Source of the DNA: Microglena sp. YARC
Lineage: Eukaryota > Chlorophyta > Chlorophyceae > Chlamydomonadales > Chlamydomonadaceae
Assembly: GCA_022414725.1 (NCBI GenBank)
Contig: CM039462.1
Coordinates: 12,813,610 to 12,877,609 of the forward strand
Reading direction: 5' to 3'
DNA length: 64,000 bases
The number at the start of each line of letters is the position of its first letter. Position 1 is the first letter of the stretch. Shown here in pieces: positions 1 to 64,000 of this stretch. The translations under genes and the position numbers were made by a program. The notes below the pieces were generated by a model, which was not told the origin of the DNA, did no database searches, and saw only the letters and a program-made list of their open reading frames with translations.

Positions 1-1653
1 CACTATTGGGAATGCAAAAACGATGCACCCTTCGACACATACTCCGGGAAGTCGACAGATCGCTAAATGCATACGAGCGCAGCGGAATCTAGGGGGTCTA
101 GTGCGTCAGCCAAATATACACAGTGCTGCCACCATCTATCATGCAGGGTCTCAAGGGATAACTGCCACGCATGATCTCCTGATACAATGCTCAAGGGCAC
201 CATGCAGCCAGGGCAGTGCATGATCCCACTAGAGTGTAAGGCCCCATGTCCTTTCAAGCTCTACTCAAGCCCAGGAGAGAACAGGTGGAAGTATGACTCA
301 CATAAGAGTTGGGAGCAAGTTGTCCCAGCATCCTACTTTGCACAGAGCCAACTAATCATGCTGCCACCCCCAAGCTGAAGCCATGCTCCTGGGACAGTAC
401 ACTCCACATACCACCATATTTGACCGTGTCCAGAGCAACGTCGGGTGGGCTGCCGAGATGCTGCAATTTATGCAGCTTATTCATGCGGTGGCAGTACAGC
501 AGCGCCGACCGGGCTTCCTGGTTGAGGAGTTGACGACGAAAGGGCCGCTGGCTGCAAGATACCATGCATCCAGCAGATGCACTGACAACCTACACAGGTC
601 TAGCATAGACGGATCGGTTGCGAGAATTAGCGGAACCGATGTAAGGGAATTTGTGTAGGAGATAGGACGAGAGCATTGGTCAAATTTCAAAAACAATCTG
701 ACGCACTACCCCGCGCTTGTCCATGCGGAAGGCGGCAGAGGGCGTTGCGCAGTAATCTGAAAAGAAAGCTGGAAAGAAAGGAGGTAACAAAGCAGGACGC
801 CAAAAATATCAAGTAGCAACGAACACATGCGTTGGGCGAGGGAGGGAAGAATATCATGTAGGAGTACGAGAGGTAGAATGAAGGTTGGCGTGGCTTACCT
901 TGGCCATATTGCAAAGGCTCTAATCGTACGGCCATTTCGCTATGCCGCGTCCAATCCGCCTTGGCTAAATGTACGTGAAAGGCTGGTGAAAGGACACCCT
1001 GCGAAAACATATATCAAAATTAGTAAGAGCACTGACAGGTCATCGCAAGTCACAATAATATTTCAGTGTGAATTAGGCTTTCATCACAGTGATTAAAATC
1101 GTCCTGGTTTCGCCCTGCAACAGCGCCATTTTTGACGCATGCAGCGAAAGCACATCGGTGACTTCAGGTGACCTTTTCCCGAATGAAAGCTATTCGCCAA
1201 CAAGAAGTTCGCGCTAGTACTTCGTTGCCTAATTGTTCACCCTATCTCGGAATCGCTGGCAGAGCTTCGCAGGTTCGCAAGAATGACCCCTCGAAAAGGT
1301 TGCTAACAGACCCTCGAGCGACAGAAGGCTGCATACCCCTTCGCGTATTACAACTCAGTAGTTAACGTGCGATCGAGGAGTTATTGGTCACGCTTCAGTC
1401 TACGAAAAGTTCTGGGTGTCTGTCGGGATCGCTGGTTTGCGGTGAGCCGAGACATTTTGTCCACTGTACGCCTACATTTATCTGTAGTTCCGCTGCAAAT
1501 CGTGTCTTTCGCCTACATTTAGCGAAATTGTCACTTCCCCGAGTGACATCCGGTATGTTCATCCTCCCGAAAAATGCAAGTAACGATAAACATGTCTCCA
1601 GTCTCCTCCAAGGTATGGAGTTATTTAAGGAGTAGCAATCGTTCGATCACCAT
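1..1653. other. Upstream flank of the retroelement; no gene recognised
   Basis: No convincing coding exon, tandem array or RNA gene is seen here. The stretch directly precedes the retroelement polyprotein and would be expected to carry its 5' LTR and gag. I do not find the sequence of the putative 3' LTR (6023-6368) repeated here. An in-frame TAG at 1633-1635 closes the polyprotein frame upstream of its first ATG. A short open frame at 1384-1635 contains CGEPRHFVHC, which resembles half of a retroviral-type zinc knuckle, so this may be the remnant of a decayed gag. That reading is weak. The 5' LTR may be lost or lie outside the window. Confidence 0.4.
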
Positions 1654-4600
1654 ATGAAACCCCGCCCCAAGGGGTCACCTTCAAATAAGGTCGCCATCCA
1701 AGTATGGTATGACCCTCCCGACTCCGAACGGGCCGTCCTAATCAAAAAGGATTGGCACGCGATCAACGACGTGACCAAGGCAGTATACTTTGGCCCCGCA
1801 CCTGAGGAGGGCATCCCCAGTCCGGTTGAAACCCGTCGAAAAAAACACTGGTGGTCGGAGGCATTGGATCCCAAAGTTCGCGAAAAACAAATCGCTGCCA
1901 GACGGTCGACGAAGTGCATCCGTCGCAATCACGCACAACGTAATACGAATACTTCCCCCGTGCTCATGACGCGAGCCAATCGGGTATACAAAGTCAACTC
2001 CGCTGCTGCCCCCGATATGCTATTCAACGCCCGATCAGGAGCGAAGCAATTGCTCACATTGGCGGATTCTGGCGCGACGGGTTGTCTAATGGAAAAGCAA
2101 ACGGCTGAGGTTCTCGGTTTGCACATCCGCCCTTGGGAAAACGAACGCGACGGATTCACTTGCGCTAACGACGGGATTATCAAAATCCGCGGGACGGTCA
2201 CGCTCCCTATCCACATACAAAGATATGTTGGCAAAGTGTTTGTCCATGTCGTCGACAAACTTCCTGGAGGATTAGACCTAATCCTCGGATCCGACTGGAT
2301 GCGCGACGAAAGGGCCGTCCTCGGCTACGATCGCATGACATTGTCGCTCAAACGGTACGGCTGCTGTATAACCCCTATAAACAGACAGTGGGACGAAACG
2401 GCTCATTCCTTCTTCACTATGGCACTTTCAGTCAAGTCAACCGATGACCCAGTCATTACGGGTCGCAAGGCAGCAAAGCTTTTAAAGGCTGGCGCTAACC
2501 ATGTCATGGTCAATGTCCGCGAATCCCGAGCGGATTTGCTGGCGTCTAACGTCACTGCCGATGAACGGGCGAAATTGCTGACAAAATTACTGCCGTCCGA
2601 CGGGCCGTTACCTGGTCCGCCGGTGGCAAGCATGGATTTCGAAAATTGGATCCGCGACAACATCCTTGACCACAACGATAAAACGCTCATCTCGGCCAGC
2701 GACCTAGGCGCTCTCCTTTGGAAGTATCGCAAAGTCTTCAACAATTTGCCTATGGGGACTCCTAACCATCGAGTTATACCTCACGTCATCAAAACGCAAG
2801 ACAATGCTTACGCGCCATATCGCAGAAATCGTCGCATGAGTCCAGCTGAGACCCTACTATGTGAGGAATACGTCTCCGACCTTTTGCAGCAAGGATTCAT
2901 CGCCCCGAGCTCGTCCCCGTACGGTGCGCCGATTATGATCATAGCGAAACCGGGTGGAACGGGATACCGTGTTGTTTGCGATTGGCCAGCACTCAACAAC
3001 ATCACGATTAAAAATAGGTATCCCCTTCCCCGTATTGACGAGACCATTGATCGTCTCGGTGGAGCTACTTTGTTCAGTTCCCTAGACCTCACGTCTGGTT
3101 ATAACCAAATACGAATTTCGGACGAGGACGCGCCGAAGACTGCGTTCACTACCCCGATGGGTCAGTATGAATTTAAAGTCCTTGGGATGGGTTTGGCGAA
3201 CGCGCCGGCCACGGTCCAAGCGGTCATGAACCAAATATTCGCGCCATACTTGCACAAGTTCGTCGTGGTCTACTTCGACGATATCTTGGTTTACGGACGC
3301 ACTCCGGCGGAGCACTTGGCCAACTTGGCCACAGTTCTCCAGGTCCTCCAGGACAACGAATTCTACGCGAAACTCTCCAAATGTTCCTTCAACAAAACGG
3401 AAGTAAAATTCCTGGGTCATTACATTGGACGCGACGGAATTAAAGTTGATCCGCAAAAGGTTAGCACAGTCCGTGACTGGCCTACTCCGAAAACGGCGAA
3501 AGAGATCGGCTCATTCCTCGGTTTGTGCAATTATTTTCGCAAATTTATCCAAGGCTATTCGTCTCTCGCTGCCCCTCTTCAAACCTTGTCTAACATCAAG
3601 GGTGAACTAGGCACCTTGTTCAAACAGGAACATCTCGTCTCATTCGAAGGCCTCAAAGAAGCTTTGCTATCCGCTCCAGTCCTCGCACTGCCGGATTTCA
3701 GCAAACCTTTCGAAGTCATTACCGACGCATCTTTGCTTGGTACGGGCGCGGTGCTCTTACAAGATAAACACCCCATCGCCTTCGCCAGCAAGAAGTATAT
3801 CCCAGCGGAGCTGAATTATACGACGACGGAACAAGAAATGCTAGCGATCGTCCACGCGTTGACCGAGTGGCGATGCTACCTCGAAGGTTCCCACATGACA
3901 TTGGTCACTGACCACAATCCACTCACGTATTTTGATACCAAGGCGGTCCTTTCACGACGCATGGGCCGATGGCAGGAGGACCTTTCGCCCTTTAGCTATA
4001 CTTGGGAGTATCGCGCGGGTGACAATAATATGGCAGACCCGGTCAGTCGCAATCCCAACCTCTCTGCCCCCGCCAACGTCGCGGTTGCGCACCAGCTGTT
4101 GGTCTTCTCTCTCTTGGTCAGCGAATGCCGGCCTCGATCGAAAAAGCACCATCCTATTGCAGTCGGTCCCGCAGTCGTTGATATCCTACCCCGCCCACCG
4201 ACAGTCCTCCCCGTACCTTTGGTTCCGGTCAAGGAAACGCGACGACGCAGTCGGCATATGCCCGCTGCGTCGACTCCCTCCTCTTCGTCCATCATGGATC
4301 GAATTTTGGCTGGATATAAAAAGGATTCAAACTTCACGCCGGGCTGCAAGCGCCTCCGCAATAAGTTTTCCAGGAACGGTTACTGGTTCAAGAAGAACAA
4401 GTACGGGCGCGAATTTTCGTGTGTCCCCCTCGACGCAGCACTTCGCCTGGATATTATCCGCAAAGCTCACGACCCTAATTACATGGGCCATTGCGGTCGC
4501 ACCAAGACATTGGAGCTGGTCACCCGCACTTTTACTTGGGCCAAAGTCACGGCAGATGTTACTGCCTTCGTCCAACAATGCCATAAGTGCCAAACGAACA

Positions 4601-5889
4601 AGCCCGGAAACGCAAAGCCTAACAGTACCATTTTTCCCGTGGAAATTCCTGAGAAATTCTGGGAGTGCGTCTCCACGGACCTTATTACGGCGCTTCCGCC
4701 AACTTCTTCTGGCCATGATGCCATCGCAGTGTTCGTCGACAAACTTTCGAAGATGGTTCATGTCGAACCTTGTCATACTACGATAAACGCAGAGGAATTC
4801 GCTTCCCTATACCTGAATCGTGTCATCCGATATCATGGTATCCCAAAGACACTCCTCAGCGATCGCGATGCGCGATTCACAGGCCATTTCGGCGTGGCTC
4901 TCCATCGATTGATGGGCACGCGACAAGCGTTTTGGACTGCGTTTCATCCTCAAACTGACGGTCAGACGGAATGCATGAACCGAGTCATCGAGGACATGAT
5001 TCGCCACTACCTGGGGCCGTACCACGACGATTGAGATAAGTCCTTGGCGCTTGTGGAATTTGCAATCAACAATTCCTACCAAGAGTCCATTCAAAACACC
5101 CCCTTTCGGGCGTACCTTGGTTACGACCCTACGACGCCGCTCAAGGCAGAGGTAGAATCGAAATGTCTGGCTGCCAACAATTGGTGGGCCGATCACATTG
5201 AACGACAAGATCAATGCAAGGCATGCATGCAAGCCGCTCAGGATCGGCAGAAAGCCCATTACGATAAACGACGAACGGAGGTTTTCTTCAACCTTGGTGA
5301 TAAAGTTCTCTTGTCCACCCGCAATATGAAGTTCAAGGCAACGGGTAAACCAAAATTTACGCCTCGTTTTGTTGGCCCCTATACGATTACGGAATGCATA
5401 GGTCCACGCGACGAGGTCACCGGAGTCGTCCGGCAAGTCACGGCGTGCCGCTTGGCTTTGCCCAAGATGATGCGTATCCACCCCGTGTTTCACGTGGGTT
5501 TGATCAAGCATTGGCGCTCCGATGGCGTTGTCCATGTTGGACAACCGCTTGAGTTCGACTCCGACGGCGCTCCAATTTGGAATATCCAATGCATCATGCG
5601 CGAGAAGTCGCGTGTCATAGGCACATCCAGCAAACGACGTCTCGAATACTTGGTCCGATGGCAAGACTTCGATATTGAGCAAGACACTTGGGAACTCGCC
5701 AAGGCGGTCAAGAAAAGTGCCCCTCACATCGTTGATGCATGGAAATCACGTGTTACGCCCGTTATGTCCCGACGTACGTCGAAAAAACGGGCCCATCACC
5801 AACCCATCACACTCGACGCATACGACACGGCGGTCAGATTGCTTTATTCATCAAGCTATCTTTCCCGGAGTACTCAAAAGGGATGTTAA
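1654..5889 (+). pseudogene. Ty3/gypsy Pol polyprotein (PR-RT-RH-IN-chromodomain), one in-frame stop
   Basis: The first ATG after an in-frame TAG opens a frame of about 1,411 codons broken only by TGA at 5032-5034 (codon 1127). Visible motifs: aspartic protease DSGAT at residues 138-142; reverse transcriptase YFDD at 540-543; RNase H TDAS beginning at residue 690; integrase zinc-binding H939, H946, C976 and C979; catalytic D1009, D1070 and E1106 with the D-35-E spacing of retroviral-type integrases. After the stop the same frame continues with the integrase C-terminal part and a chromodomain around 5628-5750 (LEYLVRWQDFD). The break falls just after the catalytic core, so read-through or a host with a reassigned TGA is formally possible. 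The tryptophan-rich context expected there makes a simple nonsense change more likely. No Gag domain is fused at the N-terminus. Confidence 0.9.
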
Positions 5890-6022
5890 ATGGTTCTCTC
5901 CGAAACCAACTTGATTCATCAAGTATATTTTGAGCACGGCACATACGACTACGACTGGTATTCACATTCCACCTTTATTACGATCAGATGCGGGGTCCGC
6001 ATCTCTTCTGGAGGGGGGGGAG

Positions 6023-6368
6023 TGTACTGGTACAGAACCCTTCACGGGTACTCTGGCCGTCCAGCAAGGCATACGGGTACACCGTACCCGTAAGCCACGT
6101 GACGAACGCACATGATACAGTACCATACCTATGTACTGCCTCATCTCTCACAACGCACACGTTGCGCACATAGACACGAGCTACTCGGAATGAACCCTTC
6201 TACTCCTTCCACGAAGACGTTCCTCCCCAGCCACTCGACATCCCTACCCAGGTAACCCTCCCCCTGTTCTGCTAGTGCACTCATATCAACATACACGTAA
6301 ACACACATCACGCATCACGTTACTCTAGATAACCCCTCAAGCTGCTATTAGCATCCTGAGCTGTTACA
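6023..6368 (+). repeat. Putative 3' LTR of the Ty3/gypsy element
   Basis: The segment starts with TGTACTGG directly after a run of purines (polypurine tract, about 6008-6022) and ends with TTACA, giving the TG...CA ends and short inverted termini expected of an LTR. It lies about 130 bases past the polyprotein stop. The matching 5' LTR is not in the window, so the right boundary is inferred only from the terminal dinucleotide, and no target-site duplication could be tested. Confidence 0.45.
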
Positions 6369-6490
6369 CTGTGGGCGCAGCAGGCAATTTTTGCGCGTTT
6401 TGCACTGCAAAGCGCAGTTTTTTTGTTTTCAAGTGCGCTAAAGCGCTGGCCAATTTGGACATTTGAAGTACCCTGCTGTGCTGCACAAGT
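6369..6490. repeat. Dispersed repeat rich in AAAGCGC / GCGCTTT words
   Basis: This segment shares long stretches with 14735-14935 (inverted) and 24135-24325. The shared core has short GCGC-centred words, a tract reading towards CTGGCCAATTTGG, and a flank ending GTGCTGTGCTGCA. The three copies differ in length and small indels. No coding potential. The inverted copies and internal complementary words suggest hairpin-forming elements. Confidence 0.6.
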
Positions 6491-6549
6491 TTACTCAGGT
6501 ACCATACTCTGCTCCGACGGGGACGGTACTGATAGTGATGATCTGTAGA

Positions 6550-6672
6550 TGTACTGACCCAAGTGCACTAACCCAAGTGTACTGACCCAAGTGCACTGAC
6601 CCAAGTGTACTGACCCAAGTGCACTGACCCAAGTGCACTGACCCAAGTGTACTGACCCAAGTGCACTGACTT
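6550..6672. repeat. 14-bp minisatellite, about 9 units
   Basis: The unit ACTGACCCAAGTGC/T is repeated head to tail, with the last base alternating between C and T. It lies outside any recognised exon. Confidence 0.9.
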
Positions 6673-7563
6673 GCACGATGTGATCTGAGTGATGTCCCAC
6701 TCTGATGATGAACCAGATAGGCAAAGATCTGCGTGTTAGACTTGACTGATTTGTTGTACGGATGACGTGTTGTAATACGTGTCATATCCCACTTCACACC
6801 TGTTAAATCCCACTTCAATGCAACAAGATAATTGATTGATTGCTTCATGACTGCTTGCTCTCTTCAATTATCCATTGCATCTGAAGCCATCAGTGAGTTC
6901 ACATCCACACATGCATTTGTGCACTGATGTGATGTGACCTATCCTTGCATGCAGATCCTGAGCAAATGAGCGATACCCTCGCTTGCTGATTTAAATCTGC
7001 GTGTAACATAATCAACATAGCCAACATGCACCCTACTGATGCCTCCAGTGAGTTCACATCCACACATGCATTTGTGCACTGATGTGATGTGACCTACCCA
7101 ACAACAGCATCAGCCGGCATTGAGGGTGTGGGGTCATGGTTAGCTGTCAGCGTTTAGCTGTTGACTGCCTGTCTGTCCTTCAGTCCCCCTTAGATGAAAC
7201 CATACATGCTTTCCTCTGTGCTGCATATCTGCGGAATAGGCAACCCACTCAGGGTCGTGCAACACCTTATGTTCTCTGGATCCCAGGATGCGTTCCTTGC
7301 CTGCCCTGATTTCGAGGTACACTGAGCTGGCCGCGCCTATCGAAGCTGGTTGCGCCTATCGCACTGACTGGTTTGACTGCCAGCGGTTTGACAGCCAGCG
7401 GTTTGAACGGCTGCGGTTTGAACGCTAGTCAGATGCCACATGCCCTGTCAACTGGATATCAGTAAATGCTATAGCTGATCCTTCCCAACTCCTGACTCTC
7501 TTGCTAACATGGCCTAGTGGTTGTCACTTTGTAAGTTGGCCCCCGATGAGTTGCACGATAAGA
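6673..7563. other. Region downstream of the MYND gene with two direct duplications
   Basis: A 55-base block at about 6891-6946 recurs at 7046-7100 (both contain CACACATGCATTTGTGCACT). The block at about 7105-7140 resembles the region around the MYND-gene stop codon (7555-7590), so it may be a copy of the last exon's 3' end. No separate gene is seen. Confidence 0.5.
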
Positions 7564-10500
7564 TCAGCTGGCATTGGGGATGTGGGGTTGTGGCCTAGGT
7601 GGAGCCTGGCGGTAGCCACATTCAAAAGCACCCGTGGTTAATGAGTTGCACAAGTACAGGGCGTAGTTGTGCCCCCACGGGCGCCCATCAACTGGGCCCA
7701 AGCGCCCGTGGGGGCCCATCAGCTGGGCATAAGCGCCCGTGGGGGCCCAGTTGATGGGTTCAAAAGCGCCCGTGGGGGCCCACTTGATGAGTTGCACAAC
7801 TACAGGGCGTAGTTGCGTCAAAAGCGCCCGTGGTTGATGAGTTGCACAACTACATCAATTGGCAGTGCGTCTGTGCAGTCACAGATGCTTTGTGTATGTG
7901 TTATTGCTGACAGAACTGGTAGCTTCCGGTTATTTGTGCAGCTGAACATGACCAGGCCATAGGATCCAACCTCACCAGCTCTTGATCTTGCATTCTGTAG
8001 CTCCGTTACCAGCTGTTGGGGCTGCGCCAGGCTGGCAAGTGATGTCACCATGTAGCCTCCAATCTGGAATACCAAGAGTTAGTGTGTGTATGTTACAGTA
8101 CAGGGGTATCCAGGGGGAAGGGGGTAATGAATGAATAATAATGAATAAGTCACTACAAAGTAGACTGGGACTGAGACAGAGACTGAAACGGAGAAGCAGA
8201 CTGACACACAGAGATAGACAAAGGCTGACACACAGAGATAGACACAGACAGAAACACAGAGATAGACAAAGGCTGACACACAGAGATAGACACAGACAGA
8301 CACACAGAGATAGACAAAGGCTGACACACAGAGATAGACAAAGGCTGACACACAGGGATAGACACAGACAGACACACAGAGATAGACAAAGGCTGACACA
8401 CAGAGATAGACACAGACAGACACACAGAGATAGACAAAGGCTGACACACAGAGATATACAAAGGCTGACACACAGGGATAGACACAGACAGACACACAGA
8501 GATAGACAAAGGCTGACACACTGAGATAGACACAGACAGACACACAGAGATAGACAAAGGCTGACACACAGATATAGACAAAGGCTGACACACAGGGATA
8601 GACACAGACAGACACACAGAGATAGACAAAGGCTGACACACAGGGATAGAAACAGACAGACACACAGAGATAGACAAAGGCTGACACACAGAGATAGACA
8701 CAGACAGACACACAGGGATAGACACAGACTAACACACTGAGATAGACACTGAGACTCAGACAGATAGAGAAGCAGACCTAGGCACTGAGACTGAGACTGA
8801 GACAGAGAAGCAGAATGGCACACACAGACAGAGACACAAAGACAGAGGAAATGGTTGAGCTCCTAGAAAGAACGAAGAAATTGCTGTGTTCAAATCTCCA
8901 CGGGTGCGATTTAGTGTTCGCGGTCGCTGTCAACCGCCATGGTAGTTTTGTCCAGGTAAAGTACCAGCCCGTTCCCTACCGCCGTAAGACGGGGTTCCCT
9001 TAATACCACGCCCCACCAGGGGTTATGCCACCCCCCATCAACATGCCTTTATACCACCCGCCACCACGCGTTATCATTACACTGATGACCTTTGTGATCT
9101 GAGCTATGATGGTACAGACGTGATCTGAGCTATGATGGTACAGACGTGCGACTAACCCTATCAGTCATCTCAAATGGCTTAAATCGAAATTCAAACGCCA
9201 GCATCAACAAAAATTTCCCATGCTCTGCAAATAACTAGGGAACGGCAACGAACGGCAACAATATACCACGCCTCACCAGGCGTTATCATTACTGCATGGG
9301 AGCCTGGGTGAGGGGGCAATATATTCAGGGGTCGGCTATATTGTATAATATTAGTAAATAAATAATATTATATAATATTATATAATATTAGTCGGACGAG
9401 CTGTCTCACCAGAATTTCGAATTTATTTGGAAAACTAATATTATTGTGGCACTATAATAATATAAGTTAATTTTAGTTTTTCAAGCACTAATATTAGTTT
9501 CTGTTTGCTAAATATATCCATGCATGTGCATGAGTGTAGGGGTAGCCCAATAGGCTGGAGGGACCTGCCCAACCTCAAAATATTCCAGATCAATTATTGA
9601 TTGGGGGCTATTGATTCCAGATCAATTATTCCAGGGCTATTCCAGATCAATTATTGATTGGGGGCTACTGATTCCAGATCAATTATTCCAGGGCTATTCC
9701 AGATCAATTATTGATTGGGGGCTATTGATTCCAGATCAATTATTCCAGGGCTATTCCAGATCAATTATTGATTGGGGGCTATTGATTCCAGATCAATTAT
9801 TCCAGGGCTATTCCAGATCAATTATTGATTGGGGGCTATTGATTCCAGATCAATTATTCCAGGGCTATTCCAGATCAATTATTGATTGGGTGCTATTGAT
9901 TCCAGATCAATTAGTCCAGGGCTATTCCATATCCATTATTTATTGGGGGCTATTGATTCCAGATCAATTATTGATTGGGGGCTATTGATTCCAGATCAAT
10001 TATAGATTGATTGGGGACTAACAAACATTCGACAAGGCAGGAAGACACGACAAAACAAGTCATATGCAGCGGCGCAAGCGACGCGGAAAAATGGCGGAGT
10101 GTGTTGGCAACGGAACGACAGGTGGCAACGATGGAGCTGACCGAAGCCAGTTAGTTATGAGACAGTTAGCTGACGTGTCAGGCATCAATTTTTGGTCGAT
10201 CAGACGGACAAATGGGTAACCCTGGGGGCTCCCGCCCCCCACAAGGGGAGGCTCCGCCAAAAAATGTTCCAGTACCCCCCCCCCCCCCCCCCCCCCCCAA
10301 AATAAAGGTTGGACCTACTGCCAAACACAGGTTTAACCGAGGTATAACTAAAGGTCGGTGTAACTACATACCCCCCCCCCCCCCCACTCACTCACACCCA
10401 CATACAACCCAATAGCTGCCCCCCCCCCCCCCCCCAAAAAAAGAAATAAGGGTTGGACCCCACCGCCAAACGCAGGTTTAACCGAGGTATAACTGAGGTC

Positions 10501-13500
10501 GGTTAAGTATAACCAACCCTCCCTATGCCCCTTCCTCCCTATTGTTTTTTTTCTTCCGGCACTACGGTAGCGGCACTACAGTAGCGGCACTACGGTAGCA
10601 GTACTACGGTAGCGGCAATATGGTAGCGGCACTATAGTAGCGGCACTACAGTAGCGGTACTACAGAGGCAGTACTACAGTAGCGGTACTACAGTAGCAGT
10701 ACTACAGTAGCGGCACTATAGTAGCCGTTCGGAAACCTCGAAGGTCATCTCTTGGCCCGCTGTGTAGAGAACCTGTTATAAACCGGATTATATACCGGCT
10801 CTAGAGTGGCTCAGAGCAGCCAGTGTCTAGTCCCAGCCTTGCTCTGTGCAGTGTCTAGTCCCAGCCTTGCTCTGTGCAGTGCCTGTGTCAGCTGTTACCA
10901 CATGCACTGTCATGCAGTACTACCTGTACTGCCGCCCGCTTCTATACTAGTCCGCTACGGCGGCGACTATCCTATATATAATAGCGCGTTGTCCGTGATA
11001 TGGTTTAGCCCTTTGGGCCCAGGCAGTTAGGCTTTTGGTTTCTTGGTTTCGGATCTCGATTTTCCGAGACATGTCGCTGACGTGGCCACTAGGGTCCTCC
11101 CGTCGGTACGATGGGCTCAGATGCTAGTCCGCTACGGCGGCGACTATCTATCTAATGCCTACTGAGTCACAATCCAGTACCTGTCTCCTCCCCGTGTCTG
11201 CAGTCTCCCTCTACAGATTATCAAAGAACAAGGGCCACACAGGTTACTAACATTGACACTGAAGACCACTCATCGATTGGGATACAGGGCAAGATTTTCC
11301 TCCGGTCACTTGATGATTTCCCACCCGTACTCAGGGACACCTTAGGGATTTACATCCTCCAGTTGTCAGCGTGGATCAAGGCAAAGCAGCTTTCAGACTA
11401 CTCTCAATCCAAAACACCAGACAACTACCTGTCACCCCCTCACCCCACCCCACAAAACTGAGCACACGCTCGCATCCATACCCTAACCCACACTCACGCA
11501 AGCACCCCCCCACACACACACACAAACACCCACCAACCCACACAAACACCCACCACGCAAACACACAAATATGTAGGGGTCGGCTATGGAATATAATATT
11601 AGTGAATAAATAATATTATATAGTATTAGTCGGACGAGCCATCTGACCAGAAATTAGAATATATTTGAAAAACTAATATTATTGTGACACTACAATAATA
11701 ATATTAGTTAATATTAGTTTTCCAAACACTATTTTTAGTTGCGGTTCCTTACACAGATGTACAAACTCACTTTAAAGTGTGGCTTCGTGTCCACCCCACC
11801 CCACAAACCTCAACACATGCTCACATCCATATCCTAACCCACACTCACCCACCCACCCACCCACCCACCCACACGAGCACCCACCCACTCACACAAACAC
11901 CTGCCAACCCACACAAACACCCACCACGGATACACAAAAAAATGTACACATTCACTTTAAAGTGTGGCTTGGTGTCCATGTGCTCAATCTGGATTTGAAT
12001 TTGAATTTGAATAATATGGGTGTCACTCTTCTGTACAAACTTACTTTACAGTGTGGCTTTGCATCGATGTGCTCAATTTGAATTTGAAGAATATGGGTGT
12101 CACTCTTCTTGTCTAGGACTTTGAGCACTGCGTTTCCCGTAAAGGGGTGCACCCTGGTCAGGGATTTTTTTTCTAATCTGAAAGTGACTTTTTGCTAGCT
12201 TTTTGGTTTTAGTCCTCCTCCAAGAACAGCCTCCATATAGCAATTTCTGGGCGGCCCAAAGGGCTGCCCCAGGGGGCAGCGCCTTGAGCTGGGGGGGAGG
12301 GGGGGGGGGACTGGGGGGGTCCCTGGTGATCCACTTGGTCTGTTGTCTTGCACCTAGTCCCACTGCATCTCCTTCTTTCTCCTGAAATGTCTTGTGAAAG
12401 TCCTGGTTTTGCTTGCACCTACGGGAAACGTTGAAGGGGGTAGGATGGGCAAGAAGTGAAAGCATGGGTGGACTGTGAGCAGGGTTGTGAGCATGGGTGG
12501 AGTGTGAGTATGGTAGGAGTGTGAGTATGGTTGGAGTTTGAGCATGTATGGATGGAGTGTGAGCATGTATAGATGGAGTATGAGTATAGTTGGAGGGTGC
12601 GTATAGTTGGAGTGTGAGCATGTATGGTTCGAGTGTGAGCATGTATGGTTGGAGTGTGAGCATGTATGGTTGGAGTGTGAGTATGGTTGGAGTGTGAGCA
12701 TGTATGGTTGGAGTGTGAGTATGTATGGTTGGAGTGTGAGCATGTATGGTTGGAGTGTGAGTACGTATGGTTGGAGTGTGAGCATGTATGGTTGGAGTGT
12801 GAGTATGTATGGTCGGAGTTTGAGCATGTATGGTTGGAGTGTGAGCATGTATGGTTGGAGTGTGAGTATGGTTGGAGTGTGAGCATGTATGGACGGAGTG
12901 TGAGCATGTATGGTTGGAGAATGAGTATGGTTGGAGTGTGAGCATGTATGGTTGGAGTGTGAGTATGGTGCGGGTATGAGCATGTATTGTTGGAGTGTGA
13001 GCACATATGGTTGGAGTGTGAGCATGTATGGTTTGAGTGTGAGTATAGTTTGAGTGTGAGCATGGTTTGAGTGTGAGCATGTATGGATGGAGTGTGAGCG
13101 TATATGGTTGGAGTGTGAGTGTGGTGCGAGTATGAGCATGTATGGTTGGAGTGTGAGCATGTATGGTTGGAGTGTGAGTGTGGTGCGAGTACGAGCATGT
13201 ATGGTTGGAGTGTGAGCATGTATGGTTGGAGTGTGAGCATGTTTGGTTGGAGTGTCAGTATAGTTGGAGTGTGAGCAAGTACGATTGGAGTGCGAGCGTG
13301 TATGTGAGGAGGGTTATCATGCATGGGTGGATGTTGAGCATGGTATGCTGATGGAATGGCCTGGCATGGTTTGGTATGGTATGGTGATTGCATGGGCGCT
13401 GGGGATGGCGTGGTAGGGGAAATCTCACCTTTTTTGTGATTTGGCCAGTCTTTCTTCTGGCACTCCTGTCCGCAGTAGGTGACACCTTTGCAGGTTTGGC

Positions 13501-13597
13501 ATAATCGAAGCTTCTTACCGGCCTCCTCCCCCAGGTAGCATACTTTACATAATGTATCACGCGACACGGGCAAAGTGTTTGGGCTGGCGCCATTCAT
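7564..13597 (-). CDS. MYND zinc-finger protein, multi-exon gene, tentative model
   Basis: Exon 1 (13429-13597) starts with ATG at 13597 and encodes a MYND finger: CKVC, CQTC, YCGQEC, then WPNH (residues about 17-53). It ends at AAAAAAG|GTGAGA. MYND domains bind proline-rich partners. Exon 2 starts at 12418 after CCCGTAG and reads [12 protein letters not shown] in a frame that would supply the missing last Cys of H-x3-C, but that frame needs one more base in the A-run of exon 1; as assembled the junction is shifted, probably a homopolymer error. Exon 3 is 12045-12127 ([14 protein letters not shown], donor GTAAGT). A further exon runs from 8063 down to about 7850 ([17 protein letters not shown]); a last coding piece ends at a stop at 7564-7566. 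Joining the 8 kb exons to the MYND exons across a 4-kb intron is inference; they could be another gene. I recognise no domain after the MYND finger. Introns are full of tandem repeats that copy exon ends. Confidence 0.6.
7620..7850. repeat. Array of exon-start copies in the last intron of the MYND gene
   Basis: On the minus strand the motif TTGTGCAACTCATCAA followed by CCACGGGCGCTTTTGA recurs in whole or part about five times with GGGCCCCCACGGGCGC spacers. The same words form the edge of the coding pieces here, so the array repeats exon-edge sequence rather than unrelated satellite DNA. Confidence 0.55.
8190..8760. repeat. 24-bp interspersed minisatellite, over 20 units
   Basis: Two related 24-bp units alternate in irregular order, one containing GATAGACAAAGGCTG and the other GATAGACACAGACAG, both with ACACACAG. 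Long open frames through it in several frames are a by-product of a unit length divisible by three. It sits in the large intron of the MYND gene model. Confidence 0.95.
8850..9072 (+). mobile_element. tRNA-derived SINE-like copy A
   Basis: A decayed tRNA-like head (box A-like around 8851, box B-like GTTCAAATCTC around 8888) is followed by a body with CAACCGCCATGGTAG and a tail CCACGCCCCACCAGG. The same order of blocks occurs on the minus strand at 54340-54545 and, more diverged, at 15780-15990. The tail motif also appears alone near 9265. Confidence 0.6.
9327..9515. mobile_element. MITE-like fold-back element, AATATTAT type, copy 1
   Basis: The element starts AGGGGTCGGCTAT and is built largely of the self-complementary words TAATATTA and ATATTATATAAT around a non-palindromic core (GTCGGACGAGC). 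A second copy with the same order lies at 11575-11750. No transposase is encoded; mobilisation in trans is inferred. Confidence 0.6.
9590..10015. repeat. 57-bp minisatellite, about 7 units
   Basis: The unit is made of two diverged halves that both contain TTCCAGATCAATTATT. Its length is a multiple of three, which produces a spurious repetitive open frame. It lies in the large intron of the MYND gene model. Confidence 0.95.
10063..10265 (+). mobile_element. Dispersed about 200-bp element (GCGTCGC-head family), copy 1
   Basis: It starts with TATGCAGCGGCGCAAGCGAC and ends with a fold-back GGGGGCTCCCGCC...GGCTCCGCCAAAAA. Related copies are at 29535-29722 (+), 44100-44305 (-), 48520-48835 (-), 54930-55115 (+), 62960-63172 (-), and partial at 13840-13885 and 57140-57200. 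There is no open frame of its own. The short size, complementary ends and number of copies point to a non-autonomous mobile element. Confidence 0.75.
10270..10530. repeat. Poly-C tracts and a 70-bp imperfect duplication
   Basis: C-runs near 10277-10298, 10371-10385 and 10420-10435 separate two copies of a block containing CAGGTTTAACCGAGGTATAA. No gene. Confidence 0.8.
10558..10735. repeat. 15-bp minisatellite, about 12 units
   Basis: Variants of GTAGCGGCACTACAG are repeated head to tail, with G/A and C/T changes. No coding function is suggested. Confidence 0.9.
10740..11450. other. Intron stretch with short duplications; no exon recognised
   Basis: A 31-bp block with GTGTCTAGTCCCAGCCTTGC is duplicated at about 10826-10878. 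The word TAGTCCGCTACGGCGGCGAC occurs at about 10947 and 11127. Otherwise the stretch is unremarkable. Confidence 0.5.
11450..11945. repeat. CA/CCCA-rich simple repeats flanking a MITE-like element
   Basis: Irregular ACCC and ACAC repeats occupy 11450-11570 and 11800-11940. Between them, 11575-11750 is the second AATATTAT-type fold-back element (AGGGGTCGGC start, GCGGTTCCTT end). Confidence 0.75.
11757..12127 (-). repeat. Three copies of MYND-gene exon 3 3' end with donor sites
   Basis: On the minus strand the exon end CATCGATGCAAAGCCACACT followed by GTAAA|GTAAGTTTG (true exon, low end 12045) recurs at about 11942-12020 (donor changed to GTGAAT) and 11757-11795 (donor GTGAGT). Each copy includes the exon tail and the first intron bases, and copies shorten with distance from the exon. 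Confidence 0.75.
12430..13310. repeat. 21/17-bp minisatellite filling MYND-gene intron 1
   Basis: Units such as GTGTGAGCATGTATGGTTGG alternate with a shorter form lacking CATGTATG, about 40 units in all. They fill almost the whole intron between the MYND exon and the next exon. Every frame on both strands stays open over long distances, which is not evidence of coding. Confidence 0.95.
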
Positions 13598-15780
13598 CGA
13601 GAGAGGAGGGAGGAATTAACGAAAGAAGAAGCCAGGAGGTGTGGCTTGTCGTAAGGTTTGCGCACTTGGTAGATGGGAGTAGACGTTCGCGTACGGGACC
13701 GATCAACCCAGCTCGCACGGGGAGAGACGAAACTGGTACCCTCCTGTCAAGAAAGCAAGAAAGCGCCGTCTGTCACGTGACTGGGGTCTGGGAGGATGGA
13801 AGGATGACGCTGGCCAAGTCCGAAACCAAGTGACCGGCAGCTCGCGAAATCCACTATCCGCCAATTTTCCGCCTAGGACTTGTTCACCAAGATAGATAGA
13901 TAGTTACCGGTAGATAGATAGTTGTTACAGTCCAGGGGTAGACCATGCAGGCTCAAGGGACTCGCCCAGCCATGACAGGAGGGGCTATAACGAAAAAGCA
14001 CTTATGAACTGAACCCCAAACAATCGTTATACCGACAGGGCCTCTGAGCTCATGCTACAGTGGACATTGTATTCAATGATACTTTTTTTTAGTGAAACTC
14101 GCACGAGGCAAGAATCCAGATCCAGGTGAGGGGCCAGATCTGCACGAGTCACCATCCTATGTAATGCGAGGTGGCGTGGGCATGATTACATTACACTGCA
14201 TTGTCATCAACAGGCCATTGTTGTCGCAAGACAAGTCAGCTCCACAACATCCGGGAGTGGTCTCCCAACTAATCCTCAAAAATAGATAGGCAGTATTGCA
14301 GCAAGCAAGCATTTTTGTCAACACACAAATATAAGTGAAACTCGCATGAGGCAAGAATCCAGGTCCAGGGGCGAGCTCCTCAGAGATACAATGACAGGTG
14401 CCGTGGGCACGATTGTCAACACACGTGCCAACTTGGGCGTGGGGCAGGGCACCGGAGATTGTTATAGTACGACTGTCTGCAGTGGTGTCCGACTGTACGC
14501 AGTGGTGTCCTTAACTTCACGTCCTAAGAGTGACACATAACTCGGATGTAACAATTTCAATACGACTGTGAGACTGGATACAGCCCACTGCTCCCATCTA
14601 TGAAAGCGATTTATCCTCCTGCTCAGACAACCAGGGCTGGCCTGATCATCCACAAGGCCGTCGAGAAGATGCCTTCTGAATAACGCAGCTCAACACTCCT
14701 GTCGGCCAGACGACTAAAGATGACTGTGCTGTAGGGTACTTCAAATGGCCAAATTGGCCAGCACTTTAGCGCACTCGGAAACAAAAAAACTGCGCTTTGT
14801 AGTGCAAAAAGCGCAAAAATTGCTTGCTGCGCCCACAGGGGGTTGCAAAAAACTGCGCTTAAAGCGCAGAGGGGGTCAAAAAGTCAGCGCTCAAAAGCGC
14901 GCGCTATGAATTACCTTGCTGTGCTGCATCCAAATATCACTAATGTTTATATAACATATGTTAGCATTTTCTTACATTTATATCATATGTGCTTACATTT
15001 TTACATTGCTTACGTTTATATCACCAATGTTTTGTATATGGTGGTTGGGTGGTTGGTGGTTGGTTTACGTTTATATCACCAATGTGTTTTGCCGTTGTCA
15101 TCATGCTTATAAGCCCCAACCCCCTTGACCTCGTCTGACCGCTGGCATATCCCGAGCAGGGTTGTTTGTACGTATGTTACAGTCCAGGGGTAGACCGAAT
15201 AGGCTTAAGGGACTTGCTCAACCGTCATAGGAAGGGATGTAAAACTGACCCATGGCCTGCGTCCTGCGACGCAACCAACCAACTGAAGCTGCATCTGCGA
15301 TGCAACGGACCCTCTCCACGGTGGGTCTCAGGACGCAACAGACCCTTAGACGTTGCATTCGAGACACAGGACGCAGCGTCCCGAACAACCCCCTGATGTT
15401 GTCCAGAAGGGCACCAGGAACAATGTAACCATCATCATCATCATCATCATCATCATCACAAGGATAGATAGATACGGAGATGGTTGGTAGCCCTACGTGA
15501 CGACTTCTCTTGACTCACTCATCGACATCATCATTATCATCATCATCATCACTGCGCACGAGCCTTCAAGTACTCCTTCACAGCAGGGGTGCCTGTAGTG
15601 TCAATATAATGTTTTTGTTAGTTGTATGTATCTATGTTTTGGTGGTTGGCCCCAGTACAAGTAAACGGGCTGGCCCCCTCAACCTCCGCCTCGTAATAAG
15701 GCGAACTTTTTAATGTATTCATCATGTATGCATGTACGTGTGTACAATTGAAAAATTTGAAAATTTAAACATCCAAGAAT
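13598..15780. other. Intergenic stretch of dispersed repeats
   Basis: Contents in order: 13598-13840 upstream of the MYND gene (possible promoter, no motif called); partial GCGTCGC-family end at 13840-13885; an AGTCCAGGGGTAG-family copy at 13925-14035; an element at 14090-14250 with a truncated second copy at 14335-14420 (expanded relative at 17420-18010); GCGC-word repeat at 14735-14935; AGTCCAGGGGTAG-family copy at 15177-15245; a GCGTCCTGCGACGC repeat at 15258-15410 (related to 40805-40960 and 41420-41735); CAT trinucleotide runs near 15430 and 15528; a CCCCAGTACAAG repeat at 15645-15705. No gene is recognised. Confidence 0.6.
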
Positions 15781-15990
15781 TGTCACAATGCCCTTGAAGG
15801 ACGTGCCCAGTGGGATTAAGGGAACCGGGTCGTAAGTATGCGCTGCTCGAGCCAACATCGCACCTAGATACCAGTTACCGTGCCGGTCGACGACCCTCCG
15901 GACGGGCCTAAGCTCACTCGAGGGGGTTCGAACCCCACACCTGCGTCGATTTTTAACCTCTGCTCTGCCACTGAGCCATTCGGTTCTGAT
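15780..15990 (-). mobile_element. tRNA-derived SINE-like copy B
   Basis: On the minus strand the head reads TGGCTCAGTGGCAGAGC, a near-perfect box A with a four-base-pair D-stem, and GGTTCGAACCC, a perfect box B. The anticodon and acceptor stems do not pair, so it is not a working tRNA gene. The body that follows aligns with copies A and C (GGTAACTGG block, then GGTTCCCTTAAT). It abuts the TATG array, consistent with insertion beside or seeding of a microsatellite. Confidence 0.65.
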
Positions 15991-15997
15991 CGGTGAT

Positions 15998-16333
15998 TGT
16001 ATGTATGTATGTATGTATGTATGTATGTATGTATGTATGTATGTATGTATGTATGTATGTATGTATGTATGTATGTATGTATGTATGTATGTATACACAT
16101 ATATAGATGTGTGTATGTGTGTATGTATGTATGTATGTATGTATGTATGTATGTATGTATGTATGTATGTATGTATGCATGTATGTATGTATGCATGTAT
16201 GTATGTATGTATGTATGTATGTATGTATGTATGTATGTATGTATGCATGTATGTATGTATGTATGTATGTATGTATGTATGTATGTATGTATGTATGTAT
16301 GTATGTATGTATGTATGTATGTATGTATGTATG
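15998..16333. repeat. GTAT/ATAC tetranucleotide microsatellite, about 80 units
   Basis: The tract is nearly pure, with a short ACACATATATAGATGTGTG interruption near 16094 and a few TATGCATG variants. Open frames in both directions are artefacts of the repeat. Confidence 0.97.
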
Positions 16334-16514
16334 CTGCAATCAATCCGCAGCCAGTTAGACTGAACCTATATGTAAGTTTACCTGCCTGTGAATATCATGT
16401 TCTGGTTAATAAACTGGCTTGCAAATATCCTGTTTTGTAAACTTGTGTGTGGTGCAGTGTGGAGTGGAGTGAAATGAGCCATGCCCCCTTAGCGGGGCAG
16501 CCTGCACCTGTTTT
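16334..16514. other. Short unique stretch; possible end of the LRRC40 gene
   Basis: On the minus strand a frame compatible in phase with the last recognised LRRC40 exon could start at about 16503 (after AACAG) and run to a stop, but it lacks the helical C-terminus expected of LRRC40. This is therefore not called as an exon. Confidence 0.2.
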
Positions 16515-17405
16515 TTGCACTGCCCCTACCTTCCTCTAGCATCCACCCCAACACTCAGAACTTTCCCTACCCTAGATCACTTTGCAAACACTCTCTCCTA
16601 CCTTCCACTAGCATCCATCCCAACACTCCTACCTTTCTCTAGTGTCTGTCACGTTTCAAACACTCTCTCCCACTTTCTCTCCAGGGCCTATCCCAACACT
16701 CCTACCTTCCTCTAGTGTCTACCACTTTGTAAGCACTCTCTCCCACTTTCTCTCCAGGGCCTATCACAACACTCCTACCTTTCTCTAGTGTCTACCACTT
16801 TGCAAGCACTCTCTCCCACTTTCTCTCCAGGGCCTATCCCAACACTCCTACCTTCCTCTAGTGTCTGTCACGTTTCAAACACTCTCTCCCACTTTCTCTC
16901 CAGGGCCTATCCCAACACTCCTACCTTCCTCTAGTGTCTGTCACGTTTCAAACAATCTCTCCCACTTTCTCTCCAGGGCCTATCCCAACACTTCTACCTT
17001 CCTCTAGTGTCTACCACTTTGTAAGCACTCTCTCCCACTTTCTCTCCAGGGCCTATCCCAACACTCCTACCTTCCTCTAGCATCTACCACTTTGCAAGCA
17101 CTCTCTCCCACTTTCCTCCAGGGCCTATCCCAACACTCCTACCTTTCTCTAGTGTCTACCACTTTTCAAACACTCTCTCCCACTTTCCTACAGGGCCTAT
17201 CCCAACACTCCTACCTTCCTCTAGTGTCTACCACTTTGCAAGCACTCTTCCCACTTTCTCTCCAGGGCCTATCACAACTCTCCTACCTTTCTCTAGCATC
17301 TACCACTTTGCAAGCACTCTCTCCCACTTTCCCCCAGGGCCTATCCCAACATTCCTACATTCCTCTAGGATAGATCGCCTCGACCCATGTGTCCTCAGTG
17401 GGTTG
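16515..17405 (-). repeat. About 12 units of ~73 bp copied from LRRC40 exon 10 3' end and donor
   Basis: On the minus strand every unit contains CTAGAGGAAG|GTAGGAGTGT, matching the exon 10 end CTAGAAAAAG|GTAGGACAGT at 18105. The unit nearest the exon (17355-17405) also keeps upstream exon sequence (CCCACTGAGGACACATGGGT). The array lies downstream of the exon, as for the other donor-side arrays here. Confidence 0.7.
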
Positions 17406-17419
17406 TTATTATAAATCAA

Positions 17420-18010
17420 AACAGTGAAACTCTCACGAGGCAAGAATCCAGATCCCGGGGCGAGATCTTCATAAGAGTCACCATCCTATGTAATGAGAGG
17501 TGCCGTGGGCATGATTACATTACACTATGTAATGAGAGGTGCCGTGGGCATGATCACATTACACTATGTTATGAGAGGTGCCGTGGGCATGATAACATTA
17601 CACTATGTAATGAGAGGTGCCGTGGGCATGATTACATTACACTATGTTATGAGAGGTGCCGTGGGCATGATAACATTACACTATGTAATGAGAGGTGCCG
17701 TGGGCATGATTACATTACACTATGTAATGAGAGGTGCCGTGGGCATGATAACATTACACTATGTAATGAGAGGTGCCGTGGGCATGATTGCATTACACTA
17801 TGTAATGAGAGGTGCCGTGGGCATGATTACATTACACTATGTAATTGGAGGTGCCGTGGGCATGATTACATTACACTGTGTAATGAGAGGTGCCGTGGGC
17901 ATGATTACATTACACTATGTAATGAGAGGTGCCGTGGGCATGATTACATTGCACTTCATTGTCATCAACAGGCTATTGTTGACGCAAGACACGTCAGCTC
18001 CACAACATAC
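17420..18010 (+). repeat. Dispersed element with an internal 39-bp array, 12 units
   Basis: The outer parts (GAGGCAAGAATCCAGATCC at the left, TTGTCATCAACAGGC at the right) match 14090-14250, where the inner block is present once. Here the block, containing GAGAGGTGCCGTGGGCATGA, is repeated about 12 times. The unit boundary TGTAATG...CATTACA is self-complementary, so each unit can form a hairpin. A (TTGGG) run at 18028-18066 follows. Confidence 0.85.
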
Positions 18011-18104
18011 ATACGTGTCCAACCTTTGGGTTGGGTTGGGTTGGGTTGGGTTGGGTTGGGTTGGGGGTCCAACCTTTCGCTAGCGTCTATCGCAACTGTC
18101 CTAC

Positions 18105-21100
18105 CTTTTTCTAGGATAGATCGCAGCCTTGACCCATGTGTTCTCAGTGGGTTGCCCTCCAGTGTAAGTACACGCAGGACAGGCATGAATCCCACATAGG
18201 CTGGTATGCTGTTGATGTCGTTGTTCGACAGTCGAAGCTCCTCCAAACTGCATAACGTGTGGGGGAAGTGGGACTGGAATTAGTTTTCGAGTTTTGAATT
18301 GGTTTTGAATTCAAATTGGCATGGAGCCCACATAGGCTGACACAGTGTTGATGTGGGTGTTAGACAGTCGAAGCTCCACCTAGCTGCCAAATGGAGTGCA
18401 GACTTTTTTTTAATTCAAATTGGCATGGAGCCCACATAGGCCGGCACAGAGTTGATGTCGGTGTTCGACAGTCGAAGCTCCACCAAGCTGCCAAATGGAG
18501 GGCAGACTTGTTTTTGTAAATTCAAATTGACATGAAGCCCACTTAGGCCAGCACAGAGTTGATGTCGGTGTTCGACATTCGAAGCTCCACCAAGCTGGAA
18601 CGTGGAGGGCAGACTGGAAATAGTTATTGATTTTAATTGATTTTGAATTCAAATTGGCATGGAGCCCACATAGACCGAAACAGAGTTGATGTCGGTGTTC
18701 GACAGTCGAAGCTCCACCAAGCTGCCAAATGGAGGGCAGACTTTTTTTTAATTCAAATTGGCATGGAGCCCACATAGGCCAGCACAGTGTTGATGTCGGT
18801 GTTCGACACTCGAAGCTTTTCCAAACTGGAACGTGTGGGGGAAGTGGAACTGAAATGAATTTTTAAATTTTGAATCAGTTTTTTACCCGCTCACCTTGCC
18901 AACTCATCTATCTGATCTGGGATCACATCAAGAGGTGGGCAAACCACCAAGCTACCAACCACTCATCGCCACCACCACACCACACTACCAGCACCACCAC
19001 ACCACACTACCACCACCACACACCAGGTCACCAATCACCTTTGCCAAGTCAGCTATCTGATCTGGGATCACATCAAGAGGTGGGCCAACCACCAAGCTAC
19101 CAACCACTCATCGCCACCACCACACCACACCACACTACCACCACCACACCACACTACCAGCACCACCACACCACACTACCACCACCACACCACGGTCACC
19201 AATCACTTGCCAAGTCAGCTATCTGATCTGGGATCACATCAGGAGGTGGACCATCCACCACACCACACTACCACCACCACACCACCACCACCACACCAAG
19301 GTCACCCACTCACCTTGCCAAGTCAGCTATATGATCTAGAATCACTTCAATGGTTTCATCAGTCAGGTTCTTGAGTGACAAGGTCTAGATAGACAGAACC
19401 TCTACAGGGGAGTGGACCAACCACCAAGCTGCCAACCACTCATAACCACCACCACCACCACCACCACGGTCACCACAGTCACCCACTCACCTTGCCAAGT
19501 CAGCTATCTGATCTGGAATCACTTCAATGGTTTCATCAGTCAGGTTCTTGACTGACAAGGTCTAGAAAGACAGAGCCTCCATAGGGAAGTGAACCAACCG
19601 CCAAGCTACCAACCACTCATCACCACAACACCACCACCCACGGCACCAAGGTCACCCAGTCACCTTGCCAAGTCAGCTATCTGGTCTGGAATCACTTCAA
19701 TGGTTTCATCTGTCAGGTTCTTGACTGACAAGGTCTAGATAGACAGAGCCTCCATAGGGAAGTGAACCAACCGCCAAGCTACCAACCACTCATCACCACC
19801 ACCACCACCACGGCCACCACGGTCAACACTCACCTTGCCAAGTCAGCTATCTGGTCTGGGATCACTTCGATCTTGTTGTCCGCCAGGTTGAGATGTGACA
19901 AGGTCTAGAAAGACAGAGCCTCCATAGGGAAGTGAACCAACCGCCAAGCTACCAACCACTCATCACCACCACCACCACCACGGCCACCACGGTCACCCAT
20001 TCAACTTGCCAAGTCAGCTATCTGGTCTGGGATCACTTCGATCTTGTTGTCAGTCAGGTTGAAGCGTGACAAGGTCTAGATAGACAGAGCCCCCATAGGG
20101 AAGTGGACCAAGCACCAAGCTACCAACCACACATAACCACCACCACCACGGCCACCCACTCACCTTGCCAAGTCAGCTATCTGGTCTGGAATCAATTCCA
20201 TCTTATTGTCCGCCAGGTTGAGATGCGACAAGGTCAAAATAGACAGAGACCCCATAGGAAAGTGGACCAACCAACAAGCTACCAACCACTCATAACCACC
20301 ACCACGGCCACCACGGTCACCCATTCACCTTGCCAAGTCAGCTATCTGGTCTGGGATCACTTCCATCTTATTGTCCGCCAGGTTCTTGAGTGACAAGGTC
20401 TAGATAGACAGAGCCTCCATAGGGAAGTGGACCAACCACCAAAGCTACCAAACCACTTATCACACACCACACCACACCACACCACACCACGGCCACCCAC
20501 TCACCTTGCCAAGTCAGCTATTTGGTCAGGAATCACTTCAATCTTGTTGTCAGTCAGGTTGAGGTGCGACAAGGTCAAGATAGACAGAGCCTCCATGGGG
20601 AAGTGGACGGTGCCGGTGCGCGATAAGTCCAGGTCGGTCAGGTTGGGTGTATACAGGAGGAAGCTGTGTGGAAGCTGCCTGGCGATGGGAACACCTGGTG
20701 GGCGTGGTGTTGTATGTATGTTGTATTGTTGTTACAGTCCAGGGGTTGGCCAACTAGGCTGAAGATGTTGATTGGGTGAAGAGTTGGTGGGCAGGTGGAT
20801 GGCTGGGTGGGCAGCTTGGTGGGTAGGGAGGTCCGCGCATGAGTTCAGGTCGGTCAGGTTGGGTGGTTGGGTGGGTTGGTGGGTAGGGAGGTCGGCGCAT
20901 GAGTTCAGGTCGGTCAGGTTGGGTGGTTGGGTGGGTTGGTGGGTAGGGAGGTCGGCGCATGAGTTCAGGTTGGTCAGGTTGGGTGGTTGGGTGGGTTGGT
21001 GGGTAGGGAGGTCGGCGCATGAGTTCAGGTCGGTCAGGTTGGGTGGTTGGTGGGTTGGTGGTAGGGAGGTCCGGCGCATGAATTAGGTCGGTCAGGTTGG

Positions 21101-23163
21101 GGTGTTGGATGGGTTGGTGGGTAGGGAGGTCGGCGCATGAGTTCAGGTCGGTCAGGTTGGCTGGTTGGGTGGGTTGGTGGGTAGGGAGGTCCGCGCATGA
21201 GTTCAGGTCGGTCAGGTTGGGTGGTTGGATGGGTTGGTGGGTAGGGAGGTCCGCGCATGAGTTCAGGTCGGTCAGGTTGGGTGGTTGGGTGGGTTGGTGG
21301 GTAGGGAGGTCGGCGCATGAGTTCAGGTCGGTCAGGTTGGGTGGTTGGGCCGGTTGGTGGGTAGGGAGGTCGGCGCATGAGTTCAGGTCGGTCAGGTTGG
21401 GTGGTTGGGTGGGTTGGTGGGTAGGGAGGTCGGCGCATGAGTTCAGGTCAGTCAGGTTGGGTGGTTGGGCGGGTTGGTGAATAGGGAGGTCGGCGCATGA
21501 GTTCAGGTCGGTCAGGTTGGGTGGTTGGGTGGGTTGGTGGGTAGGGAGGTCGGCGCATGAGTTCAGGTCGGTCAGGTTGGGTGTATACAGAAGGAAGCTG
21601 TGTGGAAGCTGCCGAGCACTGGGAGACACCAGGGGGGCTAAAGGGGGGGGGGGGGGGGGGTAGTGAAAGGGGGGGTAGGTTGGTGGGTGGGCGGGGGGGG
21701 GTACGCGGGTAAGTGGGTGTGTAGGCGGATGGGTTGGTAGGGCTGGAAGGTGGGCGGGTGGGGTGTGTAGGGGGCAGGGAGGGGGGTTATAAGTGGGGCT
21801 GTTGGTGATGGAACAAGAAAAGGAAAAAAATATGTCCTGTTCTGACACAGACGCAAAAGAGGAAAGGCCTAGTTGTTAAGTAGCTGAGAGGTAGCTGAGA
21901 GCCAAGCCAATAGGTAGCTGAAAGGTAGCTGAGAGGAAGCTGAAAAGCAGGTGTACAAAAGGCTTACCCAAGGAGGGCAACACTCAAATGAAACCGAGAG
22001 GTAGCTGAGAGGAAGCTGTACACAAACATATACAAGCAGGCTTGCTGTAAGGTAGCTGAGAGGTAGCTGAGAGGTAGCTTAGAGGAAGCTGTACACAAAC
22101 ATATACCTCAAAAGGGGGGGCCGCGCTGCAAGGTAGCTGAGAGGTAGCTGAGAGGAAGTTGTACAAAAAACATATACCAGGCAGGGCAGCTGCCAGGGAG
22201 TCCTGCAAGCGTAGCTGAGAGGTAGCTGAGAGGTAGCTATGAGGTAGGTGTTTACAAACAGACATACTTGAATGTCGAGTCGGCGCAGCCAGGAGCACCG
22301 GCCAGCGGAGGCCTGCAAGGTAGTTGAGAGGTAGCAGAGGTGCTATAAGGTAGGTGTCAATAGACATACTGACATGTCGAGTCGGGCGCAGCCAGGGCAC
22401 GCGGCAGGGATGTCAGGCGGAGCTGCTGCAGGTGCTTGTTATTCGTGAGAATGAGCTAATGAGAGCTGGCGGCTGGCTGGGGGGAAAGGAGCAGGGGCAT
22501 TGGCTGAGGGTGCAATTGGCCAGATTGAAGGAAGTCATCTTTTGGAAGGTGGCCAAGGCGTTGGTGGGGATGGCTACCAGCTGAGGGGTGAGGAGGGAGG
22601 GGAAGGGTGGGGGTGGGGAGTAAGTGGGGTGGGGGCGGGGGCGGGGGGGGTAGGAGGAAAGAGAGGCAGGGGCCATTGGCTGAGGGTGCAGTTGGCCAGA
22701 TTGAGGGGTCATATTTTGGAAGGTGCCAAGCGTTGGGGGGGATGGTACCAGCTGAGGGGGAGGAAGGGGGGGGAGGGGGGTGTGGGGGTGGGGAGTAAGT
22801 AGGGGGGGGGGGAGGGGGGGGGGGTGGGGGGTGGGGGGGGTTGGGGGGGGGGGGGGGGGGGTGGGGGGGGGGGGGGGGGGGGGGGGGTGGGGGGGGGGGG
22901 GGGGGGGGGGTAGGAGGGAAGAGCAGGCGGGGCATTGCAGAGGGTGCAGTTGGCCAGATTGAGGGAAGTTCATATTTTGGAAGGTGGGCCAAGGCGTTGG
23001 GGGGGATGGCTACCAGCTGATGGGTACGGAGTCGCCGCTTGGGAGGGACCATTGAGCTGGGGGGGAGAAAGTAGGGGGTATAGTAAGTTAGGAGGGTAAG
23101 GAGGGGAGGGGGGGGGAGAAAGAGTGTAGCAATGTAGGGGCCGGTAAGGAGGGTAAGAGAGAG

Positions 23164-23195
<32 letters not shown>

Positions 23196-26100
23196 AGAGG
23201 AGGAGGGGAGGGGGAGTGGATAAGTTAGGAGGGGGTAAGGAGGGAAGGGGGGGGGAGGCGGGGGAGAAGGGTGACAAAGAGGTGAGTAGAGCAAGGGGGG
23301 GTAAGAGGGGGAGTAAAGTGAAGGAAGGAGGGTAAGGAGGGAGTTGTTTTTTGTTGGGATAGGTCCAGTTTGGCCACCACCACTGGATAAGTACAACAAC
23401 TTGGTACTGTTGGTGAGTTGCCCCAGTGCAGCATAGCTGTTCCATGCATTGACGGCTTACAGGCTTTTGGACAGGTCCACTTTGACCACCACTCTGGCTG
23501 GCCCCTCCCACTCATCTGGTGGTCACCTCAGTGAGTCCATCTCATCTCTATAGTTGCTACTGCACTGGCTTGTTACAGGATCCACCTTCGACCACCACTC
23601 TGGCCACCTCCCACTATCGTTTGGTGGTACCTCAAGTGAGTCCATCATCTCTATAGTTGCTACTCACTAGCTTGTTGGGCAGGTCACATTTGACCAACTT
23701 CTGGCCTCCCACTCGTAACTGGTGGTACCCTCAGTGAGTCCATCATCTCTATATTGTTGCTACTCACTGGCTTGTTGGACAGGCCCACTTCGACCGACCA
23801 CTCTGGCCCCCTCCATCGTGGCTGGTGGTAATCAGTGAGTCCATCATCCTCTATAGTGTACTCACTAGCTGTTGGGCAGGTCCATGCTGTCCACTTCGAC
23901 ACCACTCTGGCCCCTCCCACTCGTCTGTGTACCTCAGTGAGTCCATCACCCTTTAGGGTACTGTTCCACACTGGGTTGTTTGAGAGGTCCAGTTTTGACG
24001 TGCACACCCACTAAAAACGTACACCCACATATGTTGGTGGTCGCCCCCAGTGCAAGCAATGGGCTGCCCCTCTCAAACTCACGCCTCGTAATAAGGATAA
24101 CTCATTGATTAGCACTTGCTACTCAAAGGGTAATGTCAAGGCGCGCGCTTTTGCGCGTTTTGAGCGCTCACGGATTTTTGACCCTCTGCGTTTTTTAAAG
24201 CGAAAGTTTTTTGCAACTCCTGTGGGAGCAAGCAATTTTTTTGCGCTTTTTGCCACTAGAAAGCGCCAGTTTTAATTTTGTTTTCAGTGCTGCTATAGCA
24301 CTGGCCGATATGACAATCTTAAACACACGCTGCTACTCACAGGGCTTTTTGGAGAGTCCAGTTTGACACTACTCTGGACGCCTCCAACACGTCTGTGGTA
24401 ACATGTTTCTATTACTTTTTAAGTTTGGGGCTAGCTATGGGAGACCCAGACCCTTTAGGGGTTGCCACTCACTGGGTTGTTGGAGAGATCAAAGTTTGAC
24501 ACTACTCTGGCCACCTCCCACGCATCTAATGGACATATATACATGTGAGTTTGGGGCTAGCATAGGGAGACCACACCCTTTAGGGTTCCACTCATGGGTT
24601 GTCGGAGAGGTCCAGTTTGACCACTACTCTGGCCACCTCCCACGCGTATAATGGGACATATATACATGTTGAGTTTGGGGCTAGCATAGGGAGACCCACA
24701 CCCTTTAGGGTTGCCACTCACTGGGTTGTCGGAGAGGTCCAGTTTGATCACTACTCTGGCCACCTCCATGCGTCTAATGCGGGACATATATACAAATTTT
24801 GAGTTTGGGGCTAGCTTAGTGGAGACCCAATCCTTGTAAGGGTTGTTACTTACTGGGTTGTTGGAGAGGGCAAGTTTGACACCCACCCAATAAATACGCC
24901 TCACCTGAAACTCCCCGCTGGTGGTTGGCCCTGGCCCAAGAAAACATGTTTCCCCCCTCAAACTCACGCCTCATAATAAGGCATACTATTTATTTATTTA
25001 TTGTCACTTACAGGGTTGTTGGAGAGGTCCAGTGTGATCACTACTCTGGACGCCTCCAACACGTCTGGTGGTACCTGTTACATTTAATTTGAGTTTGGGG
25101 CTAGCAATAGGTAGAACCCACACCTTGAGGGTTGTGACTCACTGGTTGTTGGAGAGATCAAGTTTGACCCACAACTCTGAACGCCTCACACGTCTGCGGT
25201 GGTACCTCAGGTCCCTCAGGTCACACCCTTTAAAATTGTTACATCACTGGGTTGTTGGAGAGGTCAGTTTGATCCACAACTCTGGACGCCTCCCACACGA
25301 TCTGTGTGTACCTCAGTGAGTCCTACACCTTTGAGGGAGAGCTCGTGGCTGCCTCACTGATAGTCATCTTCTGGCAGCTTCGCAGCTAAGGTAGATTCGT
25401 CATGCCATCACATTGCCTGATCGGGGGCGCCCTTGGTGGCCATGCATGGGCATGCTCCGTTGTCCTGCCGGATTTGAGGTACTTCATCAGGCCACTGATG
25501 GGACTGCAGAGGGGGGCATGGAAAGGGGCTGGAGATATGAAGTCTGTCTATCAGTCTGTCTGTCTGCCTATTTGTCATTTGTCTGCCTATCTGTCTGTCT
25601 GTCTGTCTGCCTGCCTGTCTGTCTGTCTGTCTGTCTGTCTATCAGTCTGTTGTCTGTTGATGTCTGTTCTGTCTCCCTGTCTGTCTGTTTGTGTGTGTGT
25701 GTGTATGTTGTTTATAACAGTTAGCGCTTAGCCGGGACAAAGGGACTTGAGGTTACTTCATAAGGCCATCTATGGGAGCTGCAGGGGGGGCATGGGAAAG
25801 GGGCATGGGAAATGACGTCTGTCCGTCTTAGACCTGTCCACATTACCTAGCTACTTCAATATCACTATCCTCTGCACTCACCCGCAACAATCTCCCTCTG
25901 TAGCTTCAAGGCTTGCGTCCAGCCGCATCGACCTCAGACTGTCCATGTTGCCTAGCTAGATAAATACCACCATCTACTTTAACAGCACTATCCTCTGCAC
26001 TCACCCGCCACAATTGCCCTCCTGGTGGGCTTCAAGGGGTTGCCGTCCAGCCGCATTGACCTCAAGCTGTCCATGTTGCCTAGGTAGATAAATACCACCA

Positions 26101-28789
26101 TCTAGTTCAACAGCACTATCCTCTGCACTTACCCACAATAATCTCCCTCTTGATGGGCTTCAAGGGGTTGCCGTCCAGCGGCATCGACCTCAGACTGTCC
26201 ATGTTGCCTAGCTAGATAAATACCACCATCTAGTTCAACACCACTATCCTCTCCACTCACTTGCAACAATCTCCCTCCTGATGGACGCTGCATAGGACTT
26301 GTTATGTTGTGTCGCTCTGTCCTCGTCGATACACCACTGTGGGTGCTGTTTGTCGGTTTGCCTGTTTGTCTGTCTGTTTGTCTGTCTGTTTGTCTGTCTG
26401 TTTGTCTGTCTGTTTGTCTGTCTGTTTGTCTGCCTGTTTGTCTGTCTGTTTGTCTGTCTGCTTGTCTATCTGTATGTCTGTGTTGTCTGTCTGTTTGTCT
26501 GTCTTTCTGTCGTGTCTGCACTCACCTGCCACAATCTCTCCCTCCTGATGGCTTTTCAAGGGGTTGCCGTCCAGCGGCATAGACTCAGGCTATCCTGTTG
26601 CCTAGCTCGCTGGTAGGTTCTTGTCAGGTCGTTGTTGGAGTCAGGTCGAGAGTGACAGGCGGAGGGTGCACATACCAACAGGCAGCTGCTGCAGTTTGTT
26701 GTTACGGAGGTCCAGAGTCAGCAGCTCCTTGCACTGACCCAACTCGTCAGGCAGATAAGTGACTAGATACGAAGCCTGAGGAGTGTGCGGGAGTGTGTTT
26801 GGTGTGTTGTCTGTGACGCAGTTCAGGGGTAGGCTGAATAGGCTAAGGGACTTAAAGTGTGGGGGAAGGGGGCGGAGGGGGGGAGGGGGGGGGGGAGGGG
26901 GGGGGGTGGGGGCGAGAGGTAATGATGGTGGGAGAGGTGATGGTGAGTTATGGATGGGGTGGTATTGCTTTTAAAGGTCAGGGGTGGTTTTTTGTTTTAA
27001 GGTTCCAGGTCAGCAGCTCCTTGCACTGACCCAACTCTTCGCAAGCAGAACGTGATCGCGTTGAAGCCTGCGGAGTTACGTGTGTATGTGTGTGTTGTGC
27101 GTGTGAGTGTGTAAAGTGGTGTTACACGTTCAGGGGTAGGCGAACTAGGCTAAAGGAACTTGAGTGAGTGTGTGACTCTGTGTGGGTGTGAGGGGGTGGA
27201 CTGAACGATGTATGGGGTGTGGGAGGTGTGGGAGGTCCGTTGTGATGGGAGGGACTGTGGGAGGTGGGTGGGAGGGAGGAAGGGGTGAGGGGAGGGGGGA
27301 GGGGGTGGGCGGGGGACGATGATGGATGAGTGAGAGGTGATGGTGGGTATGGATGGGGGGGCGGGCGCGGTATTGTTTTGAAGGTGGAGGAGTGGTTATT
27401 TTGTTTCAAGGTCCAGAGTTAACAGCTCCTTGCACTGACTGACCCAACTCTTCCTGCAGAGTGCTGATCGCATTGAAGTCTGCGGAGTGTGTGCGGTGTT
27501 GTGTGCATGTATGTTACAGTTCAGGGGTAGAGCTTCAGGGTCCAGGGTCAGTAGCTTCCCTTGCACTGACTGGCACACACTCTTCCGCAGAGTGCTGTAT
27601 CGCATTGAAGTCTTGCGGAGTGGGCTGCGGTATGTGTGTGTACATTACAGTTTAGGGGAAGTTTTCAAGTCCAAGGGTCAGTAGCTCCTTGCACTGACAC
27701 AACTCGTCAGGCAGAGTGCTGATCGCGTTGAAGCCTGAGGAGTGGGTGCGGGGAGTGGGTGCTTGGGAGTGGGGGTGGAAGTGCGGGGGGTGTTGGAGAG
27801 GGGGGAGGTGAGGTACGGGTGTGCTGCTGGGTGTGGGGTGGGGGGGTAAATGGGTGGTTGTACTGGTGTGTGTGTGTGTGTGTGTGTGTACACACGCAGC
27901 TCAACACTCCCACCCTGTCAACAGCTCATCAAGCGCAAGCTGTAGCTTGCAAGGGAGGGGGAATATATGGCCTGGCATGTTTCTTTCGAATTACCTGAGC
28001 AGTCTCAGTACTTGTGTGTGTTGTATGTTTGTGTGTGGTAGTGTTGTGTCGTAATGTGTTGTGTGTGGGGGGGGGGGGGGGTGGGGGGGGGGGGGGGGGG
28101 GGGTGGGAGGGGTCCATAACAGGGTTACCAGCTCAACACTCACCCAGCTGCAGTTCAATCAAGCCGCGGCAGCTTGCAAGGGAGGGGGGAATGGCAGCTC
28201 GTATAATAGCTTGTTTATCTCGTCTAGTACTATTGAGGCTAGGTGAGGAAACAATTTTGAGGTAGGGGACGGATATGTTAGAAGAATAACTTGAAGATGG
28301 ACCGCTGAGCCGGTTCTTGGACACGTTAAGTTCAGTGAGAGATTGACGCATAGCTCCGGCGAGTATGAATGGCTGGAGGATGGAGATTCGGTTGTTGGAG
28401 AGGTCGATCTTGGTGATGGAGCTGCACTCACTCAAGCCTAAGCAAGAGGGGGGAGATGTTTGATTTTGAATTGCGACATGGCACAAGAGGCATGAATGAA
28501 AGCGGAAAAGTATGAAGGTGAGGATGAGATTCGGTTGTTGGGAGGTCGATCTTGGTGATAGGAACTGCACATTGCTCAAGCCTTGCACTAGAGGAGATGG
28601 ATGATCTATTTTGTTTATTTCTGTTAGTATATTTATTTATCTGGTCTACTTATTTATTTATTTGTTTATTAGTATTGAAAGGATATTCTCCAGGAAGGGG
28701 GCCTGCTTTTGGTGCTGACAGTGAGAAGATCGAGCAAAAATAAAATGGCACCCACCTGGGGCCCCCTTCATAGCTAGAAACACTGACAA

Positions 28790-28872
<83 letters not shown>

Positions 28873-31800
28873 GATGGTTCTGACGGTGGAAAGTCGAGCA
28901 AAAAGACCCATATGGCACCACCTGGGCCCTTATAACTAGAAACACTGACCAGAGGGGGGGGGGGGGGGGGCGGGGGGGTCCTTAATGTTTTGCAGATGCT
29001 TCAATTGTAACAAGTACAACATAAATACCAAATAAAACAGAAAATGCAAATGTATCGCAGGAAATACAAATTCACAAACAGGAAATACCAAAAAATACAA
29101 GTAAATACACAAATAAAACAAAATACAAAATTACCACAGGAAATACAAATTCACAAACAGGAAAAATACAAAATTATCACAGGGAAATAAAAATACACAA
29201 CAGGAAGTACCAAAATTATCACAGGAAATAAAAATACACAAAACAGAATTACAAAAATAAAACATAAGAAAATACAAACATATCACAGGAATAAAAAACA
29301 CAAACAGAAATCCCAATCAAACATATAGGGAAGGCTACTTGAGTTTCCTCCAACTATTGTTTCAGCTGCTTCAATTTTTAAAGCAATTACCACAGGAAAT
29401 TGAAAGTGACAATAAAAGACAGGGAAGGAATATTAAACAAGTGGAGCCTCACCTCAATGTTTCTGCCGATGCTTCCAATTTGGAACAAATCCCTAGGAAA
29501 CAATGTTCTATGAGCGTCGCCAACAATACCTAGGAAATGGCGGAGAGAAATCGCGACGGGAGCGACAGCCAGGTGGCAACGGAAGCAGTCTTCAGTTACG
29601 AGACCGCTTGGCTGGTGTGTGAGCTTCATCACGGTCAGGCGGGTGGTTGGATGGTCGGTCACGGACAACGAAACAGTTAACATGGAGGCTTCCCGCCCCG
29701 AAGGGGGGCTGCCGCCATAAAATATAATAATAAAACGACGGGAAAGAGCATACTAACCAATGGGGAGTTCCTCAATATTGTTTATCATGCCCGCATCATT
29801 GCTTTCAATTTCAAACAAACATCGCGGGGAAAGAAGAAAAGACTGGAAGGATACTAACAGGTGAGGGGGTCCACACTTTGTTGCACGATTGCTTCGTTTG
29901 GAAAAATACCTCAGAAATACAAAAACGAGTCGGAAATGAAAAGGAACCACAGGAAAAAAAGATGGGAAGGATACTAACCAGGTGCAGGGGCCGGTCGTTC
30001 CTCAACGTTGTGCCGATGCTTCAGTTGGAACAAGTACTGCAGAAATACAAAAACGAGTCGGGAAAATGCAAGAAGTACCTCAGGAAAAACAGACTGGGAA
30101 GGAATACTAACCAGGGGGCAGTCAATCAATGTTGTTTTCATCATGCTTCAATTTGAACAAATATCGCAGAAAATACAAAAACGAGTACGAGGTAATGCCA
30201 AAAGTCCTCAGAAAGAATTAACTGGCCCAGGGATATAACCAGGGGAAGTATCCTCAATATTTTTTCATCATGCTTCAATTGGAACAATATCGCAGGCGGA
30301 AAAGACGGAAAAAAAACGGGAAAGGTGCACTAACCCATGGGGAGTTCCTCATGTTATTTCCAGACTGCTTTCAATTTAAACAATACGCAGAAAATACCAA
30401 AAAACAATCGGAAATGCAAACGTACCTCAGGAAGACTTGGGAAGGCGATACTAACCAGAGGGAGATCCTTGATGTTGTTTGCAATTTCATGCTTCAATTT
30501 GGAACACAAATAGTCGCAGAAAATAACAAAAATAAAGTCGTGAAATGCCAAAAATACCTCAGGAAAAGACTGAAGAGGATTTACTTGCCAGGTGAGGGGG
30601 GTCCACAACGTTGTTGTTAGCGCGATGCTTTCATTTGAACAAATACTGCAGAAAATACAAAAACATTCGGGAAATGCAAAACGTACCTCAGCGAAAAGAT
30701 GCGAAGGGATACTAACCAGCGAGAGATCCTGATGTTGTTGCATTTCATGCTTCAATTTGAAACAAATATCGCAGAAAATAAAAAAGGTCGGGAAATGCAA
30801 AGTACCTAAGGAAAAAGACTGGGAAGAGATACTAGCCAGGATAGCGGGGGGTCCTTGGCAACGTTGTTGCCGCGATGCTTCAATTTGAGAACAATACTGC
30901 AGGAAAATACAAAATCAAAAGTCGGTAAAATGCAAAAACAGTACCTCCGAAAAAAGTGGGAAGGGATACTAACCATGGTGAGGGTTGGCGGGTCCTCAAC
31001 GTTGTTGCCGATGTTCAGTTGGAACAAATACCATGCGATAATACCAACAACGAGTCGGGAAATGCAAAAGGCCTTAAGAAAAGGACTGGGAAGGGATTAC
31101 TAACCAGGTGAGGGAGGGGTTCCTATTTGTGCCGAATGCTTCCAGTTTGGCCAGTACTCCACGAAATACAAAACGCGAGTCCTGGAAATATGCAAAAAGC
31201 ATACCTCAGGAAAAAGGGGACTGGAAGGGATACTAACCAGGTGAGGGGGGGGTTCCTCAACGTTGTTGGCGCGATGTTCAGTTTGGAACAAATACTGCAG
31301 AAAATACAAAACGACCTCGGGAAATGCAAAAAAAGTACCTCAAAAGGAAAAATTACTGGCCAGAGTCATTAACCAGGGGGAAGTTCCTCAATATATATTT
31401 CATCATGGCTTCAATTGGAACAAATATCGGCAGAGGAAAGACGGACAAAAGCACTGGAAGGATACTAACAGGGGAGTTCCTCAATGTTTATTTCCAGCGC
31501 TTCAATTTAACAAATTACCGCAGACAATACAAAACTGTAGGGAAATGCAACAGTACCTCGGAAAGATGGGAAGGGATACTACCAGGGAGAGGGGGGGTTC
31601 CTCCAACGTTGTTGCGCGATGCTTCGTTCATGAACAAATATGCAGATAATACAAAACGAGTTGGAAATGCAAAAACGATTACATCAGGAAATAAAGGGGA
31701 GCTGGAAGGGGATACTTAACCAGCCGTGAGGGAGGGGTTCTCAACGTTGTTTGACGCGATTGCTTCAGTTGGAACAAATACTGCAGAAAATACATAAAAA

Positions 31801-34800
31801 CGAGTCGGGAAATGCAAAAAGTACCTCAGGAACAAATTTACTGCCAGCGGTACTAACCAGGGGGAGTCCTCAATATGTTTATCAGCTTCATTTGGAACAA
31901 ATATCGCAGGGAAAGCGGAAAACAAACGGTGGAAGGGACAACTTAACCAGGGGGGAAGTTCCTCAATGTTTTTCCAGCTGCTTTAATTTAAACAAATACC
32001 GCAGAAATACAAAAAACAAGTCGGGAAATGCAAAAAAGTACATCAGGAAAAAGACTGGAAGGGATACTAACCAGGGGGGAATCCTCATGTTGTTGCATCA
32101 TGCTTCAATTTGGAACAAGTATCGCAGAACATACAAAAACGAGTCGGGAAATGCAAAAAGTACCTCAGGAAAAAATACTGGCCAGGGATACTAACCAGGG
32201 GGGAGTTCCTGAATATTGTTTCATCATGCTTCAATTTGGAACAAATATCGCAGGGGAAAGACGGAAAACAAACGGGGAAGGGACACTAACCAGGGGGGAG
32301 TTCCTCAATGTTTTTCCAGCTGCTTTAATTTAAACTAATACCGCAGAAAATACAAAAAAACAAGTCGGGAATGCAAAAAAGTACATCAGGAAAAAAAGAC
32401 TGGGAAGGGGATACTAACCAGGGGGGAGTTCCTCAATGTTATTTCCAGCTGCTTCAATTTAAACAAATACCGCAGAAAATACAAAAACAAGTCGGGAAAT
32501 GCAAAACGTACCTCAGGAAAAAGACTGGGAAGGGATACTAACCAGGAGGGAGATCCTCGATGTTGTTGCATCATGCTTCAATTTGGAACAAATATCGCAG
32601 AAAATACAAAAACAAGTCGGGAAATGCAAAAAGTACCTCAGGAAAAAATACTGGCCAGGGATATTAACCAGGGGGAAGTTCCTCAATATTGTTTCATCAT
32701 GCTTCAATTTGGAACAAATATCGCAGGGGAAAGACGGAAAACAAACGGGGAAGGGACACTAACCAGGGGGGAGTTCCTCAATGTTTTTCCAGCTGCTTTA
32801 ATTTAAACTAATACCGCAGAAAATACAAAAACAAGTCGGGAAATGCAAAAAGTACCTCAAGAAAAAAGACTGGGAAGGAATACTAACCAGGGGGGAGATC
32901 CTCGATGTTGTTGCATCATGCTTCAATTTGGAACAAATATCGCAAGGGAAAGACGGAAACAAAACGGGGGAGGGACACTAACCAGGGGGGAGTTCCTCAA
33001 TGTTATTTCCAGCTGCTTCAATTAAACAAATACCGCAGAAAATACAAAAACAAGTCGGGAAATGCAAAAAGTACCTCAGGAAAAAGACTGGGAAGGGATA
33101 CTAACCAGGGGGGAGTTCCTCAATGTTATTTCCAGCTGCTTCAATTTAAACAAATACCGCAGAAAATACAAAAACAAGTCGGGAAATGCAAAAAGTACCT
33201 CAGGAAAAAGACTGGGAAGGGATACTAACCAGGGGGAGTTCCTCAATGTTATTTCCAGCTGCTTCAATTTAAAACAAATACCGCCAGAAAATACAAAAAC
33301 AAGTCGGGAAATGCAAAAAGTACCTCAGGAAAAAGGCTGGGAAGGGATACTAACCAGGGGGGAGTTCCTCAATGTTATTTCCAGCTGCTTCAATTTAAAC
33401 AAATACCGCAGAAAATACAAAAACAAGTCGGGAAATGCAAAAAGTACCTCAGGAAAAAGGCTGGGAAGGGATACTAACCAGGGGGGAGTTCCTCAATGTT
33501 ATTTCCAGCTGCTTCAATTTAAACAAATACCGCAGAAAATACAAAAACAAGTCGGGAAATGCAAAAAGTACCTCAGGAAAAGACTGGGAAGGGATACTAA
33601 CCAGGGGGGAGATCCTCGATGTTGTTGCATCATGCTTCAATTAGGAACAAATATCGCAGAAAATACAAAAACAAGTCGGGAAATGCAAAAAGTACCTCAG
33701 GAAAAAAGACGGGGAAGGGACACTAACCAGGGGGGAGTTCCTCAATATTGTTTCATCATGCTTCAATTTGGAACAAATATCGCAGGGGAAAGACGGAAAA
33801 AACGGGGAAGGGATACTAACCAGGGGGGAGTTCCTCGATGTTGTTTCCAGCAGCTTCAATGGATGCCAACACAGGCTGTGCTCTCCTGTCACCCAAGCTC
33901 CGTGGTAGGCTCTGAATGCCTGGGTTGTTGTTTGCAACCTGGGGGGGGGATGGTGTTGGTGGTGTTGGTGGTGTTGGTGGTGTTGGTGGTGTTGGTGTTA
34001 TGTGGTGGTGGTGGTGTTGGTGGTGTTGTGGTGGTGTTGGTGGTGTTGTTGGTGTGTTGTGTGGTGTTGGTGTGTGTTGGTGGTGTTGGTGGTGTTGGTG
34101 GTGTTGGTGGTGTTGGTGGTGTTGGTGGTGTTGGTGTTGGTGGTGGTGTTGGTGGTGTTGGTGGTATTGGTGGTGTTGGTGGTGTTGGTGTGTTGGGTGT
34201 TGGTGGTGGTGTTGGTGGTGTTGGTGGTGGTGTTGGTGGTGTTGGTGGTGTGTTGGTGTTGGTGTTGGTGTTGGCGTTGGTGGTGTTCGTGTTTGGTGTT
34301 GGTGTTGGTGGTGTTGGTGGTGTTGGTGGTGTTGGTGGTGTTGGTGGTGTTGGTGGTGTTGGTGGTGTTGGTGTTGTGGTGTTGGTGGTGTTGGTGGTGA
34401 TAGGTGGTGGTCTTCGTGGTGGTGATGGTGGTGGCGTAGGCGCCAGCAGCTTCAATGGATGCCAACACAGGCTGTGCTCTCCTGTCGCCCAAGCTTCGTG
34501 GCAGGCTCTGAAAGCCGGGGTTATTGTTTGCCACCTGGGGGTGGTGGTGATGGTGGTGTTTGTGGGGGAGGTAAGCTAAGGTGGTGGTGATGGTGGTGAA
34601 AAGTAGGTGCCATGGGGGGGGCATTGGTGGAGGTGGTGGTGGTGGTGGTGGTGGTGGTGGTGGTGGTGGTGTGGTGATAGTGGGGGTGGGGGTGGGGTGG
34701 CGGTGGTGGGGTGGGGGTGGAGTTGGTGTTGGCGCCAGCTGCTTCAATGGATGCCAACACAGGCTGAGCTCTCCTGTCACCCAAGCTTCGCGGAAGGCTC

Positions 34801-37685
34801 TGCATACTCGGGTTGTTGTTTGCAACCTGGGGGTGGTGTTGGTGGTGGTGGTGACGGTGGTGGTGACGGTGGTGGTGATGATGGTGGTGGTGATGGTGGT
34901 GGTGGTGGTGGTGACGGTGGTGGTGATGGTGGTGGTGATGATGGTGGTGGTGATGGTGGTGGTGATGATGGTGACGGTGGTGGTGACGGTGGTGGTGGTG
35001 TGTGTGATGGTGGTGGTGATGGTATTGGTGATGGTGGTGGTGGTGATGATGGTGGTGGTGATGGTGGTGGTGATGATGGTGACGGTGGTGGTGACGGTGT
35101 GGTGATGGTGGTGGTGATGGTGGTGGTGATGGTATGGTGATGATGGTGGTGGTGATGATGGTGGTGGTGATGGTATTGGTGATGATGGTGGTGGTGATGA
35201 TGGTGGTGGTGATGGTATTGGTGATGATGGTGGTGGTGATGATGGTGGTGGTGATGGTATTGGTGATGATGGTGGTGGTGATGATGGTGGTGGTGGTGAT
35301 GGTGGTGGTGGTGATGGTGGTGGTGGTGGTGGTTGGTGTGGTTGGTTGTTGGTGCTTGGTGGTGGTGTGTTGTGGTGGTGGTGGTGGTGGTGGTGATGAT
35401 GGTGGTGGTGGTGATGGTATTGGTGGTGTGTGTGGTGGTGTGTTGCTGGTGTGGTCGGTGGTGGTGGTGACCGGTGTGGTGAGGTGGTGATGGTGGTGGT
35501 GATGATGGTGGTGGTGATGATGGTGGTGGTGGTGATGGTATTGGTGGTGTTGGTGGTGTTGGTGTTGGTGGTGTTGGTGGTGGTGACGGTGGTGGTGACG
35601 GTGGTGGTGATGGTGGTGGTGATGATGGTGGTGGTGATGATGGTGGTGGTGGTGATGGTATTGGTGGTGGTGGTGGTGGTGATGGTGTTGGTGTTGTTGG
35701 TGTTGGTGTTGGTGTTGGTCTTGGTGTTGGTGTTGGTGTTGGTGTTGGTGTTGGTGTTGGTGTTGGTGATGGTGGTGTTGGAGGTGGTGGTGGTTGTATT
35801 GCTGGTGATGGTGGTGGTGGTGGTGGTGGTGGTGGTAAAATGAGGTGCCATGGTGGTGTAATTGGTGTTAGTAGTGATGGTGGTGATGGTGTTGGTGGTG
35901 TTGGTGGTGTTGATGGTGATGGTGTTTGTGGTGATGGTGGTTGTATTGCTGGTGGTGGTGGTGGTGTCCGTAAAAGCGGTACGCCTGTATCCATCCGTCT
36001 CACCTGGAGCACTACAAGCGACTGCAAGGAGCCCACTACATTCGGCACGCCTGTGCCCGCCCCCAGCTTATTGCCAGACAGGTTGAGGAGCTTGAGGGAT
36101 TGCATGTTACCGATGCCGTCGCAGATGTGGGTAAGGGCATTGCCACTCAGGTCCAGATGGTTGACGTCCAGCATCTGGCCAATCTCGTCGGGAAGAGTTG
36201 TGATTTCGTTGTGAGAGAGGTCCACCTTGCGAACGCCGCTTTGGTCGAACCAGTTTCCTTCCTGGGTATTGGGGAGATGGTGTGTGTGTTGGGGGGGGGG
36301 GGGGGGGAGGGGGAGTGATAAGGGGGAGGGGGGAGTGATAAGGGGGAGGGGGGGAGGTATAAGGGAGGAGGGGGGGAGGTATAAGGGGGGAGGGGGGGAG
36401 GTATAAGGGGGGAGGGGGGAGTGATGGTGTAGGTTGATGATGTTGTGGTTGTCTAGATGGTTGCTATCCAGCATCTGGCCAATCTTGTCAGGCAGGGTTT
36501 GTGAGTTTATTGTGGGAGAGGTCTACCATGCAAACGCCGCTTTGGTCGAACCAGTTGCCTTCCTGGATATCGGGGAGATGGTAGGTGGGGGGGGGAATGG
36601 TAGGGGGGGGGGGGGGGGGGCTAGGTTGATGATGTTGTGGTTGTCTAGATGTTTGAAGTCCAGCACCTGGCCAATCCCATTGGCAGGGTTGTGAGTTTTG
36701 TTGTGCGAGAGGTCTACCATGCGAACGCCGCTTTGGTCCAACCAGTTGCCTTCCTGTATTTCAGGAAGATGGGAGGGAGGAGAGGGTGGGGATAAAGGAG
36801 GAGGGGGGGGGGGGGGGGTAAGGGGGAGGGGGAGGTATAAGGGAGGAGGGGGGAGGGATAAGGGGGGAGGGGGGAGGGATGGTGTAGGTTGATGATGTTG
36901 TGGTTGTCTAGATGGTTGACGTCCAGCATCTGGCCAATCCCATCGGTCAAGGCTGTGATTTTGTTGTGCGAGAGGTCCACCTTGCGAACACTGCTTTGGT
37001 CGAATCAGTTGCCTTCCTGCACAGCGAGGTGAGGGGGAGGGGGGAAGGGGGAGTGATAAGGGGGGACAAGGGAGGGATGGTGTAGGTTGATGATTTCGTG
37101 GTTGTCTAGATGGTTGCTATCCAGCATCTGGCCAATCCCATCGGGAAGGGCTGTGAGCTCATCGTGGGGGAGGTCTACCTTGCGAACACCGCTTTGGTCA
37201 AAACAGTTGCCTTCGTGGATATGGGGGAGATGGGAGGGGGAAGGGGGGGAGGGATGGTGTAGGTTGCTGATTTTGTGGTCGTCTAGATGGTTGACGTCCA
37301 GCATTGGGCAAATCTCGTTACAAAGTGGTGTGAGTTTGTTGTAGGAGAGGTCCACCTTGCGAACGCCGCATTGGTCAAACCAGTTGCCTTCCTGGACATT
37401 GGGGAGATGGGAGGGAGGAGAGGGTAGGGATAAAGAAGGAGGGGGAGGGGGGAGGATGGTGCAGGATGATGATTTTGTGTTGTCTAGATGGATGACACTC
37501 AACACACAACACGACCCCATGACTCACCTTCCCCGGGAAGGGTTCACGGAGAGGGACTAGCCCCACCACCACCACCACCACCACCACCACTGCCACACAC
37601 TCAAACCACAAACCCCCTCTCACACACACACAACATTACTCACCTCCCCCCGGAGGGGTTCACGAGGGGGGCTAGCCCCCCCCCC

Positions 37686-37743
<58 letters not shown>

Positions 37744-38918
37744 ACCACCACCACAGCCACCACAGCCACACTCACTCATACCCAAAATAAATCTCACACA
37801 CACACCATAACTCACCTCCCCCCGGAGGGGGTTCACGAGAGGGGCTAGCCCACCCACCACCACCAACCACCACCACCACCACATATGCCACACACATTTC
37901 AAACCCACAACCCCCCTCACACACACACACACAACATAACTCACCTCCCCCCGGAGGGATTCACTAGGGTGGCTAGCCTCCCCCACCACCACCACCACTG
38001 CTACACACACTCATACCCCCCCACACACACACTACACCACCACCACACACACACACCACGTGACTCACCTCCCTTGTAATAGGATCGTCTGGATTCCATA
38101 GGGCACTGCTGTCAGTCCCTTCCACCACTGCCACACACACGCATACCCTCAAACCCCCTCACACACCCAACACACACCACCACATGACTCACCTCCCCTG
38201 GGAGGGGTTCGTCTGGATTCCACAGCGCACTAGGCACTTCTGTCAGTCCCTTCTGTGAAAGACCTGCATTCCCATTGAACCTAGCTCCAGCTATGGCCTT
38301 GATCACTGCTACTGATAGGGGGGCAGCTGACCCTGCCCTGGGCGGGCCCCCCTGCCCGGGGGGGGCCCGCCCAGGAGGGGGGGCCTGCTGGGGTGAGCTG
38401 TACTGCTGTTGGGGCATGCCACCTTGTTGGGGCGCCCGCTGGGTCTGCTGGGGTGAGCCGTACCCCTGTTGCTGGGGCATGCCACCACGCCCTGCTTGAG
38501 GTTGCGCCTGCCCATAGCCAGCATGACCACCATGTGCTTGTGTGTGGGCAGGGTACCCTCCCTGTTGTTGTGGGGGGCCTTGCCCATACCCAGGCTGCCC
38601 CCCAGCTTGTCCATATCCGGGTTGCCCCCCACGGGCTTGTCCATAACCCTGTTGCTGTGTTGGGTATGTACCCTGCTGGGCGGGGACTTGCCCATAGCCA
38701 GACTGCGGGGCACCGTACTGCCCTTGCTGCTGGGCACTACCGTATCCCTGGGCCTGGGCTTGGGAAGGGTGGCCAGGTTGTTGGTGAGCCCCGAAACCTG
38801 CCTGCGGTGCCCCCCCATACCCCCCTTGTTGGGGCTGGCTGGCTGCGGATCCGTAGGGAGGCTGGGTGCCGTAGGGGGGAGGGCCACCCTGCTGGTTGTA
38901 CTGCTGGTTGTTGCGCAT
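18105..38918 (-). CDS. LRRC40: LRRC40-type leucine-rich repeat protein with Q/G/P-rich N-terminus
   Basis: Recognised exons (5' to 3'): 38193-38918, 36004-36261, 33821-33938, 28144-28437, 26676-26775, a 75-nt exon with several copies (25882-26601), about 25248-25503, 22370-22580, 20505-20678, 18105-18247. Splice phases agree across most junctions (0, 0, 1, 1, ..., 0, 2, 2). The start at 38918 has A at -3. Residues 1 to about 195 are low-complexity (QQGYGQ, GQPGYGQ); then GLTEVPSALW and NWFDQSGVRKVDLSHNEI match the LRRC40 N-cap and first repeats. More repeats follow (ITKIDLSNNRI, ELLTLDLRNNKLQQLP), then DGNPLKPIKREI and GLMKYLKS, the mid-protein block of LRRC40, then VVITLDLSNNP and NLTDLDLS, ending with LEELRLSNNDINSIP and LEGNPLR. 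Human LRRC40 has the same two-block order. The role is poorly known; LRR arrays bind proteins. Exons 5, 6, 7 and 8 carry small frame discrepancies likely due to assembly indels. The extreme C-terminus is unresolved. Most of the gene is intron arrays that copy its own exon ends. Confidence 0.85.
18260..18850 (-). repeat. Five copies of LRRC40 exon 10 5' end with acceptor
   Basis: On the minus strand GAGCTTCGACTGTCGAACA with the preceding CAG recurs at about 18340-18400, 18425-18500, 18535-18605, 18660-18735 and 18765-18840, all upstream of the true exon (acceptor at 18248). Each copy carries about 70 exon bases up to the CCTATGTGGG region and then diverges into AT-rich intron sequence. Confidence 0.85.
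18885..20504 (-). repeat. About ten copies of LRRC40 exon 9 3' end with donor
   Basis: Donor-bearing copies of CAGATAGCTGACTTGGCAAG|GTGAG lie at roughly 20327, 20160, 20003, 19832, 19661, 19488, 19311, 19203, 19041 and 18890, at about 170-bp then 110-160-bp intervals. Copies near the exon include about 110 exon bases (PMEALS...NKIEVIPDQIADLA); those farther away are truncated and more diverged. Spacers are CCA/CAC-rich. The partial exon between the internal TCTAG and the donor is 71 nt, so it could not be included without shifting frame. Confidence 0.9.
20730..21620 (-). repeat. 60-bp array, about 13 units, copied from LRRC40 exon 9 5' half
   Basis: Each unit contains AACCTGACCGACCTGAACTC, the exon 9 segment coding NLTDLN/DL. 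The last unit (21565-21620) also keeps the exon start (CAGCTTCCACACAGCTTCC). The array is upstream of the exon, whereas copies of the exon's 3' half are downstream. A short AGTCCAGGGGTTGG-family repeat at 20735 separates array and exon. Confidence 0.9.
21640..21870. repeat. G-rich irregular repeat (plus strand)
   Basis: G-runs and GGTGGGTGGGCGG words dominate, with a run of about 18 G near 21645. In the LRRC40 transcript this is C-rich. No exon is seen. Confidence 0.7.
21875..22345 (-). repeat. 11-bp CTACCTCTCAG array with copies of LRRC40 exon 8 3' end
   Basis: On the minus strand CTACCTCTCAG is reiterated in clusters, so a pyrimidine-rich 3'-splice-site-like motif recurs every 11 bases. 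Between clusters are diverging copies of the exon 8 tail and its donor (GGCTGCGCCGACTCGACATT followed by CAA|GTATGTC) near 22265-22310, and shorter ones near 22190, 22110 and 22035 that retain GTATATG. Confidence 0.75.
22585..23060 (-). repeat. Two copies of LRRC40 exon 8 5' end with acceptor, in G-rich DNA
   Basis: Copies of CAG|CTGGTAGCCATCCCC through CAATCTGGCCAACTGCACCC lie at about 22675-22765 and 22915-23030, upstream of the true exon start at 22580. Intervening DNA is extremely G-rich on the plus strand (22795-22912). The copies differ by one-base gaps. Confidence 0.8.
23061..23350. repeat. G-rich low-complexity stretch
   Basis: The plus strand is almost all purine with GTAAGGAGGG words and a G-run near 23167-23194. 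No exon is recognised. Confidence 0.7.
23350..25247 (-). repeat. About 13 copies of LRRC40 exon 7 3' end with donor
   Basis: Minus-strand copies of GACCTCTCCAACAACCC followed by GTGAG or GTAAG recur from about 23470 to 25210. Well-preserved ones (for example 25012-25074) span GTACCACCAGACGTG to the donor, coding PPDVLEASRVVITLDLSNNP. All are downstream of exon 7. A GCGC-word repeat at 24135-24325 and CCCCAGTGCAAG repeats at 24030-24100 and 24915-24980 interrupt the series. Confidence 0.85.
25540..25700. repeat. CTGT microsatellite in LRRC40 intron 6
   Basis: TGTCTGTC-type repeats with interruptions. A fragment of exon 7's 5' end (CATAAGGCCAT... on the plus strand) recurs just beyond at 25752-25795. 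Confidence 0.85.
25882..26601 (-). repeat. LRRC40 exon 6 present as four whole-exon copies plus one fragment
   Basis: Copies at 26526-26601 (76 nt), 26133-26207 (75 nt), 26005-26079 (75 nt) and 25882-25951 (70 nt) each have a TAG| acceptor before GCAACATGGACAG and a donor GTGAGTG or GTAAGTG after it; 26264-26290 is a 3' fragment. The two 75-nt copies keep an open frame in phase 1-1 coding NMDSLRSM(P/R)LDGNPLKP. Spacers of about 50 bp (AGATAAATACCACCATCTAG) are also conserved. Which copy is used, or whether several are, cannot be told from sequence. Confidence 0.85.
26350..26515. repeat. TCTGTCTGTTTG microsatellite between exon 6 copies
   Basis: A 12-bp unit TGTCTGTTTGTC is repeated about 12 times with few changes, inside the spacing between exon 6 copies. 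Confidence 0.95.
26800..27750 (-). repeat. Four copies of LRRC40 exon 5 5' end with acceptor
   Basis: Copies of CAG|GCTTCAACGCGATCAGCACT followed by CTGCC...GAGTTG...CAGTGCAAGGAGCT lie at about 27000-27080, 27410-27485, 27535-27625 and 27655-27745, upstream of the true exon (26676-26775). They keep the reading frame better than the exon itself, which has one extra base near its start. Short AGTCCAGGGGTAG-family pieces and G-rich DNA lie between them. Confidence 0.85.
27890..28140 (-). repeat. Copy of LRRC40 exon 4 3' end plus long G-runs
   Basis: The exon 4 tail (CCCTCCCTTGCAAGCTGCCGC) is repeated in diverged form at 27900-27965, downstream of the true exon end at 28144. The interval 28067-28103 is almost pure G on the plus strand, and a (GT) run is at 27865-27888. 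Confidence 0.75.
28500..28600 (-). repeat. Copy of LRRC40 exon 4 5' end with acceptor
   Basis: GCAAG|GCTTGAGCAATGTGCAG and the following ATCACCAAGATCGACCTC repeat the start of exon 4 (28437) about 130 bp upstream, with several base changes. Confidence 0.8.
28690..28985. repeat. Duplicated 170-bp block with an 80-base G homopolymer
   Basis: 28792-28871 is an uninterrupted run of 80 G. The flanking block (GATCGAGCAAAAA...ATGGCACC...CTAGAAACACTGAC) occurs before the run at 28710-28790 and again after it at 28880-28952, followed by another G-run. Confidence 0.9.
29000..29330. repeat. AT-rich irregular repeats (ACAGGAAATACAAA)
   Basis: Short blocks with TTCACAAACAGGAAATACA recur about eight times with many small differences. 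They grade into the larger array that follows. Confidence 0.8.
29340..33820 (-). repeat. About 35 units of ~123 bp copied from LRRC40 exon 3 3' end and donor
   Basis: On the minus strand each unit holds GAAGC(A/T)GCTGGAAA followed by the tail ATTGAGGAACTCCCCCCTG|GTTAGTATCC, i.e. the last ~45 bases of exon 3 (AAGNNIEELPP) with its donor, plus about 75 bases of intron. Units near the exon (32-33.8 kb) are almost identical; those far from it are much more diverged and indel-rich. A GCGTCGC-family element is inserted at 29535-29722. Confidence 0.92.
33940..35985. repeat. GGT-based trinucleotide/hexanucleotide arrays with two exon 3 5' copies
   Basis: GGTGTT repeats fill 33955-34430 and 35680-35770; GGTGAT and GGT repeats fill 34620-34740 and 34830-35980. 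Between them, 34443-34545 and 34735-34830 are copies of LRRC40 exon 3 with its acceptor (CAG|GTGGCAAACAATAACCC and similar) ending before the exon's own donor. Very long Thr/His/Pro or Val/Gly open frames here are repeat artefacts. Confidence 0.92.
36280..37500 (-). repeat. Five copies of LRRC40 exon 2 5' end with acceptor
   Basis: Copies of CAG|GAAGG(A/C)AACTGGTTCGACC through CAGATGCTGGACGTCAACCA lie at about 36475-36565, 36655-36755, 36915-37015, 37110-37215 and 37290-37400. Each carries about 110 exon bases and then switches at CATCTAGAC to a shared intron-like tail. G-rich GGGGGAGTGATAAGG blocks lie between. The true exon start is 36261. Confidence 0.92.
37510..38130 (-). repeat. Five copies of LRRC40 exon 1 3' end with donor
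   Basis: Minus-strand copies of GAACCCCTCC...GGGGAG|GTGAGT lie at about 38060-38130, 37937-37985, 37807-37850, 37636-37675 and 37521-37560. The nearest copy also keeps the upstream GGAATCCAGACGA. (CA)n and (CCA)n runs separate them, the longest at 37688-37740. Confidence 0.92.
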
Positions 38919-41189
38919 GCTGATCTTGTGTAGTGCTCAAGCCAATTGAGTAGACACACTAGTACAAGAGATGGGAATGAACGAAAGGGCGTGTCGTGCG
39001 GGGTTGGTTATCCTGACCTCTGTCCTATTCCTCTATCTGGTGCAAGTAGAGATAAGAATGATAGAAGGGGTGTGTGGTGGGGTTGAAGACCCTGGTCTGC
39101 TCCTGAACAAGTAGTGAGAGTTACTTTTGCCGTCGTCCTTCCTTCGCCTGTGATTCCTGATTCAAATCTCGAAGTAAGAAACTCGGATGGGTTGGCGAGG
39201 CTGGCGTAGGCTCGGGTGGGACAGCGTAGGGTAAGATTGCGACGTGCTGTGGCGCGGTCTTGGCTTGGCTTGGCTTGGCTTGACTTGGCTTGGCTTTTGC
39301 CTTGTTATCTGAACAGCGACGAATGACAACGGATCTGAGCAGATTAAAGCTCGTGTATCGGGAGCCTTGCGTAAGCTGAGGTGGGAATGAAGGGGGCGAA
39401 TTAAAAGTGTGGAGTTTTGTCGCGAGGGGGTTGATCAAGGTTGTAGGGGGTGGTTTTGGCGTGGTCTGATCGAGTGATCGGGTGTGATCTGGACTCGGTG
39501 ATCTGGACTCACCACCGGGGGTGATCTGGACTCACCATCGGGGGTGATCTGGACTCGGTGATCTGGACTGGTGATCTGGACTGACTCTCGGTGTTGATGT
39601 GGCAGTTCTAACCCGGGGTTCTAACATGGGTCTCAGGGGTTTCATGGTGTGCCGCAAGCAACAAGCAACAACAAACAACAAACAACAACGTGTTGCTTGC
39701 GGTTTTCGTGGTTTGGGGGTGCTAATTGGATCACAAGGAAGGGAAAATGTTGCGAACCATGCACTTTATCCTCTTAATGGGATGAGAGCAGGAAACCTGA
39801 GATGCCTCAGAAGATGGTGCATAATATGTATAGAGTTATAACTTCCTACCACTACCTGAATGTGGAAACTGATAGATGGAAACGACCCATTGTCCCTTGG
39901 AAGGGTCGAGTACTCGAGTGTGTCACTGTGATTCTGGAACCGTTCACGATGAACTCCATGTGGTCTTTGAATGTACTGACGAAGCCTTACTAAGTCCGAG
40001 AAGCAAGTACTACACCCTGATTTCCCAACATGAAAATCAAATTATTCCTCTACATCATCTCATATCCTACCAATATATAGCTATTCAACTAAGGTTTCCA
40101 GTTCAAAAATGGAAGTAGATGCAAAACTAATAAGACTAAGGAAATAGTCAAAATAAAAAAATATAAAACGTTGAATTCGAGGATTCGAGCAATCGAGCAT
40201 CGCCATATCCTACTATCTCATATGCATTCCAGAAGTGGAAGGTCGAGCGAATCATCCTCTGCCTACCGTATCCATGAATGTTAGAAGAGATTGGAACAAG
40301 AATTTAAAAAGGAATTATTCGTCTTCTCCGGGTTTTTAACTGTTTTTTTAGCGTAGGAGAAGAAGAAGAATGATAAAAAGAAGAAAACATGAAACCAAAT
40401 TATTCCCGTTTACATTTTCACTGGTACCGGCAGGTACCGGTATTGTTATATTACTGTCAAAAACGGCGAGCAGCCAAATTGCTGGCTGAAGCTACGTCAC
40501 CAAGTTCAAGTTGAAGTTTCGCACAGGGGGACTTGGCGCTCGAAAAGGATGAGCCCTGACTCGGATGGAAAACCATGTACCAATCCAATCCAACTGCCTC
40601 CCAGTAACCCATGCGATTGCATCCTGTACTCAAGATAGAGGCGTGGTACTGCCTGTTCTACCAACCAGCCCCCCCGTCGTTAGAACGATTGTTTGGGGTT
40701 CAGTTCATCAATGTTTTTTTCTTTTTAAGCCCTTCACGGTTGGGGAAGTCCCTTTAGCCTATTTGGCCCACCCCTCGACTGTAACATACATGCATACAAC
40801 CAGTGTTGTTCTAGACGCTGCGTCTTGCGTGACAAACACATATTTACGGGGTCCGTTGCAAACACAGATTTTGAAACCGGTTGCATCTCATGATGCAGAT
40901 TTGGGAGTCCCCCAGAATAACCCTCACCTGGTTCGTACTGCCAGTTCCCAGTTAGAGGTTGGGCATGTCCCTTAAACCTATTTGGCCTACCCCTAGACTG
41001 TGACAAATTCCACAAGAGGAAAGGGTAACATATGTGAAGACTGAGGCGTGTATGTGTGACAAATGTGGTTGGCCCCAGTGCAAGCAAAAGAACTGCCCCC
41101 TCAACCCCACGTCTCGTAGTAAGTCAAACCATTTATTTTACGTGTGGTTAATGTCATTGCAACAACCACTAAACCACATCAGAGGGCGG

Positions 41190-41226
<37 letters not shown>

Positions 41227-41898
41227 GGGGGCGTTAAATACCCAAATCCAAGATGAGGCATGTACGTGTGGCAAATGTGACTGCAACAATCACTAAATAA
41301 CATCTGGGGGGGGCGGGGTGAGGGGGTGGGGGTGGGGGTGGGGGTGGGTTCAAGACCAGAATCCAAGATTAATGTGTCTGTGCCTCCCCTCGTCCTGATC
41401 AAGGCACTGTCCAGTGTTGTTTTAGACGCTGCATCTTACGTCACAGGCACATCATTTTGAGGGTCCACTGCATAGCAGACCGGATTTTGAAGCCTGGTCT
41501 GTCTGGGATGCACCCGTACCATGTCTGGATGGCAGCGGGGTACTTCAAGAGGACCCTCAGCTCTGCTGCCTGAGACGCAACCAATTGTATAGCCTGCGTC
41601 CTGCGACGCGACGGACGCTTCCTTCTGGTCAACTGACCCTCCCCACGTTGCGTCCTGTGATGCAACAGACCCTTCGATGTTGCGTCTGCGACAGAGGACG
41701 CAGCGTCTTGAACAACCCTGGTCTGGATGGCAGCATGGCAGTTGCAACCTGGTCTGCCATGGACGCACCCACTCCATGTCTGGATAGCAGGGTAGGGGGA
41801 AGCTGGCCCGGGGGTAACTGGTTAACTCTAAACTGGCTGGCTAGCCAACCTCGGGCTAACTTCCCCCTATTGGATGGCAGCATCCTTGCATTGGAGCC
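38919..41898. other. Intergenic interval between LRRC40 5' end and RAB6 3' end
   Basis: 38919-39450 is the likely LRRC40 promoter and leader; a GGCTT run is at 39262-39298. 39450-39595 has about six copies of GGTGATCTGGACTC. A perfect 11-bp inverted repeat CCGCAAGCAAC/GTTGCTTGCGG spans about 39652-39703. 40130-40430 is AT-rich with nothing recognised. 40735-41015 has inverted AGTCCAGGGGTAG-family copies. GCGTCCTGCGACGC-type repeats lie at 40805-40960 and 41420-41735. A CCCCAGTGCAAG repeat is at 41070-41130, and a G-run at 41190-41225. No separate gene is seen. Confidence 0.5.
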
Positions 41899-50529
<8,631 letters not shown>

Positions 50530-51175
50530 GGCTGGGCGTCTGTTTCGAGGCTCTAAGAAGTTTGTAAATGTATCGATGAACAGGTATTGCAGGTATTTCG
50601 ACGCAGGGGGTAGTCAGGCGAAGGAGTGTGAGTGGAAAGGCGACGTTACGAGGGGCGTGAAAGATTCTCGCTTGCGCCGGGGCACTACAAAGAGTTGGAA
50701 AGGAGGGCAGGGGAGGAACTCCGGGAAAGGAGGGTAGTAGGGAAAGGAGGCACTGGAAAAGGAGGAGCGACCAGAAACCAAACCGAACCACGCCACCTGG
50801 TGTTGGTTCCGGTTAGATTAGATCATCCAATTTGATCTGAGACAGCTCGAACCTGTCATTGTCACGTGGAATGGAACTGCGGGGAGTTGTGACAAAGTTT
50901 GTTCTTAACATGGGATTTTATGATACCAATTGCTCGGTTGAGAACGAGCCGGTGATCACCGCGGGGCTAAGTGGTTATTACAAGGTATTTGGACGTAGCG
51001 GCGATAGGCACGTTAGGGCGCGAGATACCGGGAGTACACCTTCCATTTCCAGTTCCGGTACAACGTTAACGATTCAATATCTTAACAACGGCAGACAGGC
51101 ACATATCCCCTGACATATCACCTAGGCAGCAGCGTGGAGTATTCCATGTGAATCTTCGCATTAAACCCGATTAAA
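50530..51175. promoter_or_regulatory. Divergent promoter interval between RAB6 and the ATG11-type gene
   Basis: The two start codons are 646 bp apart and point away from each other. This interval is one of the few repeat-free stretches in the window, as expected for a functional promoter. I see no clear TATA box. Sharing of regulatory elements is inferred from position only. Confidence 0.55.
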
Positions 51176-52907
51176 ATGCAAGGGAAACTCGCATCTCCGA
51201 GGTCGAGTTCAGGTGGAGGTGGGTTCCGGACTGGTGGTTTCTCGACCACGGCTCCCCCATCCCATGCCACCACGCCCACTACCTTGCTCGTATACTGCGC
51301 AATGGATGGTCACACCCTGGAGCTAACGGTGAATGCGCAAACAAGGTAGGTACTGGTGAGGCGTAGGCCGGTAGGGTAGGTGGGGGCGAGGTGAGGTAAC
51401 TTGGGTTAAGCTGGAGCGTCGGAGGGTCTTCTTAGCGTGTTAACAATGCACTGCAAAGCCTTGAGGGGTGGGAGTGCGCGTGGGGTTGGCAGGATGCCGT
51501 GGCGAAGGGTTACGTGGGGAGACCAGCGACACCCTGTGAGGTGAGACCCCGAAACTGCGTTCGAAACCAATTAATGATGCGCACCGAGCTAATTGTGCAC
51601 AAAATAGCAGCAATTGAACGAGGCAAAATGCAACCCGAACTTATCCAGACGAGGGAGGTAAAGAGAAGCTACCCCCCCCCCGAAATGCGAGCGACTCGCT
51701 CTTAACCCCACCGGCGATGCGTAACTGCAGGGTTGATTCGCTGCTCAAGGCGCTCCAAAATTTGACCGGCACTCCAGTGTCCCTGCAGCTGGCCATGCAC
51801 AGGGGCTCCAGGCTGGACCCCTCAAAGGCTCTGGGCTACTACAAACTTCCTGTGGTAAGTATGTGTGAGCGTTTCAATGTGGGTGCTAGTGCCCATTGGT
51901 ATGGTATGTGCAGCATACCCCATGCAAGGTGTGTAGGACAGGGAGAGGGGAGGAGTGCAATGCAAAGAGGATCCAGGCTGGACCCCTTCTGGGCTCTGGG
52001 CTACGACAAGCTGCCAGTGTTGAGAGAAAGTATAAGTATGAGGTTGTACTGGGCGTTTCATTGTGGGTGCTAGTGTCCTTTGGTCTGTTATGTGCAGCAC
52101 ACCTCATACAAGGTGTGTAGGACAGGGAGAGGGGGAGGGGTGCAATGCCAAGAGGATCCAGGCTGGACCCCTTCAGTGCTCTGGGCTACGACAAGCTGCC
52201 AGTGGTGAGATAAAGGATACGTGAGGTATTGGGCGTTTCATTGTTGGTGCTAGTGTCCATTGGTCTGTTATGTGCAGCACACCTCAAACAAGATGTGTAG
52301 GACAGGGAGGGGAAAGGTGGGGACGGGGGAAGGGGGGGGAGGGTGGGGAAGGGTGGGGAAGGGGAGGGAGGCAAGAGGTGGGAAGGGGGGAAATAGGGGA
52401 GGGGAGGGGAGGGTGGGGGGAGGGCATAGGGTGAGTGGGGAGAGGAGAGGGAGGGGAGGGGAAAGGAGGGGGGGGGGGGAGGCAGGAGGGGAAAAGGGGA
52501 GGGGAAGAGAGGGGGAAGGAGGGGGGGGGGGGGGAGGGAGGGAGGGGGGGGGCGAAAATGGAGGGGGAGAGAGAAGGGGGCCAATGATGGCCTGGCTTGT
52601 GATCCAGAAGTGTCTGTACCTTTCATCTTAGCAGGTTGTCTGCTTCCTATTCTTCTGTTTTGGAAACAGTTGTATGGTTGTGGTTGTTTATTCTCAGCAC
52701 ATGGTGCACTGTGCTGCCTATTCTTCTGTTTTGGAAGCATTGATATGGTATGGTTATCAGCTTTCTAGCGCAGCTGGATTTTTGAGGCTTAGCCCAGTGG
52801 CTGGCTTAGGGAGCTGCCTAGAAGCTGCTGCTAGTAGCCGAAAAGATAAACAGGGCTCAGCATGTGAGGTGTTTTATCCTCACACCGAAGATGAAACTGT
52901 TCATGAC

Positions 52908-52981
<74 letters not shown>

Positions 52982-55900
52982 CATTTTTCTTGGTGCCCTA
53001 CTGCACTCCAAATGTGCCCTGGGCTTGACAGAGTCAAGGGGGACTTCCGGTTCATACAACATGTGTGCACTGTCATATATTCAGGGTTTGGGGTTTGGGG
53101 TTACTGATTGTTATTGATTAGGAGCTTAGCTTCCTGTTGTTTTTCTGTACCGCAGCCGCCCCACGATCCTGATGAGGAGCCTTTGATCCTGTACAACAAG
53201 ATGTACATCAAGCCTGGAGCACCAACACCTCCTATTGAGCTAATGCCGGATATCAAGGTTGCAGGTAACAGTGTGTGTAAGGGTGGGAGGAGGGAAGGGG
53301 TGTGTGTGTTAGTAAGAGTGTGTGTGTGTGTGTGTGTGTACCCCCCCCACCACCACCACCACCACCACCACCACACACGCACACACACCAACCCCTTGAC
53401 CCTGACTGATCCAACCACACTGCAGCGCTGCTTAGCAGACCATGAGTAGGACACGGGATGCAGGTATCAGTGTGTATGTTTTTACAGACCGGGGGTAGGC
53501 CAAGTAGGCTAAAGGGACTTGCCCAACTGTGGCAGATGTTAAGGTTGCAGGTATCAGTGTGTATGTTTTTACAGTACGGGGGTAGGCCAAGTAGGCTAAA
53601 GGGACTTGCCCAACTGTGGCAGATGTTAAGGTTGCAGGTATCAGTGTGTATGTTTTTACAGTACGGGGGTAGGCTAAGTAGGCTAAAGGGACTTGCCCAA
53701 CCGTGGCAGATGTTAAGGTTGCAGGTATCAGTGTGTATGTTTTTACAGTACGGGGTAGGCCAAGTAGCTAAAGGACTTGCCCAACCGTGGCAGATGGCAG
53801 ATGTCAAGGTTGAAGGTATTAGGATGTGTAAGGGTGTGGGGAGGAGGGGAGGTGTGTGTGTGTGTGTGCCACACCCACCCCACACCCACCATTCCCCTGC
53901 CCCTGACCGCTCGACCACACTGCAGCGCTGCTTAGCAGACCAGGGGTAGGCCCAATAGGCGAAAGGGACTTGCCCAACTGTTACAGGAGGTTGTTTTACC
54001 GATGGAGGCTCAGAGTTCATGCTACAGTGAAAAATTAACCTGCTAGGACATACATAAGTAGAAGTAGGAGTCACAACACAAGCTCCCTGGTCAACATTGA
54101 TACTGCAGGGTGGGGGGGGCTTTGAATTGGAAGACGGCAAGCAGCCCAGAGTTGACTGGAAAACCATGTAACCACCCAATCTGATCCAATCCAACACACA
54201 CACTATACAGTCCATGCCAATCGCTTTGCTGAGGGGGCTCAGAAAGTTGAAAAATACAGTGCAAATTTGAGTAACAGATGGAGTAACAGAACATTGAGTA
54301 ACAGAAAATTGAGAGACAGATTTGAGTTTGAAATGTTAAAGGTAATGATAGCGCCTGGTGGGGCGTGGTGTTCAGGAACCCCTTCGTACGCGGGTGGGGA
54401 GCGGTCTCCTACCTCAACTGGACAAGCTACCATCGCAGTTGACGATGACCTGCAACGCCAAGAGCGACCGATGGGGGAGTCGAACCCCCGACCCTTCGTC
54501 CTCCAGCAACCTGGTCTACCACTAGACCATTGTATGTCACTGAGAGGGGCTGTTTGAAAGGTAACTGTACCAACACAAACACCTCCGATTGAGCTGAAAT
54601 ATGTATGTATGTTACAGTCCAGGGGCAGGCCAGATAGGCTAAATAAATAGGCTAAAAGGGACTAGCCCAACCGTGATAGGAAGGGCTTGCAAACAAAAAA
54701 CATTGATGAACTGAACCCCAAAGAGCCCCGGCCAGGTTCACAAAATCTCAGATTTGTCGCCTTGGAAGAGGTATCTGTCGCGCGGTAGTCCAAGCTCAGG
54801 CGCAGGGGGTCTGCGAAACCAAATAAACCCAACATGGTAGCTTTCTCCAGTATGTACACATGCATGCAAACGGGAGGGTTCCAGTGAGCCTGGGGTGACA
54901 TACCTTACAAAACTAAACAATTTATATGCAGCGTCGCAAGCGACGCTAAAGAATGGCGGAGATTTATCGCGACGGAGCGACGGGTGGCAACGGAAGCGAG
55001 TTAGTTACGAGACCGCTGGCTGACGCGTCAGGCTTCGTCTCGGTCGCCGAACAAACGGACAACTGGGTAACACAGGGGGCTCCCACTCCCTTGAAGAGGG
55101 GGGTCCGCAAAAATTGCTGTCAAGTGGAAATTCATGTTTCGTTAAACCCTGTTGCAGGTTACTAGGGAAAAGCAAAATGATATGATGTCATTATATGGTA
55201 TCATATGATGCCGTCAGTCTGACTAGGCCAAAGTTACCATTTATATACAATATCAAATGATGCAATTTGTATGAAATCATATGAGATCATACTCGCCTTT
55301 GGTCAACATCATGTGATATGCGAGTCCCTACTGTTGAGTTTGAGTTTGACAGGTGGACACCCTTGAACAAATTCAATTGAAATATGCTTTGGGTCGCTTT
55401 AAGACCTTGACTTCTATCTAGGGAACAGCAATATGATATTATGTCTAGGGGGCGGCAAATAGATCTAGATTGCCTCAACATAGAGATCAATATAGATCTA
55501 TATACAGCAAAATATATCTATATCAGGTATTTCGGTACCTGAAGGAGGCCTCTGAAAAATCTGGGAATTGTTGTTCATGTAGTCTGCATCATATTAGGGT
55601 GCCTTGTGCCTTCAAAATAAACACAGGATTTATTTGTAGTTCAGTAATCACTTGTAAAGCTCGCTGTCGGCGCAGTCACATACTAAACGGTCACGATATA
55701 GCCTCCAAACCAACCCAGGTCTAATCCCCCCTACCCCCATCATCAGTTCAGCATACATCTGGTCCTACAAAAGTCTTTAAACTTTCTGATTTGCGCAGCT
55801 TCTAGGCAGCTCTCCTGGCTGGCTATTCAGCCAAAACTAACGCAAGCTAGTGCACAGGGAGCTGCCTAGAAGCTGCTACTGGTTGCCAAACAGCTCGTCA

Positions 55901-58900
55901 TCATCATCATCATCATCATCATCAATTCATCATCGTGCCGCGATTGCTTCGCTAGGTTCGTAGACTAGTAGGGTTACATGGACACATTGTGCAGTCGCCC
56001 TGAATCATCCCCTAAAGGCCATAGGCTAAAGCCCTATTTGTAGCAGGATAGGAGCAGGACTGTTAGGGGGCCTGCCCCTACCACTCTTACCAGGAGCAGT
56101 GGCAGTGGCAGTGGCAGCCCCCCCCCCCCCCCCCCCCCCCCCCCTCTCCACTCACCTCTCCGCAGCCAGCTCGGTTTGCTGAGCCCCCCTTGCATGCCTT
56201 CATGTGCGCGTTCGCAAGTTCCAGGAACAGTCGACGGCTCAAACTGCCCATATAGATCTACATAGATAGGGGTGGGCGTCGGACAAGGGATATCGATACA
56301 TCTATCGGCTTCGCGAATATATATCTTTATAGATCTGTATAGACCGATGGATCTACATAGATCTATCGGTCTTTGCCTCTCCCTAATTATGTCATCATAT
56401 GATACCATTGTATGCCGTCAGTCTGACCAGGCTAAAGTTACCATTTATATACAATATCATATGATATCATAGTCGCCTTTGGTAAGCACCATACTATATC
56501 CCGGTCCCTTCTGAAACAGAATGGAGCTTGACAGGTGGACACCCTTGAACAAAGACAATTGGAATTTGCTTTGGGTCGCTTTCAGGCCTTGACTTAAATT
56601 AAGGGAACAGCAATATGATATAATATGATATCATATGATACCATTTTATGCTGTCAGTCTGACCAGGCTAAAGTTACCATATATATACAATATCATATCA
56701 TATCATAGTCGCCTTTGATAAGCACCATACTATATGCCGGTCCCTTCTGAAACAGAATGGAGCTTGACAGGTGGACACCCTTGAACAAATACATTTGGAA
56801 TTTGCTTTGGGTTGCTTTCAGGCCTTGACTTAAATTAAGGGAACGGCAATATGATATAATATGATATGATAAATATGATGTCATATGATTTCATGTCATC
56901 ATATGATATCATACGATTCCGGCAGTCTGACTAGGCTAAAGCTACCATGTATATAAAATATCATATGAATATATGATGCAATGTGTATGAAAGCATATGA
57001 TATCATATGATTACATATTTTCATAAATTGATATCCATAATATGATATCATGTATATAAAATATCACATGATGCAATTTGTATGAAATCATATGATATCA
57101 GTTACCTTTGGTCAACGTCATATGATATGCCGGTCCCTACAGCAACCGATTTGAGTAACCCTTGGGGGCTCCCGCCTCCTCTAGGGGGCTCCGCCCAAAA
57201 CAATGATGTCCTGTAAAAACTTCCATCTCATTAAAGCCTGTTGCAGGTAGCAGATTTGAGTTTGCAAGGGAAAGGGTCATCTTGAACAGATGCAATTTAC
57301 CTTTGTTCAATTACATCTGCTTGGTGATCGGGTAGGATTACAACTTCAAACAAGATAAACAGTGAACAACATCACCCACCCATATTGAGGCACTTAAGAA
57401 GCTGACATTGACCTTTGTTCAATTGACCTTTGTTCAGGTTGCTTGAAGGCCTTGACTTAAATATAGGGAACGGCAATATGATATCATATGATATCATATG
57501 ATGCCGGCAGTCCGAATAGGCCAAAGTTACCATGTTTATACAATGTCACATGGTGCAATTGACCTTTGTTCGGGTTGCTTGAAGGCCTTGACTTAAATAT
57601 AGGGAACGGCAATATGATATCATATGATATCATGCCATCATTTGATATCTTATGATGCCGGCAGTCCGAATGGGCCAAAGTTACCATGTATATACAATAT
57701 TGTATATACACATGGTGCAATATGTATGCTATCATATGATATCAAAGTCGCCTTGGGTAAACATCATATGATATGCCGGTCCCTGCTGTAACATATCTGA
57801 GTTTGAAAGATGAACACTCTTGAACAAATTCTATTGGAATTTGCTTTGGGTTGCGTTAATGCCTTGACATAAATCCCTTGGATTGTCAGAATTGCATTGC
57901 TTTGAATTTCAGTTTGAGCACTGTTATAGCTGTTCAGGGGATGAATTGGACAAACCGTTTCCGCGAGAACTCGTACTTCGTACTTCGTTGAGAATTTTGG
58001 CCTGGAAATACGAGAATTCTCGACAATTTGGCCTGGGATTCTCGACAATTCTCGAAGAAGTACGAACCGTATGTCCAGTTCATCCCCTGAATTGCTATAA
58101 CAAGAGAGGCAGACAGGCAGTCCACAGCTATATGCTGACAAGTACCAACCCACTACCATCCACCAACTACGCACCTTCACAATTAAAAAAAAAAAAATTG
58201 AGCACCAACCCACTACCACCCACCCACTACCCACCATTCACACTTTTTTTAATGTTAGTTTGAGCACCAAGCCAATACCACCCACCACTTTGAGCATCGA
58301 CCCAGTACCACCCACCACTTTGTTTTGAATTTCAGTTAGAGCACTACAATGTTTTGAATTTCAGTTTGAGCACCAACCCACTACCCCCCACCACTTTGTT
58401 TTGAATTTCAGTTTGAGCACCAACCCTGTGCCACCCACCACTTCGTTTTATTTTCAGTTTGAGCACCATTCCACTACCCACCTTCGAACTTTGTTTTGAA
58501 TTTCGGTTTGAGCACCAATCCACCACCACCCACCCACTACCCACCATTCACACTTTTGTTTTGAATTTCAGTTTGAGCACCGACCTAGTACCACACACCA
58601 CTTTGTTTTGAATTTCAGTTCGAGCACTACGATGTTTTGAATTTCAGTTTGAGCACCAACCCACTACCACCCACCACTTTGTTTTGGATTTCAGTTTGAG
58701 CACCAACCCTGTACCACCCACCACCTGTCTTTTAATTTCAGTTTGAGCACCAACCCACTACCACCCATCCACTACCCACCATTCACACACTGTCACACAG
58801 TCAAGCAAGCTCCAAGCATCCAGTTTGAGCACCCCCTGCACCACCCAATGCCACCAACTCTGCCACCCACCCACTTACCACTTGTACAAAAATCTACAAA

Positions 58901-59302
58901 CTTCAACCACCCACCACTTCAAACAAACCCTACCCACACCATACCATTCACACACCTCTACGCTGTCCCGCAAGCTCCAAGCAACCACCCAATACCACCA
59001 AATCTTCCTCCCACCCATCCACCCACCCTGCCACCACTTGCACAAAATCCCACAAACTTCGACCACCCACTACTTATAACAAACCCTACCCACGCCCCAC
59101 CATTCACACACTGCCACACAGTCCCGCAAGCTCCAAGCATCCAGTTCGAGCACCCCCTGCACCTCCCAATACTGCCAAAAATATACGAACTTCACTCACC
59201 CACCACTTACAACAAACCCTACCCCCGCCTACTACAAATTTGTTTCTGAAGGCATGTATTCAGATTATACCCCCCCCCCCACACACACACACCACCACCA
59301 CC

Positions 59303-59352
<50 letters not shown>

Positions 59353-62300
59353 CCACACAGTCCCGCAAGCTCCAAGCATCCATTTTGAGCACCCCCTGCA
59401 CCTCCCAATACCGCCAAAAATCTACAAATTTCAACCACCCACCACTTACAACAAACCCTACCCCTGCCCTACTGAAAATGTGTTGCTGAAGGGCATGTAT
59501 GCAGATTATACCCCCCCCCCCCCCCACCCCCCCCCACACACACACACTTCCACACAGTCCCGCAAGCTCCAAGCATCCATTTTGAGCACCCCCTGCACCA
59601 CCCAATACCGCCAAAAATCTACAAATTTCAACCACCCACCACTTAAAACAAACCCTACCCCTGCCCTACTATAAATTTGTTGCTGAAGGGCATGCAAGCA
59701 GATTATATCCCCACACCCCACCCCACACACACACAAATACACACACACACGTACACACACACGCACACACACTATCTCGCAGTCCCGCAAGCTCCGAGCA
59801 TCCAGTTCGAGCACCCCCTGCACCAGCACTACAAATACCGCAAAAAATCTACAAACTCCAACCAACCACCACTTCCGACAGACCCTACCCACGCACCCCC
59901 CCACCCCCCTACACACACTGTCACACAGTCCCGCAAGCTCCAAGCATCCAGTTCGAGCACCCCCTGCACCACCCCACCCCACCCCCCACACACACAAATA
60001 CACACACACACATACACACTGTCTCGCAGTCCCGCAAGCTCCAAGCATCCAGTTCGAGCACCCCTTGCACAATTCAAAGATACCAGCAGTTTGCCGTCTG
60101 CCCAATGTGGAGCTACAGTTTGAGCACCACGTGATGATGAGCAGTGCTATCAAGGAGGCAAGCTACAGCAGACTGCAACAGTAGGTTGGGGGCGGGACCG
60201 ATGGGTGGGTGGGTAGCAGTAGGGGTAGTGGTGGTGGGGTTGGTGGTGGTGGTGGGGTAGGTGGTGGGGGGGGAGTAAGGGTGGTGGGGGTAGGTGGTGG
60301 TGGGAATAGGGGTGGGGATGGGGCTGGGAGTAGGGTTGGTGGTTGTGGTGGTGGTGGTGGGGAGGACAAGTGCTCAACACGAAGTTTCAGTTTGAACACC
60401 ACGTGATGATGAGCAGGGCTTTCAAGGAGGCAAGCTACAGCAGACTGCAACCATAAGTTGGGAGTGGGACCGATGGGTGGGCCGGTATGAGTAGGGGAAG
60501 GTGGTGGGGTAGGTGGTGGTGGTGGTAGTTTAGGAGTAGGGGTGGTGTTGGTTGTAGGTTGGGAGTGGGACCGATGGGTGAGCCGGTATGAGTCTGTGTG
60601 GTGGTGGGGCAGGTGGTGGTGGTGGTGGTAGGTTAGGAGTGGAACCTATGGGTGGGAGGGTAGGAGTAGGGGTGGTGGTGGGGTAGGTGGTGGTGGAGGT
60701 AGGTGAGGAGTAGGGGTGGTGTTGGTTGTAGGTTGGGAGTGGGCCCGATGGGTGGGCCGGTATGAGTATGGGTGGTGGTGGTGTAGGTGGTGGTGGTGGT
60801 AGGTTAGGAGTGGAACCTATGGTTGGGAGGGTAGGAGTAGGGGTGGTGGTGGGGTAGGTGGTGGTGGTGGTAGGTTGGGAGTGGAACCGATGGGTGGGAA
60901 GGTAGGAGTAGGGGTGGTGGTGGGGTAGGTGATGGTGGTGGTGGTAGGTTAGGAGTGGGACCTATGGGTGGGAGGGTAGGAGTAGGGGTGGTAGTGGGGT
61001 AGGTGGTGGTGGTGGTAGGTTGGGAGTTGGACCGATGGGTGGGAGGGTAGGAGTAGGGTGGTGGTGGGGTAGGTGGTGGTGGTGGGGTAGGTGGTGGTGG
61101 TGTTAGGTTGGGAGTGGGACCGATGGGTGGGAGGGTAGGAGTAGGGGTGGTGGTGGGGTAGGTGGTGGTGATGTTAGGTTGGGAGTGGAACCTATGGGTG
61201 GGAGGGTAGGAGCAGGGGGGGTGGTGGGGTAGGTGGTGGTGGTGGTAGGTTAGGAGTGGAACCTATGGTTGGGAGGGTAGGAGTAGGGGTGGTGGTGGGG
61301 TAGGTGGTGGTGGAGGTAGGTGAGGAGTAGGGGTGGTGTTGGTTGTAGGTTGGGAGTGGGACCGATGGGTGGGCCGGTATGAGTATGGGTGGTGGTGGGG
61401 TAGGTGGTGGTGGTGGTAGGTTAGGAGTGGAACTTATGGGTGGGAGTGTAGGAGTAGGGTTGGTGGTGGGGTAGGTGGTGGTGGTGGTGGTAGGTTAGGA
61501 GTGGGACCTATGGGTGGGAGGGTAGGAGTAGGGGTGGTGGTGGGGTGGTGGTGGGGTAGGTGGTGTTGGTTGTAGGTTAGGAGTGGGACCTATGGGTGGG
61601 AGGGTAGGAGTAGGGTTGGTGGTGGGGTAGGTGGTGGTGGTGGTGGTGGTAGGTTAGGAGTGGGACCTATGGGTGGGAGGGTAGGAGTAGGGGTGGTGGT
61701 GGGGTAGGTGGTGGTGGTGGTGGTAGGTTAGGAGTGGGACCTATGGGTGGGAGGGTAGGAGTAGGGTTGGTGGTGGGTAGGTGGTGGTGGTGGTTGGTTG
61801 GGAGTGGGACCGATGGGTGGGTGGGTAGGGGAAGGGGTGGTGGGGTAGGTGGTGGTGGTGGTAGGTTGGGAGTGGAACCGATGGGTGGGAAGGTAGGAGT
61901 AGGGGTGGTGGTGGGGTAGGTGGTGGTGGTGGTTGGTTGGGAGTGGGACCGATGGGTGGGTGGGTAGGAGTAGGGGTGGTGGTGGGGTAGGTGGTGGTGG
62001 TGTTAGGTTGGGAGTGGGACCGATGGGTGGGAGGGTAGGAGTAGGGGTGGTGGTGGGGTAGGTGGTGGTGGTGGTGTTAGGTTAGGAGTGGAACCTATGG
62101 GTGGGAGGGTAGGAGTAGGGGTGGTGGTGGGGTAGGTGGTGGTGGTGGTTGGTTAGGAGTGGGACCGATGGGTGGGAGGGTAGGGGAAGGGGTGGTGGTG
62201 GGGTAGGTGGTGGTGGTGGTAGGTTAGGAGTGGAACCTATGGGTGGGAGGGTAGGAGTAGGGGTGGTGGTGGGGTAGGTGGTGGTGGTGGTTGGTTGGGA

Positions 62301-64000
62301 GTGGGACCGATGGGTGGGTGGGTAGGAGTAGGGGTTGTGGTGGGAGTATAAAAGTACACACACAAATACACCTTCATTGATAACAAAAATACACACACAA
62401 ATACACCTTCATAGATAACATAAGTGCACACAAAAATACACCTTCATTGATAACATAAGTGCACACAAAAATACACCTTCATTGATAACATAAGTGCACA
62501 CAAAAATAAACACAACGGACACCGTTCATTGTGTGTTAACACCAAAGTACACAAAATAAACACAAAAATACACCTTTATTGATTACAAAATACACACACA
62601 AATACACCTTCATTGATTACAAAAGTACACACAAAAAGACACACTCAGTAAATTGCAACCCCTTCTCCGGTGCCAGCGATTGCTAGCTGAGCAGTAGGTG
62701 CAGGCCCCTTTTGTAATTTTGTAATAAATAAATGTGTATTTGTGAGCACTTATGAGTATTCACAAAGAAAGCGTGTATTTTTGTGTGCATATATGTAAAT
62801 GAGTAAAATTGCCATCCCTTTCCAGGTGCCAGCGATTGCTAGCTGAGCAGTAGGTGCAGGCCCCTTTTGTAATTTTGTAATAAATAAATGTGTATTTGTG
62901 AGCACTTACGAGTATTCACAAAGAAAGCGTGTATTTTTGTGTGTATTTTGTGTGTATTTTTGGCGGAGCCCCCTCTTCAAGGGGGCGGGAGCCCCCAGGG
63001 TTACCCATTTGTCCGTTTGACTGACCAAAAAAATTCTTGCCCGCCCGACACGTCAGCCAACGGTCGCGTAACTAACTCGCTTCGGTCAGCTCCATCGTTG
63101 CCACCTTTTGTTCCTTTGCCAACACACTCCGCCAATTTTCTGCGTCGCTGGCGACGCTGCATAGAACTTGTTGTGTGTATTCTTGTGTGTATTCTTGTGT
63201 GTATTCTTGTGTGTGTACTTGTGTGTATTCTTGTGTGTATACTTGTGTGTATACTTGTGTGTATACTTGTGTGTATACTTGTGTGTATACTTGTGTGTAT
63301 ACTTGTGTGTATACTTGTGTGTATACTTGTGTGTATTCTTGTGTGTATTTTTGTCTGTATACTTGTGTGTATTCTTGTGTGTATACTTGTGTGTATTCTT
63401 GTGTGTATACTTGTGTGTATACTTGTGTGTATTCTTGTGTGTATTCTTGTATGTATACTTGTGTGTATACTTGTGTGTATACTTGTGTGTATTCTTGTGT
63501 GTATTCTTGTGTGTATTCTTGTGTGTATACTTGTGTGTATTCTTGTGTGTATTCTTGTGTGTATTCTTGTGTGTATTCTTGTGTGTATTCTTGTGTGTAT
63601 TCTTGTGTGTATTCTTGTGTGTATTCTTGTGTGTATTCTTGTGTGTATTCTTGTGTGTATACTTGTGTGTATTCTTGTGTGTATTCTTGTGTGTATTCTT
63701 GTGTGTATTCTTGTGTGTATTCTTGTGTGTATACTTGTGTGTATACTTGTGTGTATACTTGTGTGTATACTTGTGTGTATACTTGTGTGTATACTTGTGT
63801 GTATTCTTGTGTGTATTCTTGTGTGTATTCTTGTGTGTATTTTGTAAATTAGTACAATTGCCATCCCTTTCCAGGTGCCAGCGGTTGCTAGCTGATCAGG
63901 AGGTGCAGGCACGGGCCATTGATGCAGCTAGGGCCAACGTGGAAGCGCACTACTCCTATATAAGCAATTCCTACACTGCATTCAACAGCCGCTACAAATC
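51176..64000 (+). CDS. ATG11: ATG11/FIP200-type autophagy scaffold, N-terminal part, cut by window end
   Basis: Exons: 51176-51345, 51731-51854, 53156-53264, 60087-60180, 63875 to beyond 64000; borders are GT-AG and phases agree (2, 0, 1, 2). Residues about 38-98 form the ubiquitin-like N-terminal domain (LLVYCAMDGHTLELTVN, GYYKLPV), then EEPLILYNKMYIKPG, RLPNVELQFEHHVMMSSAIKE and CQRLLADQEVQARAIDAARAN, a block order matching plant ATG11 and related to FIP200. A Ser/Gly-rich 37-residue leader precedes the ubiquitin-like domain. ATG11/FIP200 proteins bridge the ATG1/ULK1 kinase to the autophagosome initiation site; helical coiled-coil regions should follow outside the window. Introns 3 and 4 are 6.8 and 3.7 kb and almost wholly arrays or mobile elements. 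An extra small exon in intron 3 cannot be excluded. Confidence 0.8.
51955..52210 (+). repeat. Two copies of ATG11 exon 2 3' end with donor
   Basis: The exon end GGCTCCAGGCTGGACCCCTC...GGGCTACTACAA (true donor at 51855) recurs at about 51957-52021 and 52145-52207. The second copy keeps a good donor (CCAGTG|GTGAGA); the first has lost it (GTGTTGAG). Splicing from the second copy instead of the first would add a frame-disrupting segment. Confidence 0.9.
52300..52580. repeat. Purine-rich (GGGGA)n low-complexity tract
   Basis: Almost pure G/A on the coding strand of ATG11 intron 2. No exon. Confidence 0.9.
52906..52982. repeat. GAT trinucleotide microsatellite, 25 units
   Basis: A perfect (GAT)n run inside ATG11 intron 2. 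The flank (AGGGAGCTGCCTAGAAGCTG at 52808-52830) is shared with 55858-55880, which also precedes a CAT/ATC run, suggesting the same mobile or recombining block. Confidence 0.95.
53265..53950 (+). repeat. Copies of ATG11 exon 3 3' end with donor, about five
   Basis: The exon end GATATCAAGGTTGCAG|GTAACAGTGTG is repeated as GATGTTAAGGTTGCAG|GTATCAGTGTG four times at about 93-bp spacing (53455-53760) and once more in altered form near 53805. Each unit also contains an AGTCCAGGGGTAGGCC-family core (TACGGGGGTAGGCCAAGTAG). GT and CCA simple repeats lie at 53320-53375. Confidence 0.88.
54340..54545 (-). mobile_element. tRNA-derived SINE-like copy C
   Basis: The minus-strand head has GGTCTAGTGGTAGACC (box A with perfect D-stem) and GGGGGTTCGACTCCCCC (box B in a perfect T-stem); the anticodon stem and acceptor stem do not form. 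The body and tail (CACCACGCCCCACCAGGCG) match copy A at 8850-9072. This is the best-preserved copy. Confidence 0.7.
54610..54720 (+). repeat. AGTCCAGGGGTAGGCC dispersed family, long copy
   Basis: It runs GTTACAGTCCAGGGGCAGGC through AAAGGGACTAGCCCAACCG to GATGAACTGAACCCCA. Another long copy is at 13925-14035. Shorter copies are at 15177, 20735, 26818, 27123, 27512, 27650, 53480-53800 and 53938, and inverted at 40735-40785 and 40960-41012. Confidence 0.75.
54930..55115 (+). mobile_element. GCGTCGC-family element, best-preserved copy
   Basis: It starts TATGCAGCGTCGCAAGCGAC and ends with GGGGGCTCCCACTCCC...GGGGGTCCGC. The internal sequence (GCGACGGGTGGCAACGGAAG) is shared with the other copies listed for the family. 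Confidence 0.8.
55164..57783. mobile_element. Cluster of ATATGATATC and AGATCTATA fold-back elements in ATG11 intron 3
   Basis: ATATGATATCATAT-type copies lie at about 55164-55330, 56395-56512, 56602-56745, 56838-57138, 57464-57560 (truncated) and 57602-57782, with ends AGGGAACGGCAATATGAT and ATATGATATGCCGGTCCCT. Several are joined by a conserved spacer of about 95 bp (ACAGGTGGACACCCTTGAAC, GGCCTTGACTTAAA), so element plus spacer was tandemly duplicated. Two elements with AGATCTATA words occupy about 55440-55540 and 56267-56393. A perfect 16-bp inverted repeat (AGCTTCTAGGCAGCTC and its complement) is at 55798-55813 and 55859-55874. C-run at 56119-56145. Confidence 0.75.
57923..58101. mobile_element. 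Fold-back element with GTTATAGC ends and CGAGAATTCTCG arms
   Basis: The left arm GTTATAGCTGTTCAGGGGAT and the right arm, read in complement as GTTATAGCAATTCAGGGGAT, match over about 35 bases. Inside, both arms contain self-complementary CGAGAATTCTCG words and GGCCTGG/CCAGGCC. The whole 179-bp unit could fold into one long hairpin. It sits exactly at a TTTCAGTTTGAGCAC repeat word. No coding capacity. Confidence 0.75.
58140..58800 (+). repeat. Array of TTTGAATTTCAG|TTTGAGCACCA units (exon-4-like acceptor word)
   Basis: About 12 units of 45-60 bp, each with TTTTGAATTTCAGTTTGAGC then CCACCCAC-rich spacer. CAGTTTGAGCACCA is an internal segment of ATG11 exon 4 (coding QFEHH), here preceded by a pyrimidine-rich 3'-splice-site-like sequence. 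Confidence 0.85.
58800..60065 (+). repeat. 150-200-bp array with CAAGCATCCAGTTCGAGCACC, about 8 units
   Basis: Units contain AGTCCCGCAAGCTCCAAGCA, then CCAGTTCGAGCACCCCCTGC, then AATACCGCCAAAAATCTAC and CA/CCCA runs. The QFEH-coding word and the TACC...GCC word both resemble parts of ATG11 exon 4 (60087-60180), which lies immediately downstream. Confidence 0.8.
60181..62345 (+). repeat. About 26 units of ~70 bp copied from the ATG11 exon 4 donor region
   Basis: The true donor CAACA|GTAGGTTGGGGGCGG and the next bases GGACCGATGGGTGGGTGG are reiterated as GTAGGTTGGGAGTGGGACCG to the end of intron repeats at 62345. At 60384-60453 there is also a second copy of exon 4 itself (ACACCACGTGATGATGAGCA ... 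GACTGCAACC) whose donor is altered to CATAAG. All units keep GTAGGT, a potential 5' splice site. Confidence 0.9.
62346..62640. repeat. 45-bp AATACACCTTCATTGATAAC array, about 6 units
   Basis: Units with ACACAAAAATACACCTTCAT repeat with small changes. AT-rich, intronic. Confidence 0.9.
62645..62905 (+). repeat. Two copies of ATG11 exon 5 5' end with acceptor
   Basis: GGTGCCAGCGATTGCTAGCT followed by GAGCAGTAGGTGCAGGC recurs at about 62667-62710 and 62832-62870 (the second with an intact TTTCCAG| acceptor). Both resemble the true exon start at 63875, but the exon codons become in-frame stops (TGA or TAG depending on frame), so use of either copy would truncate the protein. Confidence 0.9.
62960..63172 (-). 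mobile_element. GCGTCGC-family element inside the 12-bp array
   Basis: Same ends as the other copies. The 12-bp GTGTGTATTTTT-type repeat occurs on both sides, so the element either inserted into the array or the array grew at its edge. Confidence 0.75.
63173..63845. repeat. 12-bp array CTTGTGTGTATT / CTTGTGTGTATA, about 56 units
   Basis: Two unit types differing at one base pair position (ATTC versus ATAC) follow each other in blocks. Length variation is almost nil: nearly every unit is exactly 12 bp. It ends 30 bp before the exon 5 acceptor. Long open frames in both directions are artefacts. Confidence 0.97.

Follow-up and report, generated by a model that had tools for sequence, protein, structure and literature searches.

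Introns in a 64,000-nucleotide stretch of DNA (the window) were found to contain tandem arrays whose units carry the end of the adjoining exon together with its splice site. Repeated tandem duplication across splice junctions in unrelated genes of both strands, as the preliminary description had proposed, was seen in the window and at Ras and TCP-1 loci elsewhere in the genome; 47 of the 119 exon edges sampled had copies (35/95 outside the window). The exon borders of the genes sampled carry such copies no more often than the surrounding non-coding DNA. The arrays most probably result from very frequent local tandem duplication in non-coding DNA, combined with the geometry of duplications that cross a border and with purifying selection.

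Junction copies in the genes of the window

The window is eukaryotic, has a GC content of 0.50, and belongs to a genome of 568 Mb in 2390 contigs. The LRRC40-like gene, RAB6, and a MYND-finger exon all lie on the minus strand. The LRRC40-like gene extends over about 38.9–18.1 kb with weak to moderate LRR matches; its homologues, among 120 of 244 matches listed, included a Tetraselmis LRR protein and frog LRRC40 at ~30% identity, and the closest organism-named relative among them was that of Tetraselmis (31% identity). The N-terminal tail of its protein (~200 residues; window 38194–38918, minus strand) is rich in Gln, Gly, and Pro. RAB6 matched the solved Rab6A structure with an E value of 4.7e-92. 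For the plus-strand gene, the name ATG11 was not upheld, with no Pfam match above the curated cut-off in the nine plus-strand frames tried and, for one frame compared with PDB, only low-complexity or tag sequences, by reading, among the best 60 of 485 matches (E up to 10). Retroelement open frames were observed on the plus strand at 1636–5886, inside which tandem repeats were looked for and none found; in the first frame (1636–5031), the domains scoring above cut-off were reverse transcriptase, RNase H, and integrase zinc-binding, with a protease and an integrase core below it, and the frame is Ty3/Gypsy-like by reading. Further arrays, with units of 73, 39, 35, and 12 bp, lie outside known exons at 16578–17955 and 62352–63845.

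Each of 18 junctions (12 of LRRC40 and 6 of RAB6) was represented by a query of 60 bases from the exon and 50 from the intron. As listed in Table 1, copies of the exon end and splice site were detected in the adjoining intron at 10 of the 12 LRRC40 junctions; the 49 donor copies were all downstream and the 17 acceptor copies all upstream. The preliminary description had claimed such copies for exons 1–10 of this gene; that was borne out at these 10 junctions, but the search for junction-spanning copies at the donors of exons 2 and 5 returned none, and the exons between 26.7 and 20.7 kb were not resolvable. Between the acceptor of the exon at 20,679 and its copy lies a 60-bp array that contains exon sequence, as judged by eye. 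In RAB6, two clear cases and one weak case were obtained for the 12 junctions: the first search covered six junctions (three with copies, one of them weak), and another aligner applied to all 12 gave copies at two, none at nine, and none at the exon 7 acceptor. Copies at exons 5–7 of RAB6, also claimed earlier, were thus clear at the exon 6 donor and the exon 5 acceptor, and weak only at the exon 7 acceptor. One further RAB6 match, 24 kb away on the opposite side with E 0.016, looks like chance. In the MYND-gene region, where copies had been claimed for at least one exon, one of three tested junctions had them, at a putative exon without homology support. For the exons 2–5 assigned to ATG11, the acceptor at 60,029 stood, under a gene name that is unconfirmed; at the candidate acceptors 60,118 and 60,390, by contrast, 8/9 matches fell on the wrong side, and these are probably not true acceptors.

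The rule that copies of donors are found downstream and those of acceptors upstream held for 128 of 130 copies pooled (72/73 and 56/57 in the two sets). Outside this count, 1/9 matches fit it at the doubtful acceptors at 60.1–60.4 kb. This sidedness is to be expected because a tandem duplication across the border of an exon leaves the intact exon outside it: of the head-to-tail units that would arise over a junction, the one joined to the exon body would be the exon, and all others would be found within the intron. The rule could be broken only by dispersed copying or by duplication of a whole exon.

Table 1. Arrays and copies at exon edges of the window, with related features
Feature	Position in window	Strand	Observation
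LRRC40 exon 1 donor (exon ends 38193), copies downstream	37520..38193	-	4–5 copies, exon part 15–61 bp
LRRC40 exon 2 acceptor array	36262..37400	-	5 upstream copies, exon part 111 bp in every one
LRRC40 exon 3 acceptor copies	33939..34830	-	2 copies amid CAC-type microsatellites
LRRC40 exon 3 donor array	29430..33822	-	30–33 copies over 4.4 kb, mostly 93–137 bp apart
LRRC40 exon 4 acceptor	28438..28660	-	1 upstream copy, indel-rich stretch
LRRC40 exon 4 donor	27860..28145	-	1 downstream copy
LRRC40 exon 5 acceptor	26776..27760	-	3 upstream copies, indel-rich stretch
Apparent whole duplication of a small LRRC40 exon, including its two splice edges	25851..26284	-	Unit 128 bp, 3.4 copies; partly by eye
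Donor-type LRR exon-end array, indel-rich	23462..25350	-	Partly by eye
Acceptor of exon at 20,679	20679..21640	-	1 upstream copy
LRRC40 donor array (exon ends 20505)	18894..20505	-	10 copies
Residual core, innermost donor copy to innermost acceptor copy	18850..18894	-	45 bp; 69 bp with next AG
LRRC40 last-exon acceptor array	18274..18850	-	5 upstream copies, exon part 90–92 bp; two candidate acceptor AGs
RAB6 exon 5 acceptor	46787..46910	-	1 upstream copy
RAB6 exon 6 donor	43080..43309	-	1 downstream copy
RAB6 exon 7 start, weak decayed copies	42560..42915	-	One at E 0.018; others by eye
Counter-example array, RAB6 intron 5	44323..46378	-	53/167-bp units; no copy detected at either intron edge
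Donor-type copies downstream of putative MYND-finger gene exon	11760..12045	-	2 copies
Plus-strand acceptor at 60,029	58798..60070	+	7 upstream copies, 41-bp exon part in 4/7

Sequence quality was assessed by comparing segments of each array with their best other copy and counting gap openings per substitution. This ratio was 0.32–0.85 in the arrays at 22.0–25.4, 26.7–28.7, and 29.7–31.95 kb (the last being the distal part of the exon 3 donor array) and 0.27–0.75 at 18.95–19.3, 31.95–33.85, 37.5–38.2, and 53.4–53.8 kb, where differences were mostly fewer. It was at most 0.22, with 2–16% substitutions, in most other arrays, and those at 18.3–18.85, 19.3–20.5, 34.4–37.5, 44.3–46.4, and 58.2–62.3 kb are clean by this measure. 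The single-base indels suggest that the indel-rich parts of the LRRC40 introns are probably poorly polished long-read sequence, so that the age of copies cannot be read there. By eye, the LRRC40 exons within 22000–25400, 26700–28700, and 29700–31950 appear frameshifted. A pure G run of 80 bases is present on the plus strand at 28792–28871.

Exon edges and local copy density at other loci

The genome was searched with the Ras family, and 19 stretches were taken from the 36 matches, 3 of which were the RAB6 of the window. Of the 33 other matches, 32 lay whole within one stretch; in 16 of these, copies overlapped the coding part. Splice sites were assigned without RNA, from consensus scores in the vicinity of domain-match ends; 19/50 Ras-family edges had a local copy, and 41 of 44 copies were on the expected side. 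Two edges at which a copy had been mistaken for an exon were dropped before the edge test, leaving 17 of 48 with junction copies. At one locus (L014), an upstream exon-start copy (4316–4411 in coding orientation) scored as a Ras-domain match in its own right, which serves as a warning for annotation that such a copy can pass for a real exon. At another Ras-family locus (L016), 93% of sampled non-coding positions lay in tandem copies.

Tandem copies covered 2134/7956 non-coding and 18/161 interior coding positions of the Ras loci, and 521/1952 positions (27%) of eight control stretches placed at round coordinates. Expected edge counts were derived from each locus's own local copy density; they include edge-derived copies, and some positions taken as non-coding may be unrecognised exons. 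On this basis, 29 of the 72 Ras, LRRC40, and RAB6 edges had copies within 1 kb versus 26.9 expected (P = 0.32), with 21 versus 24.5 within 300 bp and 29 versus 27.8 within 3 kb. In four TCP-1 genes, chosen from 64 matches because several of their exons fitted one stretch, 18/47 edges had copies versus 24.1 expected (P(≤) = 0.048), and 17 versus 22.3 and 18 versus 24.3 at the other two distances; from this set one match within a stretch (L038) was left out, and the L039 edges 6150 and 6170 may not adjoin an intron. Were all arrays born at edges, the coverage of edges should equal or exceed that of interiors, which is not clearly the case in the samples taken. These counts told against the genome-wide process at exon–intron borders put forward in the preliminary description, and its own refutation test, the comparison of junction copies with other intron copies, yielded no junction excess. 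Its further statement that the pattern is not chance held insofar as the pattern recurred at the Ras and TCP-1 edges, but not in the sense of exceeding the surrounding non-coding DNA.

Growth and content of the arrays

The larger arrays consist of head-to-tail units with a common unit boundary, as in minisatellites, while some small arrays are mixed. The exon-side endpoint was shared within the larger ones: 111 bp in 5/5 copies, 90–92 bp in 5/5, 40 bp of exon end in 24/30 in the exon 3 donor array, which is the longest, and 104 bp in 7/10 in the 20505 donor array, whose three innermost copies have 36–37 bp. These shared endpoints suggest that the largest arrays grew mainly from one founding duplication by later amplification, with which the additional 473-bp period given by TRF for the exon 3 donor array is also in agreement. 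Endpoints were mixed in four arrays, namely those of the exon 1 donor (61, 18, 15, and 18 bp), the exon 3 acceptor, the exon 5 acceptor (82, 77, and 66 bp), and 60,029 (41 bp in 4/7). At some edges there was more than one duplication, or later trimming. Repeated duplication was supported as an event that happened many times across genes, but the shared endpoint disfavours repeated copying from the edge in the largest arrays. The position of the junction within the unit, and thus the exon share, was compatible with a uniform distribution over 12 units (KS P = 0.19), some unit lengths being estimated by eye.

The identity of copies to the exon, nearest first, was 0.81, 0.84, 0.84, 0.79, 0.80, 0.78, and 0.77 in a clean donor array, followed by 0.55, 0.55, and 0.46 in three shortened copies; it was 0.84, 0.74, 0.79, 0.79, and 0.80 in a second array, and 0.73, 0.75, 0.78, 0.74, and 0.80 in a third. 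The three thus display one mild fall with distance, one flat course, and one mild rise. An age gradient along the exon 3 donor array was set aside, as its distal copies lie in indel-rich sequence. Nor was the exon recognised as the root of the copies, copy–copy and exon–copy identities being nearly equal in two arrays (0.71/0.72 and 0.78/0.79); in the third, the copies were nearer to each other (0.84) than to the exon (0.76).

The conservation of the splice dinucleotide was evaluated at 44 edges with copies (91 donor and 80 acceptor copies), leaving out the acceptors of the 20,679 exon and the last LRRC40 exon and the RAB6 exon 7, MYND, and 60,029 edges. It was kept at 165/182 donor positions versus 1770/2002 flanking ones (P = 0.40), and at 142/160 acceptor positions versus 1484/1760 (P = 0.17). 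Counted per edge, the dinucleotide stood above rather than below its flanks at 13 versus 7 donors and 19 versus 3 acceptors, although a two-base mean favours such an outcome and these counts are not a fair sign test. In rank of conservation, the junction was high in two donor arrays (15/165 and 7/124) and stood at 92/195 in an acceptor array. In-frame stops were present in six of seven full-length copies from the donor at 20,505 and in two of five exon 2 copies, the other three of which are open and LRR-like. Differences between exon and copies were uneven among codon positions (18, 23, 63 and 29, 13, 46). Coding constraint on the copies themselves was considered and rejected, the variable columns by codon position being non-significant (P = 0.18 and 0.24).

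Among 39 introns measured, the 22 with edge copies at one or both ends were longer than the others (median 1606 versus 1018 bp, P = 0.023). The residue between the innermost copies of the 11 introns with copies at either end amounted to 45, 179, 187, 190, 213, 241, 250, 262, 516, 856, and 2558 bp; the last LRRC40 intron has a donor copy and an acceptor copy separated by 45 bp of intron. RAB6 introns 1 and 2, which have no copies, are 86 and 128 bp long. These lengths are suggestive, though only that, of growth from short introns.

Origin of the arrays and related systems

We favour, as the probable explanation, ordinary local tandem duplication, to which the non-coding DNA of this genome is extremely prone. 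The segments duplicated are mostly of ~90–320 bp; one crossing a donor would leave units of exon end plus intron start after that donor, and one crossing an acceptor would leave units of intron end plus exon start before it. The copy joined to the exon would keep the splice site in use, so that the protein would be unchanged and the extra units harmless within the intron, whereas exon-internal duplications would alter the protein and be removed by selection. The larger arrays would then amplify mainly from one founding duplication, as for unequal exchange or slippage. We infer that the outer sites are the spliced ones, and the removal of exon-internal copies by selection and the molecular cause of the duplications are to be read in the same way. 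Arrays also occur with no exon edge detected in them, in RAB6 intron 5 and outside the genes known here.

A mutational process at the splice junctions themselves, by which R-loops, nicks, or splicing intermediates would repeatedly copy exon edges into introns, might account for the many edges of unrelated genes with copies (up to 33 at one donor), for the mixed endpoints of some arrays, and for the mild identity fall in the one clean donor array, which is what growth from the edge would give. Such a process is nevertheless improbable, given the lack of an edge excess over local non-coding density at 119 edges, the one endpoint shared by most copies in the largest arrays, the abundance of other tandem repeats in introns and control stretches, and a junction position compatible with a uniform distribution. 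Somewhat better placed, though still doubtful, is the proposal that many introns consist for the most part of copies of their borders, in which donor and acceptor arrays would have grown towards each other in short ancestral introns and left a small residual core. Were it true, the intron length of this lineage could be broken down into its copies and each of these dated. Of the bases of the 39 introns, 37% fall in the span from an exon edge to the innermost copy of that edge versus 20% in other tandem repeats, a figure that would weigh against the favoured explanation if it called for edge preference.

Retention of the copies for use as decoy or backup splice sites, or to provide alternative ends for LRR exons, is less likely again than a junction process. 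The open, LRR-like exon 2 copies, the well-conserved junctions of two donor arrays, and the per-edge lean of the dinucleotide would suit it; the pooled dinucleotides, however, are not significantly above their flanks, in-frame stops are frequent in the full-length donor copies of the exon ending at 20505 and present in two exon 2 copies, and Ras and TCP-1 genes, which lack LRRs, show the pattern too. Selection for reserve splice sites, raised in the preliminary description, hence retains the per-edge lean, clearest at acceptors, but not the pooled counts. Least likely of all, to the point of being very hard to credit, is that the arrays are assembly artefacts: the stretches with high gap ratios, the seemingly frameshifted putative exons there, and the G run would agree with it, but most other arrays differ by substitutions at low gap ratios, and the pattern recurs at edges outside the window, where base quality is unmeasured.

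Local tandem duplication across junctions would offer a concrete route of intron lengthening without a transposon. With near-copies beside the used site in ordinary housekeeping genes, these loci also constitute a natural laboratory for splice-site choice. Intronic minisatellite or VNTR arrays have head-to-tail units, common unit endpoints, and higher-order periods, features likewise found here. The present arrays differ from them in that their units often take in coding sequence as well as a splice site, and do so in many genes of one genome. Within the open-licence PMC titles and abstract openings searched, no description of introns made of exon-edge arrays was found. The AGGT-duplication model of intron gain shares with our explanation a genic tandem duplication tolerated because splicing removes the extra sequence; that model duplicates an exon-internal AGGT to create a new intron, whereas the copies here cross existing junctions. 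Introners (PMC9860276) likewise are repeated sequences that bear splice sites in many genes, but they form one mobile family, and the copies here, on the basis of local searches only, derive from the gene's own exon edge. The closest precedent is the potato RdRp gene, in which a tandem duplication crossing an intron–exon boundary is reported to have given a new intron (PMC4974935). There as here, the duplication holds the exon edge, the splice site, and adjoining intron sequence. The single-event version is thus already known from potato, and what is unusual here is the scale: in place of a single duplication, existing introns are lengthened by up to ~33 copies, at two-fifths of the edges sampled (47/119).
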